NCBI GenBank assembly: GCA_006739055.1
Contig: AP019702.1
Coordinates: 3,869,388-3,933,387, forward strand
Origin: Allostella vacuolata
Lineage (GTDB): Bacteria > Pseudomonadota > Alphaproteobacteria > ATCC43930 > Allostellaceae
Direction: 5' to 3'
Length of the DNA stretch: 64,000 nucleotides
Shown here: positions 1-64,000 of the stretch, in pieces
Layout of the letters: every line of letters starts with the position of its first letter
Numbering within the stretch: position 1 is the first letter of the stretch
Notes under the pieces: generated by a model
The model's database searches: none
Told to the model about the DNA's origin: nothing
What the model saw: only the letters and a program-made list of their open reading frames with translations
Program-made: the position numbers and the translations under genes

Positions 1-1235
1 GCGACGGCGCCGGCAAGCAGCTCATGTCCTTCACCGACGCGATCACCGCGACCGGCGACAAGACCTTCGAATGGAAGCTGAAGGAGCCCTACGGCCTGGT
101 CATCGACACGCTGGCCAAGCAGGGCACCAGCCTGCCCTTCGTGATGCGCGAGAAGGAGGCCCTGGTCGACCCCTTCCAGCAGATCACCGAGATGGTCGGG
201 TCCGGCCCCTTCACCTTCAAGCGCGACGAGTGGGTGCCCGGCTCCAAGACCGTCTACGCCAAGTTCCAGGGCTATGTGCCGCGCAAGGAGCCGCCGTCCG
301 GCCATGCCGGCGGCAAGGTGGTGAAGGTCGACCGGGTCGAGTTTCTGTGGATGGCCGACCCGCAGACCGCCCAGTCCGCGCTCGTCGCGGGCGAGATCGA
401 CTACCTGGAGAACCCGCAGCTCGACTTCCTGCCGATGCTGGAATCCACCCCCGGCATCAAGCTGGAGACGCATCCGGCCCAGGGCACCATGGGCCTGATC
501 CAGCTCAACCACCTGCACCCGCCCTTCAACAACGTGAAGGCGCGCCAGGCCCTGCTGCACATCATCAACCCGCAGGACTTCCTCGACACCATCGCCGCCG
601 ACAAGAAGCTGCAGAAGCTCTGCTATTCGTACTATGGCTGCGGCGTGCCGATGGAGAGCGACGCCGGCGCCGAGCCGTACAAGGCCCGCAAGGACCTGGC
701 GAAGGCCGAGCAGCTGATGAAGGAGGCCGGCTACAAGGGCGAGCCGATCACCATCCTGCATGCGACCGACCACCAGTACATCAACCCGGCCAACCTGGTG
801 ATGATCCAGCAGCTGCGCCGGGCCTCGTTCCTGAAGCTCGACGTGCAGGCGATGGACTGGGGCACCGTGGTCTCGCGCCGGGCCAAGAAGGAGCCGCCGG
901 CCCAGGGCGGCTGGAACATCTTCATCACCGGGACCACGGTGCTGAGCTCGTCCAACCCGGTCACCAACACCTGGATCGGCATGAACTGCGAGCGGGCCAA
1001 TGTCGGCTGGCCGTGCAACGCGGGCGTCGAGGCGACGCGGCGCGCCTGGGGCCTGGCCCCGGACCTGGCCGCGCGCAAGGCACTGGCCGTCGACCTGTCG
1101 AAGCAGCTCTACGAGCAGGTGCCGTTCGTGCCCTTCGCCCAGTGGGTCAACCCGGTCGCCTATCGGTCGGACAAGATCTCGGGCGTGATCACCACCCCGT
1201 CGATTCCGCCGATGTGGAACATCGAGCGGAAGTGA
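1..1235 (+). CDS. SBP-1: family 5 ABC transporter substrate-binding protein (5' end outside window)
   Basis: This is the C-terminal part (about 410 residues) of a periplasmic solute receptor of the DppA/OppA-like SBP_bac_5 family. The reading frame is open from base 3, so the signal peptide and first ~120 residues lie upstream of the window. Family hallmarks shared with the copies downstream include MREKEALVDP, SGPFTFKRDEWVPGSK, GEIDYLENPQ and a closing MWNIE. Four cysteines conserved in the whole local family are present (CYSYYGC and CERANVGWPC). It ends in its own hairpin, so it is probably transcribed separately from SBP-2. The ligand is unknown; peptides or peptide-like compounds are the family norm. 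The family call is secure. Confidence 0.93.
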   Translation, partial: DGAGKQLMSFTDAITATGDKTFEWKLKEPYGLVIDTLAKQGTSLPFVMREKEALVDPFQQITEMVGSGPFTFKRDEWVPGSKTVYAKFQGYVPRKEPPSGHAGGKVVKVDRVEFLWMADPQTAQSALVAGEIDYLENPQLDFLPMLESTPGIKLETHPAQGTMGLIQLNHLHPPFNNVKARQALLHIINPQDFLDTIAADKKLQKLCYSYYGCGVPMESDAGAEPYKARKDLAKAEQLMKEAGYKGEPITILHATDHQYINPANLVMIQQLRRASFLKLDVQAMDWGTVVSRRAKKEPPAQGGWNIFITGTTVLSSSNPVTNTWIGMNCERANVGWPCNAGVEATRRAWGLAPDLAARKALAVDLSKQLYEQVPFVPFAQWVNPVAYRSDKISGVITTPSIPPMWNIERK

Positions 1236-1255
1236 CCGGCGCGGCATAGGCCGCC

Positions 1256-1289
1256 GGCCGGCCCCGGAAATCGCTTGCCGGGGCCGGCC
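1256..1289. terminator. Hairpin after SBP-1
   Basis: A perfect 12-bp inverted repeat (GGCCGGCCCCGG at 1256-1267, complement at 1278-1289) has a 10-nt loop and starts 20 nt after the SBP-1 stop codon. There is no T-tract, so it may act as a 3' stabiliser or a weak terminator. Confidence 0.55.
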
Positions 1290-1303
1290 CGCGGCATTCT
1301 ACT
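1275..1303 (+). promoter_or_regulatory. Predicted sigma70-type promoter of SBP-2
   Basis: TTGCCG (1275-1280) and TCTACT (1298-1303) are separated by 17 nt, about 80 nt upstream of the SBP-2 start. The same pattern occurs before SBP-3 and before the ABC core genes. The -35 overlaps the 3' arm of the preceding hairpin, which lowers confidence. Confidence 0.35.
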
Positions 1304-1384
1304 GGATGCCCCTGCGGCCCGGACAATGCCCCCGTCCCTCCGGATCAGAGGCGGCATGCCGAAGCCGCTCGTGTTGGAGGCATC

Positions 1385-2989
1385 ATGAAAACAATCCAGG
1401 AACGGCCGGCCCGCTGGCTCGCTGCCCTTCTTCTCGCCGGCGCCGCCACCCTTCCCGCGGCGCCCGCGCTCGCGCAGCAGAAGGTGCTGCGCGCCACCAT
1501 GCACGCCGACGTGCGCACCCTCGACCCGATCTGGACGACGCAGGTCATCGCCGGCATCCACGGCATGATGGTCTACGACACGCTCTTCGCGCCCGACGCC
1601 GAGCTGAAGAGCCAGCCGCAGATGGTGGACAAGTTCACCATCAGCGATGACAAGAAGACCTACACCTTCACCCTGCGCGACGGGCTGCGCTTCACCGACG
1701 GCACCCCGGTCACGCCCAAGGACGTCATCGCCTCGGTCAAGCGCTGGGCCGCGCGCGACAATGGCGGGCGGCAGCTCATGCTGTACACCGACGCCATCAA
1801 CGGCATCGACGACAAGACCTTCGAGTGGAAGCTGAAGGAGCCCTACAGCCTCATCATCGACCTGCTCGGCAAGCCGGACACCAGCATCCCCTTCATCATG
1901 CGCGAGAAGGAGGCCCTGACCGACCCGATGCAGCAGATCACCGAGGTGGTCGGCTCCGGGCCGTTCATGCTGAAGCGCGACGAGTGGGTGCCCGGCTCCA
2001 AGACCGTCTACGTCAAGAACCCGAACTACGTGCCGCGCAAGGAGCCGGCGTCCGGCCATGCCGGCGGCAAGGTGGTGAAGGTCGACCGCGTCGAGCTGCT
2101 GTGGATGCCCGACCCGCAGACCGCCCAGGCCGCCCTCGTCGCGGGCGAGATCGACTACCTGGAGAACCCGCAGCCGGACTTCCTGCCGATCCTGGAGAGC
2201 ACGCCCGGCGTCAAGCTGGTCACCCATCCGGCCCAGGGCACGCTCGGCATCATCCAGCTCAACCACCTGCACCCGCCCTTCAACAACGTGAAGGCGCGGC
2301 AGGCGATGCTGCACATCGTCAACAACCAGGACTTCCTCGACACCATCGCCGCCGACAAGCGGCTGCAGAAGCCCTGCTTCTCGTATTTCGGCTGCGGCAC
2401 GCCGATGGAGACCGATGCCGGCTCCGAGGCCTACAAGGCGCCCAAGGACTACAAGAAGGCCGAGCAGCTGTTCAAGGAGGCGGGCTACAAGGGCGAGCCG
2501 ATCACGCTCCTGCACGCCACCGACCACGCCTACATCAACCCGGCCAACCTCGTCCTGATCCAGCAGATGCGCAAGGCGGGCTTCCTCAAGCTCGACGTGC
2601 AGGCGATGGACTGGGGCACGGTCGTCTCCCGCCGCACCAAGAAGGAGCCGCCGGCCCAGGGCGGCTGGAACATCTTCATCACCGGCGGGTCGGCGCTCGG
2701 CGCCTCGGTGCCGCTCACCAACACCGCGCTGCCGATGGCCTGCGAGAAGTCGTGGTTCGGCTGGCCGTGCGACGCCGACTTCGAGAAGCTGCGCGGCAGC
2801 TGGGCACTCGGCGCCGACGTGGCGGCGCGCAAGCAGATCGCCGTCGAGATCAGCAAGGCCGCCTACCAGAAGGTGCCGTTCATCTCGTTCGGCCAGTGGA
2901 CCAACCCGGTCGCCTACCGCTCGGACAAGATCTCGGGCGTGATCGCGGTGCCGTCGGTGCCGCCGATGTGGAACATCGAGAAGAAGTAG
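1385..2989 (+). CDS. SBP-2: family 5 ABC transporter substrate-binding protein
   Basis: A 534-residue periplasmic solute receptor for a peptide/nickel-type ABC importer. The N-terminus has a basic stretch, a hydrophobic core and an ALAQ-type signal peptidase I site near residue 31. The mature protein begins with the local family signature MHADVRTLDPIWTTQ. The two-lobed SBP_bac_5 fold is implied by the full family length and by motifs such as LRDGLRFTDGTPVTPKD. GGAGG lies 5 nt before the ATG. The gene has its own hairpin terminator with a T-run, so it looks monocistronic. No ligand can be read from the sequence. Compared with other copies it carries ACEKSWFGWPC and GGSALGASVPL near the C-terminus, a region that varies between paralogs and may bear on specificity. 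Confidence 0.95.
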   Translation: MKTIQERPARWLAALLLAGAATLPAAPALAQQKVLRATMHADVRTLDPIWTTQVIAGIHGMMVYDTLFAPDAELKSQPQMVDKFTISDDKKTYTFTLRDGLRFTDGTPVTPKDVIASVKRWAARDNGGRQLMLYTDAINGIDDKTFEWKLKEPYSLIIDLLGKPDTSIPFIMREKEALTDPMQQITEVVGSGPFMLKRDEWVPGSKTVYVKNPNYVPRKEPASGHAGGKVVKVDRVELLWMPDPQTAQAALVAGEIDYLENPQPDFLPILESTPGVKLVTHPAQGTLGIIQLNHLHPPFNNVKARQAMLHIVNNQDFLDTIAADKRLQKPCFSYFGCGTPMETDAGSEAYKAPKDYKKAEQLFKEAGYKGEPITLLHATDHAYINPANLVLIQQMRKAGFLKLDVQAMDWGTVVSRRTKKEPPAQGGWNIFITGGSALGASVPLTNTALPMACEKSWFGWPCDADFEKLRGSWALGADVAARKQIAVEISKAAYQKVPFISFGQWTNPVAYRSDKISGVIAVPSVPPMWNIEKK

Positions 2990-2997
2990 CACCCGCA

Positions 2998-3034
2998 GCC
3001 ACCCGGGCGGATCGGCGCCCGGGTGGCCATTTTT
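2998..3034 (+). terminator. Rho-independent terminator of SBP-2
   Basis: A 12-bp GC-rich stem (2998-3009 with 3016-3027), a 6-nt loop and a following ATTTTT run form a textbook intrinsic terminator, 9 nt after the SBP-2 stop codon. Confidence 0.88.
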
Positions 3035-3036
3035 CC

Positions 3037-3066
3037 TTGCGATCGAAGCCCGATGACTCTTCTACT
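3037..3066 (+). promoter_or_regulatory. Predicted promoter of SBP-3
   Basis: TTGCGA (3037-3042), an 18-nt spacer and TCTACT (3061-3066) lie directly after the SBP-2 terminator. The pattern matches the candidates before SBP-2 and before the permease operon. Confidence 0.45.
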
Positions 3067-3092
3067 GTCCGGCGCGCCAAGCTCCGCCCGAT

Positions 3093-3114
3093 AACGGTCG
3101 GGGCGATAACCGTT
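3093..3114. promoter_or_regulatory. Inverted repeat in SBP-3 leader, possible operator
   Basis: AACGGT (3093-3098) and ACCGTT (3109-3114) form an inverted repeat with a 10-nt spacer, and GATAAC occurs twice within it as a direct repeat. It lies about 30-50 nt downstream of the predicted -10 box and just before the ribosome-binding site. A repressor site is possible but unproven. Confidence 0.3.
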
Positions 3115-3131
3115 TGAACAGAGGAGAGAAT

Positions 3132-4742
3132 ATGACCTACCGCCCGACCCGATCGCGGCTGCCCGCCGCAGCCGCGCTCCTTGCCGGCGCGGCTTCGGCC
3201 ATGGCGCTCGCCACCATCGGCCAGCCGGCAGCGGCGCAGGAAAAGGTCCTGCGCGCCACCATGCATGCCGACGTGCGGTCGATCGACCCGGTCTGGACGA
3301 CGCAGACCATCGCCTCGATCCACGGCAACATGATCTACGACCAGCTCTTCAACCTCGACACCAATCTCCAGCCGCAGCCGCAGATGGTCGACAAGTGGAC
3401 CGTCAGCGAGGACAAGAAGACCTACGTCTTCACGCTCCGCGACGGGCTGAAGTTCCATGACGGCACCCCGGTCACGACCAAGGACGTGCTGCCGTCGATC
3501 AACCGCTGGGCGGCCCGGCGCAACGCCGGCAAGATCATGATGGGCTTCACGGAGTCCATTACCGCCAAGGACGACAAGACCTTCGAGTGGAAGCTGAAGG
3601 AGCCCTTCGGCCTCGTCATCGACACGCTGGCGCAGATCGGCGCCGTGTTCGTCATGCGCGAGAAGGAAGCGACGACGGACCCGATGCAGCAGATCAGCGA
3701 GGCGATCGGCTCGGGCCCGTTCATGATGAAGCGCGACGAGTGGGTGCCCGGCTCCAAGACCGTCTATACCAAGTTCAAGGACTACGTGCCGCGCAAGGAG
3801 GCCGCGTCGGGCCATGCCGGCGGCAAGGTGGTGAAGGTCGACCGGGTCGAGTTCGTCTGGATGCCCGACCCGCAGACGGCCCAGGCGGCCCTCGTCGCGG
3901 GCGAGATCGACTATCTGGAGAACCCGCAGCCCGACTTCCTGCCGATGCTGAAGAGCACCCCCGGGGTGAAGCTGATCACCCACCCGGCGCAGGGCACGAT
4001 GGGCATCATCCAGCTGAACCACCTGCACCCGCCCTTCAACAACGTGAAGGCGCGGCAGGCGATGCTCAACATCGTCCACATGCCGGACTATCTCGACACC
4101 ATCGTCGCCGACAAGAGCCTGCAGAAGGTCTGCTACTCGTATTTCGGTTGCAACGTGCCGATGGAGACGGACGCCGGCGCGGAGACCTACAAGGCCCCGC
4201 CCGACTACAAGAAGGCGGCCGAGCTGTTCAAGGAGGCCGGCTACAAGGGCGAGCCGATCACCATCCTGCACGCCACCGACCACGCCTACATCAACCCCTC
4301 GACGCTGATCCTGGCGCAGCAGATGCGCAAGGCCGGCCTCAACCTCGACCTGCAGGCGATGGACTGGGGCACGGTGGTCTCCCGCCGCACCAAGAAGGAG
4401 CTGCCGGCCCAGGGCGGCTGGAACATCTTCGTCACGGGCACCACCGTGCTGGGCTCGTCCTCGCCCATCTCCCACGTCTCGCTCGGCATGGGCTGCGAGA
4501 AGGCGTGGTTCGGCTGGCCGTGCGACGCCAAGATGGAAGAGCTGCGCCAGACCTGGAGCCTCACCCCGGAGATCGCCGACCGCAAGAAGCTCGCGGTCGA
4601 CATCTCCAAGCGCGCCTATGAGACGGTTCCCTACATCTCGTTCGCCCAGTGGGTGAACCCCGTCTCCTACCGCGAGGACCGGATCTCCGGCGTGATCCCG
4701 GTGCCGTCGGTCCCGGCGATGTGGAACATCGAGAAGAAGTAG
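3132..4742 (+). CDS. SBP-3: family 5 ABC transporter substrate-binding protein
   Basis: A 536-residue receptor of the same local family, with a long signal peptide ending near AAAQ at residue 36. The ATG at 3132 is preceded by GAGGAG at 6 nt and is preferred over the upstream in-frame TTG. It has the mature start MHADVRSIDPVWTTQ, HDGTPVTTKDVLPSINR and the four conserved cysteines (CYSYFGC, CEKAWFGWPC). Unlike most copies, it lacks the two residues before the VMREKEA motif (AQIGAVFVMREKEA), a gap shared with SBP-5 and the decayed copy. It converges on the aminotransferase gene, with a long hairpin between. The ligand is unknown. Confidence 0.95.
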   Translation: MTYRPTRSRLPAAAALLAGAASAMALATIGQPAAAQEKVLRATMHADVRSIDPVWTTQTIASIHGNMIYDQLFNLDTNLQPQPQMVDKWTVSEDKKTYVFTLRDGLKFHDGTPVTTKDVLPSINRWAARRNAGKIMMGFTESITAKDDKTFEWKLKEPFGLVIDTLAQIGAVFVMREKEATTDPMQQISEAIGSGPFMMKRDEWVPGSKTVYTKFKDYVPRKEAASGHAGGKVVKVDRVEFVWMPDPQTAQAALVAGEIDYLENPQPDFLPMLKSTPGVKLITHPAQGTMGIIQLNHLHPPFNNVKARQAMLNIVHMPDYLDTIVADKSLQKVCYSYFGCNVPMETDAGAETYKAPPDYKKAAELFKEAGYKGEPITILHATDHAYINPSTLILAQQMRKAGLNLDLQAMDWGTVVSRRTKKELPAQGGWNIFVTGTTVLGSSSPISHVSLGMGCEKAWFGWPCDAKMEELRQTWSLTPEIADRKKLAVDISKRAYETVPYISFAQWVNPVSYREDRISGVIPVPSVPAMWNIEKK

Positions 4743-4750
4743 CGCCCTCC

Positions 4751-4787
4751 CCGGCCCCCTTGCCCGGCGCACCGGCAAGGGGGCCGG
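4751..4787. terminator. Bidirectional hairpin between SBP-3 and aminotransferase
   Basis: A perfect 14-bp inverted repeat (4751-4764 with 4774-4787) with a 9-nt loop fills the gap between two convergent stop codons. It lacks a clear T-run, but its position suits a shared transcription stop. Confidence 0.6.
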
Positions 4788-4792
4788 ATTCC

Positions 4793-6178
4793 CTATCGGA
4801 TCAACCCGTCCGCCCGGAGCACGCGCTCGTAGGCGGCGAGCGACCGTTCCAGCCGGTCCAGGATCTCCCGGCACTCGGCTTCCGTCGCGTTCAGCGGCGG
4901 GGCGATCGTCACCCAATGGCCGTAGCGGCCGCCCGAGGTCGGCCGGGCATAGACCATCAGGCCGTTGGCCAGGGCATGGTTGCGCAGAGCTTCGGTCGGT
5001 CGCGCATCGGCCGGCAGCATCGCCTTGCTGGCGCGGTCGGCCACGATCTCCACCGCCCAATAGAGGCCGATGCCGCGCACGTCGCCGACCAGCGGCGAGC
5101 GCTCCTGTAGCGCGCGCAGGCCGGCCTCGAGCTCGGCGCCGCGGACACGGCCCGCCTGGAGCAACTCGCCCGCCTCGATCTCGTCGAGCACCGCCAGCGC
5201 CACCGCGCAGGCGATCGGGTTGGCGTTGTAGGAGAAGGCCAGCTCGAAGCCCGAGGCATCGGCGAGCCGGTCGACCATGGCCGCCGGCGCCAACAGGGCG
5301 CCGATCGGCGCATGTCCGGCCCCCAGGCCCTTGGCGAGGACCACCAGGTCGGGCCGCGCGTCCGGCCAATGCTCCATGGCGAAGAAGGGTCCGGTCCGCC
5401 CGGTGCCGGTCACGATCTCGTCGAAGACCAGCAACACGCCATGGCGCGAGCAGATCTCGCGGACCGCCCGCATATAGCCGGGCGACGGGACGTTGGCGCC
5501 GCGCGAAACCCCGCCCACCGGCTCCATCACGAAGGCCAGCACACGCTCGGGCCCGAGCTCCCGGATCCGGGCTTCGAGCCGCCGGGCGCACTCCAGCTCA
5601 TGGTCCGCCGCCGATGGCCCCAGGGAGGGCCGATAGGGCATCGGCGCCGGTACGGCATGGGCGGTCACGGCGAAGCCGTCGTGGAAGGCCGAGCCCGACT
5701 GGTCGCCGCCGATGGCCGAGGTGGCGATGGTGCCGCCGTGATAGGACGGTTCCAGCACGATGATGGCCCGCCGGCTCGCGGCACCGGTCGCGACCGCGTG
5801 CTGGCGGGCGAACTGCAGCGCGCGCTCCATCGCCTCGCTGCCGCCGGAGGTGAAGGCCACGCGCTCGAACCCCGGCCCGGCCAGGCCCGCCAGGCGCCCC
5901 GCCAGTTCCAGGTTACGGGGATTGCGGGCCACCAGCGAGAAGGCGTAGTCGAGCGTTGCCGCCTGCCGGGCCATCGCCGCGACCAGCCGCGGATGGCAAT
6001 GGCCGAGGCAGGACACCATGGGACCGCCGGACGCATCGAGGTAGGCGTTGCCCGCCTCGTCCCACATGCGGATGCCGGATGCCCGAACGATCATCGGCAG
6101 GCGGACCGACGATGCACGGGCATAGAACCGGTCCTGGGTTCCACCGATGTCCAACGGCGCGGAAACGGAAACCTGCAT
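4793..6178 (-). CDS. Class III PLP-dependent aminotransferase
   Basis: A 461-residue aspartate-aminotransferase-fold enzyme of class III (GabT, omega-transaminase, glutamate-semialdehyde aminomutase group). It would move an amino group from an amine or amino acid to a keto acid in the cytoplasm. The cofactor-binding pattern is clear: TSGGSEAMERAL for the phosphate cup, FDEIVTGTGRTG with the Asp that contacts the pyridine nitrogen, and VLAKGLGAGHAPIGA with the Schiff-base lysine. The ATG at 6178 has GAGAGG 5 nt upstream and is preferred over the GTG two codons earlier. It lies 82 nt downstream of a MocR-type regulator gene on the same strand, the usual arrangement for a regulated aminotransferase. 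The substrate cannot be assigned. The gene interrupts the binding-protein array. Confidence 0.9.
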   Translation of the reverse strand: MQVSVSAPLDIGGTQDRFYARASSVRLPMIVRASGIRMWDEAGNAYLDASGGPMVSCLGHCHPRLVAAMARQAATLDYAFSLVARNPRNLELAGRLAGLAGPGFERVAFTSGGSEAMERALQFARQHAVATGAASRRAIIVLEPSYHGGTIATSAIGGDQSGSAFHDGFAVTAHAVPAPMPYRPSLGPSAADHELECARRLEARIRELGPERVLAFVMEPVGGVSRGANVPSPGYMRAVREICSRHGVLLVFDEIVTGTGRTGPFFAMEHWPDARPDLVVLAKGLGAGHAPIGALLAPAAMVDRLADASGFELAFSYNANPIACAVALAVLDEIEAGELLQAGRVRGAELEAGLRALQERSPLVGDVRGIGLYWAVEIVADRASKAMLPADARPTEALRNHALANGLMVYARPTSGGRYGHWVTIAPPLNATEAECREILDRLERSLAAYERVLRADGLIR

Positions 6179-6242
6179 GGGCACCTCTCTGACTATTACA
6201 AAGAGGATGCAGTGAGTCGATTTCTACTAAAACACCTATATT

Positions 6243-6255
6243 ATACCAGATACAA
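6243..6255. promoter_or_regulatory. Possible MocR operator repeats upstream of aminotransferase
   Basis: ATACCA (6243-6248) and ATACAA (6250-6255) form a near-perfect tandem repeat in an AT-rich patch between the regulator and the aminotransferase gene. AGATACAA recurs at 7644-7651, just upstream of the regulator start codon. The MocR protein GabR is known to bind ATACCA direct repeats, though with a much longer spacing, so this is only suggestive. Confidence 0.35.
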
Positions 6256-6260
6256 TTTCG

Positions 6261-7643
6261 TCAGACGACGCCCTCGTCCGCCGGTCCCTCGGCCAGCAGG
6301 CGAGCCACCGCCTCCACCCCGCGGCGCAGTTCTTCCCGGGTGGCCGGGTTTCCCAGCCCCAGGCGGATGGCGGGATCGCCGTCGCCGGCGACGGCGAAGG
6401 TGGCGGACGCCACGACCCGGACGCCGGCGCGCTCGGCCGCCGCCTGGAAGGCGGACGGCCGGAATCCGGGCGGCAGCCGGAGCCACAGATGCAGCCCGTC
6501 GGGCGACGATGCTGCGGCGCGCGCGCCCAGCGCCGAACGGGCGATCGCCTGCCGGGCCGCCACCTCGGCCCGCTGCCAGGCGAGCATCGCATCCGCCGAT
6601 CCGTCGTCGATCCACCGCGTCGCCAGCTCGGGCCCGAACGGCGGCGGCGACCAGCAGGACATGGCGACCGCGTTGCGCGCGGCGGTGGCCAGGCGTTCCG
6701 GGACATGCAGATAGCCGACGCGCAGCCACGGCGCGATCGCCTTGGACAGGCCGCCGACCAGCATGCAGTGCCCGGGCGCATGTTCGGCCAGGGGTGCCGG
6801 CCGGCTGGCCGGCAGGTGCCCGTAGACATCGTCCTCGATCACCATCAGCCCATGCCGGACGGAAACCGCGGCGACCTCGGCCCGCCGGGTGGCGGACATG
6901 GTCGCGGTGGTCGGGCTCTGCAGCGTCGGCATGAGATAGGCGACCCGGGCCCGGGTCGCCCGGCACGCCTGATCCAGCGCCTCCGGCAGCACCCCTTCGG
7001 CATCGACCGCCACGGGGTGCAGCGACAGCTGCAGATGGCGGGCGATCTGGCGCACCGGCGGGAAGGTATGGGGCTCGACCAGCACCGCGGCGCCGGGCAC
7101 CGCTGCGGCCATGAACGCCACCAGCAGGGCATGCTGGCCGCCGACGGTGACGAGGGTGCGGGCCGGGTCGGCGGCGAGGCCCAGCCGGGCGAGCCATCGG
7201 GCCCCCGCCTCGGCGTGGCGCGGGTCCGCCCCCGGCACGCCGCGGCCGAACCGGGCCGCGAGTCGGCCGTCCCGCGACAGCTCCTCCAGGGCTTCCGGCA
7301 ACCGCCGGTCGGCCGGCCCGGGCACCGGCAGGTTCAGGCCGAGATCGACCACCCCGGACGACGACGCCTGGAAATAGGAGGCGTCGCGGGCGGCCGCCCC
7401 GTCCCGACGGCGCACGAACGTGCCTCTCCCGCGCTCGCCTTCCAGCAGGCCGCGCCGCCGCGCCTCGTCATAGGCCCGGGTGACGGTGCCGAGCGACAGG
7501 CCCAGCGCGTGCGCCAGGGCGCGTTGCGGCGGCAGCGCGGCGCCCGGCGCCAGCGTCCCGTCCGCGACCGCGGCAGCCAGCGCATCCGCGATCCGATGGT
7601 ACCTCGTTCCCGGCCCGGAGATGTCCGGCAGCCATATTGTCAT
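6261..7643 (-). CDS. MocR-type (GntR/aminotransferase fusion) transcriptional regulator
   Basis: A 460-residue chimeric regulator. Residues ~10-75 form a GntR winged helix (PPQRALAHALGLSLGTVTRA, then GRGTFV at the wing). Residues ~115-455 form a class I aminotransferase-like domain that binds PLP and senses an amine-type effector. The domain retains the PLP lysine in GGLSKAIAPW and the IEDDVYG motif, so it should still form an internal aldimine. MocR proteins usually control a neighbouring aminotransferase or importer; here the class III aminotransferase lies directly downstream. The decayed SBP copy is divergent across a ~126-nt gap. The TTGT-N7-ACAA inverted repeat spanning the start codon could mediate autoregulation. 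Confidence 0.93.
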   Translation of the reverse strand: MTIWLPDISGPGTRYHRIADALAAAVADGTLAPGAALPPQRALAHALGLSLGTVTRAYDEARRRGLLEGERGRGTFVRRRDGAAARDASYFQASSSGVVDLGLNLPVPGPADRRLPEALEELSRDGRLAARFGRGVPGADPRHAEAGARWLARLGLAADPARTLVTVGGQHALLVAFMAAAVPGAAVLVEPHTFPPVRQIARHLQLSLHPVAVDAEGVLPEALDQACRATRARVAYLMPTLQSPTTATMSATRRAEVAAVSVRHGLMVIEDDVYGHLPASRPAPLAEHAPGHCMLVGGLSKAIAPWLRVGYLHVPERLATAARNAVAMSCWSPPPFGPELATRWIDDGSADAMLAWQRAEVAARQAIARSALGARAAASSPDGLHLWLRLPPGFRPSAFQAAAERAGVRVVASATFAVAGDGDPAIRLGLGNPATREELRRGVEAVARLLAEGPADEGVV

Positions 7644-7769
7644 AGATACAACAGGAACACGGTCGCACGTGGCCCGTCAAATGTACTGGCCGAGCGCTAT
7701 CGGCTTGATGGGTCCGACGGATCGCGTCATGTCAGCGCTCTCTCGCCGCGTGCGGACTGTCCGGACCGC

Positions 7770-8474
7770 CATTGGTCGGCAGCCGGACCGTCAGCGACGA
7801 CAAGGAGACCTATGTCTTCACGCTGCGCGAGGGCCCCACCTTCTACGACGGCATCCCGATCCGCAGCGCCGACGCCATCGCCTCGTTCCAGCGCCGGGCG
7901 GCCCGGCGCAATCCCGGCAAGATCCTGCTCGACTTCACCGATTGCATCACCGCGCTGGACGACCGGCGCTTCGAATGGAAGCTGAAGCAGCCCTATGGCC
8001 TGGTCATCGACACGCTGGCCCAGACCGGCGCCACCTACGTCATGCGCGAGAAGGAGGCCAGGACCGACCCCTTCCAGCAGATCCAGGAGGTGGTCGGCTC
8101 CGGCCCGTTCGTCTTCAAGCGCGACGAGTGGAGCCGCCGGCCCAGGGCGGCTGGAACATCTTCCTCACCACCGCCCCGGTCCTCGGCCTGTCCAACCCCC
8201 TGACCCACAGCCGGATCGGCATGGGTTGCGAGAAGGCCAATGTCGGCTGGCCGTGCAACGCGGAGTTCGAGGACGTCCGCCGGTCCTGGGGGCTGGCCCA
8301 GACCGTCGACGAGCGCAAGGCGATCGCGGTCGACCTGTCGAGCGGATCTACGACCGGGTGCCGCTCGTGCCCTTCGCCCAGTGGCTGGACCCGGTCGCCT
8401 GCCGCGAGGACAAGATCTCCGGCATCCTCGCGGTGCCGTCGGTGCCGCCGAAGTGGAGCGTTGAGATAAGGTAG
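7770..8474 (+). pseudogene. SBP-4: decayed copy of the family 5 substrate-binding protein
   Basis: This remnant matches SBP-5 best but cannot make a receptor. Homology begins abruptly near 7770, so the promoter, signal peptide and about 85 N-terminal residues are gone. At 8130-8131 it jumps from KRDEW straight to EPPAQGGWNIF, which equals loss of 658 nt relative to SBP-5 and shifts the frame; GG is shared at both deletion ends. At about 8340 one A is missing from a codon that reads AAG in SBP-5, giving a second frameshift. The tail then resumes in the original frame (VPLVPFAQW) and ends in an atypical WSVEIR. A tandem duplicate of SBP-5 that has since decayed is the simplest reading. Confidence 0.93.
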
Positions 8475-8563
8475 AAATATCGGGAAAGTAGACGGGCGCG
8501 GTCCCCCGGCCGGTCGGCAGGCCGGGGGACCGTGATCGGCCCGAACGCCGACGAGGAGACGCC

Positions 8564-10156
8564 ATGTCCGGCCTGCCGCGCGCCATCGCCACGCTGTCCG
8601 TCGCCGCCCTTGCCGCCTCCGCCGTCGGCGCAGCCGCATCCGCCCAGCAACCCAAGACGCTCCGCGTCGCCATGCACGCCGACGTGCGCACGCTGGACCC
8701 GGTCTGGACCACCCAGACCATCGCCAGCATCCACGGCAACATGGTCTACGACCAGCTCTTCAACCTCGACACCAACTTGGCTCCGCAGCCGCAGCTGGTC
8801 GACAGCTGGACCGTCAGCGACGACAAGAAGACCTACGTCTTCACGCTGCGCGAGGGGACGAAGTTCCACGACGGCACGCCCATCCGCAGCGCCGACGTCA
8901 TCGCCTCCTTCCGCCGCTGGGCCGCCCGGCGCAATTCCGGCAAGCTCCTGCTCGACTTCACCGATTCCATCACCGCACTCGACGACAGGCGGTTCGAGTG
9001 GAAGTTGAACCAGCCCTATGGGCTGGTGATCGACACGCTGGCGCAGACCGGCAGCCCCTATGTCATGCGCGAGAAGGAGGCCAGGACGGATCCCTTCCAG
9101 CAGATCCAGGAGGTGGTCGGCTCCGGCCCGTTCACCTTCAAGCGCGACGAGTGGGTGCCCGGCTCCAAGACCGTCTACGTCAAGAACCCGAACTACGTCC
9201 CGCGCAAGGAGCCGGCATCCGGCCATGCCGGCGGCAAGGTGGTCAAGGTCGACCGGGTGGAGTTCCTGTGGATGCCTGACCCGCAGACCGCCCAGTCGGC
9301 CCTGATCAACGGCGAGATCGACTACCTGGAGAACCCGCAGCTCGACTTCCTGCCGATGCTGCAGGCGACGCCGGGGGTGAAGCTCGTCACCCATCCGGCC
9401 CAGGGGACCATGGGCCTGATCCAGCTCAACCACCTGCACCCGCCCTTCAACAGCGTGAAGGCGCGCCAGGCCCTGCTGCACATCATCAACCCGCAGGACT
9501 TCCTCGACACCATCGCCGCCGACAAGAAGCTGCAGAAGCTCTGCTACTCCTATTTCGGCTGCGCCGTGCCGATGGAGACCAACGCCGGGTCGGAGGTCTA
9601 CAAGGCACCCAAGGACTACCGGAAGGCCGAGCAGCTGATGAAGGAGGCGGGCTACAAGGGCGAGCCGATCACCATCCTGCATGCGACCGACCACCAGTAC
9701 ATCAATCCCGCGACCCAGGTGCTGATCCAGCAGATGCGCAGGGCCGGCTTCCTCAAGCTCGACGTCGCGGCAATGGACTGGGGCTCGGTGGTGGCGCGCC
9801 GCACGAAGAAGGAGCCGCCGGCGCAAGGCGGCTGGAACATCTTCATTACGGGGATCACCGTGCTGGGCTCGTCCAACCCCGCCACCAACGCCTGGATCGG
9901 CATGGGTTGCGAGAAGGCCAATGTCGGCTGGCCCTGCAACGCGGAGTTCGAGGACGTCCGCCGGTCCTGGGGGCTGGCCCAGAGCGTCGACGAGCGCAAG
10001 GCGATCGCGGTCGACCTGTCGAAGCGGATCTACGACCAGGTGCCGTTCGTGCCCTTCGCCCAGTGGCTGAACCCGGTCGCCTACCGCGCCGACCGGATCT
10101 CGGGCGTCATCCCGGTACCCTCGGTGCCGCCGATGTGGAACATCGAGAAGAAGTAG
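8564..10156 (+). CDS. SBP-5: family 5 ABC transporter substrate-binding protein
   Basis: A 530-residue periplasmic receptor with a signal peptide ending ASAQ near residue 28, then the family start MHADVRTLDPVWTTQ. GAGGAG lies 7 nt upstream of the ATG. Distinctive segments shared only with the adjacent decayed copy include IRSADVIASF, LDDRRFEWKL and DPFQQIQEVVG, marking the two as a recent tandem pair. All four conserved cysteines are present (CYSYFGC, CEKANVGWPC). It carries the same CEKANVGWPC variant as SBP-1 (CERANVGWPC) rather than the CEKAWFGWPC of the other copies. It ends in a hairpin at 10166. Confidence 0.95.
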   Translation: MSGLPRAIATLSVAALAASAVGAAASAQQPKTLRVAMHADVRTLDPVWTTQTIASIHGNMVYDQLFNLDTNLAPQPQLVDSWTVSDDKKTYVFTLREGTKFHDGTPIRSADVIASFRRWAARRNSGKLLLDFTDSITALDDRRFEWKLNQPYGLVIDTLAQTGSPYVMREKEARTDPFQQIQEVVGSGPFTFKRDEWVPGSKTVYVKNPNYVPRKEPASGHAGGKVVKVDRVEFLWMPDPQTAQSALINGEIDYLENPQLDFLPMLQATPGVKLVTHPAQGTMGLIQLNHLHPPFNSVKARQALLHIINPQDFLDTIAADKKLQKLCYSYFGCAVPMETNAGSEVYKAPKDYRKAEQLMKEAGYKGEPITILHATDHQYINPATQVLIQQMRRAGFLKLDVAAMDWGSVVARRTKKEPPAQGGWNIFITGITVLGSSNPATNAWIGMGCEKANVGWPCNAEFEDVRRSWGLAQSVDERKAIAVDLSKRIYDQVPFVPFAQWLNPVAYRADRISGVIPVPSVPPMWNIEKK

Positions 10157-10165
10157 GGAACTCCC

Positions 10166-10191
10166 GGGCCCGTCCCGCCCAGGACGGGCCC
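10166..10191 (+). terminator. Hairpin after SBP-5
   Basis: A perfect 10-bp inverted repeat (10166-10175 with 10182-10191) with a 6-nt loop starts 9 nt after the stop codon. No T-run follows. A second weaker inverted repeat (CCTCGGC/GCCGAGG) lies near 10228-10250. Confidence 0.5.
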
Positions 10192-10286
10192 CGCTATCGC
10201 CGGTGGCCGAAGGAGTGGCCAGAATCCCCTCGGCCCGGGCGTAGCCGAGGGCCACCCGGACGGCGGTCCGATGTCCCCGCCCGTCC

Positions 10287-11237
10287 TCAGCCGGCGCGCA
10301 GCCCCTCGGCCGGGGCGAGCAGGCCGGATTCGACCGCCGCCTTGCGGATGCGCGCGGTCTCGGCGCCGGTCAGGCGGCCGAGCGGCGGCCGCTGGACGGC
10401 GCGCTGCAGGCGGCCGAGGATCACCAGCGCCTCCTTGGTGCCGGTGTGCAGGTCGACCGGGTTGAGGTCGTAGAGCGCCTGGGTGATCGGGACGATGCGG
10501 TCGTTGATCCGCTGCGCCGCCGTCAGGTCCTTGGCCTGCACCGCCTGCCACAGGGCCACCTGCAGGTCCGAGATGACGGCACCGACGCTGGAGCACAGGC
10601 CGGCACACCCCATCGCCAGCGACGCCATCAGCCAGGAGCTGTGCGCGGTGATGACGTTGACCGGCCGCGGCAGGCCGCCCAGGACGCGGATGTGCTTCTG
10701 GTGCAGGGCGGCGTCGTTGCACCAGTCCTTCACTGCCACGATCGACGGTATCTCCTCGGCCATGCGCACGAGCGTGTCGAGCGGATAGCCCATGCCGCCA
10801 CCCAGGGGATACTGGTAGACGATGATCGGCAGCGAGGTCGCATCCGCGATGCGGCGGAAATGGTCGAGCGCGACTTCCGGCTTGCGCTGGCCGCCCTGGG
10901 CCATCTGCCGCGGCGGCCGCACGGTCAGGGCCGACGCGCCCTTGGCCTCGACGCTGCGCACGAAGCGCTGCAGGTCGCGATGCTCCCAGGGATGGACGCC
11001 GTAGGCGACCGGGAGCCGGTCCCCCACCTCTTCCAGCATGAGATCGAGCACGCGCTCATTCTCGGCCAGCGTGGCCAGATCAAGCTCGGTCTGCGCCATG
11101 CCGGACAGGCCGGGAACCGACGACACCGCGCGCACATGGCGCCGGTATTCGGCGGCATCGATCTCCATGTCCTCGCCGAACGGCAGGATGCAAGCGGCGA
11201 TCACGCCGGCGGGACGGTCGAAGGGAATGCGTGCCAA
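10287..11237 (-). CDS. DapA-family (dihydrodipicolinate synthase/N-acetylneuraminate lyase) protein
   Basis: A 316-residue (beta/alpha)8-barrel enzyme of the class I aldolase group that works through a lysine Schiff base. Family residues are visible: the tyrosine in IIVYQYP and the lysine in IVAVKDW. The usual GTTGE phosphate/carboxylate loop is replaced by GLSGM, so it is unlikely to be the housekeeping DapA and more likely handles another 2-keto acid adduct. A longer upstream frame exists, but TTG at 11237 has GGAGG five bases upstream and matches the family N-terminus, so that start is chosen. It lies alone on the minus strand between SBP-5 and SBP-6. A GTATAC-centred palindrome lies in the divergent gap to SBP-6. 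The reaction is unassigned. Confidence 0.85.
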   Translation of the reverse strand: MARIPFDRPAGVIAACILPFGEDMEIDAAEYRRHVRAVSSVPGLSGMAQTELDLATLAENERVLDLMLEEVGDRLPVAYGVHPWEHRDLQRFVRSVEAKGASALTVRPPRQMAQGGQRKPEVALDHFRRIADATSLPIIVYQYPLGGGMGYPLDTLVRMAEEIPSIVAVKDWCNDAALHQKHIRVLGGLPRPVNVITAHSSWLMASLAMGCAGLCSSVGAVISDLQVALWQAVQAKDLTAAQRINDRIVPITQALYDLNPVDLHTGTKEALVILGRLQRAVQRPPLGRLTGAETARIRKAAVESGLLAPAEGLRAG

Positions 11238-11287
11238 CTCCACCTCCAGCAATCGACCGAAAGGGCCGCCTTTTTGCCCTTCGGCAT

Positions 11288-11295
11288 TGTATACA
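11288..11295. promoter_or_regulatory. TGTATACA palindrome between DapA-like gene and SBP-6
   Basis: The perfect 8-bp palindrome TGTATACA fits the GT-NN-AC core typical of FCD-type GntR operators. It lies 51 nt upstream of the DapA-like start and about 110 nt upstream of SBP-6, so it could control both. No FCD regulator gene is adjacent; the only one in the window is at 60588. Confidence 0.35.
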
Positions 11296-11404
11296 GACCA
11301 GCATACGTGAGCTAGCTTAGCAATGAAACGCCCGGTCGACACGGGTTGCCGGCACCTCCCTTTCCCCGGACCTCCGCACCGAACCGCTTCGGAAGGATAT
11401 CCCC

Positions 11405-12994
11405 ATGCGCCGCCGACCGACCGCCACCGCGCTGCTTCTTCTCGCCGCCGTCGGGCTGTCGGCGGAGCCGGCATCGGCCCAGGACAAGACCCTGCGGGTC
11501 GCCCTGCAGTCGGACGTCCGCACGCTCGACCCGGTCTGGACCAACCAGACGATCGCCTCGATCCACGGCAACATGATCTTCGACCGGCTCTTCTCGCCGG
11601 ACGCGCAGATGGTCCCGCAGCCGCAGATGGTGGAGAGCTGGACTGTCAGCGACGACCGCAAGACCTATGTCTTCACGCTGCGCGAGGGCCTGAAGTTTCA
11701 TGACGGCAGCCCGGTCACGAGCCGCGACGCCATCGCCTCGATGCGGCGCTGGGGGGCGCGCGACGGGGCCGGCAAGCAGCTCATGAGCTTCACCGCCGAC
11801 ATCGTCGCCCGCGACGACCGGACTTTCGAATGGACGCTGAAGGAGCCGTACGGCCTCGTCATCGAGACCATGGGCAAGCTTGGTCCCAGCCTGCCGGCGA
11901 TCATGCGCGAGAAGGAGGCGCTGACCGACCCCTCGCAGCAGGTGACCGAGATGATCGGGTCCGGCCCGTTCGTCTTCAAGCGCGACGAGTGGGTGCCCGG
12001 CTCCAAGACCGTCTACGTCAAGAACCCGAACTACGTCCCGCGCAAGGAGCCGGCGTCCGGCCATGCCGGCGGCAAGGTGGTCAAGGTCGATCGGGTCGAA
12101 TTCGTCTGGCTGGCCGACCCGCAGACGGCCCAGGCGGCGCTCGCGGCGGGCGAGATCGACTACCTGGAGAACCCGCAGATCGACTTCCTGCCGATCCTGG
12201 AGGCGACGCCCGGGGTCAAGCTGGACACCCATCCGGCCCAGGGCACGCAGGGCATCATCCAACTCAACCACCTGCACCCGCCCTTCGACAACGTGAAGGC
12301 GCGGCAGGCGATGCTGCACATCGTCAGCAACCAGGACTTCCTCGACACGATCGCGCCCGACAAGCGGTTGCAGAGGCCCTGCTTCTCGTACCTCGGCTGC
12401 GGCACGCCGATGGAGACCGATGCCGGCTCCGAGCCCTACAGGGCGCCGAAGGACTACAGGAAGGCCGAGCAGCTGTTCAAGGAGGCCGGCTACAAGGGCG
12501 AGCCGATCACCATCCTGCACGCGACCGAGCACCAGTACATCAACCCCGCCAACCTCGTCCTGATCCAGCAGATGCGCAAGGCGGGCTTCCTCAAGCTCGA
12601 TGTGCAGGCGATGGACTGGGGAGCGGTCGTCTCGCGCCGCACCAGGAAGGAGCCGCCGGCCCAGGGCGGCTGGAACATCTTCGTCACCGGCCTGGCGGTC
12701 GTGACCGCGTCCTCGCCCAGCACCAACCCCTCGCTCGACATGAGCTGCGAGAAGGCATGGTTCGGCTGGGCCTGCGATCCCGCGATGGAACAGCTCCGCC
12801 GCGACTGGGCCTTTGCCCCCGACGCGGCGGAGCGGCGCCGGCTGGCCGCCGACATCTCGCGGCGGGCCTACGAGGTAGTGCCCTACGTCCCCTATGCGCA
12901 GTGGGTCAATCCGGCGGCCTATCGCGCCGACCGCATCACCGGCGTGCTCTCGGTCCCGCAGGTCCCCGTGATGTGGAACATCGAAAAGAAGTGA
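11405..12994 (+). CDS. SBP-6: family 5 ABC transporter substrate-binding protein
   Basis: A 529-residue receptor with a signal peptide ending ASAQ near residue 26. AAGGA precedes the ATG at a normal distance. It starts LQSDVRTLDPVWTNQ where the others have MHADVR. It has CFSYLGC and CEKAWFGWAC, so the four cysteines are kept but Pro before the last one is Ala. The C-terminal variable stretch TGLAVVTASSPSTNPSLD differs from every other copy, in keeping with different ligand preference. No clear hairpin follows the stop codon. The next gene, the RND adaptor, starts 116 nt downstream. Confidence 0.95.
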   Translation: MRRRPTATALLLLAAVGLSAEPASAQDKTLRVALQSDVRTLDPVWTNQTIASIHGNMIFDRLFSPDAQMVPQPQMVESWTVSDDRKTYVFTLREGLKFHDGSPVTSRDAIASMRRWGARDGAGKQLMSFTADIVARDDRTFEWTLKEPYGLVIETMGKLGPSLPAIMREKEALTDPSQQVTEMIGSGPFVFKRDEWVPGSKTVYVKNPNYVPRKEPASGHAGGKVVKVDRVEFVWLADPQTAQAALAAGEIDYLENPQIDFLPILEATPGVKLDTHPAQGTQGIIQLNHLHPPFDNVKARQAMLHIVSNQDFLDTIAPDKRLQRPCFSYLGCGTPMETDAGSEPYRAPKDYRKAEQLFKEAGYKGEPITILHATEHQYINPANLVLIQQMRKAGFLKLDVQAMDWGAVVSRRTRKEPPAQGGWNIFVTGLAVVTASSPSTNPSLDMSCEKAWFGWACDPAMEQLRRDWAFAPDAAERRRLAADISRRAYEVVPYVPYAQWVNPAAYRADRITGVLSVPQVPVMWNIEKK

Positions 12995-13109
12995 CGGGCG
13001 ACTCTCCGGCCCGCCCCAGGGATAAATACCGCAGTGCAGCGTCTACATTTTTAGGCTTATCGGTACTATCTTCCACTGCAACGACAACGGACAGGGTCCG
13101 GAACGGGGA

Positions 13110-14204
13110 ATGGCAAGCAAGCGGCGCGTGGGTTATCTGGCCCTGCTGGTGGCCTTGGCAGCGGGGGCGGTGTTTGCCGTCAGCCACTTCCGCGACGGCG
13201 CGTCCCGCCTGTCGGCGGCGAACCGCGCCCAGCCGGCCCCGGTGCGCGCGGTGGCGGTCGAGACGGCCGCGGTCACGGTCGGCACGGTCATCGACGACAT
13301 CAGCGTCATCGGCTCCCTGCAACCGACCGAATCGGTCGTCATCCAGCCGGAGATTTCTGGCCGGATCGTCCGCTTCGGCTTCGCCGACGGGGCCCGGGTG
13401 AAGAAGGGCGACCTGCTGGTCGAGCTCGACCCCGCCATTCTCCGCGCCGAGCTGGCCAAGGCGCGATCCGACCTGACGCTGGCGCGCACCAACAGCGAGC
13501 GCGCCAACCAGCTCGCCACCCAGGGCACCGGCACGCTGCGCTCGCGCGACGAGGCGCTGGCGGTGCTCCAGGCGGCCCAGGCGAACCTCGACCTGGCGCA
13601 GGCCCGCCTCGAGCGGACCGAGATCCGCGCCCCCTTCTCGGGCGCGGTCGGGCTGCGCATGTTCAGCGTCGGCGCCTATGTCAGCCCCGGCGACCGCATC
13701 GTCGAACTGGCGGCGACCGACCCGGTCCGGGTCGATTTCCGGGTTTCCGAGATCTTCCTGACCAGCCTGCGCAACGGCCAGCGCATCTCGGTCACCGCCG
13801 ACGCCCTGCCCGGGCGCACCTTCTCGGGCGACATCTACGCCATCCACCCGATCGTCGACGAGAATGGCCGTGCGGTGCGCGTCCGCGCCTCCCTGCCCAA
13901 CCCCGACGGGGCGCTCTATCCGGGTCTGTTCGTGCGGATCCGGGTGGTGGTCGAGGAGCGCCGGAACGCGGTCCTGGTGCCGGAGTCCGCCGTGTTCCCG
14001 GTCGACCAGAAGAAGTACGTGTACCGGGTCGAGAACGGCCGCGCGGTCCTGAACGAGGTCCGCCTCGGCCGGCGGCAGCCCGGCATGGCCGAGATCGTGT
14101 CGGGCCTCGGCCGCGACGCCACCGTGGTGACCGCGGGCCACCAGCAACTGCGCGACGGCGCGGCGATCGAGGTCGTCGCCCGCGCCTCGGCCGCGCGCCG
14201 CTGA
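13110..14204 (+). CDS. RND efflux periplasmic adaptor (membrane fusion protein)
   Basis: A 364-residue HlyD/AcrA-type adaptor that links an inner-membrane RND pump to an outer-membrane channel. An N-terminal membrane anchor spans residues ~8-25. The first half of the lipoyl domain (VVIQPEISGRI) leads into an alpha-hairpin rich in Ala, Gln and Leu (~115-160), and the second half returns with RTEIRAPFSGAVG. Beta-barrel and membrane-proximal domains follow (YPGLFVRIRVVVE). It lies 21 nt before the pump gene and is clearly co-transcribed with it. The preceding gap (13021-13080) is unusually AT-rich and holds GCAGTG and CACTGC as distant inverted half-sites, a possible promoter/operator area. No cognate regulator is nearby. 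Confidence 0.92.
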   Translation: MASKRRVGYLALLVALAAGAVFAVSHFRDGASRLSAANRAQPAPVRAVAVETAAVTVGTVIDDISVIGSLQPTESVVIQPEISGRIVRFGFADGARVKKGDLLVELDPAILRAELAKARSDLTLARTNSERANQLATQGTGTLRSRDEALAVLQAAQANLDLAQARLERTEIRAPFSGAVGLRMFSVGAYVSPGDRIVELAATDPVRVDFRVSEIFLTSLRNGQRISVTADALPGRTFSGDIYAIHPIVDENGRAVRVRASLPNPDGALYPGLFVRIRVVVEERRNAVLVPESAVFPVDQKKYVYRVENGRAVLNEVRLGRRQPGMAEIVSGLGRDATVVTAGHQQLRDGAAIEVVARASAARR

Positions 14205-14225
14205 CGGCCGGGGGCGCAGGAGGAC

Positions 14226-17200
14226 ATGGACTTCAAGTTCTTCATCGAGCGCCCGGTCTTCTCGACGGTCCTCAGCCTGATCGTCATCCTGCTCGGCATC
14301 GTCTCCTTCGTCCAGCTCACCGTCCGCGAATATCCCAACATCGACGAGCCCGTCGTCTCGGTCCGCACCAACTACCTGGGCGCCAGCGCCGAGATCATCG
14401 AGACCCAGGTGACCCAGGTGCTGGAGGACTCGATCGCCGGCATCGAGGGCATCGAGACGATCATCTCCTCGAGCCAGCCCGAGCTCAGCAACATCACCGT
14501 CCGCTTCCGGCTCAACATCGACCCCGACGTCGCCGCCAGCGACGTGCGCGACCGGGTCGGACGGGTGCGCGGCCGCCTGCCCGACGAGATCGAGGAGCCG
14601 ATCATCGCCAAGGTGGAGGCCGACGCCCAGGCGATCATCTACATCGCCTTCACCAGCGACCGGCAGCCGACGATCGAGATCAGCGACTATGCCGACCGCT
14701 TCGTGAAGGACCGGCTGCAGACGCTGCCCGGCGTGTCGGAGGTGCGGATCTTCGGCGAGCGCCGCTACGCCATGCGGATCTGGCTCGACCGGGCGCGCCT
14801 GGCCGCCTACGGCCTGACCGTCCAGGACGTGGAAGGCGCGCTCGGCCAGCAGAACGTCGAGATCCCCTCCGGCCGCATCGAGAGCCTCGACCGCGAGTTC
14901 ACCGTGCTGTCGCGGACGGGGCTGCGCACCCCGGAGGAGTTCGCGCGCATCGTCGTCAAGGACGCCGGCGGCTTCCCGGTGCGGATCAGCGACGTCGGCC
15001 GCGTCGAGCTCGGCCCGACCGACAATCGCCGGACGACCCGGTTCAGCGGCAACACCTCGGTCATCCTCGGCATCGTCAAGCAGGCGACGGCCAACCCGAT
15101 CGAGGTCTCGCACGGCCTGCGCGAGATGCTGCCCGACCTGGTCGCGAGCCTGCCCGCGGGCATGAACGCCACCGTGTCCTACGACAAGTCCGTCTTCATC
15201 GACCGGTCGATCGCGGCCGTCTACACGACGGTGACCGAGGCCGTCATCCTGGTCGTGCTCGTCATCCTGCTCTTCCTGCGGTCGTTCCGGGCGACGCTGA
15301 TACCGCTCGTCACCATCCCGGTGTCCCTGATCGGTGCCTGCACCCTGCTCTTCGCCTTCGGCTTCTCGATCAACACGCTGACCCTGCTGGCCATGGTGCT
15401 GGCGATCGGCCTGGTGGTCGACGACGCGATCGTCGTCCTGGAGAACGTGCACCGCCACATGGAGGCGGGCATGAAGCCGGTGGCCGCGGCGATCCGCGGC
15501 ATCCGCGAGATATCCGGGCCGGTCGTCGCCATGACGCTGACCCTGGCGGCGGTCTATGCCCCGGTCGCCTTCACCCCCGGCCGCACCGGCCGCCTGTTCA
15601 CCGAGTTCGCGCTGACGCTGGCCGGCGCGGTCGTCGTGTCGGGCTTCGTCGCCCTGACGCTGACGCCGATGATGTGCTCGAAGTTCCTGAGCCATCACGG
15701 GCATCACGGCCGCATCTACAACCTGCTCGAACGGGGCTTCGAGGGCATGACGCGCGCCTATCGCGGGTCGCTCGCGATGGCCCTCCGGGTGCGACCGCTG
15801 ATCGTGCTGATCGGCCTGGGCGTCGCCGGATCGAGCGTGCTGCTGTTCGGCAACCTGCGCTCCGAACTGGCGCCGATCGAGGACCAGGGCGTCATCTTCA
15901 CCGCCGGCACGACACCCGAGGGCTCGACCATCGACTACACCAGCCGCTATGGCCTGGAGCTGGAGAAGGTGCTGGGCGAGGTGCCGGAGATCCGGCACCA
16001 GTTCGTCATCGCCGGCTCGCGTTCGGTCAACGAGCTGATCTCCTTCGCCACCCTGCGTCCCTGGGAGACGCGGGAGCGCCGCCAGCAGGACCTGGTGGCC
16101 GAGCTGCAGCCGAAGCTGCGGGCGATCCCCGGTGCCCGCCTGTCCGCCAACAACCCGGGCGCGTTCGGCGAAAGCGCGCGCAACAAGCCGATCGAGTTCG
16201 TGCTGCAGACGTCGGAGAGCTATCTCGCCCTGCAGGGCTATGTCGACCGCCTGCTCGACGCGGCCGGAAGCTATCCGGGCTTCATCAACCTCGACAGCGA
16301 CCTGCGCCTCAACAAGCCGCAGATCGAGGTGGAGGTGAACCGCGAGCGGGTCGCCGACATGGGGGCCAGCGTCGTCAATGTCGGGCGGACGCTGGAGAGC
16401 CTGCTGGGCGGCCGCCAGGTCACCCGCTTCAACCAGAACGGCGAGCAGTACGACGTCATGGTCCAGGTGGAGCCGGACGGGCGCCGCACCGCGGAGGATG
16501 TCCGCGACATCTATGTCCGCGGCCATGGCGGGGCGATGATCCAGCTCTCCAACCTGATCGACGTGCGCGAGACGATCTCGCCCAAGGAGCTGAACCGCTT
16601 CAACCAGCTGCGCTCGGCCACCATCACCGCCAACCTGGCGCCGGGCTTCTCCATGGGCGAGGGCCTGGCGGTGCTGGAGAACGCCACCCGCGAGCACCTG
16701 CCGCCCGGCACGCGCTTCGACTATGGCGGGCAGTCGCGCGCCTTCAAGGAGGCCGGCAGCAGCCTCTATTTCATCTTCGCCCTGGCGCTGGTGTTCATCT
16801 TCCTGGTGCTGTCGGCGCAGTTCGAGAGCTTCGTCGACCCGTTCATCATCATGCTGACGGTGCCGCTGTCGATCACCGGCGCGCTGCTGGCGCTCTACCT
16901 CACCGGCGGCACGCTCAACGTCTACAGCCAGATCGGGCTGGTGACGCTGATCGGCCTCATCACCAAGCACGGCATCCTGATCGTGCAGTTCGCCAACCAG
17001 CTCCAGCTGGACGGACGGACCGTCCGCGAGGCGGTGACCGAGGCCGCCGTGCTGCGCCTGCGGCCGATCCTGATGACGACGGGGGCGATGGTGCTGGGCG
17101 CGGTGCCGCTGGCGATCGCGACCGGGGCCGGCGCCGAGAGCCGGCGGGCGATCGGCTGGGTGATCGTCGGCGGCATGAGCTTCGGCACCGTCCTGACCCT

Positions 17201-17297
17201 CTATATCGTGCCGGTCGCCTACATGTACCTGTCGCGCGGCCGCAGGCGCCCGGCCGAGGAGCCGGTGGCCGCCCCCGGCCTGCAGCCCGCGGAATAA
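14226..17297 (+). CDS. RND efflux pump, inner-membrane transporter (AcrB/MexB-like)
   Basis: A 1023-residue proton-driven exporter of the hydrophobe/amphiphile efflux family. It has TM1 at ~10-30, a large periplasmic loop, a TM2-6 cluster (~335-470), TM7 (~525-545), a second loop, and TM8-12 (~860-1005). The proton-relay residues are present: paired aspartates D399-D400 in LVVDDAIVV (TM4) and K914 in LITKHGILI (TM10). AGGAGG lies just before the ATG. It forms a two-gene operon with the adaptor. No TolC-type outer-membrane gene is present, so a channel encoded elsewhere must be used. The HAE1 family call is firm; substrates are unknown. Confidence 0.95.
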   Translation: MDFKFFIERPVFSTVLSLIVILLGIVSFVQLTVREYPNIDEPVVSVRTNYLGASAEIIETQVTQVLEDSIAGIEGIETIISSSQPELSNITVRFRLNIDPDVAASDVRDRVGRVRGRLPDEIEEPIIAKVEADAQAIIYIAFTSDRQPTIEISDYADRFVKDRLQTLPGVSEVRIFGERRYAMRIWLDRARLAAYGLTVQDVEGALGQQNVEIPSGRIESLDREFTVLSRTGLRTPEEFARIVVKDAGGFPVRISDVGRVELGPTDNRRTTRFSGNTSVILGIVKQATANPIEVSHGLREMLPDLVASLPAGMNATVSYDKSVFIDRSIAAVYTTVTEAVILVVLVILLFLRSFRATLIPLVTIPVSLIGACTLLFAFGFSINTLTLLAMVLAIGLVVDDAIVVLENVHRHMEAGMKPVAAAIRGIREISGPVVAMTLTLAAVYAPVAFTPGRTGRLFTEFALTLAGAVVVSGFVALTLTPMMCSKFLSHHGHHGRIYNLLERGFEGMTRAYRGSLAMALRVRPLIVLIGLGVAGSSVLLFGNLRSELAPIEDQGVIFTAGTTPEGSTIDYTSRYGLELEKVLGEVPEIRHQFVIAGSRSVNELISFATLRPWETRERRQQDLVAELQPKLRAIPGARLSANNPGAFGESARNKPIEFVLQTSESYLALQGYVDRLLDAAGSYPGFINLDSDLRLNKPQIEVEVNRERVADMGASVVNVGRTLESLLGGRQVTRFNQNGEQYDVMVQVEPDGRRTAEDVRDIYVRGHGGAMIQLSNLIDVRETISPKELNRFNQLRSATITANLAPGFSMGEGLAVLENATREHLPPGTRFDYGGQSRAFKEAGSSLYFIFALALVFIFLVLSAQFESFVDPFIIMLTVPLSITGALLALYLTGGTLNVYSQIGLVTLIGLITKHGILIVQFANQLQLDGRTVREAVTEAAVLRLRPILMTTGAMVLGAVPLAIATGAGAESRRAIGWVIVGGMSFGTVLTLYIVPVAYMYLSRGRRRPAEEPVAAPGLQPAE

Positions 17298-17299
17298 GG

Positions 17300-17327
17300 T
17301 TGCCCCCCGGGCCGGCCTCTCTCTAGG
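17300..17327 (+). promoter_or_regulatory. Weak predicted promoter of SBP-7
   Basis: TTGCCC (17300-17305) and TCTAGG (17322-17327) are spaced 16 nt apart, about 50 nt before the SBP-7 start. They resemble the SBP-2 and SBP-3 promoters but with a poorer -10 element. Confidence 0.25.
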
Positions 17328-17377
17328 TTCCGCGCCCGGCGTTCCCCACCACGCCCCACCAACGCAGGAGAGACTTG

Positions 17378-18967
17378 ATGAGAGCGACGCTCGCCGCAGC
17401 GTTCCTGGCGACCACCGCGCTGACCGGACTGGCTGCCGCGCCGGCCCTGGCGCAGCAGAAGGTGATCCGCGCCACCATGCACGCCGACGTGCGCACCCTC
17501 GACCCGGTCTGGACGACGCAGACGATCGCGTCGATCCACGGCAACATGATCTTCGATCGCCTGTTCGCCAGCGACAACAACCTCAATCCGCAGCCGCAGA
17601 TGGTCGATACCTGGACCGTCAGCGAGGACAAGAAGGTCTACACCTTCACGCTGCGCGACGGCCTCAAGTTCCATGACGGCACCCCCGTCACCACCCGCGA
17701 CGTCATCGCCTCGATGAAGCGCTGGGGCGTGCGCGACGGCGCCGGCAAGATCCTGTTCGGCTATACCGACGACCTGGTGGCGAAGGATGCCAAGACCTTC
17801 GAGTGGCGCCTGAAGGAGCCCTATGGCCTGGTCATCGACTCCCTGGCCAAGACTGGCACCAGCCTGCCCGCGATCATGCGCGAGAAGGAGGCCCTGACCG
17901 ACCCCTTCCAGCAGGTGAAGGAGATGGTCGGCTCCGGCCCGTTCGTCTTCAAGGCGGACGAGTGGGTGCCGGGCTCGAAGACGATCTACACCAAGTTCCA
18001 GGACTATGTGCCGCGCAAGGAGCCGCCGTCGGGCCACGCCGGCGGCAAGGTGGTGAAGGTCGACCGCGTCGAGTTCGTGTGGCTGCCCGACCCGCAGACC
18101 CAGCAGTCGGCGCTGGTGGCCGGCGAGATCGACTTCCTGGAAGCGCCCCAGGTCGACTTCCTGCCGATCCTCGAAGCCACCCCGGACGTGAAGCTGTTCA
18201 ACCACCCGGCTTCCGGCTCGATGGGCGTGATCGGCATCAACCACCTGCACCCGCCCTTCAACAACGTGAAGGCCCGGCAGGCGCTGTTCCACATCCTGCA
18301 CATGCCGGACTTCCTCAACACCTTCATCCCCGACAAGAAGCTGCAGCGCCTCTGCTACTCCTATTTCGGCTGCGGCACGCCGATGGAGACCGATGCAGGG
18401 TCCGAGGTCTACCGGGCCCCGCCCGACTACAAGAAGGCCGAGCAGCTCTTCAAGGAAGCCGGCTACAAGGGCGAGCCGATCACCATCCTGCACGCCACCG
18501 ACCACTGGTACATCAACCCGGCCAACCTGGTGATGATCCAGCAACTGCGGAAGGCGGGCTTCCTCAAGCTCGACGTCGCCTCCATGGACTGGGGTTCGGT
18601 CGTCGCCCGCCGCTCGAAGAAGGAGCCGCCGGCCCAGGGCGGCTGGAACCTCTACATCACCGGCACCTCGATCGTGACCTCGGCCAACCCGATGACCCAT
18701 GTCGCCATCGGCATGGGCTGCGAGAAGGCATGGTTCGGCTGGCCGTGCGATTCGCAGTTCGAGCAGCTGCGCCGCGACTGGGTGGCCGCACCGGACCTGG
18801 CCAAGCGCAAGGAAGTGGCAGTCCAGCTGTCGAAGCGGGCCTATGACCAGGTGCCCTACATCTCCTTCGCGCAGTGGAGCAACCCGTCCGCCTACCGCTC
18901 CGACCGCCTGTCGGGGATCGTCGAGGCGCCGAGCTTCCCGATCATGTGGAACATCGAGAAGAAGTAG
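17378..18967 (+). CDS. SBP-7: family 5 ABC transporter substrate-binding protein
   Basis: A 529-residue receptor with a signal peptide ending ALAQ near residue 25. The ATG at 17378 has AGGAG 7 nt upstream and is preferred over the TTG one codon earlier. With SBP-8 it forms a subgroup marked by FLEAPQVDFLP (YLENPQ in the others), a Ser-rich HPASGSMG segment instead of HPAQGT, HMPDFLNTFIPDKKLQRLC and HWYINPANL. These differences fall in the ligand-facing half of the protein, so this pair may bind a different ligand class. It keeps the four cysteines. A strong hairpin follows. Confidence 0.95.
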   Translation: MRATLAAAFLATTALTGLAAAPALAQQKVIRATMHADVRTLDPVWTTQTIASIHGNMIFDRLFASDNNLNPQPQMVDTWTVSEDKKVYTFTLRDGLKFHDGTPVTTRDVIASMKRWGVRDGAGKILFGYTDDLVAKDAKTFEWRLKEPYGLVIDSLAKTGTSLPAIMREKEALTDPFQQVKEMVGSGPFVFKADEWVPGSKTIYTKFQDYVPRKEPPSGHAGGKVVKVDRVEFVWLPDPQTQQSALVAGEIDFLEAPQVDFLPILEATPDVKLFNHPASGSMGVIGINHLHPPFNNVKARQALFHILHMPDFLNTFIPDKKLQRLCYSYFGCGTPMETDAGSEVYRAPPDYKKAEQLFKEAGYKGEPITILHATDHWYINPANLVMIQQLRKAGFLKLDVASMDWGSVVARRSKKEPPAQGGWNLYITGTSIVTSANPMTHVAIGMGCEKAWFGWPCDSQFEQLRRDWVAAPDLAKRKEVAVQLSKRAYDQVPYISFAQWSNPSAYRSDRLSGIVEAPSFPIMWNIEKK

Positions 18968-18978
18968 CCCCGAGACCG

Positions 18979-19016
18979 CCCCCCGCCCGCCCGGCCCAGC
19001 CGGCGCGGGCGGGGGG
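18979..19016 (+). terminator. Hairpin after SBP-7
   Basis: A perfect 12-bp G/C stem (18979-18990 with 19005-19016) encloses a second short CCGG/CCGG stem. It begins 11 nt after the stop codon and has no T-run. The rest of the gap to SBP-8 (19017-19251) shows no gene I can support. Confidence 0.5.
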
Positions 19017-19251
19017 CCCTACGGCGCCCTGGCCGGCAGCGTACCAGGTCGCCCCGCGCGTACCCGATTGCACCCGACTGCACCCGATCCGGCGGCCGCC
19101 TCCCCGGCCCGGTTGGAACGGGACTTGCTCGACCCGGCCCAGGCACCTTCCAGTCTCCGTCGGAGCAGATCCGACAGGGCATGCGCGGGCGGAACGCCAC
19201 AACGGCGGCGCCGGCGCTCGAGGGAAGGCATTCAACCGGGGAGCCTTTTCG

Positions 19252-20838
19252 ATGAGAGCAATGCTCGCAGCGGCGCTTCTGGCCGGCACTGCGCTGGCCG
19301 GCACCAGCACCGCGGCACTCGCCCAGGACAAGGTCCTGCGCGCCACCATGCACGCCGACGTGCGCACCCTCGACCCGATGTGGACCACCCAGGTCATCGC
19401 GTCGATCCACGGCAACATGATCTATGACCGGCTGTTCGCCAGCGACGAGAAGCTGGAGCCGCAGCCGCAGATGGTCGACCGGTGGACCGTCAGCGAGGAC
19501 AGGAAAGTCTACACCCTCACGCTGCGCGACGGCCTCAGGTTCCATGACGGCACCCCGGTCACCACCCGCGACGTCATCGCCTCGATGAAGCGCTGGGGCG
19601 TGCGCGACGTCGCCGGCAAGTCGCTCTTCGCCTTCACCGAGGACCTGGTGGCGAAGGACGACAAGACCTTCGAGTGGCGCCTGAAGGAGCCCTATGGCCT
19701 GGTCATCGACACGCTGGCCAAGCCGACCTCCAGCCTGCCGGCCGTCATGCGCGAGAAGGAGGCCCTGACCGACCCCTTCCAGCAGGTGCAGGAGGCGATC
19801 GGCTCCGGTCCGTTCGTCTTCAAGCGCGACGAGTGGTCGCCCGGCTCCAAGACCGTCTACACCAAGTTCCAGGACTACGTGCCGCGCCAGGAGGCGGCTT
19901 CGGGCCATGCCGGCGGCAAGGTCGCCAAGGTCGACCGGGTCGAGTTCGTCTGGCTGCCCGACCCGCAGACCCAGCAGTCGGCGCTCGTCGCTGGCGAGAT
20001 CGACTTCCTGGAAGCGCCCCAGGTCGACTTCCTGCCGATCCTCGAAGCCACCCCCGGGGTCAAGCTGTTCGGCCACCCGGCATCCGGCTCGATGGGCATC
20101 ATCCAGCTCAACCACCTGCACCCGCCCTTCAACAACGTGAAGGCGCGGCAGGCGATGTTCCACATCCTGCACATGCCGGACTTCCTCAACACCTTCATCC
20201 CCGACAAGAAGCTGCAGCGCCTCTGCTACTCCTATTTCGGCTGCGACACGCCGATGGAGACCGAGGCCGGCTCCGAGGTCTACAAGGCACCGCCCGACTA
20301 CAGGAAGGCCGAGCAGCTCTTCAAGGAAGCGGGCTACAAGGGCGAGCCGATCACCATCCTGCACGCCACCGACCACTGGTACATCAACCCGGCCAACCTG
20401 GTGATGATCCAGCAGCTGCGGAAGGCGGGCTTCCTCAAGCTCGACGTCCAGGCGATGGACTGGGGCTCGGTCGTCTCGCGCCGCACCAAGAAGGAGCCGC
20501 CGGCCCAGGGCGGCTGGAACATCTTCATCACCGGCACCTCGATCGTCGGCTCGGCCAACCCGATGACCAACGTGTCGATCGGCATGGGCTGCGAGAAGGC
20601 GTGGTTCGGCTGGCCCTGCGACGCCGGGTTCGAGGACCTGCGCAGGAAGTGGGCGACCGCCCCCGACATCGGGAAGCGGCGCGAGATCGCGGTCGAGCTG
20701 TCGAAGTTGGCCTACGAGAAGGTGCCGTTCGTGTCGTTCGCGCAGTGGAACAACCCGTCCGCCTACCGCTCCGACCGCCTGAGCGGCGTCCTGCAGACGC
20801 CGAGCCTGCCGCCGATGTGGAACATCGAGAAGAAGTGA
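19252..20838 (+). CDS. SBP-8: family 5 ABC transporter substrate-binding protein
   Basis: A 528-residue receptor, the last of the array and nearest the ABC core. The ATG at 19252 is chosen over a much longer open frame because it begins a signal peptide (MRAMLAAALLAGTALAG, cleavage near ALAQ) and has GGGGAG eight bases upstream. It is the sister of SBP-7: a stretch of about 85 nt near 20161 is identical to SBP-7 near 18292 apart from its ends. It has CYSYFGC and CEKAWFGWPC, with Gln for Lys in the otherwise constant VPRKE motif (VPRQE). A strong hairpin separates it from the permease operon. Confidence 0.95.
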   Translation: MRAMLAAALLAGTALAGTSTAALAQDKVLRATMHADVRTLDPMWTTQVIASIHGNMIYDRLFASDEKLEPQPQMVDRWTVSEDRKVYTLTLRDGLRFHDGTPVTTRDVIASMKRWGVRDVAGKSLFAFTEDLVAKDDKTFEWRLKEPYGLVIDTLAKPTSSLPAVMREKEALTDPFQQVQEAIGSGPFVFKRDEWSPGSKTVYTKFQDYVPRQEAASGHAGGKVAKVDRVEFVWLPDPQTQQSALVAGEIDFLEAPQVDFLPILEATPGVKLFGHPASGSMGIIQLNHLHPPFNNVKARQAMFHILHMPDFLNTFIPDKKLQRLCYSYFGCDTPMETEAGSEVYKAPPDYRKAEQLFKEAGYKGEPITILHATDHWYINPANLVMIQQLRKAGFLKLDVQAMDWGSVVSRRTKKEPPAQGGWNIFITGTSIVGSANPMTNVSIGMGCEKAWFGWPCDAGFEDLRRKWATAPDIGKRREIAVELSKLAYEKVPFVSFAQWNNPSAYRSDRLSGVLQTPSLPPMWNIEKK

Positions 20839-20845
20839 CCGGATC

Positions 20846-20869
20846 GGGCCCCGCCTGACGGCGGGGCCC
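20846..20869 (+). terminator. Hairpin after SBP-8
   Basis: A perfect 10-bp GGGCCCCGCC/GGCGGGGCCC stem (20846-20855 with 20860-20869) with a 4-nt loop starts 8 nt after the stop codon. Confidence 0.6.
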
Positions 20870-20892
20870 GGCGGGCGCGGCAATCGAGACGC

Positions 20893-20921
20893 TTGCCCAA
20901 CGCCCGCCGCCCGCGTTTACT
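20893..20921 (+). promoter_or_regulatory. Predicted promoter of the ABC core operon
   Basis: TTGCCC (20893-20898), a 17-nt spacer and TTTACT (20916-20921) match the candidates before SBP-2 and SBP-3, suggesting common control of receptors and importer. It would give a leader of about 340 nt. Confidence 0.4.
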
Positions 20922-21266
20922 GTGCCGCAATCAAGCAACGCAGCGCCGGCCCGCAAAGTGGCACGGCAGGGCCGAACGAGGGACCGGGGAACGCACCGAC
21001 AGTAGAGGGCAAGGCTCGGCGGCCAAGTGTCGCGGGCCTTTGGCCTCGTGCTGGGCGAACGCCGCGGAAAGGCGACTTTCCGTGCCGCCATCGCTTTGCC
21101 CGAAGGCAGCGAACTCTCGGTCCTGTTTGGCTTTTTTGAGACGATGGCATGGTTTTCGCTGTTCAACCGGCGGGCTGTTCCGTTACAGGTTGCCCGCCTG
21201 CGACGATGAAAAAAGCAGCAATCCGCACCCGCCAACGAGAGCGCTCGATGCCATGAAGGTCGATCG
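20922..21266 (+). other. Long untranslated leader of the ABC core operon
   Basis: These 345 nt lie between the predicted promoter and the first permease. Open frames exist here, but none has a ribosome-binding site or a recognisable product. A GCGGGC/GCCCGC inverted repeat (around 21170-21208) is the only clear structure. The region may be a regulated 5' leader or simply spacer. Confidence 0.35.
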
Positions 21267-22208
21267 ATGACCGCCTACATCATCCGCCGACTGTTCGCGA
21301 CGATCCCCGTCATGGTGGTCGTGGCACTGTTCGTGTTCCTGCTCCTGCACCTGACGCCGGGCGACCCGGCGGCGATCATCGCCGGCGACGACGCGACCCC
21401 AGTCGAGATCGAGGGCGTGCGCCGCCGCCTCGGCCTCGACCGGCCGATCTGGGAGCAGTTCGGCATCTATGCCTGGGGCCTGCTCCAGGGCGATCTCGGC
21501 ACCTCGATCTTTTCCAACCTGCCCGTGACCACGCTGGTCGCCCAGCGGCTCGAGCCGACGGTCGTGCTGGCCCTGTCGACCCTGCTGGTGGCGGTGATCT
21601 GCGCCATCCCGCTCGGCGTGGTCGCCGCCTGGAAGGCCCGCACCTTCATCGACCGCATCGTCATGGGCTTCTCGGTGCTGGGCTTCGCCGTGCCGGTGTT
21701 CCTGGTCGGCTACGTGCTGATCTACATCTTCTCGATCGAGCTGCGCTGGCTGCCGGTGCAGGGCTACCGCCCGCTGGCGCAAGGGATCGACCAGACCTTC
21801 CGCTCGGTGGTGCTGCCGGCGGTGGCGCTCGGCACCACCTACATGGCGCTGATCGCCCGCATCACCCGCGCCTCCATGCTGGAGGTGCTGTCGGAGGATT
21901 ATATCCGCACCGCCCACGCCAAGGGCGTCACCACCAAGTCCGTGCTGCTGCGCCACGCCCTGAAGAACGCCGCGGTGCCGATCGTCACCGTGATCGGCCT
22001 CGGCATGGCCGCCCTCATCTCCGGCGTCGTCATCACCGAGACGGTGTTCAACATCCCCGGCCTCGGCCGGCTCACGGTGGACGCGATCCTGAAGCGCGAC
22101 TACCCGATCATCCAGGGGCTGATCATCATCTTTGCCGGCACCAAGGTGCTGATCAACCTGATGATCGACATCAGCTACACCTTCTTCGATCCACGAATCC
22201 GGTACTAG
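21267..22208 (+). CDS. Peptide/nickel-type ABC transporter permease (DppB-like)
   Basis: A 313-residue inner-membrane subunit with six predicted helices. TM1 at ~9-30 is followed by the family motif LTPGDPAAII, and the cytoplasmic EAA loop near residues 205-225 reads EDYIRTAHAKG, the site that docks the ATPase. The C-terminal FFDPRIRY is typical of DppB proteins. It pairs with the DppC-like gene 13 nt downstream to form the translocation pore. It is the only permease pair in the 25-kb receptor array, so it probably takes substrate from several of SBP-1 to SBP-8. Confidence 0.95.
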   Translation: MTAYIIRRLFATIPVMVVVALFVFLLLHLTPGDPAAIIAGDDATPVEIEGVRRRLGLDRPIWEQFGIYAWGLLQGDLGTSIFSNLPVTTLVAQRLEPTVVLALSTLLVAVICAIPLGVVAAWKARTFIDRIVMGFSVLGFAVPVFLVGYVLIYIFSIELRWLPVQGYRPLAQGIDQTFRSVVLPAVALGTTYMALIARITRASMLEVLSEDYIRTAHAKGVTTKSVLLRHALKNAAVPIVTVIGLGMAALISGVVITETVFNIPGLGRLTVDAILKRDYPIIQGLIIIFAGTKVLINLMIDISYTFFDPRIRY

Positions 22209-22221
22209 GGAGGCTGGACCG

Positions 22222-23097
22222 ATGGCCACCACCACCGCTGGCGCCGCCGCCCCCCGCGTCCGATCGCGGAAGGGCCCGATCGCCTGGGTCCGGCGCAACC
22301 CGACCATCACCGTCGGGGCCGCGATCCTGCTCGTCCTCGTCGTCCTGGCCGCCATCGCGCCGATGATCGCCGAGGACCCGCTCAGCTTCGAGCCGTCCAA
22401 CCGCCTGAAGCGCCCGTCCGAGACCTTCTGGTTCGGCACCGACCAGTTCGGCCGCGACGTCTACAGCCGCGTCGTCTACGGCACCCGCATCTCGCTCGCG
22501 GTCGGCATCAGCGTCGCGGTGGTCGCGACCTTCGTCGGCCTCGTCATCGGCGTGCTGTGCGGCTTCTACAAGCGGGTCGACGCCATCGTCATGCGCATCA
22601 TGGACGGGCTGATGTCGATCCCGTCGATCCTGCTGGCGATCGCCCTCATCACGCTCATGAAGGCGAGCCTGACCATCGTCATCATCGCCATCAGCATCCC
22701 CGAGATCCCCCGCGTGGTGCGGCTGGTGCGCTCGGTGGTGCTGTCCGTGCGCGAGATGCCCTATATCGAGGCAGCGGTCGCCGCCGGAACGCGCAACCTC
22801 GTCATCATGTACCGGCACATCCTGCCGAACACCCTGGCGCCGCTGATCGTCCAGGCGACCTATGTGTGCGCGTCCGCGATCCTGACCGAGGCCGGCCTCT
22901 CCTTCCTCGGCGCCGGCACCCCGCCCGAGATCCCGAGCTGGGGCAACATCATCTCGCTCGGCCGCACCTTCTTCCAGATCTCGCCCTGGATCATCTTCTT
23001 CCCCGGCGTCTGCCTCGCCATCACCGTGCTGGCCATCAACCTCGTCGGCGACGGCCTGCGCGACACGCTGGACCCGCGCATCGCGCGGCGCATGTAA
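22222..23097 (+). CDS. Peptide/nickel-type ABC transporter permease (DppC-like)
   Basis: A 291-residue inner-membrane subunit of the DppC type. TM1 lies at ~30-52, and a periplasmic segment then holds the diagnostic FGTDQFGRDVYSRVVYGTR. Further helices follow, with an EAA loop around EAAVAAGTRNLVIMYRHILP and an ending near LDPRIARRM. GGGAGG lies 8 nt before the ATG. It is translated between the DppB-like permease and the fused ATPase, 17 nt from the latter. Confidence 0.95.
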   Translation: MATTTAGAAAPRVRSRKGPIAWVRRNPTITVGAAILLVLVVLAAIAPMIAEDPLSFEPSNRLKRPSETFWFGTDQFGRDVYSRVVYGTRISLAVGISVAVVATFVGLVIGVLCGFYKRVDAIVMRIMDGLMSIPSILLAIALITLMKASLTIVIIAISIPEIPRVVRLVRSVVLSVREMPYIEAAVAAGTRNLVIMYRHILPNTLAPLIVQATYVCASAILTEAGLSFLGAGTPPEIPSWGNIISLGRTFFQISPWIIFFPGVCLAITVLAINLVGDGLRDTLDPRIARRM

Positions 23098-23114
23098 GGG
23101 ACGGAAGCCGAACC

Positions 23115-24968
<1,854 letters not shown>

Positions 24969-24975
24969 TCGCGAC

Positions 24976-25980
24976 ATGAGCCAATGCGACACCGGCCGCT
25001 GGCCGCGCTGGGACAGCCCCGGCGCGGCCGGCTGGGCGGCCCCGGCGCTGGAGGCCGCGGCCGCCCATGCCACCACCATCGACACCGCCGCCCTGCTGGT
25101 CGTCGCCGGCGGCCGGGTGGTGTGGAGCCACGGCCGGGTCGCCGACCGCTTCAACATCCACTCGATCCGCAAGAGCATCCTGTCCGCCCTGATCGGCATC
25201 CACGAGGCCGAGGGCCGCATCGACCTGGAGGCGTCGATGGCCAAGCTTGGCATCGACGACAAGCTCGGCCTGGGCGACCGCGAGAAGCTGGCGACGGTGC
25301 TCGACCTCTTGTGCGCGCGGTCGGGCATCTACCACCCGAGCGGCTACGAGTCGCCCTGGATGCTGTCGATCAAGCCGGCCCGCCACAGCGCCGGGCCGGG
25401 CACCGTCTGGTGCTACAACAACTGGGACTTCAACGCGCTTGGCACCATCTTCCGGCAGGCGACCGGGGCCGACATCTTCGCCGACTTCCAGGCCCGGATC
25501 GCCCAGCCGACCGGCATGGAGGATTTCCGGCCGGAGACGGACGGCGCCTATCTCGACCTGCCGGATTCCGTTCACCCGGCCTATCCGTTCCGCATGTCGG
25601 CACGCGATCTCGCCCGCTTCGGCCAGCTCTTCCTGGAGGATGGCTGCCACGGCGGCCGGCGCCTGCTGCCCGAGGGCTGGGTCGAGGCGAGCACCCTGCC
25701 CGTCTCCGACGCCGGCCACAACGGCGCCTATGGCTACATGTGGTGGGTGGCGCGCCAGGGCGTCTTCTACCCCCACGTCCGGGTCCCGGACGGCACCTAC
25801 GCCGCCCGCGGCGCCGGCGGCCACGTCGTGCTGGTGCTGCCGGCGCTCGACGCCGTCATCGTCCACCGCGTCGACACCGACCAGCCCGGCCGCGCCGTCA
25901 CCGGCGCCCAGTTCGGCCGGCTGCTGCGACTGATCCTGAAGGCGGCGCCGGTCCCTGTCAGGCCCCCCGCTTTTCGCTGA
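24976..25980 (+). CDS. Serine hydrolase of the beta-lactamase/penicillin-binding-protein family
   Basis: A 334-residue class C beta-lactamase-fold hydrolase. The active-site SxxK tetrad reads SIRK (nucleophile Ser in IHSIRKSILSAL, about residue 55), the second motif YNN follows in WCYNNWDFNALG, and a GAGGH segment near the C-terminus stands where the KTG box normally lies. No signal peptide is visible, so it should act in the cytoplasm on imported material, for example as a peptidase, amidase or esterase. It starts 7 nt after the ATPase stop codon and is surely co-transcribed, which suggests it processes what the importer brings in. Its 3' end overlaps the antitoxin gene on the other strand by 23 bp. 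A resistance beta-lactamase is unlikely without export. Confidence 0.85.
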   Translation: MSQCDTGRWPRWDSPGAAGWAAPALEAAAAHATTIDTAALLVVAGGRVVWSHGRVADRFNIHSIRKSILSALIGIHEAEGRIDLEASMAKLGIDDKLGLGDREKLATVLDLLCARSGIYHPSGYESPWMLSIKPARHSAGPGTVWCYNNWDFNALGTIFRQATGADIFADFQARIAQPTGMEDFRPETDGAYLDLPDSVHPAYPFRMSARDLARFGQLFLEDGCHGGRRLLPEGWVEASTLPVSDAGHNGAYGYMWWVARQGVFYPHVRVPDGTYAARGAGGHVVLVLPALDAVIVHRVDTDQPGRAVTGAQFGRLLRLILKAAPVPVRPPAFR

Positions 25981-26290
25981 GATCAGCGAAGTTCTTGATC
26001 CTAACCGCGTGGTCGGGGAAGCGCGCGACGATCTCCAGCTCCCCGCCCATGGCTTCGATGAAGCGGCGAAGCGTGCTGACGTACATGTCCGTCCGCTTCT
26101 CGATCTTGGCCACGGAGCCTTGGCCGATCTGGAGCGTCTGGCCGATTTCCTCCTGCGACAGCTTCAAGGCACGCCGCACCTCGGCCAGGTCCATTTCCTC
26201 GCCGAGACGCCGGGCCTCGGCGTCGGCCCTGGCCTGCGCCTCGGGCGACATCCGCGCGCGAAGCTCGGCAAATGAATGCCTACCGGCCAT
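25958..26290 (-). CDS. XRE-family antitoxin (HigA-like)
   Basis: A 110-residue DNA-binding antitoxin. An acidic N-terminal half is followed by a helix-turn-helix (LSQEEIGQTLQIGQGSVAKI, about residues 60-80) and the C-terminal STLRRFIEAMGGELEIVARF segment typical of antitoxins paired with RelE/HigB toxins. The ATG at 26290 is preferred over the longer open frame because the family starts here. The gene overlaps the end of the toxin gene by 11 bp and converges with the serine hydrolase gene, overlapping it by 23 bp. Such antitoxins usually repress their own operon together with the toxin. Confidence 0.87.
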   Translation of the reverse strand: MAGRHSFAELRARMSPEAQARADAEARRLGEEMDLAEVRRALKLSQEEIGQTLQIGQGSVAKIEKRTDMYVSTLRRFIEAMGGELEIVARFPDHAVRIKNFADLSEKRGA

Positions 26291-26645
26291 CGTTCTTCTC
26301 CCTTTCCAGTTCCGCCAGATGCTCGTCGTACAAGGCATCCGCGATCGGGATCATGCGATCGTAGAAGCGCCGGTCGCCGGTCTTGTCGCCACCGATCAGC
26401 AGGATGGCCATGCGGCGCGGGTCGAACGCATAGAACACCCGCAAGGGCTTGCCACCGCTCTGGATGCGCAGTTCCCGCATGTGACTGTGACGCGATCCCT
26501 TGATGCCAGTCGAATAGGGGAACGGGAGGCTGGGCCCACGCTGCTCAAGCTTGCGGACGTGAGCATCGACACTGACCTGCTCTGCCTCGGAGAGGCTGTC
26601 CCACCATACACCGAACTCGTTCGTGTACTCGGCGCACCATCCCAT
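26280..26645 (-). CDS. HigB/RelE-like toxin (Gp49 family, DUF891)
   Basis: A 121-residue protein of the phage-derived Gp49-like/HigB family, ribosome-dependent mRNA endoribonucleases that stall growth when the antitoxin is lost. Typical features are the MRELRIQSGGKPLRVFYAF strand pair and KTGDRRFYDRMIPIADALY. It lies upstream of and overlaps the antitoxin gene, the toxin-first order of HigBA modules. Its upstream region (26646-26675) is unusually AT-rich and holds the presumptive autoregulated promoter. Module intactness suggests it is functional. Confidence 0.87.
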   Translation of the reverse strand: MGWCAEYTNEFGVWWDSLSEAEQVSVDAHVRKLEQRGPSLPFPYSTGIKGSRHSHMRELRIQSGGKPLRVFYAFDPRRMAILLIGGDKTGDRRFYDRMIPIADALYDEHLAELEREKNDGR

Positions 26646-26675
26646 CCGAGCATTTATATTCCATCGAATGCATAT

Positions 26676-26706
26676 GAGAAAGGCCGACCTTGGTTCAAGG
26701 CCGGCC
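26676..26706 (-). terminator. Rho-independent terminator downstream of ridA-like gene
   Basis: On the minus strand an 11-bp stem with one G-U pair (plus-strand 26682-26692 with 26696-26706) and a 3-nt loop is followed by TTTCTC. It terminates the DJ-1/RidA transcript before the toxin-antitoxin promoter. Confidence 0.7.
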
Positions 26707-26789
26707 CTGTCTCAAAGAATCGGAGTCTCAAGAATCGGATAGCGCGGGCGCCAGCCGCCGATGGCGACTGGTTCCGGCGGCAGTTCCGA

Positions 26790-27137
26790 TCACGCCGCGG
26801 CGATGACGGCGATTTCCACCCGGAACTGCGGGGCGGCGAGCTTTGCCTCGACGGTGGCGCGGGCGGGCGTGTTGCCGGCCGACACCCAGGCGTCCCACGC
26901 CTTGTTCATCTCGTTGAAGGTGGCGATGTCGGGCAGCCAGATGTTGGCCGACAGCAGCTTCGACTTGTCCGTGCCGGCCTCGGCCAGGATGGCGTCGATC
27001 TTCTTCAGCACCTGCTCGGTCTGCGCGCCCACGCCGACGCTGGTGTCGTCGGCCACCTGGCCCGCGACATAGACGACGCCGCCATGGACCACGCCCGCGC
27101 TCATGCGGGGGCCGGACTTGATGCGCTTGATGCTCAT
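26790..27137 (-). CDS. RidA/YjgF family protein
   Basis: A 115-residue member of the RidA family, trimeric proteins that hydrolyse reactive enamine/imine intermediates to keto acids or act as related deaminases. The core pattern is clear: YVAGQVADD near residue 25, the conserved arginine in NTPARATVEA and the C-terminal VEIAVIA with the catalytic-site glutamate. GAGAGG precedes the ATG at 27137. It follows the DJ-1/PfpI gene by 35 nt on the same strand and shares its terminator. The subgroup is not the classical RidA with its full active-site set, so the exact substrate is open. Confidence 0.9.
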   Translation of the reverse strand: MSIKRIKSGPRMSAGVVHGGVVYVAGQVADDTSVGVGAQTEQVLKKIDAILAEAGTDKSKLLSANIWLPDIATFNEMNKAWDAWVSAGNTPARATVEAKLAAPQFRVEIAVIAAA

Positions 27138-27172
27138 GGAACTGGGCCTCTCTCGGGTTCGAACAACGGAAC

Positions 27173-27766
27173 TCATGCCGCCGCGGTGTAGGGCGGGGCC
27201 GGATCGTACTCCATCCGGCGCTGGACGTGGCGTGCGAAGGCGGGGTCGTAGAGCTGTCCGATCAGCCACAGCGACATGTCGATCCCGGCCGACACCCCGG
27301 CCGAGGTGACGAGGTTGCCGTCGCGCACGAAGCGGACGTCGTCCAGCACCGTGGCATCGCCGCGCCGGCGCAGGGTCTCGACGAAGCCCCAGTGGGTGGT
27401 GACCTGGCGGCCGCGGGCGGGGCCGGCCTCGACCAGCAGCAGCGAGCCGGTGCACACGCTGGTGACCCAGCGGCAGCCCGGCGCCACCCGGGCGATCCAT
27501 TCGATCATGGCCGGGTTGGAGACCTCGCGCCGGGTCCCCTGCCCGCCCGGGACGAGCAGGATGTCGATCGCCGGATGGTCGCCGAAGCCGTAGTCGGCCA
27601 CCACCCGCATGCCCTTGGCGCAGCGCACGATGCCGGCCCGCTCGGCGACGAAGAACGGCTTCAGCTCGCTGCGCTCGTGGGCGGCCATGCCGAAGACCTC
27701 CCATGGGCCGACGAAATCCAGCTCCTCGGCGTCCTCGAACAGGACGATTCCGACATTCAAGTCCAT
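27173..27766 (-). CDS. DJ-1/PfpI family (class I glutamine amidotransferase-like) protein
   Basis: A 197-residue protein of the DJ-1/PfpI superfamily. The nucleophile elbow carries the conserved cysteine in WVTSVCTGSLLL, the acidic partner is likely Glu in VGPWEVFG, and THWGFVETL follows. This pattern matches isonitrile hydratase/AraC-regulator-like N-terminal domains rather than the chaperone DJ-1. GAGGGAG lies just upstream of the ATG at 27766. It forms a two-gene operon with RidA downstream, which would suit detoxification of reactive nitrogen-containing metabolites. The reaction is not determined. Confidence 0.88.
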   Translation of the reverse strand: MDLNVGIVLFEDAEELDFVGPWEVFGMAAHERSELKPFFVAERAGIVRCAKGMRVVADYGFGDHPAIDILLVPGGQGTRREVSNPAMIEWIARVAPGCRWVTSVCTGSLLLVEAGPARGRQVTTHWGFVETLRRRGDATVLDDVRFVRDGNLVTSAGVSAGIDMSLWLIGQLYDPAFARHVQRRMEYDPAPPYTAAA

Positions 27767-27824
27767 GGCGTCGCTCCCTCCATGGCCGATTGACTTTGCG
27801 ATCCCGGCTTCCGAGATTCGCCCA

Positions 27825-28064
27825 ATGGCCGCCGGGATCGACAATATCCTACTGGAGCATCTGCGCGCGATCCGCGAGGAGCTGCGCGAGATCCGGGCCG
27901 AACAGCGCGAGCAGCGCTCGCGGCTGGGCGCCGTCGAGCGCGTGCTCGGCCATATCGAGCGGGACCAGGCGGAGCTCCGGGCCGAGATCGGCGGCCGCTT
28001 CGATCGCATCCACGATCGCCTCGACCGCATCGAACGCCGGCTCGACCTCGCCCCCGCCCCCTGA
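27825..28064 (+). CDS. Small coiled-coil protein
   Basis: A 79-residue protein made almost wholly of charged heptads (IREELREIRAEQREQRSRL, then RIHDRLDRIERRLDL), predicted to be one long coiled coil. It resembles short DUF-type coiled-coil proteins common in alphaproteobacteria, but no function is known. It is divergent from the DJ-1 gene by 58 nt and its stop codon lies 24 nt from the convergent lyase stop codon. Coding potential is supported by the regular heptads and GC3 bias. The AUG has only a weak ribosome-binding site, and a longer frame upstream is rejected because it overlaps the DJ-1 gene. Confidence 0.6.
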   Translation: MAAGIDNILLEHLRAIREELREIRAEQREQRSRLGAVERVLGHIERDQAELRAEIGGRFDRIHDRLDRIERRLDLAPAP

Positions 28065-28088
28065 AGGTCCGCTCCAGGAACGGTCTGG

Positions 28089-28985
28089 CTACTCCGCCGC
28101 CGCCTTCTCGCCGTCCTCTTCCTGCGGCACCCGGAACTGCGTGCGCAGCGGGTCCCAGAAGTCGCCGCCCATGCGGCGGAAGCCCTCGCTGACGGAGAAG
28201 TTGGTCTTCAGCTCGGGGTGCACGCCGGTCTGGCGCAGCTCGCCCAGCACCGTCTCGCACATGCCGAGCACGGAGCGGAACAGCAGGCTCGGCATGATGG
28301 CGAGCTTGTAGCCCATCGCCTCCACGTCCTTGACCGGCGAGAGCGGCGTCTTGCCTCGCCACACCATGTTCAACAGGCAGGGGCCGCGCACCAGCTTCGG
28401 CACCGCCGCCACCTCCTCCATCGTCTGCGGCGCCTCGACGAAGGCCATGTCGGCACCGGCTGCGAGTGCCGCGTTGACCCGGCGGATCGCCTCCTCGAAG
28501 CCGTACACCGCGCGCGAATCCGTGCGCGCGATGATCAGGAAGTCGGGGTTCTTCCGCGCGGCGGCGGCGGCGCGGATCTTGGCCAGGTAGTCGTCGAGCG
28601 GCACCAGCACCTTGTCTTCCAGGTGGCCGCACTTCTTCGGGATCTCCTGGTCCTCGATATGCAGGCCGGCGACGCCGCGGCGCTCGTATTCCTGCACGGT
28701 GCGCACCGTGTTGAGCTCGTTGCCGTAGCCGGTGTCGGCGTCGGCGATGACCGGGATGTCGACGGCATTCGCGATCCGGCCGGCATTGTCGGCCATCTCC
28801 GACATGGTCACCAGGCCGTAGTCCGGATAGCCGAGCGAGGCCGAGGTGCCCGCCCCCGTCATGTAGATGGCGGAGAAGCCGGCATGCTTGATCATGCGCG
28901 CGGTGATGCAGTCATAGGCGCCGGGGGCGAGCGTCAGCCCGTCCTGGTCGAGCTGCTGGCGCAGCCGGGTAGCGGCAGAGGTCAT
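28089..28985 (-). CDS. Isocitrate lyase/PEP mutase superfamily enzyme (oxaloacetate decarboxylase or methylisocitrate lyase-like)
   Basis: A 298-residue (beta/alpha)8-barrel enzyme that cleaves or makes a C-C (or P-C) bond next to a 2-oxo acid carboxylate with Mg2+. ADADTGYGN holds metal ligands, IEDQEIPKKCGH contains the KKCGH active-site motif with catalytic Cys, and ARTDSRA follows. KKCGH marks the lyase branch. PEP mutase and phosphonopyruvate hydrolase carry different residues there, so a role in phosphonate synthesis is not favoured despite the nearby phn genes. It is co-directional with the GntR-type gene 40 nt upstream, and both may be controlled from the same divergent region. Confidence 0.88.
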   Translation of the reverse strand: MTSAATRLRQQLDQDGLTLAPGAYDCITARMIKHAGFSAIYMTGAGTSASLGYPDYGLVTMSEMADNAGRIANAVDIPVIADADTGYGNELNTVRTVQEYERRGVAGLHIEDQEIPKKCGHLEDKVLVPLDDYLAKIRAAAAARKNPDFLIIARTDSRAVYGFEEAIRRVNAALAAGADMAFVEAPQTMEEVAAVPKLVRGPCLLNMVWRGKTPLSPVKDVEAMGYKLAIMPSLLFRSVLGMCETVLGELRQTGVHPELKTNFSVSEGFRRMGGDFWDPLRTQFRVPQEEDGEKAAAE

Positions 28986-29025
28986 GGGCGTTCTCCCGTG
29001 CTTGGTTGGTGACCGATGGCGGCCG

Positions 29026-29871
29026 TCACTCGCCGAGGGTGGTTTCGTAGGAGACGAGCGGTCCCCGGTCCGGGTCCTGCCAGTTGTGCAGGGTGCGCAG
29101 CTGGTAGCGGTCGGGCGGGGCCAGCATGGTCAGGTCCTCGACCGGGCGCCCGCCGGCGTCGCACAGCAGGCGGCGGATCTGCAGCAGCGGCGCCCCCACG
29201 TCGACCGCCAGCAGCCCGGCGATGCCGGGATCGGCGAGTGCTGCCCCGATGCGCTGATCGGCCCGGCAATAGCCATGGCCGGCGCGCCGCAGCAGGGCAT
29301 AGAGCGGCAGCCGCTCCATGTCGGCGCGGGTGAAGGTGCGTCCGATCGCCTCCGGCACATAGGTGACGAGATGGACGACCGGCAGGTCGTCGCGGCTGCG
29401 CACGCGGACGACGCGCTGCGCCGCCTCGCCCTCGCCCAGGTGGAGCGCCTGGCGCACGTCGGGCGGCGGCCGGACGTAGTCGAAGGCCAGCACCGTCGCC
29501 CGCAAGGTCCCGGTCCGCTCGATCGCCGCCTTGACGTCGGCCGGCGGCGCAGGGTCGGGCCCGGTCGGCGCCGCCGGGCGCACGAAGGTGCCGCGGCCGT
29601 GGCGGCGCTCGATCAGGCCGGCCCGCTCCAGCTCCGCCAGGGCATGGCGGACGGTGATGCGCGAGACGCCGAACGCCCGCGCCATCGCCTCCTCCGGCAG
29701 CAGGGTCTCGCCGGCGGGGTAGCGCCCGGAGACGATCCCGTCCTTGAGAACGACGAAGAGCTGGCGGTGCAGGGGCACGCCCATGGTGCGGCTGAGGCCG
29801 GCCGGGGCCGACCGCCCCTCCGCGCCCGCCATGGCCGGCGTGCCGGCCAACGCCGGCATCGTGCTTGACAT
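29026..29871 (-). CDS. GntR-family regulator with UTRA domain (HutC subfamily)
   Basis: A 281-residue repressor-type protein. Residues ~32-100 form a GntR winged helix (LPEEAMARAFGVSRITVRHA, wing RRHGRGTFV). Residues ~120-270 form a UTRA effector-binding domain (RVVRVRSRDDLPVVHLVTYV). GGAG lies 7 nt before the ATG. It is divergent from an NMT1-type ABC importer across 73 nt that contain a good palindrome, so it probably represses the importer until a ligand is bound. The lyase gene directly downstream may be in the same transcript. Confidence 0.92.
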   Translation of the reverse strand: MSSTMPALAGTPAMAGAEGRSAPAGLSRTMGVPLHRQLFVVLKDGIVSGRYPAGETLLPEEAMARAFGVSRITVRHALAELERAGLIERRHGRGTFVRPAAPTGPDPAPPADVKAAIERTGTLRATVLAFDYVRPPPDVRQALHLGEGEAAQRVVRVRSRDDLPVVHLVTYVPEAIGRTFTRADMERLPLYALLRRAGHGYCRADQRIGAALADPGIAGLLAVDVGAPLLQIRRLLCDAGGRPVEDLTMLAPPDRYQLRTLHNWQDPDRGPLVSYETTLGE

Positions 29872-29893
29872 CGCCCGCTCCGTCGCCTCAAGA

Positions 29894-29911
29894 TGTACTA
29901 AGCTTATAACA
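29894..29911. promoter_or_regulatory. Predicted GntR/HutC operator
   Basis: TGTACTAAGCTTATAACA is an 18-bp imperfect palindrome (TGT-N2-TAAGCTTA-N2-ACA, 14 of 18 positions symmetric) midway between the divergent regulator and importer genes, in an AT-rich patch of GC-rich DNA. It is the obvious binding site for the adjacent regulator. Confidence 0.6.
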
Positions 29912-29944
29912 ACAAAACCTTACTCTCGCGTTGGGGGAAACGCA

Positions 29945-30793
29945 ATGGCCGACACGGCCGGTCTCCGGCAGGACAGCCGGGCTGCGGCGGGTGCGACGGC
30001 ACCGGCGCTGATCGCCTTCGAGGGCTTCGGCAAGGCGTTCGAGCTGCCGACCGGCACCGTGCGGGCCGCCGAGAACGTCAATCTTTCGGTGGCCGAGGGC
30101 GAGTTCGTGACGCTGGTCGGGCCATCCGGCTGCGGCAAGTCGACCCTGCTCAACGCCGTGGCGGGCCTCTTTCCGGCCAGCGCGGGCCAGGTCCGCTACC
30201 GCGGCGTCGCGGTCGACGGCTACAACCGCCAGGTCGGCTACATGACCCAGAGCGACCATCTGCTGCCGTGGCGCGACGTCACCGGCAACATCGCCGTGCC
30301 GCTGGAGATCCAGGGCCGGTCGCGGGCCGAGATCCGCGAGCGGGTGCAGGCGCTGATCGCCCTGGTCGGCCTGACCGGGTTCGAGAGATCCTACCCGACC
30401 CAGCTGTCGGGCGGCATGCGCAAGCGCTGCGCGCTGGCCCGCCTGCTCGCCTACGACCCCGAGACCCTGCTGATGGACGAGCCGTTCGGCGCGCTCGACG
30501 CGCAGCTTCGGCTCGGCATGCAGATCGAGATCCGCAAGCTCTGCCGCGACCTCGGCAAGACGGTGCTGTTCGTCACCCATGACCTGGACGAGGCGGTGGC
30601 GCTGGCCGACCGCTGCGCGGTGTTCAGCGCCCGGCCCGGCACCATCCGGCGGATCGTCGACGTGCCGCTGCCGCGCGACCGCGACCTGCTGCGGCTGCGC
30701 CACGACCGCCGCTACGTCGAGCTGACGGCCGAACTATGGGACCTGCTGGCGCCCAGCATCGCCGGGCACGCGGACATGGAGCCAGGACGATGA
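29945..30793 (+). CDS. NitT/TauT-type ABC transporter ATP-binding protein
   Basis: A 282-residue ATPase of the nitrate/sulfonate/taurine importer group (SsuB/TauB-like). Walker A GPSGCGKSTLL, Q-loop YMTQSDHLLPW, signature LSGGMRKRC (Lys where Gln is usual) and Walker B LLMDEPFGALD are all present. The ATG at 29945 is chosen over an earlier frame that runs through the operator. It overlaps the permease gene by 4 nt (ATGA), so the two are translationally coupled. The substrate of this group cannot be read from the ATPase. Confidence 0.93.
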   Translation: MADTAGLRQDSRAAAGATAPALIAFEGFGKAFELPTGTVRAAENVNLSVAEGEFVTLVGPSGCGKSTLLNAVAGLFPASAGQVRYRGVAVDGYNRQVGYMTQSDHLLPWRDVTGNIAVPLEIQGRSRAEIRERVQALIALVGLTGFERSYPTQLSGGMRKRCALARLLAYDPETLLMDEPFGALDAQLRLGMQIEIRKLCRDLGKTVLFVTHDLDEAVALADRCAVFSARPGTIRRIVDVPLPRDRDLLRLRHDRRYVELTAELWDLLAPSIAGHADMEPGR

Positions 30794-31572
30794 AGATCGG
30801 ACGTCCCACCATCTGGGCCCTGCGCGCGGCCCTTCTCATCCTCCTGGTCGGCGGCTGGGAGCTGGCGTCGGGCCGGGTGTTCGAGGAGTTCTTCGTCAGC
30901 AAGCCGTCCGCGATCATCGCCGTCGCCTGGGGCTGGGTCCTGAGCGGGCGGCTCTTCTACCATGCCGGCATCACCATCACCGAGGCGGTGGCCGGCTTCG
31001 CGCTGGGCGGCATGGCGGGGATGCTGACCGGCATCCTGCTCGGCCGCCTGCAGCTGCTGGCCGACGTGCTCGACCCCTTCATCACCATGTTCTACAGCCT
31101 GCCCAAGATCGCGCTCGCGCCCTTGTTCGTGCTGTGGTTCGGCATCGGCATGGACATGAAGATCATCCTGACGGCGACGGTGGTCTTCTTCCTGGTCTTC
31201 CTCAACACCTACACCGGCGTGCGCAACGTCAGCCGCGAACTGGTGGCGATCCTGCGCCTGATGGGCGCGAGCGAGCGCCACGTGCTGACCAAGGTGGTGC
31301 TGCCGTCGGCCGTCACCTGGGTCTTCGCCGGGCTGCGCCTGTCGGTGCCCTATGCCCTGATCGGCGCCATCGTCGGCGAGCTGATCGCCGCCAACCAGGG
31401 GCTGGGCTACCTGCTGGCCGACGCCGCCGGGCAGTTCAACACGGCCGGCGTCTTCGCCGCCCTGCTCGCCATCGTCCTGCTGGCGCTCTGCCTCAACCTC
31501 GCGGTCAAGGCGTTCGAGTACCGCGCCATGCCCTGGCAGCGCGGCCAGGCCGTGCGCGAGATGTCGATCTGA
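30790..31572 (+). CDS. NitT/TauT-type ABC transporter permease
   Basis: A 260-residue inner-membrane subunit with six predicted helices (TM1 ~10-27, then ~65-85, ~95-118, ~122-142, ~190-208, ~224-245). The EAA loop around residues 150-175 reads LRLMGASERHVLTKVVLPSA. It belongs to the SsuC/TauC group and would pair as a homodimer with the ATPase it overlaps. The binding-protein gene follows 38 nt downstream. Confidence 0.93.
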   Translation: MKIGRPTIWALRAALLILLVGGWELASGRVFEEFFVSKPSAIIAVAWGWVLSGRLFYHAGITITEAVAGFALGGMAGMLTGILLGRLQLLADVLDPFITMFYSLPKIALAPLFVLWFGIGMDMKIILTATVVFFLVFLNTYTGVRNVSRELVAILRLMGASERHVLTKVVLPSAVTWVFAGLRLSVPYALIGAIVGELIAANQGLGYLLADAAGQFNTAGVFAALLAIVLLALCLNLAVKAFEYRAMPWQRGQAVREMSI

Positions 31573-31610
31573 AGCCAGGCAATCAACGAACAGTCGGAAA
31601 GGGTGGAACG

Positions 31611-32636
31611 ATGCGCTCGAAGGGATGGATCGCGGCGGCACTGGTGACGATCGGGCTGGGGGTCGCCGGCCCGGCCACGGCCCAGGAAAAGGTACGCTTC
31701 TCGTTCACCGCCGCCAGCATGCTGTACGCGCCGGTCTACGTCGCCGACACCATGGGCTACTTCCGGCAGAACGGGCTGGAGGCGGAGAACATCCACTTCA
31801 AGGCGGGCGGCAGTGCCGCGCTGGCGGCCGTGCTGGGCGGCAATGTCGACATCTATGTGGGTGCGGCCTCCAGCGCCATGCGGGCGGTCGACAAGGGCAC
31901 CGACGCCGTCGTCATCGGCTCGCTGATGACGCAGTTCGCGATCAACGCGGTGGTCCGCGGCGACATCGCCCGGGAGCGCGGCCTGACCGCGGCCAGCACC
32001 GAGGCCGAGCGGCTGAAGGCGCTGAAGGGCCTGCGCATCGGCGTCAGCGGGGCCGGCAGCGGCACCCACCAGATCATGCAGTACATGCTGGCCCGCGCCG
32101 GCCTCAACCCGGAGCGCGATGCGACCATCGCCTTCCTCGGCGGCGGCGCGGACGTGCTCGCTGCCTTCCTCGCCAAGCGGATCGACGCCGCCGCCTTCTC
32201 CAACCCGGCCAGCGACCTGGCGGTGCAGAAGCATGGCGGCTTCCTGCTGATCGACGGCCCGGGCGGCCAGCTCGAGGAGTTGAACGGCTTCCAGTACGTC
32301 ACCCTGATCACCTCGCGCCGCTGGCTCGCCCGCAACCCCGACAAGGCGCTGCGCACGGTCAAGGCCTTCCAGCAGGCGCTGACCGCCATGCACGACCCGG
32401 CCGAGGCGCCCAAGGCGCGCGATTCGATCCATCCGAAGTACTTTGCCCAGACCGACAAGGCGATCTTCGATGCCGCCTGGCAGGCCCTCAACCCGGCCTT
32501 CCCCCGCTCGATCGCAGTCGAGAAGCCGCACATGGAGAAGGTGGCGAAGTTCCTCAACGACTTCTCGGAGGAGAAGTTCGATGTGGACGTGACCAAGGTC
32601 TACACCAACGAGCTGGCCGAGGCCGCGCGGAAGTAG
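31611..32636 (+). CDS. NMT1/SsuA-like ABC transporter substrate-binding protein
   Basis: A 341-residue periplasmic receptor of the NMT1/THI5-like family. A signal peptide ends near ATAQ (residue 24). The mature domain begins VRFSFTAASMLYAPVYVADT, a typical NitT/TauT start, and continues with GGNVDIYVGAASSA and LRIGVSGAGSGTHQIMQYML. GGGTGGA precedes the ATG at 31611. Relatives bind sulfonates, pyrimidine precursors, aromatic acids or riboflavin-like molecules. The neighbourhood (phosphonate genes downstream) allows but does not prove a phosphonate or aminophosphonate ligand. Confidence 0.92.
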   Translation: MRSKGWIAAALVTIGLGVAGPATAQEKVRFSFTAASMLYAPVYVADTMGYFRQNGLEAENIHFKAGGSAALAAVLGGNVDIYVGAASSAMRAVDKGTDAVVIGSLMTQFAINAVVRGDIARERGLTAASTEAERLKALKGLRIGVSGAGSGTHQIMQYMLARAGLNPERDATIAFLGGGADVLAAFLAKRIDAAAFSNPASDLAVQKHGGFLLIDGPGGQLEELNGFQYVTLITSRRWLARNPDKALRTVKAFQQALTAMHDPAEAPKARDSIHPKYFAQTDKAIFDAAWQALNPAFPRSIAVEKPHMEKVAKFLNDFSEEKFDVDVTKVYTNELAEAARK

Positions 32637-32675
32637 CGGCCACGCCGGGGAAAAGAACATTGCCCATCGGTCATT

Positions 32676-32774
32676 GCGTCCCTCGACTTCGCTCGGGATG
32701 AGGCTCCTCTCCATCGCCACGAATACCTGTGGAGAAAAGAAGCGTTCCTCACCCTGAGCGTAGTCGAAGGGCGC
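32676..32774. repeat. 99-bp palindromic repeat element, copy A
   Basis: Arms at 32676-32703 and 32747-32774 are inverted repeats with 23 of 28 bases matching (GCG.CC.TCGACT.CGCTC type). The central part 32708-32736 matches, as its reverse complement, the centre of copy B at 39751-39779 (26 of 29). Both copies are exactly 99 bp, so this is a dispersed, non-coding palindromic element, similar in type to REP/ERIC-like or MITE sequences. It lies between the importer and the LysR gene. Confidence 0.82.
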
Positions 32775-32812
32775 ATCGGCAGTTGGCCAACGCTCCAGCC
32801 GACGATCGCCCC

Positions 32813-33670
32813 CTACCCCGGCACCAGCTCCAGGAACGCCCGTACCACCGCCACCCGCCGCCGCTCGGCGCGGCAGACGACGAACTCGCGCGTGACCAGC
32901 TCCGGGTCGTCGACCGCGACCATGGCGAGCCGGGCGTCGGCGCCGAACTCCGCCTCCGACACCACGCCAAGGCCGATGCCGGCGGCGACCGCCTCGCGGA
33001 CGGCCTCGCGGCTCTCGATCTCCATGACGATGCGGGGCGCCACGCCGGCCGCCGCCAGCCGCGCCTCGAACAGGCGGCGCGTCACCGACCCCGCCTCACG
33101 CAGGACCATCGGCTGGCCGGCCAGCTCCGGCAGGCCGACCGCGGCGCGGCCGGCCCAGCCATGGTCGCGCGGCAGCATGATCACCACCCGGTGCCGCCCG
33201 CAGGGCACGGCGTGGAGGCGGGCGTCGTCCGGCACGTCGGCCAGCACCGCCACGTCGGCGGCAAAATGCAGCAGGTCGTCCAGCACCGTGCCGGCATTGC
33301 CGATCGACAGCACCGCCTGCACCCCCGGATAGCGGCGATGGAAGGCCGCCAGCAGCGGCGCCACATGGTAGGGGCTGTCGGCCGACACCCGCAGCCGGCC
33401 CGTGCGCAGGGCCCGGGCGTCGCCGATCAGCTCGCCCGCCGCGGCCTCGGCATCGGCCAGGCGCTGGGTCACGTCGAGCAGGCGCCGGCCGAGGTCGGTC
33501 AGCGCGATGCGCCGGCCCAGCCGGTCGAACAGGGCCGCCCCGCAATGCTCCTCGATCGCCTTGACCTGTGCCGACAGGGTCGGCTGGGTGACACCGAGCC
33601 GGGCAGCCGCGCGGGTGAAGCTGCCCTCGACGGCGACGGCATGGAAGGCGCGGAGCTGGGTCTGCAACAT
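32813..33670 (-). CDS. LysR-family transcriptional regulator, probable activator of phnWAY
   Basis: A 285-residue LysR-type regulator. The N-terminal helix-turn-helix lies at ~5-60 (GSFTRAAARLGVTQPTLSAQ), and the two-lobed effector domain at ~90-280. Its start codon is 95 nt from phnW on the opposite strand, with a palindromic box starting 9 nt from its own start. LysR genes divergent from phnW-type operons are known from 2-aminoethylphosphonate pathways in rhizobia, which respond to the substrate rather than to phosphate starvation. Autorepression and activation of phnW from the same box is the likely mode. Confidence 0.92.
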   Translation of the reverse strand: MLQTQLRAFHAVAVEGSFTRAAARLGVTQPTLSAQVKAIEEHCGAALFDRLGRRIALTDLGRRLLDVTQRLADAEAAAGELIGDARALRTGRLRVSADSPYHVAPLLAAFHRRYPGVQAVLSIGNAGTVLDDLLHFAADVAVLADVPDDARLHAVPCGRHRVVIMLPRDHGWAGRAAVGLPELAGQPMVLREAGSVTRRLFEARLAAAGVAPRIVMEIESREAVREAVAAGIGLGVVSEAEFGADARLAMVAVDDPELVTREFVVCRAERRRVAVVRAFLELVPG

Positions 33671-33678
33671 AGGTTTCT

Positions 33679-33695
33679 TCTATGCGTCACATAGA
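33679..33695. promoter_or_regulatory. LysR binding box between lysR and phnW
   Basis: TCTATGCGTCACATAGA is a perfect 6+6 inverted repeat with a 5-nt spacer and contains the T-N11-A core of LysR sites. It lies right beside the lysR start and upstream of a TATATT stretch (33713-33718) that could be the phnW -10 region. Confidence 0.7.
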
Positions 33696-33765
33696 GGATC
33701 GGGATTGGACTTATATTGGAACGTTCTGCATTTTCCCATTCATTCCCCGTTTCCGGAGCCTTTCG

Positions 33766-36158
<2,393 letters not shown>

Positions 36159-36164
36159 GGCGTC

Positions 36165-37619
36165 ATGACCGCACTTCCCAGGACTTTCGAAGCCGACCAG
36201 CCGCGCCACGAAACCCTGCGCATCGCCGGCGGCCGGGTCGACAACCCGCGCCGCATCGACGTGCTCTATCCGTGGGACGGGCGCCTCGTCGGCTCGGTGC
36301 CGAAGGCGACCCCGGCGGACGTCGCCCGGGCCTTCGAGGCGGCCGCCGCCTTCCGTTCCACCCTGTCGCGCCACGAGCGGGCGACCATCCTGCAGAAGAC
36401 CGCAAAGTTGCTGGTCGAGCGCACGGCCGAGGTCAGCGACCTGATCACGCTGGAATCCGGCCTGTCGAAGAAGGATTCGGTGTACGAGGTCGGCCGCGCC
36501 CACGACGTCTTCATGCTGGCCGGCCAGGCCGCGCTGAACGACGACGGGCAGATCTTCTCGTGCGACATCAGCCCGCACGGCAAGAAGCGGCGCATCTACA
36601 CCCAGCGCGACCCGCTGCGCGCCATCTCGGCGATCACGCCCTTCAACCATCCGCTGAACCAGGTCGCGCACAAGATCGCGCCGTCGATCGCGACCAACAA
36701 CAAGATGGTCCTGAAGCCGTCCGAGAAGACGCCGCTCACGGCCTTCCTGCTGGCCGACATCCTCTACGAGGCGGGCCTGCCGCCGGCCATGTTCCAGGTG
36801 GTGACCGGCGACCCGCGGGAGATCGGCGAGGCGCTGATCAAGTGCCCGGAGATCGACCTCGTCACCTTCACGGGCGGCGTCGGCGTCGGCAAGTGGATCG
36901 CCGACAATCTCGGCTATCGCCGCTGCGTGCTGGAGCTGGGCGGCAACGACCCGCTGATCGTCATGGAGGACGCCGACATCGAGGAGGCGGCCACGCTCGC
37001 CGCCGCCGGCTCCTACAAGAACTCCGGCCAGCGCTGCACCGCGGTCAAGCGGATGGTGGTGCACGAGGCCGTCGCCGACGAGTTCGTGGCCCGCCTGCTC
37101 ACCAAGACCCGGGCGGTCAAGTACGGCGACCCGATGGACCCGGCGACCGACATGGGCACGGTGATCGACGAGGAGGCAGCGATCCGCATGGAGGCGCGGG
37201 TGACCGATGCCGTCGGCCGCGGCGCGAAGCTCCTCTACGGCCATGAGCGGCAGGGCGCCCTCTATGCCCCGACCGTGCTCGACCATGTCCCGGCGGCAGC
37301 CCCCCTGGTGATGGAAGAGACCTTCGGCCCGGTCTCGCCCGTCATCCGCTTCGGCTCGATCGACGAGGCGATCCGCCTGTCGAACGGCACCGCCTACGGC
37401 CTGTCGTCGGGCGTCGTCACCAACCGGCTCGACTACATCACCCGCTTCGTCCAGGAGCTGAACGTCGGCACGGTGAACGTCCGCGAGGTGCCGGGCTACC
37501 GCATCGAATCCTCGCCCTTCGGCGGCATCAAGGATTCCGGCCTCGGCTACAAGGAAGGCGTGCTGGAGGCGATGAAGGCCTTCACCAACGTCAAGACCTA
37601 CTCCCTGCCCTGGGGGTGA
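36165..37619 (+). CDS. phnY: Phosphonoacetaldehyde dehydrogenase
   Basis: A 484-residue NAD(P)-dependent aldehyde dehydrogenase that oxidises phosphonoacetaldehyde to phosphonoacetate. The catalytic cysteine is C291 in NSGQRCTAV, and the general-base glutamate is E257 in [10 protein letters not shown]. The Rossmann segment includes [13 protein letters not shown] and [14 protein letters not shown]. It lies 6 nt after phnA and completes the PhnW-PhnY-PhnA route. The family call alone would be generic; the operon makes the substrate assignment strong. A bidirectional hairpin follows. This symbol is also used for an unrelated dioxygenase. Confidence 0.93.
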
Positions 37620-37626
37620 TCGGGAT

Positions 37627-37654
37627 CGGTCCCGGCGACCCCTCGCCGGGACCG
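37627..37654. terminator. Bidirectional hairpin between phnY and GST gene
   Basis: A perfect 12-bp stem (37627-37638 with 37643-37654) with a 4-nt loop fills the 37-nt gap between two convergent stop codons. Confidence 0.65.
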
Positions 37655-37656
37655 GC

Positions 37657-38385
37657 CTACCCGTCCAGCTCGCGGTAGCGGCGGAAGATGCCCTCCTCGT
37701 TGAAGGGGATGCGCCGGTCGCTCGCCAGGTAGGCGGCGACGTTGGGCCGTTCGGCCACCGCGTCGTGCAGGGCGGCGACATGCGGGCACTTGGCCAGCAC
37801 CCGCTTGCTGGCCCGCGGGAAGGCGTAGCGCAGGCCCGCCACCACCTGGAACAGCGACAGGTCGGCATAGGTCAGGCGGCCGCCGACCAGATGCGCCGGC
37901 CCCTTGGGATTGGCGGCCAGGACCCGCTCGAACCAGCCGAGGAACTTCGGCATCCGCTCGCGGCGGAACTCCCTGGCGCGCCGCGCCGCCTCGTCCTTCT
38001 GGTCCTCGTAGTAGAGCCCGATGCCGACCGGATGGTGGGTGTCGTGCGCCTCGGTCACCAAGTCGGCGATGGTCAGCTGCAACTGGTGCGTCCACAGCCG
38101 GTCCGCCTCCCCCTTCGGCGCGAGCCCGTGCCGGTCGCCCAGGTAGAGGAGGATGGCAGCGGTCTGGGCGATCACCCGGCGGCCGTCCTTCAGGATCGGC
38201 GCGGCGAAGGGCGGACGGATCGCCCTCTCGTCGCCCAGCAGCGCCATCAAGCGGTCCATGCCCCGCCCCTTCGGCCCATCGCCGCGGGCGACGTCGGCAT
38301 AGGGGGCGCCCGCCTCCTCCAGGGCCAGGCGGACGAACTCGCCGCGTCCCTGGATGGTCGGCCAGTAGTGCAGTTCGTAGGCCAC
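37657..38385 (-). CDS. Glutathione S-transferase family protein
   Basis: A 242-residue GST. The N-terminal thioredoxin-like domain (ELHYWPTIQGRGEFVRLALE) has an arrangement close to sigma/mu-type proteins, and the helical C-terminal domain runs from ~95 to 235 (ADLSLFQVVAGLRYAFPR). The start is taken as GTG at 38385, which has AGGAGG ten bases upstream. A longer upstream frame would run into the divergent promoter region. It likely conjugates glutathione to electrophiles or acts as a stress protein. It converges on the phn operon but has no evident role in it. Confidence 0.85.
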   Translation of the reverse strand: MAYELHYWPTIQGRGEFVRLALEEAGAPYADVARGDGPKGRGMDRLMALLGDERAIRPPFAAPILKDGRRVIAQTAAILLYLGDRHGLAPKGEADRLWTHQLQLTIADLVTEAHDTHHPVGIGLYYEDQKDEAARRAREFRRERMPKFLGWFERVLAANPKGPAHLVGGRLTYADLSLFQVVAGLRYAFPRASKRVLAKCPHVAALHDAVAERPNVAAYLASDRRIPFNEEGIFRRYRELDG

Positions 38386-38488
38386 GAGGGGTTCCCTCCT
38401 GTCGCGGTTGGGGTCAATCCGGAACCATCCTTGACTCCGGCCGGTTCTCTGCTGAAGCATTCGACGCACCAGCGGAGACGGACGTTCC

Positions 38489-39619
38489 ATGATCAGTGCC
38501 ACCGAGATCCTCGGACTTGCCGCGGAACAGGGTTTTCCCCGGGTCAGCCTCTACCTTGCCACCCCCCAGGGCGGTCCGGAGGTCCGGCAAAGCCCGATCC
38601 AGCTCAAGAACCTGATCCGGGACGCCATCCGCCAGCTCCGGGACGCCGGCATGGACGAGGCGCAGGCGGCCGACGTGCTGGGAGAGGTAAGCCGGCAGCT
38701 GGAGGCCGGGACCATCTGGCAGGGTGGCGAGGCAGGCCTCGCCGTATTCGCGTCACCGGAGGCGACCCGGGTCATCCCCGCCCCGCTGGCCTTCGAGGCG
38801 GAGGCCCATGTCGGGGAACAGTTCGTGCTGCGTCCGCTCTTTCCCCTGCTCATGCGGGATGGGGCGTTCTTCGTGCTGACGGCGGCCCAGGATCGGGTCG
38901 CGCTCTTTCGCGGCTCCCGCTTCGGCCTGTCGCCGATCGACGATCCCCGCCTGCCCGGCTCCGCCGAGGCGGTCCTGGGGCCCGCGGAGATCGAGAACGC
39001 GATCGGCTACCACGCCACGGCCCGGGGGGGCGCCTCGATCCGGACCCATGCCCTGGGGGAGAGCCCGGGGGATGCCGCCGAGGCGCTTCTCGACGAATTT
39101 GCCCGGCGCGTCGCCAAGGCGGCGGAAGCCGCCCTGTCCGGGGAGACGGGGCCGCTGGTCCTGGCCGCCGACGACCGGATGCTCGGCAAGCTGCGGCGGG
39201 CGATGACCCGCAAGGGGGTCGCCGAGGAGGGCATCCGCGAGCATCCCGCGACGCTGGCACCGGCAGTCCTGCACGACCGGGCCTATGCGATCGTCCGCGA
39301 TACGCTCGACGCGGACCGGCGAGAGGCGATCGGCCAGATCGAGGCGCGGCTCGCCAACGGGTCCGCTGCGTCCGACCGGCTGGACGAGATCTCGACCGCC
39401 GCGGCGGAGGGCCGGGTCGACACCCTGCTGGTCGCCGCGGACCCGGCCAGCCCGGCGACGCTCGGATGGCTTCCCGGCGCCGCCCCGCCCGCCGGCGAGG
39501 CCCTGGCGGCGCTTGATCGCGCCATCCTGGAAACGCTGGCACATGGCGGCCGCATCCTGACCCGCCCCGCCGACCGGGCCGACGACCTGCCGGCCGTGAG
39601 CGCCCTCTATCGCTACTGA
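38489..39619 (+). CDS. Bacterial archaeo-eukaryotic release factor (baeRF) family protein
   Basis: A 376-residue protein that fits the baeRF family of eRF1-related domains, described in bacteria next to stress and translation genes but biochemically uncharacterised. Typical segments are VSLYLATPQGGPEVRQSPIQ near the start, FVLRPLFPLLM, DRVALFRGSRFGL, and a C-terminal EGRVDTLLVAAD pattern. It has no signal peptide or membrane helix. It starts ~100 nt from the divergent GST gene. Proposed roles for the family in ribosome rescue or hibernation are hypotheses. The family call rests on pattern recognition, not a search. Confidence 0.75.
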   Translation: MISATEILGLAAEQGFPRVSLYLATPQGGPEVRQSPIQLKNLIRDAIRQLRDAGMDEAQAADVLGEVSRQLEAGTIWQGGEAGLAVFASPEATRVIPAPLAFEAEAHVGEQFVLRPLFPLLMRDGAFFVLTAAQDRVALFRGSRFGLSPIDDPRLPGSAEAVLGPAEIENAIGYHATARGGASIRTHALGESPGDAAEALLDEFARRVAKAAEAALSGETGPLVLAADDRMLGKLRRAMTRKGVAEEGIREHPATLAPAVLHDRAYAIVRDTLDADRREAIGQIEARLANGSAASDRLDEISTAAAEGRVDTLLVAADPASPATLGWLPGAAPPAGEALAALDRAILETLAHGGRILTRPADRADDLPAVSALYRY

Positions 39620-39712
39620 GCGGAGGTCAGACGGGGCTGATGACGGCTGGCCCGACCCGCCGGGAATGAAACGGTCGGCGGCCGTCGACAGGAGCGCTGG
39701 CCACCGGTCAAA

Positions 39713-39811
39713 GCGTCCCTCGACCGGGCTCGGGATGAGGAAATTTTCCCTTCTCCACAGGTGTTTGTGCCGATGGAGAAGTCCCCTCATCCCGAGCCCG
39801 GTCGAGGGCGC
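39713..39811. repeat. 99-bp palindromic repeat element, copy B
   Basis: Arms at 39713-39740 and 39785-39811 are nearly perfect inverted repeats (24 consecutive matching bases, CCCTCGACC...GATGAGG), and the pairing continues outward to 39696 and 39828. Its centre (39751-39779) is the reverse complement of the centre of copy A at 32708-32736. It lies between the baeRF and phosphonate-monoester-hydrolase stop codons and could also act as a bidirectional terminator. The rest of the gap holds nothing recognisable. Confidence 0.85.
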
Positions 39812-39836
39812 CTTTGCCGGTGGCCAGCACCCCCGT

Positions 39837-41378
39837 TCAATCCAGGTTCGACGCCGCTCCGCCGGGCCCGAGGTGATAGTGGCTGAGCGTCTTGTCCTCG
39901 TGCGCCATGCGCCAGGACAGGAGCTTGCGGGCATAGTCGAGAACCTCCCCCTGCCGCGCGGGGTCGCCCGCCAGGTCGGTCAGTTCGCCCGGGTCGGCCG
40001 CGAGGTCGAAGAAGAGCGGCGGCAGCCCGGCGAAATGGACGTACTTGCCGCGCCGGTCGCGGCGCACCAGCAGGCCGCATTCCTCGGGCGACAGGCCCAG
40101 CGCCCGCTCGAAATGGGCGCCGCGCACGTCGCGGAAGTCGTAGCCCCAGTGGACGGCGTCGCGCCAGCCGGCCGGCGTCTCGCCGCGCAGGAAGGGCGCC
40201 AGGTCGGCGCCGTCGCAGGCGGGCGGCACCGGCCGGCCGAGCCAGCCCAGCACCGTCGGCATGACGTCCACCGCCTCGGTGAACTGCTCGACCACCCGGC
40301 CGCGGCCGGTATCGGCCTCACGGCGCGGGTCGCGGACCAGCAGCGGGATGTGGAATGCCTGGTCGTGGTAGCCGTCCTTGCCGAGCAGCCAGTGGTCGCC
40401 CAGATGCTCGCCATGGTCGGCGGTCAGCACGATCAGCGTGTCGTCGTAGGCGCCGCTCGCCTTCAGGTCGGCGATCACCCGGCCGAGTGCCGCGTCGGCC
40501 AGCGACACCAGCCCGTAATAGGTGGCGCGCAGCTGGGCGAGCGCCGCCTCGTCCATCGCCGCCATCGGCACCGGCTCGGCGACCGGCAGGTTGCCGGCCC
40601 ATTGCCGGGCGATGTGGGCGGCGAGCCAAGGGTGCTGGCGCCCCTGCTCCTCCCGGCTCGGCGCGCGCAGGGCGGCCGGCACGTCGGCCGGGTCGACCAG
40701 CGCGTCGAAGGGCGGCGGCGCGATGTAGGGCGGGTGCGGCCGGATGAAGGAGAGATGCAGGAACCAGGGCCGGCCGCCATTGACCGACAGCCATTCGCGC
40801 ACCCGGTCGGCCAGGAAGAAAGTGATCTCCTCCTCCGCCGCCATGCGCATCGGCGCCCGGGTCGGCCCCTCGCCCGCGATGCTGCGCGAGCGGTCGGGCA
40901 GGTAGAGGTCGGTCAGCCGCGCCGGGACGTCATGGCCCCTGGCCTTCAGCCAGGCGGCCCAGGGCTCCAGCGATTCGGTCAGCAGCAGCTCGGCGTCGAA
41001 CCCCGGCATCACCCCCTCGTAGGTGGCCAGCGCCGGGTCGTTCGGGTCGTGGCCGCGCGGGTCGGCGCTGGTGTCGGTGTAGCCGAAGAGCTTGGGCGCA
41101 TAGCCCGCCCGGCGCGCCTCGCCGCCCAGGTTGGCATGGCGGGGGTCGAGCGGGGTCCCGTTGCGCAGCGAGCGATGGTTGTGCAGGTAGAGGCCGGTCA
41201 GCAGCGAGGCGCGGGCCGGGCCGCAGGGCGCGGCCTGGGTGAAATGGTTGCGGAACAGCACGCCGTCGGCGGCCAGCGCGTCGACGGTCGGCGTGCGCAC
41301 GCACGGATGACCCAGGGCCGAGATGCAGTCGGCCCTCCACTGGTCGAAGGTGACGAGCAGGATGTTGCCTCCGGCCAT
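39837..41378 (-). CDS. Sulfatase-superfamily phosphonate monoester hydrolase/phosphodiesterase
   Basis: A 513-residue formylglycine hydrolase. C52 in PCGPARASLLTG is the CxPxR cysteine that is oxidised to formylglycine. D12 (TFDQWRAD) and D321-H322 (TADHGEHLGDH) are metal ligands. Length, the NILLVTFDQWRAD start, DVMPTVLGWLGR, KYVHFAGLPPLFFDL and the DYARKLLSWRMAHEDKTLSH tail agree closely with the rhizobial and Burkholderia phosphonate monoester hydrolases, more than with arylsulfatases. It would hydrolyse phosphonate monoesters and phosphate diesters. The start at 41378 is chosen because the family begins there. The substrate call also draws on the phn neighbours; activity on sulfate esters cannot be excluded. 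Confidence 0.85.
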   Translation of the reverse strand: MAGGNILLVTFDQWRADCISALGHPCVRTPTVDALAADGVLFRNHFTQAAPCGPARASLLTGLYLHNHRSLRNGTPLDPRHANLGGEARRAGYAPKLFGYTDTSADPRGHDPNDPALATYEGVMPGFDAELLLTESLEPWAAWLKARGHDVPARLTDLYLPDRSRSIAGEGPTRAPMRMAAEEEITFFLADRVREWLSVNGGRPWFLHLSFIRPHPPYIAPPPFDALVDPADVPAALRAPSREEQGRQHPWLAAHIARQWAGNLPVAEPVPMAAMDEAALAQLRATYYGLVSLADAALGRVIADLKASGAYDDTLIVLTADHGEHLGDHWLLGKDGYHDQAFHIPLLVRDPRREADTGRGRVVEQFTEAVDVMPTVLGWLGRPVPPACDGADLAPFLRGETPAGWRDAVHWGYDFRDVRGAHFERALGLSPEECGLLVRRDRRGKYVHFAGLPPLFFDLAADPGELTDLAGDPARQGEVLDYARKLLSWRMAHEDKTLSHYHLGPGGAASNLD

Positions 41379-41487
41379 CGGGCCAGCCTCCAGGAGATGC
41401 CAACGGGCGATGGCAGCGACGTAGCACAGGGCGGCCGGGCGGCGTAGTCTGGCACGCACCAACCTGCCATTGGGAGGCAAGCGGCCC

Positions 41488-42729
41488 GTGCCCTCGTATC
41501 TCTTCGAGAACTGCAATCTCTATGACGGCGTCGGCGACACCATGCGCGACGGCATGCATGTGCTGACCGACGGCGTGCGGGTGACCGAGGTGTCGGACCG
41601 GCCGATCAAGGCGCCGTCCGCCCATAGGATCAAGGTCGACGGGCGGACGCTGATGCCGGGGCTGATCGACGCCCATGTGCACATCACCGCCACCGTCACC
41701 AACCTCGGCACCCTGCAGGGCCACCCGCCCAGCCTGATCGCCGCCGGCGCGGCGCGCATCGCCTACGAGATGCTGATGCGCGGCTTCACCACCGTGCGCG
41801 ACGCCGCCGGCGCCGACTGGGGCCATGCCGAGGCGATCGAGAGCGGCCTCTTCCACGGCCCCCGCCTGTTCTTCGCCGGCCAGGCCCTGAGCCAGACCGG
41901 CGGGCACGGGGACTTCCGGCCGCGCACCTTCATGGCCGACGGCTGCGCCTGCGGCCAGGCCTTCCCCTCGCTCGGCCGCATCGCCGACGGCCCGACCGAG
42001 GTGCGCCGCGCCGCCCGCGACGAGCTGCGCAAGGGTGCCAACCAGATCAAGATCATGGCCGGCGGCGGGGTCGCCTCGCCGACCGACCCGATCCAGAACA
42101 CGCAGTATTCCGCCGAGGAGATGCGGATCATCGTCGAGGAGGCGGAGGCCTGGCACACCTACGTCATGGCCCATGCCTACACCGGGGCGGCGATTCGCCG
42201 GGCGGTGACCGCCGGCATCCGCACCATCGAGCACGGCAACCTGATCGACGCCGAGGCGGCCCAGCTGATGGCCGAGAAGAAGGCGTACCTGGTGCCGACG
42301 CTCGCCACCTACGACGCGCTCGGCCGCTACGGCCGCGAGCTCGGCTTCCCCGAGGTCAGCCTGATGAAGCTGACCGAGGTGCAGGCGGCCGGCCTGCGCT
42401 CGATCGAGATCGCCAAGGCGGCCGGTGTGCGCATCGGCCATGGCAGCGACCTGCTGGGTGCCATGCATGTCCACCAGCTGACGGAATTCTCGATCCGCCG
42501 CGACGTGCTGTCGCCGGCCGAGCTACTGGCATCCGCCACCCGCATCAACGCCGAGATCCTGATGCGCCCGAAGGAGCTGGGGCTGGTCGCCCCCGGCGCG
42601 CTGGCCGACCTGCTGGTGGTGGACGGCGACCCGATGGCCGACATCGGCGTCCTGACGCAGCCCGAGAAGCGGCTGCTGCTGATCATGAAGGGCGGCACGA
42701 TCTACAAGGACACGGCCGCGCTCCACTGA
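41488..42729 (+). CDS. Metal-dependent amidohydrolase (imidazolonepropionase/prolidase-like)
   Basis: A 413-residue TIM-barrel amidohydrolase. The first metal site is HVH in PGLIDAHVHI, the likely carboxylated lysine lies in ANQIKIMAGGG, further metal ligands are in MAHAYTG and IEHGNLI, and the catalytic aspartate is in GHGSDLLG. No signal peptide is present. GTG at 41488 has GGGAGG 10 nt upstream and is preferred to the TTG that precedes the ribosome-binding site. Family members split cyclic amides or Xaa-Pro type dipeptides. It is divergent from the phosphonate monoester hydrolase gene by 109 nt. The substrate is unknown. Confidence 0.88.
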   Translation: MPSYLFENCNLYDGVGDTMRDGMHVLTDGVRVTEVSDRPIKAPSAHRIKVDGRTLMPGLIDAHVHITATVTNLGTLQGHPPSLIAAGAARIAYEMLMRGFTTVRDAAGADWGHAEAIESGLFHGPRLFFAGQALSQTGGHGDFRPRTFMADGCACGQAFPSLGRIADGPTEVRRAARDELRKGANQIKIMAGGGVASPTDPIQNTQYSAEEMRIIVEEAEAWHTYVMAHAYTGAAIRRAVTAGIRTIEHGNLIDAEAAQLMAEKKAYLVPTLATYDALGRYGRELGFPEVSLMKLTEVQAAGLRSIEIAKAAGVRIGHGSDLLGAMHVHQLTEFSIRRDVLSPAELLASATRINAEILMRPKELGLVAPGALADLLVVDGDPMADIGVLTQPEKRLLLIMKGGTIYKDTAALH

Positions 42730-42838
42730 CCGGGCGCGGCGGCGGGCGGGAAAGAATAGGTTGCCCGGATCAATGCGTTGAGCGACGTTCCTCAGACGCG
42801 GTGAGCGATTCGCACGCAGATGGGGAGTGGGTTCGACC

Positions 42839-43498
42839 GTGAATTGGCCGATCGGCCTTCCGGCGCGATGGGGTTCCATCGCCATCGCCCTGGCGCTGGC
42901 GGGGCTGGTTGCCGCGTGCGGGTCGTCCCAGCCGGAACGATCCCGGGCCGTGCGCGCCACCCCGCCGGCGCCGAGCCCGGGCAGCGCCTGTCTGGACGAC
43001 CTGGCGAGCCGCGGGGTGATCTTCCGGCCCCTGCCCCAGCCGGTGTCGGTCGGCGGCTGCTCGCTCGCCGACGGCGTCAGCGTCGAGGGGATGTCGGCCG
43101 CGCTCAACAAGCCGGTGACCATCTCCTGCCCGACGGCGCGGGTGGTCGACCGCTGGGTGGACGAGATCGTGCAACCGGCCGCCCGCCGCCACCTGCGCAC
43201 CCGCGTGCGCACCATCCACCAGGCCGGCGGCTTCGTCTGCCGCAACACCCGCGGCGGACGGCTCAGCGAGCATGCCCGCGGCCGGGCCATCGACATCTGG
43301 GGCTTCGAGATGGCGGACGGCAGCAAGGCGGTCATCCGCGACCATTGGAAGGGGGCGGGCGCCCGCTCGCGCTTCCTGCGGGAGGTGGGGCAGAAATCCT
43401 GCGGCCTGTTCCATGTGGTGCTCGGGCCCGGCGCCGACGCCGACCATCACGACCACCTTCACCTCGATCTCGGCGAGTGGAAGCTGTGCCAGTTATGA
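42839..43498 (+). CDS. Extensin-like C-terminal domain lipoprotein
   Basis: A ~219-residue predicted lipoprotein. A hydrophobic signal ends in the lipobox LVAAC, followed by a Pro-rich linker and the extensin-like C-terminal domain (about residues 50-215). Conserved features include six cysteines, RGGRLSEHARGRAIDIWGF and DADHHDHLHLDL, whose His/Asp pattern resembles LAS-type peptidoglycan peptidases. It probably acts on the cell wall or outer envelope. The start is uncertain: GTG at 42839 fits the GGGGAG upstream, but GTG at 42827 is also in frame. Confidence 0.83.
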   Translation: MNWPIGLPARWGSIAIALALAGLVAACGSSQPERSRAVRATPPAPSPGSACLDDLASRGVIFRPLPQPVSVGGCSLADGVSVEGMSAALNKPVTISCPTARVVDRWVDEIVQPAARRHLRTRVRTIHQAGGFVCRNTRGGRLSEHARGRAIDIWGFEMADGSKAVIRDHWKGAGARSRFLREVGQKSCGLFHVVLGPGADADHHDHLHLDLGEWKLCQL

Positions 43499-43522
43499 GG
43501 AAGGGGTGCCCCGAAAAGGGAA

Positions 43523-43557
43523 GCCCCGCCGGGCCAGGAGGCTGAGACCGGCGGGGC
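43523..43557. terminator. Hairpin after the extensin-like gene
   Basis: A 10-bp GCCCCGCCGG/CCGGCGGGGC stem (43523-43532 with 43548-43557) with a 15-nt loop lies 25 nt after the stop codon, in the gap before the convergent gene at 43680. There is no T-run. Confidence 0.4.
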
Positions 43558-43679
43558 CGAGATCTGACGCGTCTGGGGGGCAAAGCACGTCAGGTCTGAA
43601 AGACAAGATGGGCCCGCGCGCCTTGCAATTCCATGGATTGCGGATGAATTCGACGTAAGGTAGGGGACGCCGTGCGCCC

Positions 43680-44675
43680 CTATCGCGCCTTCTTCGGCGC
43701 GGCCGCCTGCTTCTCATCCGGCCGCGGCAGGACCACCGTCTCGGACCGGGTGCCGGCCATCTTGCGCCCCGTCTCCTCGGCGACGCGGCCGATCGGCCAG
43801 AGGGCTGGCCCGGTCGGCTCCAGCAGGACGTAGCTGCGGCCGTTGACGACGATCTTCGCCTCGTCGCCCGCCGACGGGATGTCGATCGCCAGCAGCGCAT
43901 GCTCCGGCGGCAGGACCATGGCGATCGAGCGGTTGGGCAGGATCGACATCAGGATCGCCGCCAGCGCCGCCGACTTCACGTCGCAGTCGCCGCGGTTGAG
44001 GTCGAAGAAGGCGGCCGGCATGACGAAGCCGCCCTGGTTGCGCCGGTCCGGCACCGCATAGGGGATCGACTGCACGAAGGCCAGGGCCAGCGCGATCCGC
44101 TCCCGCTCATCGGGGGTCTGGGCGGCGATCGCGTCCGCCACCGGCTTCAGGTCGCCGACCGCGCGCGGCACGATGCGCGCGAAGTCCGGGCGGACCTCGG
44201 CCCCGGTCGCGTCGCGGACGTTGAAGAAGGCGGCATAGGTCTCCGAGGTGGCGGTCTCCGCCCGGCGCTCGACCTCCGCCTCGACGGTCGCGGTCGCCCG
44301 GTTGGGCGGCAGCTTGACCTCGTAATGCACCGAGAGGCTGCCCTTCTTGCGCTCCACCGTCACCGTGATGCTGCCGCCGAGCGGCCGGACATACTCGTCG
44401 AGCGTCTGCTCGACCCGGCGCTTCAGCGAGTTGGCCACCTCCGGGCTGTCGATCGGGCGATATTCGCGATGCCCGCGGCTGACCGCCGCTTCCGGCAGCC
44501 GGAAGCGCAACGACTGCTCCCGCCCCTCGGCATCGTTGAAGCGATAGGCGTAGTCGACATTGCCCTTGTCCACCTGACGCGCAAAGCCGAGCTGCTTCGC
44601 GCCCGCCTGGGGCGGGCCGAGCAGCATGGCCAGGAGCACGGCCGGGACCGACAGGCCCCGGAAGCAGAAGCGCAT
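43680..44675 (-). CDS. Exported transglutaminase-like cysteine protease fold protein
   Basis: A 331-residue secreted protein. A signal peptide (hydrophobic ~8-20, cleavage near AGAK) is followed by a ~160-residue beta-rich domain and then a transglutaminase-like domain. The catalytic triad candidates are Cys in NRGDCDVKS, His in PPEHALLAID and the acidic residue in LLEPTGPAL. GAAGAGG lies 6 nt before the ATG at 44675. Proteins of this fold often trim envelope proteins or peptidoglycan-linked peptides. No partner gene is adjacent. The identity beyond the fold is unknown. Confidence 0.75.
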   Translation of the reverse strand: MRFCFRGLSVPAVLLAMLLGPPQAGAKQLGFARQVDKGNVDYAYRFNDAEGREQSLRFRLPEAAVSRGHREYRPIDSPEVANSLKRRVEQTLDEYVRPLGGSITVTVERKKGSLSVHYEVKLPPNRATATVEAEVERRAETATSETYAAFFNVRDATGAEVRPDFARIVPRAVGDLKPVADAIAAQTPDERERIALALAFVQSIPYAVPDRRNQGGFVMPAAFFDLNRGDCDVKSAALAAILMSILPNRSIAMVLPPEHALLAIDIPSAGDEAKIVVNGRSYVLLEPTGPALWPIGRVAEETGRKMAGTRSETVVLPRPDEKQAAAPKKAR

Positions 44676-44823
44676 CCTCATCCTCTTCGCGCGGGAGGGC
44701 GGCCCCAAGGATAACCGACGGGGCCGTCCGTTGGAACCGGTGTCGTCGGCGGATCGGTGTTGAGGTAGTGTCGCCGGACCGGCCGTTCAAACGCATTCCG
44801 CCCATTTTCAGAGCGACGATCCG

Positions 44824-45834
44824 ATGCAGCTTTCCCGCTTTCCCCGCCAGCGCTTCGCCCACCTGCCGACCCCGCTCGAGCGACTCGACCGCCTGACGCG
44901 CCTGCTCGACGGCCCGACCATCTGGATCAAGCGCGACGACTGCACCGGCCTCGGGCTGGGCGGCAACAAGACCCGCAAGCTCGAATACCTGATGGCCGAC
45001 GCGATCGCCCGGGGCGCCGACACCGTGCTCACGGTGGGTGCCATCCAGTCGAACCACGCCCGCCAGACGGCCGCCGCTGCCGCCCGGCTCGGGCTCGCCT
45101 GCCATCTGGTGCTGGAGTCGCGGATCGACCATGCCGACGAGGCCTACATGCGGTCGGGCAACATCCTGCTCGACCGCATGTTCGGGGCCCGGCTGCACGA
45201 CTTCCCGGCCGGGACGGACATGGCCCAGGCCATGCAGCAGGTGGCCGACGAGGTGACCGCCCGGGGCGGCCGCCCCTACCTCATCCCCGGCGGCGGCTCA
45301 AACCCGGTCGGCGCGCTGGGCTACGTCAATTTCGCCCTGGAACTGCTGGCCCAGGCGACCGAGCGCGGCGTCGTCTTCGATCACCTGATCCACGCAACCG
45401 GCAGTTCCGGCACCCAGGCCGGCATCGTCGTCGGCCTGGAAGGGCTGCGCGCGGCGATCCCGGTGCTGGGCATCACCGTGCGGCGGACCCGCGAGAGCCA
45501 GGAAGAGCAGGTGATGGCGCTGGCCGAGGCGACGGCGGACTTCGTCGGCGTCCGGGGCGCGGTGCCGCGCCGCGCCGTCGTCGCCAATTCCGACTATGTC
45601 GGGGCGGGCTACGGGGTGCCGACGCCGGGCATGCTGGCCGCGGTCAAGCTGCTGGCGCGCGAGGAGAGCATCCTGCTCGACCCCGTCTATTCGGGCAAGG
45701 CGATGGACGGGCTGATCGACCTGGTGCGCCGGGGCGTCTTCACCCGCGGCCAGAACATCCTCTTCGTCCATACCGGCGGCCAGGCGGCGCTCTTCGCCTA
45801 CCAGCCGGCCCTGGATCGGGCGATCAACGAATGA
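44824..45834 (+). CDS. D-cysteine desulfhydrase/ACC deaminase family PLP enzyme
   Basis: A 336-residue fold-type II PLP enzyme. The cofactor lysine lies in GLGGNKTRKLEYL, the substrate-carboxylate loop in GAIQSNHARQTAAAA, and the phosphate-binding glycine loop in ATGSSGTQAG. Its length and sequence fit the branch that includes D-cysteine desulfhydrase (to pyruvate, sulfide and ammonia) and L-cysteate sulfo-lyase CuyA. These cannot be separated from sequence alone here. The stop overlaps the next start by 4 nt, so it is co-translated with an acyl-CoA dehydrogenase. Confidence 0.88.
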   Translation: MQLSRFPRQRFAHLPTPLERLDRLTRLLDGPTIWIKRDDCTGLGLGGNKTRKLEYLMADAIARGADTVLTVGAIQSNHARQTAAAAARLGLACHLVLESRIDHADEAYMRSGNILLDRMFGARLHDFPAGTDMAQAMQQVADEVTARGGRPYLIPGGGSNPVGALGYVNFALELLAQATERGVVFDHLIHATGSSGTQAGIVVGLEGLRAAIPVLGITVRRTRESQEEQVMALAEATADFVGVRGAVPRRAVVANSDYVGAGYGVPTPGMLAAVKLLAREESILLDPVYSGKAMDGLIDLVRRGVFTRGQNILFVHTGGQAALFAYQPALDRAINE

Positions 45835-47582
45835 CCGGACCGGCCCCCGGCGCCGTGCCGCCCGTGCCGGACGCGCGGGGAGCCAACCTGTGGCGCGCCG
45901 ACCCGACCCTGCGCCAGCTGCTGGCGCTCCACCTGCCGGCGCCGCTGCTGCAGCACCTCGCCCCCCATCTCGACCGACTGGGCGGGCTGGCCGGCGACGC
46001 GCTCGACCGGCTGGCGGCGACCGCCGATCGCAATCCCCCCGTCCTGCACCATCGCGACCGCCAGGGCCGCGACCGGGAATGGATCGAGAAGCACCCCGCC
46101 TATCGCGAGATGGAGCAGCTGGCCTTCGCCGAGTTCGGCCTGGCGGCGATGACCCACCGGCCGGGCGTGCTCGGCTGGCCGGAACCCCTGCCCCCCATCG
46201 CCAAGTACGCCCTCACCTATCTCTTCGTGCAGGCGGAGTTCGGCCTGTGCTGTCCCGTCAGCATGACCGACTCGCTGACCGCGACGCTGGTCCGCCACGG
46301 TGACCCGGCCCTGGTCGCCCGCTACCTGCCGGAGCTGACCGCGACCGACCTCGACGCGGTCACCCAGGGCGCCATGTTCATGACCGAGCAGGCCGGGGGC
46401 TCCGACGTCGGCCGGATCGAGACGGTGGCCCGGCCGGACGGCGACGGCTGGCGCCTGTGGGGCGAGAAATGGTTCTGCTCCAATGCCGATGCCGGCCTCG
46501 CCATGGTGCTCGCCCGGCCGGAAGGCGGCGAGCCCGGCCTGAAGGGCCTGTCGCTGTTCCTGATGCCGCGGATCGCCGCCGACGGCAGCCGGAACCGCTA
46601 TCGCATCGTCCGCCTGAAGGAGAAGCTGGGCACGCGGGCGATGCCGTCGGGCGAGATCCGGCTGGAGGGCGCCGAGGCCCACCTGGTGGGTGCCGCCGGC
46701 CGCGGCTTCGTCCAGATGGCGGACATGATCAACCTGTCGCGCCTGTCGAACGGGGTGCGGGCAGCCGGGCTGATGCGCCGGGCGCTGTTCGAGGCGCTCC
46801 ATGTCGCGCGCCATCGCGTCGCCTTCGGCCGGCCGGTGATCGAGCTGCCGCTGATGCGCCGCCAGCTCCTGAAGATGATGCTGCCGGCGGAGGCCGCCCG
46901 CAGCGTGGTGTTCGCGACCGCCGCCGCCCTGGAAGCCGGCGACCGCGGCGACGCCGGGGCCCGCCAGCGGCTGCGCATCCTGACCCCGCTCCTCAAGTTC
47001 CGGGCCTGCCGCGACGCGCGCCGGGTGACCGGCGACGCGATGGAGGTGCGCGGCGGCTGCGGCTATGTCGAAGAATGGTCGGACGCACGCCTGCTGCGCG
47101 ACGCCCATCTCGGCTCGATCTGGGAGGGGACGAGCAACGTCGTCGCGCTCGACGTGATCCGGGCGATCCGCCGCAGCGACGCGGCGACGGCCCTGGCGCA
47201 GGACCTGCGCCGGCGGCGGCATGGGGTCCCGGACGGGCTGGCGGGCCGGCTCGCGGCCGCCCTGGACCGTGCGGTCGCCTTCGCCGAAGCCGTGGCCCGC
47301 GATGGCGACGAGCGTCTGGCCCGGCAGGCGGCCACCGGCCTCTATTACGCGACGGCGGCGATCCTGATGGCCGAGGAAGGGGCATCCCTGTCGGCAGGCG
47401 GGCCCGAGGGCGCGATCCCGGATGGCCGACGCCTGCTCCTGGCGGAACTGGCGCTGCGGCACCGGCTGACGGTCCGCGACCCGCTCGCCGCCCCTGACGG
47501 TCCGGACGAGGAAGCGGTCGCCCGGCTGCTCCTGGACGAGGCGCCGGTGGCGCCGGGGATGGCCGCGGCGCTGCTCGCCTGA
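45831..47582 (+). CDS. Acyl-CoA dehydrogenase family protein (AidB-like)
   Basis: A 583-residue FAD enzyme of the acyl-CoA dehydrogenase superfamily, longer than the ~380-residue standard because of N- and C-terminal extensions, as in AidB-type proteins. The FAD/acyl site segments are MTEQAGGSDVGRIET and LKEKLGTRAMPSGEI, and the C-terminal signature GGCGYVEEW...IWEGTSNVVALDVIR is typical of the AidB/isovaleryl branch. It overlaps the PLP enzyme gene by 4 nt (ATGA), an unusual pairing. It could oxidise an acyl-CoA or, like AidB, be a stress protein. The substrate is unknown. Confidence 0.9.
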   Translation: MTGPAPGAVPPVPDARGANLWRADPTLRQLLALHLPAPLLQHLAPHLDRLGGLAGDALDRLAATADRNPPVLHHRDRQGRDREWIEKHPAYREMEQLAFAEFGLAAMTHRPGVLGWPEPLPPIAKYALTYLFVQAEFGLCCPVSMTDSLTATLVRHGDPALVARYLPELTATDLDAVTQGAMFMTEQAGGSDVGRIETVARPDGDGWRLWGEKWFCSNADAGLAMVLARPEGGEPGLKGLSLFLMPRIAADGSRNRYRIVRLKEKLGTRAMPSGEIRLEGAEAHLVGAAGRGFVQMADMINLSRLSNGVRAAGLMRRALFEALHVARHRVAFGRPVIELPLMRRQLLKMMLPAEAARSVVFATAAALEAGDRGDAGARQRLRILTPLLKFRACRDARRVTGDAMEVRGGCGYVEEWSDARLLRDAHLGSIWEGTSNVVALDVIRAIRRSDAATALAQDLRRRRHGVPDGLAGRLAAALDRAVAFAEAVARDGDERLARQAATGLYYATAAILMAEEGASLSAGGPEGAIPDGRRLLLAELALRHRLTVRDPLAAPDGPDEEAVARLLLDEAPVAPGMAAALLA

Positions 47583-47592
47583 CCGCGCCGGC

Positions 47593-47775
47593 CTATCCGG
47601 CGGGGGGCCCGCCGCCCTCGCTCCAGCCGAGCCAGGCGATGGCCGCGGCCAGCAGCAGCAGGCCGACGGAGGCCACCCGGGCGGCCGGGACGCGCGACAG
47701 CATGAACATGGCGATCGCCGCCAGCGCGACCAGCACGGCCGCCACGCCCAACACCGTCTCGGCCGCACCGCCCAT
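47593..47775 (-). CDS. Small two-helix membrane protein
   Basis: A 60-residue protein consisting of two predicted membrane helices (~5-24 and ~31-48) joined by a short RVPAAR turn and ending in Gly/Pro-rich GGGPPAG. GGAGAGG lies close upstream of the ATG at 47775. The stop codon is 10 nt from the convergent acyl-CoA dehydrogenase stop. It is not a known family that I recognise. Confidence 0.6.
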   Translation of the reverse strand: MGGAAETVLGVAAVLVALAAIAMFMLSRVPAARVASVGLLLLAAAIAWLGWSEGGGPPAG

Positions 47776-48054
47776 TCTTGCCTCTCCCGAACCCGACAAG
47801 CCGGCCGGTGGTCTATCATCGCAGCACCCCTGCGGCCAGGGCACAGACCGCCGCCGATGCAATTCGCAAAGCCGTCCGTGCAATCTGCAAACCCGAAAAT
47901 TGCGAAACGCCCCGACAACAATCGTCTATGTCTATCGACTCGGCTCAAACGGGCCGTCACGGTCCTGAATCCGGTGGCATCATCCTTGCTGCCGGACGAC
48001 CCCGCGAGCGACCCGCTCACACCACGGCCCGGAGCGGTCGACCGAGGGGACATG

Positions 48055-48138
48055 ATGAAGGACTGGACGCTGCTCTTGCCGGCAGCGGTGGTGGTTGCTG
48101 CCTTGGCCATCCTGATCATCGTCGCACGCGATCGCTGA
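48055..48138 (+). CDS. Possible 27-residue single-helix membrane peptide
   Basis: A very short frame encoding one hydrophobic helix (LLLPAAVVVAALAILIIVA) between charged ends (MKDW and RDR), the layout of small regulatory or stress membrane peptides. GAGGGG lies 5 nt before the ATG at 48055. Its short length means it could be chance. The preceding 279-nt gap holds no other gene I can support. Confidence 0.35.
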   Translation: MKDWTLLLPAAVVVAALAILIIVARDR

Positions 48139-48228
48139 ACGGCGACGGCGCCCGCCCACTTCCTGTCCCCCTTGATCCCGGCGACCTGTTAGGATCGCCG
48201 GCCCACTACCGGTCCCGACGGAGCCGCA

Positions 48229-48591
48229 ATGCCCCATGCCGACATCGTCCGCCTCGGCGGGCGATTCCCCAACCGAAGCCGAACGGTGATCCATGGCGGG
48301 CTCGTGTGGACGCTCGCGACCTCCGGCACCAAGGAGCAGGATTTCGGCGTGCAGATGCGCGACGCCCTGCGCGAACTGGGGGCCGAGCTGGAGCGGGCGG
48401 GGACCGACCAGAGCCGCATCCTCACGGTCGACGTGTACCTGACCGACATGGCCCTGAAGCCGGTCATGGATGCGATCTGGACGGAATGGGTGGCGGCCGG
48501 CGACCCGCCGCGCCGCATGACGATCGAGACCGCGCTCGACGGGCCGGACCTGGTCGAACTGGTTTGCCTGGCCGCGCTGCCGGGACGATAG
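48229..48591 (+). CDS. RidA/YjgF-like family protein
   Basis: A 120-residue RidA-fold protein, second of two in the window. HGGLVWTLATSG corresponds to the family's YVAGQ strand, TVDVYLTDM to the central motif, and PPRRMTIE to the conserved arginine segment. The C-terminal VELVCLAALPG keeps the glutamate. It diverges from the copy at 26790, so a different enamine/imine substrate is likely. CGGAG lies 6 nt before the ATG. It is followed 11 nt later by a nuclease-like lipoprotein gene, possibly co-transcribed. Confidence 0.85.
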   Translation: MPHADIVRLGGRFPNRSRTVIHGGLVWTLATSGTKEQDFGVQMRDALRELGAELERAGTDQSRILTVDVYLTDMALKPVMDAIWTEWVAAGDPPRRMTIETALDGPDLVELVCLAALPGR

Positions 48592-48602
48592 GGGCGAGGA
48601 CG

Positions 48603-49166
48603 ATGAAGCCGCTTCCTTTCGCCGCCCGGGGCACGGCCCTGGCGATCACGGCCGCGCTCCTGCTCGGAGCCTGCGCCGACACCCAGACCGAAGGCGCACA
48701 GACCGCGCTGCCGCCGCCCGCCGCGCCGGCGCCGGCGCGGGCGGACCACGCCATCGGCCGGCCCACGGTCGTCGAGGGCGACGTGCTGGAGGTCGACGGC
48801 CGGCGCGTCCGCCTCCAGGCCATCGACGCGCCCGACGTCGCGACCCGGACGGGCAAGCGATCACTGATCGAGTTGCGCCGGATCATCGGCCTCGAGCCAG
48901 TCAATTGCGAGCTGCTGGAGCTGGAGCCCCCTGCCCCCAAGGTGCAGCAGGGCTGGATCGGGCGCTGCACCAGCGAGGGCGTGGATATCGCCCAGGAACT
49001 GGTCCGGCGCGGCTGGGCCCGCGCCCTGCAGCGCTACGGCGACAGCTACGTGATCGAGGAGGCGTCGGCGCGCGCCGCCGGCCGCGGCATGTGGCCCAAG
49101 CCTGCCGCCCCGCGCCCGGGAACCAAGCCCGCGAAGCCGCGCACGGCGGCCAGGAAGACCGGCTGA
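48603..49166 (+). CDS. Thermonuclease (SNase)-like lipoprotein
   Basis: A 187-residue predicted lipoprotein with lipobox LLGAC at residue ~24, a Pro/Ala linker and a staphylococcal-nuclease-like OB domain. VVEGDVLEVDGRRVRLQAID corresponds to the DGDT...VRLxGID start of SNase domains, and AQELVRRGWARAL with AAGRGMW to its end. The usual Asp of the DGDT motif is Glu and the calcium-site glutamate after the IDAP motif is Asp, so nuclease activity is uncertain. The C-terminal tail is Pro/Lys-rich. The start at 48603 begins a proper signal peptide. Confidence 0.8.
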   Translation: MKPLPFAARGTALAITAALLLGACADTQTEGAQTALPPPAAPAPARADHAIGRPTVVEGDVLEVDGRRVRLQAIDAPDVATRTGKRSLIELRRIIGLEPVNCELLELEPPAPKVQQGWIGRCTSEGVDIAQELVRRGWARALQRYGDSYVIEEASARAAGRGMWPKPAAPRPGTKPAKPRTAARKTG

Positions 49167-49172
49167 CCGCCG

Positions 49173-49583
<411 letters not shown>

Positions 49584-49876
49584 CGGGACGACCTGACCTC
49601 CGGCAACGCACCGCCCAAGAGAAACGGCGCAGCCGGGTAGGGTGCCCGACCGCGCCGCGCATCGCGGGTTCCAGCTCCGGGGGGAGGATCGAGGAACCCG
49701 GGTACTACTCGGGCGACCGGGGGCTAAGGGGGGACCGGCCGCTCGATGCAGGGACAACCGTACAAGCGCCTTCCGGTTCCCGCCCGACAGCGAAATTCCC
49801 CCGGGCGCCCCAACGGAACCCGGTATGGCGGGCGGGGGTTCTCCTGCCGATGAAACCAATCATCGGGAAACCCACC

Positions 49877-50197
49877 ATGTCCAAGATCGCCATTGCGGCA
49901 ACCGCGCTCGGCCTGCTGGCCGGAACCGCCTTCGCCCAGACCACGCCGCCGGCGAACCCCAACGCCCCGGGCAATCCGGCGGTGAACTCCAGCGGTCCGA
50001 ACAATCCCGGCGCGCCTGTCGCCGGTGCCAACTCCTTCACCGAGGCGCAGGCCAAGTCGCGCCTGGAGGAGAAGGGCTACACCGGCGTCGGCCCGCTGAC
50101 CAAGGACAAGGACGGCGTGTGGCGCGGTCAGGCGACGCGCAACGGGCAGTCGGTCGCGGTCGCGGTCGACTACCAGGGCAACGTCGTCGGCCAGTGA
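49877..50197 (+). CDS. Small exported PepSY-like protein
   Basis: A 106-residue secreted protein: a signal peptide (MSKIAIAATALGLLAGTAFA), a Pro/Asn-rich linker (~21-50) and a single PepSY-like domain (SFTEAQAKSRLEEKGYTGVG, then VAVDYQGNVVG). Such domains are thought to bind or inhibit proteases or act in envelope stress. The start could also be ATG at 49850; the signal peptide fits 49877 better. The 293-nt gap before it holds no other gene I can support. Confidence 0.78.
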   Translation: MSKIAIAATALGLLAGTAFAQTTPPANPNAPGNPAVNSSGPNNPGAPVAGANSFTEAQAKSRLEEKGYTGVGPLTKDKDGVWRGQATRNGQSVAVAVDYQGNVVGQ

Positions 50198-50238
50198 CGC
50201 CTTCGCCGGCCCCCACCCCGAACGAAGGACGAATCGCC

Positions 50239-50859
50239 ATGAAGACCACCATTTCCCGCCTCTACGACAGCTATGACGCCGCCGCCAACGCCGTGAACGG
50301 TCTGGTCGACGCGGGCGTGCCGCACGAAGACATCAGCATCGTCGCCAGCAACGCCGAAGGCCGGACGGTCCCGACCGTGGTCGAGACCACCGACGCCGGC
50401 GGCGGCGCCGGGACGGGTGCCGGCATCGGCGGCCTGCTCGGCGGCGGCGCCGGGCTGCTGGCCGGGCTCGGCATGCTGGCCATCCCGGGCCTCGGCCCGG
50501 TGGTGGCGGCCGGCTGGCTCGCGGCCACCGCGGCCGGCGCGGTTGCGGGCGTCGCCGCCGGCGCGGTCACCGGCGGCATCATCGGCGCCCTGACGGGGGC
50601 CGGCGTCAGCGAGGAACACGCCCATGTCTATGCCGAGGGCGTGCGCCGGGGCGGCGCGCTGGTGACGGCGCGGGTCGAGGACGACCGCCTGACGGCCGCC
50701 AACGCCATCCTCGACCGCCATGGCGCGATCGACCCCGACGAGCGGGCCCGTCTCTATCGCGACAGCGGCTGGGACCGCTTCGACGAGCGGGCCGACCCCT
50801 ACACCGCCGAGCAGATCGCGCGCGAGCGCCGGCTCTACGAGCGCGGCCCGATGGTCTGA
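50239..50859 (+). CDS. General stress protein 17M/YflT-like domain protein
   Basis: A 206-residue protein. The N-terminal ~45 residues (RLYDSYDAAANAVNGLVDAG...HEDISIVA) match the 17M/YflT heat-induced stress domain. A long Gly/Ala-rich hydrophobic middle (~52-130, LLGGGAGLLAGLGMLAIPGL type) could insert in or associate with membrane. The C-terminal third is charged (DPYTAEQIARERRLYER). AAGGA precedes the ATG. It follows the PepSY-like gene by 41 nt and ends in a strong terminator, so the two may be a stress-induced pair. Confidence 0.82.
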   Translation: MKTTISRLYDSYDAAANAVNGLVDAGVPHEDISIVASNAEGRTVPTVVETTDAGGGAGTGAGIGGLLGGGAGLLAGLGMLAIPGLGPVVAAGWLAATAAGAVAGVAAGAVTGGIIGALTGAGVSEEHAHVYAEGVRRGGALVTARVEDDRLTAANAILDRHGAIDPDERARLYRDSGWDRFDERADPYTAEQIARERRLYERGPMV

Positions 50860-50885
50860 CCGCACGCACATCGACCCCAAGGAGA

Positions 50886-50912
50886 GGCCGCCCGGCGACG
50901 GGCGGCCTTTTT
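50886..50912 (+). terminator. Rho-independent terminator after the stress-protein gene
   Basis: A perfect 9-bp GGCCGCCCG/CGGGCGGCC stem (50886-50894 with 50899-50907), a 4-nt loop and TTTTT form a textbook plus-strand terminator, convergent with the minus-strand SDR gene. Confidence 0.9.
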
Positions 50913-50918
50913 CCGCGT

Positions 50919-51665
50919 TCAGGTCAGGAAGGCGCCACCGTTGACGTGGATGGTCTGGCCGGTGACGTAGGCGCCCTCGGGCCCGGCCAGCAGGCGGACC
51001 ATGGCGGCGATCTCGTCGACCGTGCCGCGGCGGGCGAGCGGGATGCTGGCGACCAGGGACGGCGGCATCGGCCCCGCCGCCGCGCCGCGCGCGGTGTCGA
51101 TGGCACCGGGCGCCACGCAGTTGCAGGTGATGTTATGCGGCGCCAGCTCGATGGCGAGCGCGCGCACCAGCCCTTCCAGCCCGGCCTTGGAGGCCGAGAC
51201 ATGGCAGCGGTTGGGCGTGCCGACATGGTTGGAGATGCCGGACATGGCGACGAACGCGCCCCCGCCGCGCCGGATCATGTGCGGCACGGCGGCCCGCGAC
51301 AGCAGGAAGGCGCCGTCGAGCGCGACCGACATGATCTCGCGCCACTCGGCGAGCGAGATTTCCAGGAACGGGGTCTGCCGGCGCAGGCCGGCGTTGCTGA
51401 CCAGGATGTCGATGCCGCCGAAGGCGTCGGCCACCCGGCCGACCATGTCCGCGACCTGGGCCTCGTCGGCGACGTCGCCCATGATCGCCACCGCCCGGCC
51501 GCCCGCCGCGGCGATCTCGGCCACCACGGCGTCGACCGCCGCCCGGTCGGCCCGGCCGTTGACGGCGACCGCCGCACCGTCCCGGGCAAGCGTCAGGGCG
51601 GTGGCGCGCCCGATGTTGCGACCGGCCCCGGTAACCAGGGCCACCTTGCCGTCGAGCGCGCCCAT
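50919..51665 (-). CDS. Short-chain dehydrogenase/reductase lacking the catalytic tyrosine
   Basis: A 248-residue SDR of the FabG-like type. The cofactor motif TGAGRNIGRA, NAG at ~91-93, Ser142 in AMSGIS and Lys160 are present. The YxxxK motif reads VSASK (V156 to K160): the catalytic Tyr is replaced by Val, preceded by His155. Unless His155 stands in, it may not oxidise or reduce its substrate. It is the last gene of the nine-gene minus-strand CoA operon, 41 nt from its neighbour. Inactive SDR subunits are known in the BbsCD enzyme of toluene degradation, but no second SDR is here. Confidence 0.88.
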   Translation of the reverse strand: MGALDGKVALVTGAGRNIGRATALTLARDGAAVAVNGRADRAAVDAVVAEIAAAGGRAVAIMGDVADEAQVADMVGRVADAFGGIDILVSNAGLRRQTPFLEISLAEWREIMSVALDGAFLLSRAAVPHMIRRGGGAFVAMSGISNHVGTPNRCHVSASKAGLEGLVRALAIELAPHNITCNCVAPGAIDTARGAAAGPMPPSLVASIPLARRGTVDEIAAMVRLLAGPEGAYVTGQTIHVNGGAFLT

Positions 51666-51706
51666 CCCTCGTCTCCCGCTATGATGCCGCCGTCACCATA
51701 GCGGCG

Positions 51707-52582
51707 TCAGCGGCCGGCGGCGACGATCGCCTCGTGCTCCTTCACGATGCGCTGCGCCCGGTAGACGATCGGGTAGTCGACGAACTTGCCGTCGATCTGG
51801 AACGCGGCCGAGCCGGCGGCCTCGGCCGCCTCGAACGCATCCACCACCTTGCGGGCGAAGGCGAGTTCCGCCTCGGTCGGGCTGAAGACCGCATTCACCA
51901 CCGGGATCTGGCTCGGATGGATGCAGGTCTTGCCCTGGAAACCCATCCGCTTCACCGCCCGGGCCGACGCCTCCAGCCCCTCGGCGTCCTGCAGGTCGAC
52001 CCACACCGAATCGAGCGGCGCCTCCAGCCCGTTGGCACGGGACTGGATCACCATCTGGGCCCGGGCATGGGCCATCTCGGCCTCGTCCCGGGTCCAGGTG
52101 ACGTTGGCGTCGAAGGTGAAGTCGCCCGCCCCGAACGAGCAGCGGCGGACGCGGCTGCCCGCCCCCATGATCTGGGCGAGGTTGGCGATGCCCCTCGCCG
52201 TCTCGATGATCGGGATGATGTCGATGCTGCGGCGCGGCAGGCCGCGTTCGCGCTCCAGCTGCTCGACCAGCCAGTCGATGGCCAGGAGGCCGCTGGCGCT
52301 CTCGACCTTCGGCAGGATGATCCCGTCGAGGCCGGGGCCGATCACCTCGACCAGGTCGCCGTAGCAGAACGGCGTGTCGATCGCGTTGACCCGGACATAG
52401 CCGAGGCAGTTCCGCGGCCGCTGCAGCGCGGCCACGATCAGCTGCCGGGTCGCCGGCTTCTCGGCCACGGCGACGGCATCCTCGAGGTCGAGGATGACGC
52501 CGTCGGCGCCGATGGTGAAGACCTTCTCCACCCGCCGGGCATGGTTCCCGGGGGCGAAGAGGAAGGAGCGGAAAATCGCCAT
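51707..52582 (-). CDS. HpcH/HpaI-type CoA ester lyase (CitE-like)
   Basis: A 291-residue TIM-barrel lyase of the citrate lyase beta/malyl-CoA lyase family, which splits or makes 2-hydroxyacyl-CoA esters (malyl-, citramalyl-, methylmalyl-CoA) with Mg2+. It has the start RSFLFAPGNHARRVEKVFT, the Mg-site VILDLEDAVAV and the substrate arginine in LGYVRVNAID. The C-terminal end is KRMGFQGKTCIHPSQIPVVN. It is the second lyase of the operon, only distantly similar to the one at 55410, so they likely work on different esters or form a heteromer. Confidence 0.92.
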   Translation of the reverse strand: MAIFRSFLFAPGNHARRVEKVFTIGADGVILDLEDAVAVAEKPATRQLIVAALQRPRNCLGYVRVNAIDTPFCYGDLVEVIGPGLDGIILPKVESASGLLAIDWLVEQLERERGLPRRSIDIIPIIETARGIANLAQIMGAGSRVRRCSFGAGDFTFDANVTWTRDEAEMAHARAQMVIQSRANGLEAPLDSVWVDLQDAEGLEASARAVKRMGFQGKTCIHPSQIPVVNAVFSPTEAELAFARKVVDAFEAAEAAGSAAFQIDGKFVDYPIVYRAQRIVKEHEAIVAAGR

Positions 52583-52606
52583 GGACGTGGTCTTCCTTTC
52601 AACCGC

Positions 52607-54190
52607 TCAGGGCTGCAGCCAGATCTCGGCCAGGTCCTGGTTCAGCATGTGGCTCGGCAGGTTGCTCCAGCCCTGCACCTTGCGGTCGAGGGCCACGTTG
52701 CGCGCGGACCAGAAGCCGGGGGCGGAATAGGCCTGCTCGATCAGGTGGCGCTGCAGCTCGACCACCAGCTTCTCGCGCTCCTTGGGGTCGAGCGCGAGCT
52801 TCTGCCGGGCGTAGAGATCGTCGACCTTGCGGTCGATGTAGCGCGACACGTTGGCGTCGCTCTTATCGAACGACAGGTAGCGGTTGATCTGCACCGAGGG
52901 GTCGTCGTTCCATTCCGCCTGGGAATCGACCACCACCTCGAAATTGCCGGACCGGCGCACGGCCAGCCACTGCGCGGTGTCGAGCTGCTGGTGCTCGACG
53001 GTCACGCCGATCTGCCGCCACTGGTCGATCAGGAACAGGCCGAGCGGGATGAACGGCGCGGTGACGCGGTTGGTCAGCTTGAAGGAGAGGTTGGGCACGC
53101 CCGCCTCCTTCAGCAGCCGCTTGGCCTCCTCGCGCGACGCCTTGATGTCGCGGGAGAAGCCGGGCAGGTCGACCAGCGCGTCGCCGCGCAGCGCCATGTC
53201 CGAGCCGGGCCGCATCAGCCCGCCGACATATTTGAGGAAGGTGATGCGCGACATGGGTGCCGCCCCGCCCCAGCGGTCGACCGCCAGCGTCAGCGCGCGG
53301 CGGACCCGGATGTCGTCGAAGGGCTTCTTCTCGCTGTTGAACGAGAAGAAGAAGTGCGCCAGCCACTCGCCCTCGGCAAACGCGATCTGGTCGCCGCGGG
53401 CGGACTTGATGCGGGCCGCGTCGGCCGGGGCGAAGCCGCGGAACTCTGCCTGGATCTGGCCGCCGGCCAGCGAATTGACGATCGCGGTCGCCGCCATGTT
53501 CTGCGCCCGGAACCCGTCGAGATAGGGCAGGCCCTGGCGGAAATAGTCGTCGAAGCGCTTGCCGATCCAGTGCGAGCCGGCAACGTGCTCGACGAAGACG
53601 AAGGGGCCGGTGCCCATGACCGTCTTGGTCGGCGACAGCGGGTCGGCCTCCAGCTTGGCGGCCGAATAGAGGCAGTTCCAGGGGCTGGCGAAGTTCGACA
53701 GCATGCCGGCGTTGGGCGCCTTGATGCGGAAGACGACCGTGTTGGCGTCCGGCGCCTCGATCGCCGTCAGGTCCTCGAACAGCGCCGCACGGACGGAGCT
53801 CACGCCCGGGCCCGGCTTCCAGATCCGCTCGTAGGTCGCCTTGACGTCCTTGGACGACAGGACGGAGCCGTCGTGGAACTTGACCCCCTGGCGCAGCTTG
53901 AAGGTGTAGGCCAGGCCGTCGGCGGAGATCGTCCAGCTCTCGGCCACGTCGGGCACGATCTTCGGGTAGTCCTTGGGATCGAACTTGGCGAGCAGCGAGA
54001 AGTGCGGCGCCAGGTAGTGGATGTTCGAGAAGCTGGAAGCGGCGTGGCAGTCATAGGTCGAGGTGTCGCCCTGCACCGCATAGTTCAGGGTTCCGCCCTT
54101 GACCGGAGCCTGGGCGGACGCCGTCCCCGCCCACAGGGTCAGGGCGGCGAGCGCCGTGGCGCCCGCCGTGGCGATCGTTCGTCCGAGCAT
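52607..54190 (-). CDS. Family 5 ABC transporter substrate-binding protein (CoA-operon type)
   Basis: A 527-residue periplasmic receptor with a signal peptide ending TASAQ near residue 27 and the mature start VKGGTLNYAVQGDTSTYDCH. It belongs to SBP_bac_5 but to a different branch from SBP-1 to SBP-8, and is most like the receptor at 61330 (shared STYDCHA type start, LKFHDGS-like loop, DSQAEWNDDPS region). GGAGG lies 5 nt before the ATG. It is embedded in the CoA operon, which suggests it delivers the pathway's substrate to the permeases at 62979 onward. The ligand is unknown; a carboxylic acid is plausible from the CoA-transferases. Confidence 0.92.
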   Translation of the reverse strand: MLGRTIATAGATALAALTLWAGTASAQAPVKGGTLNYAVQGDTSTYDCHAASSFSNIHYLAPHFSLLAKFDPKDYPKIVPDVAESWTISADGLAYTFKLRQGVKFHDGSVLSSKDVKATYERIWKPGPGVSSVRAALFEDLTAIEAPDANTVVFRIKAPNAGMLSNFASPWNCLYSAAKLEADPLSPTKTVMGTGPFVFVEHVAGSHWIGKRFDDYFRQGLPYLDGFRAQNMAATAIVNSLAGGQIQAEFRGFAPADAARIKSARGDQIAFAEGEWLAHFFFSFNSEKKPFDDIRVRRALTLAVDRWGGAAPMSRITFLKYVGGLMRPGSDMALRGDALVDLPGFSRDIKASREEAKRLLKEAGVPNLSFKLTNRVTAPFIPLGLFLIDQWRQIGVTVEHQQLDTAQWLAVRRSGNFEVVVDSQAEWNDDPSVQINRYLSFDKSDANVSRYIDRKVDDLYARQKLALDPKEREKLVVELQRHLIEQAYSAPGFWSARNVALDRKVQGWSNLPSHMLNQDLAEIWLQP

Positions 54191-54213
54191 CGTTTCCTCC
54201 ATCTGTCCTGTTG

Positions 54214-55413
54214 TCAGAGGACGGCGCCGTCGGCGCGCATCCGCTGGATTTCTTCCGGCGAGTAGCCGTAGCGGGCCAGCACCTGGTCGGTGTGCTGGCC
54301 GAAGGTCGGGGCGCCGAACTGCGCCGGGCCCGGCGTCGCGCCGAACTCGATCGGCTTGCCGAGGCCGCGATAGGAGCCGACCACCGGATGCTCCATGGTC
54401 GCGACCAGGTTCTGGTCGAGCACCTGGGGGTGGTCGAACATGTCCTCGATCGGGTGCGCCTTGGAGCAGGGCACCCGCTGGCCGAAGATCCCCTCCCACT
54501 CGTCCGCGGTGTGGGCGAGCAGCAGCTCGCGCATCCGCGGCAGGATCTCGGCCGCATGGTCGGCCCGCTTGCGCATGGTGTCGTAGCGCGGGTCGGTCGC
54601 GTATTCGGGCATGCCGATCAGCTCGCACAGCGCCGCCCAGAAGTGCGGCGAGTGGGCCGAGATGTAGATGTGCCCGTCCTTGGTCGGATGGATGCCGGTC
54701 AGCCCGCCCGAGCGCAGGTCGCGGGCGGCCTCGCGCCCCTCCCCTTCGGCCCAGACGAAGCGCCCGGCCTGCATGGCGAGCGCGGTGCGCAAGAGCGACA
54801 GGCCGACGAACTGCCCCTCGCCCGTGCGCTCGCGATGGAACAGTGCCGCCGACACGCCGTAGGCCAGGAGCGAGGAGGTGTAGTAGTCGACGATCGAGCC
54901 GAGCACGACCTGGGGGGCATCCGCCCGGCCCTGGAAGTTGCAGATGCCGGTCATCGTCTGCAGCACCTGGTCGAAGCCCGCATTGTCCGCCATCGGCCCG
55001 GTCTGGCCGAAGCCGGTCAGCGAGACGTAGATCAGGCGCGGGTTGATCTCCTTCAGCCGGTCGTAGCCGATGCCCAGGCGCTCGGGCACCGACGGGCGGA
55101 AGTTGTGGGCGATGACGTCGGCGTCGGCCACCATGCGGTCGAGGGCCGCGCGGGCTTCCGGCTTCTTGAGGTCGAGGACGACGCCCAGCTTGTTGCGGTT
55201 GGTGCCGAGGAAGACCCGGCTCTCGTTCTCCAGCGTGGAGGGAAAGTGGCGGATCATGTCGCCGGCCGGCGCCTCGATCTTGATCACCTCGGCGCCGAGG
55301 TCGGCCAGCAGCGTGCAGCCGTAGGGGCCGGCCAGGTACGAGGTCAGGTCGAGGACCTTGATGCCGCTCAGCGGGCCCGTCGGGCCCGCCGCCTTGTCGG
55401 TGGCCGCGCTCAT
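54214..55413 (-). CDS. Family III CoA-transferase (CaiB/BaiF type)
   Basis: A 399-residue enzyme that moves CoA between carboxylic acids through a covalent aspartyl intermediate. The catalytic aspartate is present (D148 in NAGFDQVLQTM). Further family marks are LDLTSYLAGPYGCTLLADLG and EVIKIEAPAGD. It overlaps the upstream CitE-like gene by 4 nt, so translation is coupled. With two relatives in the operon, at least two different acids may be activated. Substrates are not readable from the sequence. Confidence 0.93.
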   Translation of the reverse strand: MSAATDKAAGPTGPLSGIKVLDLTSYLAGPYGCTLLADLGAEVIKIEAPAGDMIRHFPSTLENESRVFLGTNRNKLGVVLDLKKPEARAALDRMVADADVIAHNFRPSVPERLGIGYDRLKEINPRLIYVSLTGFGQTGPMADNAGFDQVLQTMTGICNFQGRADAPQVVLGSIVDYYTSSLLAYGVSAALFHRERTGEGQFVGLSLLRTALAMQAGRFVWAEGEGREAARDLRSGGLTGIHPTKDGHIYISAHSPHFWAALCELIGMPEYATDPRYDTMRKRADHAAEILPRMRELLLAHTADEWEGIFGQRVPCSKAHPIEDMFDHPQVLDQNLVATMEHPVVGSYRGLGKPIEFGATPGPAQFGAPTFGQHTDQVLARYGYSPEEIQRMRADGAVL

Positions 55414-56321
55414 CGCCGGGCCCTCCGGGCCTCCAGGCGTCGCGCCCGGTCGATCAACCGCTCAGCCCGCTCGACGATCGGGATATCGATCATCTTGCCC
55501 TCGAAGGTCACCGAGCCGCGGCCCTCGGCATAGGCCTGCTTGTAGGCGGCGACCATGCGCTGGGCGTGGTCCAGCTCCTCGGCACTCGGGCTGAAGCCCT
55601 CGTTCAGCAGCGGGACGATGCTGGGATGGATGCAGGCGCTGCCCTCGAAGCCGAAGCGCACCGAGCGCTTGATCGTCGCCCGGTAGCCCTCGACGTCGGC
55701 GAAGTTGGCGACCGAGCCGATCGTGCCGATCGGCACGATGCCGGCGGCGCGCGCGGCGATCACCGCCTGCTGCTTGGGATAGAGCAGCATCTCGGCGCTG
55801 GGCTCGGCGCCGAGCGAGGACGCGAAGTCCTCGCTGCCGAGCGTCAGGGCGACGACACGGGGGTGGGCCGAGGCGATCTCGAACATGCGCGGGAAGGCCG
55901 CCGCGGTCTCGACCATGGCGATGAACTTGGTCTGGCCGCGGCGGACGCCCTTCTTCGCCTCGACCGAATCGACCAGCTCGGCCAGCAGGCGGACATGGCT
56001 GGCGCTGTCGACCTTCGGCACCATCAGCGCCTCGACCCCGGACGAGACCACCGCCTCGATGTCGCGGACCGCCAGTTCGATCGGGCGATTGATGCGGACG
56101 ATGACGTCGGAGCCGGACTGCGAGACGATCGGGGCCGCGGCCTCGACCATGTCGCGCGCCGCCGCCTTGTCGTTGGGGGCGATGCTGTCCTCCAGGTCAA
56201 GGATGATCGCATCGGCGCCGCGCTCGTGCGCCTTGTCGACGTACTTCCGGACGTTGACCGGTACGAACAACATCGAGCGCCAGACGGTGAATTCCGCGCT
56301 GGCCGAACCTTCGGACGACAT
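55410..56321 (-). CDS. HpcH/HpaI-type CoA ester lyase (CitE-like)
   Basis: A 303-residue lyase of the citrate lyase beta/malyl-CoA lyase family. It has RSMLFVPVNVRKYVDKAHER at the N-terminus (Val-Asn instead of the usual Gly-Asn), Mg-site IILDLEDSIAP, arginine in DVIVRINRPIE, and EGSACIHPSIVP near the C-terminus. AAGGAAGG lies just before the ATG at 56321. A longer open frame upstream is rejected because it covers the DUF35 gene. It is coupled by overlap to the CoA-transferase gene, suggesting sequential steps: activation of an acid, then cleavage of its CoA ester. Confidence 0.92.
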   Translation of the reverse strand: MSSEGSASAEFTVWRSMLFVPVNVRKYVDKAHERGADAIILDLEDSIAPNDKAAARDMVEAAAPIVSQSGSDVIVRINRPIELAVRDIEAVVSSGVEALMVPKVDSASHVRLLAELVDSVEAKKGVRRGQTKFIAMVETAAAFPRMFEIASAHPRVVALTLGSEDFASSLGAEPSAEMLLYPKQQAVIAARAAGIVPIGTIGSVANFADVEGYRATIKRSVRFGFEGSACIHPSIVPLLNEGFSPSAEELDHAQRMVAAYKQAYAEGRGSVTFEGKMIDIPIVERAERLIDRARRLEARRARR

Positions 56322-56341
56322 GGGCTTCCTTCCTTGTGCTT

Positions 56342-56764
56342 TCAGCGACTCTGGCGGTCGAGTTCGAACCGGGGCAGGATCACGCCGTCGGGCATCGTCA
56401 CATAGACGAGACGGACCCGCTCGCCGATCCAGGTACCGGACGGCTTCTCGCCTTCGAGATTGCTGATCATGATCGGTCCTTCCTCGAGACGGACCGCGAT
56501 GGAATTGTAGGGCGCCGGGTAGGCCGGGAGATATTGCCGATGAAAGACGACCCAGGAAAGGATCGTCGCACGGCCCGACACCGGAACCCACTCCAGATCC
56601 ATCGATAAGCAGCCGTGGCAGCCCGGCCCCGGCGGGTACTGGAAGGTGCCGCAGCGGGTGCAGCGCTGCAGGCGCATCTGACGGGCGTCGATGCTCTCCC
56701 ACATCGGCTTGTCGTAGAGGCCCATGACGCGATGGGGGGTGCGGACGACCTGAGCGGTGGACAT
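56342..56764 (-). CDS. DUF35 zinc-ribbon/OB-fold protein, thiolase-like partner
   Basis: A 140-residue protein with an N-terminal zinc ribbon, four cysteines in CTRCGTFQYPPGPGCHGC (~35-52), and a C-terminal OB fold (~55-135, PVSGRATILSWVVFHRQY). Such proteins are obligate partners of thiolase-like enzymes: BbsA with BbsB in toluene degradation, and the ChsH2-type DUF35 domain with Ltp2 in steroid side-chain cleavage. It lies 13 nt after the thiolase-like gene, exactly as expected for such a pair. Confidence 0.9.
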   Translation of the reverse strand: MSTAQVVRTPHRVMGLYDKPMWESIDARQMRLQRCTRCGTFQYPPGPGCHGCLSMDLEWVPVSGRATILSWVVFHRQYLPAYPAPYNSIAVRLEEGPIMISNLEGEKPSGTWIGERVRLVYVTMPDGVILPRFELDRQSR

Positions 56765-56777
56765 GGCTTCGTCCCCC

Positions 56778-57983
56778 CTAGCGGCTGTAGATGATCGACA
56801 CGGCCTTGCCGGCCACGTCCGAGGAGTAGTGGACGTTGCGGCAGTTCTCGACCTGGCGGTCGCCGCACTCGCCGCGCACCTGGCGCACGCATTCGATCTG
56901 GTGCGCCCAGCCTTGCATGTAGGTCTCGGACAGGTGGCCGCCGCTGGTGTTGGTCGGCATCTTCCCGCCCGGGCCGACCCCGGATTCGCGCAGGAACTTG
57001 CCCGCCTCGCCGACCGCGCAGTAGCCGTAGCCCTCCAGCGCCAGCGGCACGTGCACCGAGAAGCTGTCATAGACCTGGAACACGTCCATGTCCTTCGGGC
57101 CCATGCCGGCCATGTCGAAGACCTGCCGGGCGACCGCCTGCTGGGCGGGCAAATAGAAGTCGGTCAGGCGCGGCTCCAGGCTGGTGGCGCCGTGGTTGAG
57201 GTCGGAGCGCCCCGCCGCCTCGATATAGACCGGCCTGGACGAGATCTTCCGGGCGATGCTGGCCTCGGCGATGATCAGCGCCACGCCGCCATCGTTGATC
57301 AGGCAGTAGTCGAAGAGGTGCAAGGGCTCGCAGACGTAGCGCGACGCCATGTAGTCGTCGACGGTGATGCGCTCGCGCATGATGGCGTTGGGGTTGAGCG
57401 AGGACCAGCCGCGCTGCGCCACGGCCACCTCGCCCAGATCGCGCTCGGTGAAGCCGTGGGCGTGCTTGTAGGCCTGGAGCGTCAGGGCATAGAGCGCGCC
57501 CTGCGAGGTCAGGCCCCAGGGCGCGTGGTAGACGTAGGACAGGAAGGCGCTGCCGCCCATCGCCTCCGGCCCGCCATACTGCGTGCCGACCGAGCGCTGG
57601 TCGTTGCCGTAGACCAGCGCCACCACGTCGGCGAAGCCGCTCTCGACCGCCATCACCGCCTGCAGCACCGACAGGACGGCGTCCGCCTGGTCGCCCCAGC
57701 GCGGGTTGATGCCGAGCAGCTCGCCCATCCGCTCGTAGGCGGTGGTCGGTCCGACGATCAGCCCGTCGATCATCGAGCGGTCGATGTCGGCGTCCTTCAG
57801 GGCGTTGGCGAACGCCTCCATCCCGTAGCCGCAGGAATCCGTCGGCTTCTCGCCGGCCCGGGTGCGCTTCCAGTCGCGCACCCAGTCGCTGTGGCCGATG
57901 CCGACCACGGCGGCCGAGCGCCGGAGGCGCGGGTTCGGGTGGCGCCCCGCGCCCGCCTGCTTGGTTTCCGCTGCGCTGGTCAT
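56778..57983 (-). CDS. Thiolase-fold protein (lipid-transfer/SCP-x type) lacking the nucleophilic cysteine
   Basis: A 401-residue thiolase-superfamily protein of the Ltp/SCP-x branch. The C-terminal half has the expected VFQVYDSFSVHV and NTSGGHLSETYMQG, but where thiolases carry the reactive cysteine the sequence reads QADAVLSVLQAV, with no Cys nearby. Homologs of this kind paired with a DUF35 protein, such as Ltp2, act as retro-aldolases rather than thiolases. It is translationally coupled (4-nt overlap) to the CoA-transferase at 57980. A C-C cleavage or condensation on a CoA ester is inferred. Confidence 0.88.
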   Translation of the reverse strand: MTSAAETKQAGAGRHPNPRLRRSAAVVGIGHSDWVRDWKRTRAGEKPTDSCGYGMEAFANALKDADIDRSMIDGLIVGPTTAYERMGELLGINPRWGDQADAVLSVLQAVMAVESGFADVVALVYGNDQRSVGTQYGGPEAMGGSAFLSYVYHAPWGLTSQGALYALTLQAYKHAHGFTERDLGEVAVAQRGWSSLNPNAIMRERITVDDYMASRYVCEPLHLFDYCLINDGGVALIIAEASIARKISSRPVYIEAAGRSDLNHGATSLEPRLTDFYLPAQQAVARQVFDMAGMGPKDMDVFQVYDSFSVHVPLALEGYGYCAVGEAGKFLRESGVGPGGKMPTNTSGGHLSETYMQGWAHQIECVRQVRGECGDRQVENCRNVHYSSDVAGKAVSIIYSR

Positions 57984-59197
57984 CCGAGGATTCCCCGATC
58001 GTTCAGTTCCTTGACCCGTTCCTCGGACAGCCCGAGGACGCCGGTCAGAATTTCATGGGTGTGCTCGCCGAAGAGCGGCTGGCGCTTCAGCTCGATACGC
58101 TCGCCGTCCAGCTTGTAGGGCGGCGCGGTGAAGAGCGCCGGCCCGATCTCCGGATGGTCGAGGGTCTGCCAGTAGCCGCGGGCGGCGAGCTGCGGGTCGT
58201 CCTCGATCAGGTCCTTCGAGCAGGCGACCGGGGCCGCCGCGACGCCCGCCTTCTGCAGGACGGACGCGACCTCGGCCGGCGTCTGCCCCGCGGTCCAGGC
58301 GCCGACCGCCGCCTCCAGCTCGTCGATCGCGGCGAGCCGGCCCTGGGCGGTGCGCAGGTCGGCGCGGCCGGCCAGATCCTGGCGGCCCATGGCGGCGGCC
58401 AGCGCCAGCCACTCGGCATCGCCCTCGACCGCGATCGCGCACCAGGAATCCTCCCCCTGGCAGCGGAAGATGTTGTGCGGGGCATGCTCGCGCGAGCGGT
58501 TGCCGACCTGCGGCGGCTCGCGACCGGACGCGGCGGCCTCGACCAGGGCCGGGCCGACGAAGTTGGCCGTCGATTCGATCTGCGACAGGTCGATCTTCAT
58601 GCCCCGGCCGGTGTGCCGGCGGTAGCGCAGGGCGGCCAGCACGGCGAAGGCGGCGTGGTAGGGGTTGGCGGCATGGTCAGGATAGTGGGTGCCGGGACCG
58701 ACCGGGTCGTTCGGGCCGTAGGCGGTCATCCACATCAGGCCGGTCACCGCGCTGATGGTCATGCCGACGCCGAGCAGCGAGGACAGCGGCCCGTCCTCGC
58801 CGTACATCGGCATGGCGAGATAGATGATGTCCGGCTTGATCTTCTTCAGCTCGTCGTAGCCGAGCCCGAGCCGCTCCATGGCGCCCGGGCCGAAATTGTT
58901 GCTGACGACGTCCGACTGGGCGACCAGGTCGCGGGCCAGCTGGAGGCCTTCCGGCTCCTTGAGGTTGATCGCCACGCTCTTCTTGCCGGTGTTGCGCGAG
59001 GCGAAGTAGCCGCTGCGGTTGATCCCCGGGATGCCGTCCTTGTAGGGGGAGCCGCGGCGGACCGGGTCCGGCCGCGACATGCTCTCGACCTTCAGCACCT
59101 CGGCCCCGAAATCGGAGAAGACCTTGGTGCCGAAGGGACCGGCGCCGGCCCAGGTGAAATCCGCGAAGCGGATGCCGCGAAGGAAGTCGGGTCGCAT
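57980..59197 (-). CDS. Family III CoA-transferase homolog lacking catalytic aspartate
   Basis: A 405-residue CaiB/BaiF-fold protein. The fold marks are clear (FADFTWAGAGPFGTKVFSDF, EVLKVESMSRPD), but the catalytic stretch reads SLLGVGMTISAVTG, placing Gly145 where the aspartyl nucleophile belongs. It may be a structural subunit pairing with one of the other two transferases, as described for the BbsEF-type heteromers. It lies between the third transferase (17 nt upstream) and the thiolase-like gene (overlapping). DNA reading supports the residue; no frameshift is seen. Confidence 0.9.
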   Translation of the reverse strand: MRPDFLRGIRFADFTWAGAGPFGTKVFSDFGAEVLKVESMSRPDPVRRGSPYKDGIPGINRSGYFASRNTGKKSVAINLKEPEGLQLARDLVAQSDVVSNNFGPGAMERLGLGYDELKKIKPDIIYLAMPMYGEDGPLSSLLGVGMTISAVTGLMWMTAYGPNDPVGPGTHYPDHAANPYHAAFAVLAALRYRRHTGRGMKIDLSQIESTANFVGPALVEAAASGREPPQVGNRSREHAPHNIFRCQGEDSWCAIAVEGDAEWLALAAAMGRQDLAGRADLRTAQGRLAAIDELEAAVGAWTAGQTPAEVASVLQKAGVAAAPVACSKDLIEDDPQLAARGYWQTLDHPEIGPALFTAPPYKLDGERIELKRQPLFGEHTHEILTGVLGLSEERVKELNDRGILG

Positions 59198-59214
59198 GAT
59201 CCTGCCCTTTCCGT

Positions 59215-60348
59215 TCAGCCGCGCGCGCCGAGTGCCGGTGCGGGCGTCGCCGCCCAGACCGGCTCGGACATCTTGTAGGGGGCGCCCGGGAACTGCACCG
59301 GCCGCTCGAACCGCGGATCGGCCATCTGGATGAAATAGTTGCGATAGGCGAGCTGGCGGTCGCCCAGGACGTCGCCGATGCGGGCCACCGGGGCCATGAC
59401 CACCTTGCGCTTCAGCGCCTGGGCCAGCAGCTCCTCGCGGGTGTAGTCGGCGATGAACGCCTCGAACAGCGGCCGGAACAGCGCCTTGGCCTCGGCCGTC
59501 TGGCGCCAGCGCCGGTCGAGCCAGCGCTCCTTGCCGAACTCCGCCAGGGACGGGTGGCTGGTCTCGCCCATCCAGGCCAGGAGCTGCTTCCAGGAGATGC
59601 CGAGCGTCGGCGGCGAGGCCAGGAAGACCTTGCCGTCCTTGCAGGAATAGATGTCCTCGCTGGCATCGCGGGTGCCCTCGCCGGCGCGATGCGAGATCCG
59701 CCGCTCGAGGTCATAGACCTGCAGCGCGTTCTGCAGCGAATGGGCGATGCATTCCTGGGCCGACACGTCGACGACGTGCCCGGTGCCGCCGGTCTCGGCA
59801 TCGACCAGACACATGGCGGTCGCGACCGCGGCATAGACGGACGTGATCATAACCGACTGGTCGACCGGCAGGCGCAGGGGCGGCTCGCCCTCGCGCCCGG
59901 TCATCCAGGCGATGCCGCCGGCCGCCTGCAGCACGAGGTCGCTGGATGGCGCCTGCTCCATCGGGCCGCCCATGCCATAGGGGGAAACGATGGTGACGAC
60001 GGCCTGCGGGTTCTGCGCGCGCACCCATGCCAGCTCGTCGGCGAGCGGCGCCCCGCGCTCCAGGAACACGACGTGCGCGTCCTTGGCCATGGCGGCGAAG
60101 GTCGCCCGCCCCTTCTCGGCCGCGAGGTCGAGCACGATGCTGCGCTTGCTCGCGTTGAAGAAGCTGAAGGCATAGTCCGGGCTGTTGCGCCCGGGCTGGT
60201 CCGCCTGGCGGCGGTCGGGCAGGCCCTCCGGCGGCTCGACCCGGATCACCTCGGCGCCGAGATCCCCGAACAGCCGGGTCGCATAGCGGCCGAGGTTGTA
60301 TGTGAGGTCGAGAATGCGGATTCCCGAGTACGGGCGAAACGCTTCCAT
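59215..60348 (-). CDS. Family III CoA-transferase (CaiB/BaiF type)
   Basis: A 377-residue CoA-transferase with the aspartate nucleophile in place (D137 in APSSDLVLQAAGG). LDLTYNLGRYATRLFGDLG and EVIRVEPPEG are the usual N-terminal marks. ATG at 60348 is chosen; a GTG one codon earlier is possible. It is the first gene of the operon and starts 240 nt from the divergent GntR-type gene, with an operator palindrome between. It may form an active/inactive pair with the Asp-less homolog just downstream. Confidence 0.92.
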   Translation of the reverse strand: MEAFRPYSGIRILDLTYNLGRYATRLFGDLGAEVIRVEPPEGLPDRRQADQPGRNSPDYAFSFFNASKRSIVLDLAAEKGRATFAAMAKDAHVVFLERGAPLADELAWVRAQNPQAVVTIVSPYGMGGPMEQAPSSDLVLQAAGGIAWMTGREGEPPLRLPVDQSVMITSVYAAVATAMCLVDAETGGTGHVVDVSAQECIAHSLQNALQVYDLERRISHRAGEGTRDASEDIYSCKDGKVFLASPPTLGISWKQLLAWMGETSHPSLAEFGKERWLDRRWRQTAEAKALFRPLFEAFIADYTREELLAQALKRKVVMAPVARIGDVLGDRQLAYRNYFIQMADPRFERPVQFPGAPYKMSEPVWAATPAPALGARG

Positions 60349-60424
60349 CACCTGGATTCCTTGGTTTGGCTAGCCGGGCACGGGCGTGCCGCCGGGGCCG
60401 GTCGGCAGTGCTCGACAATTTGGC

Positions 60425-60442
60425 TATAAAATATATTCTGTA
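60425..60442. promoter_or_regulatory. Predicted operator/promoter of the CoA operon and gntR
   Basis: TATAAAATATATTCTGTA is an 18-bp palindrome (14 of 18 positions symmetric, core AATATATT) in an AT-rich island between divergent genes. It fits an FCD/GntR operator and could overlap the -10 region of the CoA operon. The remaining ~145 nt to the regulator start show no other clear element. Confidence 0.6.
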
Positions 60443-60587
60443 TCGGAGAAGACCAAGCGGAAATCCCACCGCCATCCCGGTGGATGCGCTGCCCTGCCCC
60501 ACCCGGCATGGGCGCGAAAGATCGGGAAATTCCGCTAGAATGGACGGCCACGGCATGAGCCAGCCCAAACGAACCGAGCGTACCGCC

Positions 60588-61289
60588 ATGTCCTTCAAGA
60601 CCAAGCAGGATCAGGTTGCCGACATCCTGCGGGAACGCGTCATCTCCGGCGTCTACGGGCGCGGCACCAAGCTGAAGCAGTCCGAGATCGCCGAGGAGCT
60701 GGGCGTCTCGATCACCCCGGTGCGCGAGGCCCTGCACATCCTGGAGGCCGAGGGCTACATCTCCGGCCTGTCCCATCGCGGGCTGCTGGTGCCGCACTTC
60801 GTCCCGGCCGCGACCCAGGAGATCTTCGAGCTGCGCCTGATGCTGGAGCGCGACCTGACCGCGCACGCCGTGCCGAACGTCACGCCGGAGCACCTGGCCG
60901 AGCTGCGGAGCTTCCAGAACGTGGTGTCCGAGATCAGCCGCGGCCGCGACCGCCTGGCCACCCGGACCGCCAACTTCCGCTTCCATTTCCGGCTCTACGA
61001 GCTGGCCGGCCGGCCGCAGACGCTGAGCTTCGTGCGCGTCCTGTGGGCCAAGTACCCCTTCATCTACCAGGAACTGGGCGGCCGCCGGATGCACCACATC
61101 GAGGAGCATGAGCGGTTTCTCGACCGGGTTGCGGCCGGCGATCGCGATGGGGCGGTCGAGGCGATGGTCGATCATATCCGCAGCGGCTGGAACGAGTTGC
61201 ACAAGCATGGCTGGCTCAACGGGGAGCCGCCGGCGCCGGAGCATGGCGATGGCGGCGAGGACCGGCGGAAGCTGGCCGGGGTCGACTGA
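60588..61289 (+). CDS. GntR-family regulator with FCD domain
   Basis: A 233-residue regulator: winged helix at ~5-70 (KLKQSEIAEELGVSITPVRE) and an all-helical FCD ligand-binding domain at ~80-215. The metal/ligand-binding pattern includes histidines in FHFRLYELAG and HHIEEHERFLDRV. ATG at 60588 gives the usual length; in-frame ATGs at 60540 and 60555 are possible. FCD proteins generally sense a small carboxylic acid and repress a divergent catabolic operon, here the nine-gene CoA operon. It also sits between that operon and the second importer. Confidence 0.92.
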   Translation: MSFKTKQDQVADILRERVISGVYGRGTKLKQSEIAEELGVSITPVREALHILEAEGYISGLSHRGLLVPHFVPAATQEIFELRLMLERDLTAHAVPNVTPEHLAELRSFQNVVSEISRGRDRLATRTANFRFHFRLYELAGRPQTLSFVRVLWAKYPFIYQELGGRRMHHIEEHERFLDRVAAGDRDGAVEAMVDHIRSGWNELHKHGWLNGEPPAPEHGDGGEDRRKLAGVD

Positions 61290-61329
61290 GCGTCCCCGGC
61301 CCTTTCCCTACACCGGCCAGACCCCTTCC

Positions 61330-62904
61330 CTATTTCTCGGCCAGCCAGACGTCGCCCAGATCCTGGTAGATCATGTGGGTGGGCGACATGGTCCAACCCT
61401 GGACGCGGTCGTTCATGACCACGATGCGCTGCCACCACAGCAGCGGCACCGAGTAGGCCTGCTCGAACAGCCGCTTCTCGAAGCGCCGGACCAGCGCGAT
61501 GCGCTTGGCCTTGTCGGCGGTGCGCGCCTGCTCGTCGAACAGCGCGTCCAGCTCGCGATCGGTCGCCCGGTGCACCGCCACCGGCGAACGGTCATAGGAC
61601 GCGTATTTGTAGAGGACGTTCGAGGGGTCGTCGCTGAACTGGGTGAAGCTGTCGATGAAGGCTTCGAACTGGCCGCTGTTCTGCAGCGAGTACCAGCTCG
61701 CCAGCTCGACCTGCTGGTGCTCGGCCTTGACCCCGATCTGGCGCCACTGGTCGATCACGAAGATGCCGGCGGTGACGTAGGGCGCGATGTTGCGGTCCAT
61801 CAGCGTCAGCGTCAGGTTCTCCTGGCCGGCCTCCTTGAGCAGGCGACGGGCCTCGGCCCGGTTGGCGGCCATGTCGCGGCCATAGCCCGGCCACTGCTCC
61901 ATCTCCTTGGGGCTGGCCGACCACTCGCTGCCGGGGCGGACCAGGCCACCCGGGACGCCGAGCGAGGAGATCTTGCTGAGCGAGGCCGAGCCGCCCCAGC
62001 GGTCGATCGCCAGCGACAGGGCGCGGCGCACCCGCGGGTCGTCGAACGGCTTCTTCTCGGTGTTGAAGGTGACGATCATGTGCAGGAGCCAGCTCGACTC
62101 CTGGACCTTGGCGTCCTTGCCGAGCGCGCGGACGATCCGGTCGCGTTCGGTCGGCGAGAAGCCACGGAACTCGGCGTCGACCTGCCGGCCGGCGAGCGCG
62201 TTGGTCATCGCCGAGGAGGACATGGTGACGGCGCGGAAGCCGTCGAGATAGGGATGGCCCTTGCGGAAATAGTCCTCGAACCGCTCGCCGCGCCAGTGGG
62301 AGCCGGCGACGTGCTCGACGAACTTGAAGGGCCCGGTGCCCATCACGTTCTTGGCCGGGAAGTTCGGGTCCTGCTTCAGCTTCGCCGCGCTGTAGACGCA
62401 ATTCCACGGCGAGGCGAAGTTGGTCATCATCGAGGCGTCGACCTCCTTCATCTTGAAGACGACGGTCTGCGGGTCGGGGGTCTCGACCGAGGCCACCTTC
62501 ACGAAGGACGACTGACGGTTGGAGATCACCCCGTCGGGCGGGTTGATGATCCGGTCGTAGGTCGCCTTGAGGTCGGCCGAGGTCAGCACCGAGCCGTCGT
62601 GGAACTTGACGTTGGGGCGCAGCTTGAAGGTGTAGGTCAGGCTGTCGGGGGAGACCGTCCAGCTCTCGGCCAGATCGCCCACGATGTTGGGATAGTTGCC
62701 CGGCTCGAACTTCATCAGGGTCGAGTAGTGCGGCGCCACGCGCTGCATGACCGCGAAGGTGCCGGTGGCATGGCAGTCGTAGGTCGGCGGCTCGGCCGCG
62801 ATCGCCCAGTTGAGGACGCCGCCGCGACGCGGGGTCTCCGTCTGGGCCGCCGCCGGCAGGGCCAGCAGGACGGCCGCCGCGGACAGCAATGTCAGCGCTT
62901 TCAT
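61330..62904 (-). CDS. Family 5 ABC transporter substrate-binding protein (second importer)
   Basis: A 524-residue periplasmic receptor with a signal peptide ending near LPAAAQ and the mature start RRGGVLNWAIAAEPPTYDCH. It is closest to the receptor at 52607 (PTYDCHA, VKFHDGSVLTSADLKATYDR, FVEHVAGSHW). GGGAGGG lies 5 nt before the ATG at 62904. It belongs with the permeases at 62979 and 63895 and converges on the GntR-type gene 40 nt away. Two such receptors around one CoA operon suggest a shared importer serving related acids or peptides. The ligand is unknown. Confidence 0.93.
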   Translation of the reverse strand: MKALTLLSAAAVLLALPAAAQTETPRRGGVLNWAIAAEPPTYDCHATGTFAVMQRVAPHYSTLMKFEPGNYPNIVGDLAESWTVSPDSLTYTFKLRPNVKFHDGSVLTSADLKATYDRIINPPDGVISNRQSSFVKVASVETPDPQTVVFKMKEVDASMMTNFASPWNCVYSAAKLKQDPNFPAKNVMGTGPFKFVEHVAGSHWRGERFEDYFRKGHPYLDGFRAVTMSSSAMTNALAGRQVDAEFRGFSPTERDRIVRALGKDAKVQESSWLLHMIVTFNTEKKPFDDPRVRRALSLAIDRWGGSASLSKISSLGVPGGLVRPGSEWSASPKEMEQWPGYGRDMAANRAEARRLLKEAGQENLTLTLMDRNIAPYVTAGIFVIDQWRQIGVKAEHQQVELASWYSLQNSGQFEAFIDSFTQFSDDPSNVLYKYASYDRSPVAVHRATDRELDALFDEQARTADKAKRIALVRRFEKRLFEQAYSVPLLWWQRIVVMNDRVQGWTMSPTHMIYQDLGDVWLAEK

Positions 62905-62978
62905 GAAACTCCCTCCCAATAGTGGATGGCACGGGCCCGCGCGCGCATGCGCGGGCCGCCGAGCCTACGGTTCGAGGT

Positions 62979-63881
62979 TCAGGTCTTGAATTTCGGGTCG
63001 AGCCAGTCGCGCAGGGAATCGCCGAACAGGTTGAAGGCGAAGACCGTGAGCGAGATGGCCACCCCCGGGAAGATGATCATCCACGGCGCCTCCTGGTAGA
63101 AATTGGAGGAGTCGCCGGACAGCATCAGGCCCCAGGCCGGCTTGGGCTCGGAGACGCCGAGCCCGAGGAACGACAGGGACGCTTCGAGCAGGATCGCCTG
63201 CGCGACATAGGCCGTCAGCATGATCAGGTAGGGTGCCAGCACGTTCGGCAGCAGGTGGCGGAAGATGATGTGTGCGTCGGAATAGCCGCCGGCGCGCGCG
63301 GCATCGACATAGGGCATCGCGCGGATCGCCAGGGCGGCCGAGCGCACCACCCGGGCGACGCGCGGGATGATCGGGATGGCGATCGCCAGGATCAGGTTGA
63401 TGTCGATGCCGGCGATCGGCTGGCGGCCGACGACGGCGACCACCACCAGCGCCAGCACGATGATCGGGTAGGACAGCAGGATGTCGATGAAGCGCTGGAT
63501 CGTCAGGTCGACCCGGCCGCCGAAATAGGCCGAGCTGACGCCGATGATCGCCCCCAGCGAGCAGCCGACGAAAGACGAGACGAAACCGATCGTCAGCGCC
63601 GTCCGGGCGCCGTAGATGATGCGGGTCATGATGTCGCGGCCGAAGGCGTCGGTGCCGAAGGGATGCTCCCAGGACGGCGCGGTCAGCATCGCCATGAAGT
63701 CGATCGCCTCCGGGTCGTAGGGCGCGATCACGTCGGCGAAGATCGCGGCCGCCGCCATGATCAGGATCACGAGGAGCCCGGCGGCGCCGAGCGGCTGGAA
63801 CCGGATGAAGGCGAGGACCGGGTTGGGCTGGCGCCGGCGGGCGACGGTGGGGGCGCCCGCGTTCTGGTCGATTGCGGTCAT
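62979..63881 (-). CDS. Peptide-type ABC transporter permease (DppC-like)
   Basis: A 300-residue inner-membrane subunit of the DppC family. TM1 lies at ~32-54, followed by the hallmark HPFGTDAFGRDIMTRIIYGA, an EAA loop around DAARAGGYSDAHIIFRHLLP, and the end LRDWLDPKFKT. It lies 13 nt downstream of the DppB-like gene and 74 nt upstream of the receptor gene. It is not interchangeable by sequence with the DppC-like protein at 22222. ATPase genes for this importer are not in the window. Confidence 0.94.
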   Translation of the reverse strand: MTAIDQNAGAPTVARRRQPNPVLAFIRFQPLGAAGLLVILIMAAAAIFADVIAPYDPEAIDFMAMLTAPSWEHPFGTDAFGRDIMTRIIYGARTALTIGFVSSFVGCSLGAIIGVSSAYFGGRVDLTIQRFIDILLSYPIIVLALVVVAVVGRQPIAGIDINLILAIAIPIIPRVARVVRSAALAIRAMPYVDAARAGGYSDAHIIFRHLLPNVLAPYLIMLTAYVAQAILLEASLSFLGLGVSEPKPAWGLMLSGDSSNFYQEAPWMIIFPGVAISLTVFAFNLFGDSLRDWLDPKFKT

Positions 63882-63894
63882 TGGTCGGGCCCCG

Positions 63895-64000
63895 TCAGGC
63901 GAAGCGGATGCGCGGGTCGAGCACGCCGTAGAGCAGGTCGACCAGCAGGTTGACGACGGTGAACATGACGGCGATCAGCAGGACCAGCGTCTGCACGATG
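63895..64000 (-). CDS. Peptide-type ABC transporter permease (DppB-like), C-terminal end only
   Basis: The last ~34 residues of a DppB-like permease; the rest lies beyond the window edge. The visible frame contains a hydrophobic helix (VLLIAVMFTVVNLLVDLLY) and ends VLDPRIRFA, the family's typical C-terminus. It precedes the DppC-like gene in the same operon. Confidence 0.88.
   Translation of the reverse strand, partial: IVQTLVLLIAVMFTVVNLLVDLLYGVLDPRIRFA

What the first reader, a model, noticed from the sequence alone, without database searches (positions are those of the whole stretch)
1..25980. One ABC importer core with eight tandem receptor genes
Seven coding copies and one broken copy of the same SBP_bac_5 subfamily occupy about 21 kb upstream of a single permease pair, a fused ATPase and a hydrolase. 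Peptide importers normally have one receptor per core. The copies differ mainly in C-terminal segments near TGTTVLGSSNP-type loops and in the YLENPQ/FLEAPQ region, suggesting different ligands feeding one pore. This looks like a modular receptor-expansion system and is the strongest candidate here for undescribed biology.
Basis: partly seen in the sequence, partly recalled or inferred. Interest (0 to 1): 0.75.

Follow-up and report, generated by a model that had tools for sequence, protein, structure and literature searches.

The report
Seven receptors sharing one peptide importer
A star-shaped soil bacterium keeps seven related capture proteins beside a single importer and has also multiplied a related set of peptide-cutting enzymes; several receptors sharing one pore is known elsewhere, but a receptor set and an enzyme set that may have grown together is worth testing.

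Summary
In Stella vacuolata (genome length match) seven intact SBP_bac_5 receptors and one decayed copy lie upstream of one DppB-DppC-fused DppDF core and a beta-lactamase-fold hydrolase; unrelated genes interrupt the row. The receptors form one clade with one dispersed copy. No spare cognate core was found: 62 receptors, 32 OppB-type permeases, and the nearest paralogous cores have their own receptors. Receptor lineages are shared between Stella species. One pore with several receptors is known (Pseudomonas DppA1-5, Borrelia Opp). New is that the receptors multiplied alongside an M81 (MlrC-like) peptidase subfamily linked to this importer: 3-7 members in 5 of 5 multi-receptor genomes, 0-2 in 17 of 17 single-receptor ones by tree. 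The contrast fades with a wider family border, and only two independent expansions support it. Ligands are unknown. New variant of a known kind.

The parts
1..1235 (+). SBP1, SBP_bac_5 receptor (gene starts before the window, at -372)
   Evidence: group A of the tree
1385..2989 (+). SBP2 receptor (group B, present in all four Stella genomes examined)
2998..3027 (+). terminator-like hairpin between SBP2 and SBP3 (12 pairs, 11 of them G-C, then T-rich)
   Evidence: a consensus match only
3132..4742 (+). SBP3 receptor (group C)
4793..6067 (-). class-III aminotransferase interrupting the array
   Evidence: not called inside the arrays of S. humosa and ATCC 35155
6261..7643 (-). MocR-type regulator (closest NCBIfam model EhuR, below its cut-off)
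7766..8465 (+). decayed SBP copy in three frames, first 75 residues and an inner stretch missing, closest to SBP4 among the receptors compared
8564..10156 (+). SBP4 receptor (group D)
10287..11204 (-). DHDPS-family enzyme gene
11405..12994 (+). SBP5 receptor, without a clear ortholog among the receptors of the other three Stella genomes
13110..14204 (+). HlyD-type membrane fusion protein
   Evidence: same place in S. humosa and ATCC 35155
14226..17297 (+). RND efflux permease
17378..18967 (+). SBP6 receptor (group E)
   Evidence: AlphaFold2 model, mean pLDDT 90.6
18659..18709 (+). pocket-loop segment of SBP6 (residues 428-444) where lineage-specific fixed sites peak
19252..20838 (+). SBP7 receptor (group F)
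21267..22208 (+). DppB-type permease, the only core beside the array
22222..23097 (+). DppC-type permease
23115..24968 (+). fused DppD-DppF ATPase (GsiA-like), in place of the split pair seen in relatives
24976..25980 (+). beta-lactamase-fold hydrolase (SxxK and YxN motifs present)

Best explanation
The locus is a peptide/amide importer in which seven (plus one dispersed) periplasmic receptors take turns docking on one DppBC pore driven by one ATPase. Each receptor captures a different member of a family of small peptide-like molecules, and in the cytoplasm M81 (MlrC-like) metallopeptidases cleave them. Shown from sequence: one receptor clade, one cognate core, separate receptor lineages kept under purifying selection, concentration of lineage-specific residues in a pocket loop, loss of the DppA dipeptide anchors, and linkage of an M81 subfamily to this importer with multiplication of that subfamily in the two lineages whose receptors multiplied. 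Inferred: that all receptors dock on this core, that ligands differ, and that M81 enzymes act on the imported ligands.
For: One clade of receptors. 62 receptors against 32 OppB-type genes in the fetched loci; 45 receptors assigned to 30 cores, 17 orphan receptors, 2 cores without an assigned receptor, neither close to this core by tree. The permease tree mirrors the receptor tree: B3890 with B2280 (98/90), then B1165 (100/99). Receptor groups B and E occur in all four Stella genomes, A, C and F in three, D in two. dN/dS is 0.15-0.24 for seven S. vacuolata/S. humosa receptor pairs. The loop aligns with D436 of DppA, and R383 is also absent. M81: Marinimicrococcus (3), all 19 high-scoring Stella genes and the high-scoring gene of 14 single-receptor genomes lie in one clade (100/99). 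By that tree 5 of 5 multi-receptor genomes have 3 or more members and 0 of 17 single-receptor genomes do. The Stella genes form their own clade (100/99) and so do the Marinimicrococcus genes (100/100), so each lineage multiplied them itself. The S. vacuolata row of seven M81 genes and the S. humosa row of four lie about 6 kb from a dispersed receptor of this clade.
Against: No ligand or docking data. Only two independent expansions (Stella, Marinimicrococcus), so the p values overstate the evidence. The M81 contrast depends on the family border: 3 of 17 single-receptor genomes have two members of the clade, and with the next wider clade 9 of 17 have two or more and 5 of 17 three or more (p 0.12 and 0.0096). 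In Stella the M81 rows are not in the array locus; in 3 of the 14 single-receptor genomes with a high-scoring M81 it sits beside a sister-type receptor, and in 3 on another contig. M81 genes beside the core in Bordetella and Achromobacter, and the second M81 in three betaproteobacterial MAGs, fall outside the clade. dS is compressed, being about 0.3-0.4 even between paralogs, so dN/dS is rough. The loop alignment to DppA is at about 20% identity.
Confidence: 0.65

Rival explanations
1. Dosage and redundancy: the copies bind the same ligand and are kept for capture capacity or for expression under different conditions.
For: Paralogs remain 68-84% identical to SBP6. No upstream motif stood clearly above shuffles and a hairpin separates SBP2 from SBP3, so separate regulation is possible.
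Against: Separate lineages persist with fixed pocket-loop differences, and an enzyme subfamily multiplied too, with the border caveat.
Confidence: 0.22
2. Receptors of the array partly serve other cores, such as the sister cores at 1165 kb and 2280 kb, so the 'one core' picture is an artefact of position.
For: 17 receptors of this genome have no nearby core, so action at a distance must occur for some of them if they serve transport.
Against: Receptor and permease trees match, and each sister core has its own receptors.
Confidence: 0.1
3. Some receptors are sensors (for chemotaxis or signalling) rather than transport receptors.
For: General knowledge that some SBPs have dual roles; no test here.
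Against: Clustering with a core, and no sensor kinase or chemoreceptor among the genes named inside the array.
Confidence: 0.03

Closest known systems
Pseudomonas aeruginosa DppA1-A5 with DppBCDF (PMC4206461 passages; PMC12728205 abstract and one section)
   Same: Several paralogous family-5 receptors near one dppBCDF, among a regulator, a dipeptidase and a porin gene, and one dispersed receptor; distinct substrate profiles shown there.
   Different: The Gly-Asp-Asn pocket motif and DppA anchors are absent here; seven clustered receptors rather than four; an M81 peptidase subfamily multiplied as well; fused ATPase.
Borrelia burgdorferi Opp with five oligopeptide-binding proteins (PMC5736914, abstract read)
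   Same: Several divergent receptors feed a shared transporter; they are independently regulated there.
   Different: The abstract gives two heterodimeric permeases; spirochaete. An M81 link was not looked for.
Escherichia coli DppABCDF (PMC12136057, passages read)
   Same: DppB/DppC/DppD/DppF architecture and receptor fold (Foldseek TM 0.77 to 1dpp_A).
   Different: One receptor; dipeptide anchors R383/D436 are not conserved in the array; DppB scoop residues E41/R42 read D/D here.
8vdx, solute-binding protein of Bordetella bronchiseptica RB50
   Same: Closest solved structure by sequence (E 7e-109) and fold (TM 0.90, 36% identity).
   Different: The outputs seen give no ligand, so it does not assign one.
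MlrC of microcystin-degrading sphingomonads (M81; PMC12474180, passages read)
   Same: M81 family; there proposed to act in the cytoplasm on an imported tetrapeptide.
   Different: The Stella and relative genes form a subfamily tied to this importer; substrate unknown. MlrC itself was not placed in my trees.

Membership tests
SBP_bac_5 (Pfam PF00496) receptors | domain over the curated cut-off | tested here: met
   all seven intact genes and the decayed copy
Multi-receptor Dpp importer (P. aeruginosa type) | several paralogous receptors clustered with one BCDF core | tested here: met
Multi-receptor Dpp importer (P. aeruginosa type) | no other cognate core for the receptors in the genome | tested here: met
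   rests on trees and position
Multi-receptor Dpp importer (P. aeruginosa type) | Gly-Asp-Asn pocket motif | tested here: not met
Multi-receptor Dpp importer (P. aeruginosa type) | all receptors dock on the one core, with distinct ligand profiles | not testable with these tools
   needs binding and uptake assays
E. coli-type dipeptide importer | DppA R383 and D436 anchors | tested here: not met
   Thr, and Ser, Gly or Thr, at the aligned columns in all seven; alignment at about 20% identity
E. coli-type dipeptide importer | NCBIfam DppA or GsiB equivalog cut-off | tested here: not met
   SBP2 and SBP4 only: GsiB 110.8 and 105.7 bits against cut-off 594; DppA 45.2 and 50.3 against 1005
M81 metallopeptidase (MlrC-like) | PF07364 over cut-off, MlrC_C domain | tested here: met
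   PF07364: all seven genes of the S. vacuolata row. PF07171 was tested on M81 genes of relatives and one other S. vacuolata gene, not on the seven

The most novel reading that the evidence does not exclude
Receptor and enzyme arrays form one modular import-and-digest system: each receptor lineage delivers one modified peptide through a shared pore to its own M81 peptidase, and new substrates are added by duplicating a receptor together with a peptidase while the pore stays single and even the motor can be exchanged. (Probability lowered from a first 0.35 after the wider M81 tree.)
Probability: 0.28. Interest if true: 0.68.

Novelty: new variant of a known kind. Interest (0 to 1): 0.48.

Why it matters
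If the receptor set and the enzyme set grew together, the genome offers candidate receptor-enzyme pairs around one pore. One could then ask directly how receptor specificity, docking and downstream digestion evolve separately, and it would point to the chemistry of a peptidase family for which the searches here listed little beyond microcystin work. It would also give substrates to receptors that match no curated NCBI equivalog at its cut-off (two of seven tested).

Tried and rejected
Assembly artefact: rejected. The genome paper (PMC6687932, whole text) reports a circular hybrid assembly, and arrays recur in S. humosa, ATCC 35155 and, on two contigs, MAG SJ646.

Stella receptors as a strict clade: the free tree nests the single-receptor relatives among them, but holding the Stella receptors together is not rejected (p-AU 0.27; the cut SJ646 row and the S1164 outgroup were left out there), so the order of events is open.

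Shared motif upstream of the seven receptors, the dispersed receptor, DppB and the first M81 gene: nothing convincing. The best 10-mers were in 6 of 10 regions, against 4-5 in five shuffles.

YLENPQ/FLEAPQ as a specificity site: 0 of 10 columns met the criterion.

Complementary loss of the R42-D436 salt bridge as evidence for this core: dropped, because none of the 32 permeases of the genome has R at that position.

M81 counts by a bit score line: the 800-bit line was drawn after seeing the table. Searches added 25 further M81 genes of relatives (600-863 bits in the main) and two of ATCC 35155 to the tree. Four of those under 800 bits fell inside the clade, joined at 87/69. All three borders are reported.

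Earlier slips mended on checking: a first count had the named loop one column off (corrected), and the decayed copy was first taken for the middle of the protein only (one search shows otherwise).

Pocket mapping on atomic coordinates was not possible: no coordinates are given out and pdb_via was absent.

Prior report of an M81-importer co-expansion: five searches of the paper library listed none by title and abstract start; subscription journals are largely missing there.

Full report
Where it is. The window is 3,869,388-3,933,387 of a single-contig genome of 5,834,761 bases. That length is given for Stella vacuolata ATCC 43931 (AP019702) in PMC6687932, whose text I read; G001 (5,832,650) and G002 (5,339,096) match S. 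humosa and Stella sp. ATCC 35155. G003 has contigs of the lengths of MAG SJ646. A paper seen only in a search listing renames the genus Allostella.

What is there. Seven intact SBP_bac_5 receptor genes and one decayed copy precede DppB, DppC, a fused DppDF ATPase and a beta-lactamase-fold hydrolase. The core genes and hydrolase are 7-17 bases apart, whereas receptors are separated by 142-428 bases or by other genes, so the array is a cluster rather than one simple operon. A terminator-like hairpin follows SBP2. Of the interrupting genes only the RND pump pair is also inside the arrays of S. humosa and ATCC 35155. The decayed copy lies in three frames, lacks its first 75 residues and an inner stretch, and is 85-86% identical to SBP4 in its two longer pieces. 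It lies where S. humosa has an intact receptor (a5) between its group C and D receptors.

Receptors against cores. The genome holds 62 full receptors and the decayed one. In the fetched neighbourhoods I found 32 OppB-type permease genes (30 by Pfam PF19300); 45 receptors could be assigned to 30 of them and 17 had no nearby core. Two cores had no assigned receptor. One (1269 kb) belongs by tree to a group whose receptors include an orphan about 5 kb away on the other strand; the other (5404 kb) is a distant type. The permease tree places the array core with the cores at 2280 kb and 1165 kb (98/90, 100/99), as the receptor tree does, and each of those has its own receptors (two and one). A second array, six tandem receptors with one core, lies at 616-631 kb and forms a clade with one dispersed receptor.

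History. Receptors scoring over 1000 bits with the Stella profile were found in 4 of 4 Stella genomes and in none of the other 39 genomes of the order; 4 of 383 non-Stella genomes sampled from the class had one (three candidates scored per genome). Named relatives came from one scan of genome contigs with two motifs taken from the Stella receptors, so arrays with other motifs could have been missed. The tree gives receptor groups shared between Stella species and lying in the same order along the chromosome, so the array predates these species; SBP5 has no clear ortholog, and each species has its own gains and losses. Marinimicrococcus flavescens has a separate array of five receptors (100/100 as one group) beside a core whose DppB is 76% identical.

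Are the receptors different? Between S. vacuolata and S. humosa, seven receptor pairs have dN/dS of 0.15-0.24, so each looks kept, with the caveat that dS is compressed. Among six receptor groups (20 sequences; SBP5, the two dispersed copies, G1_a3, G1_a5 and the cut SJ646 row left out), 294 of 503 columns vary and 30 are fixed within every group but differ between groups. The densest 15-column stretch is 430-444 of SBP6 with 6. This loop aligns with Asp436 of E. [quoted passage not shown] Neither residue is present in any of the seven receptors, so ordinary DppA-type dipeptide binding is unlikely. The AlphaFold2 model of SBP6 (mean pLDDT 90.6) has a family-5 binding-protein fold, nearest to 8vdx.

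The enzymes. In several relatives M81 metallopeptidases, and in some an amidase, sit beside the receptor or core. S. vacuolata has 19 M81 genes, seven of them in one row at 4,373,916-4,384,209, about 6 kb from the dispersed receptor of this clade; S. humosa has four in a row at a similar distance from its dispersed receptor. A tree of 45 M81 proteins put 17 Stella row genes, three of Marinimicrococcus and one each of eight single-receptor relatives into one clade (100/100). Outside it were the 12 other S. vacuolata genes, the core-linked genes of Bordetella and Achromobacter, and a second M81 of three betaproteobacterial MAGs. Many His, Glu and Asp positions are invariant in the family. I then searched 22 genomes with both profiles, which were built from these same families. 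Receptors of the array type: 8, 9, 4, 5 plus one cut at a contig end, and 5 in the five multi-receptor genomes; one in each of 17 others (one of these in two pieces, one cut). M81 over 800 bits: 7, 4, 5, 3 and 3, against one in 14 and none in 3 of the 17.

That bit line was drawn after the fact, so I fetched the next 19 matches (596-763 bits), the six high-scoring ones not yet in the tree and the ATCC 35155 pair, and built a tree of 72. All 19 high-scoring Stella genes are one clade (100/99), the three of Marinimicrococcus another (100/100), and the clade uniting them with the high-scoring genes of the single-receptor genomes (100/99) also takes in four lower-scoring genes. By this tree the single-receptor genomes have 0 (2), 1 (12) or 2 (3) members, against 3-7 in the five others. 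Three or more occurs in 5 of 5 against 0 of 17 (p 4e-5), two or more in 5 of 5 against 3 of 17 (p 0.002). With the next wider clade the contrast shrinks to 5 of 5 against 5 of 17 for three or more, and 9 of 17 for two or more (p 0.0096 and 0.12). Four of the five genomes are one genus, so there are two independent events, not five. Of the 14 single-receptor genomes with a high-scoring M81, 8 have it within 10 kb of the array-type receptor, 3 beside a sister-type receptor and 3 on another contig.

The motor. The split DppD and DppF of SJ646 are about 81-82% identical to those of a Rubrivivax MAG and 71-75% to those of two other relatives. The fused DppDF of S. vacuolata, which S. humosa and ATCC 35155 share at 93-97%, is only about 60% (N half) and 52% (C half) identical to them, no closer than to paralogous ATPases of its own genome. 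The simplest reading is that the ATPase was replaced in these three genomes while the permeases and receptors stayed; no tree was built.

How it most likely works. Receptors with different pocket loops load one DppBC pore; ligands are small peptide-like amides; M81 enzymes, which show no signal peptide by eye, cut them inside, as PMC12474180 proposes for MlrC and an imported tetrapeptide (passages). The sister cores have gamma-glutamyltranspeptidase genes nearby instead, and ATCC 35155 has a gene of the AAT (penicillin acyl-transferase) family between its last receptor and the core; both fit unusual amide substrates. Docking, ligands and enzyme substrates are inferred.

Known and new. Multi-receptor importers are known: P. 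aeruginosa PA14 has DppA1-A4 near dppBCDF among other genes and DppA5 elsewhere (PMC4206461, passages), with distinct profiles (PMC12728205, abstract and one section); Borrelia has five binding proteins (PMC5736914, abstract). The Stella array is larger and differs in its ligand site, its ATPase and the multiplied peptidases. I rate it a new variant of a known kind.

Noticed in passing
G000:C1:616259-630860 (L006, L012): Second receptor array: six tandem SBP_bac_5 genes with one DppBCDF core, one clade with dispersed receptor S5502, which is itself followed by an M81 gene.
   Followed up: partly
L084:1916-12209 (G000:C1:4373916-4384209): Row of seven M81 metallopeptidase genes with a SelA-like PLP enzyme gene and a PF02441 flavoprotein gene beside it.
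   Followed up: yes
window 23115-24968: Fused ATPase stands where SJ646 and other relatives have a split DppD/DppF pair.
   Followed up: partly
window 13110-17297: RND efflux pair inside the receptor array, in the same place in S. humosa and ATCC 35155.
   Followed up: no
L049:12814-16649, L050:1363-4910, L052:624-4003: Pair of large genes divergent from the array, with weak ATP-grasp matches in S. humosa and ATCC 35155 (the L052 pair was not scanned); not called beside the S. vacuolata array.
   Followed up: no
L041 and L009 (genome 1162066-1163784 and 2285646-2287184): Gamma-glutamyltranspeptidase genes near the sister cores at 1165 and 2280 kb.
   Followed up: no
window -27912..-15509 (L014, L001): Two very large called genes (1997 and 1586 aa) with similar starts, left of the window.
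   Followed up: no
L050:16691-17515: In ATCC 35155 a gene of the AAT (penicillin acyl-transferase) family occupies the SBP7 position.
   Followed up: no
L114 (G002:C1:1425600-1429300): Two further M81 genes of the Stella clade in ATCC 35155, away from its main row of three.
   Followed up: partly
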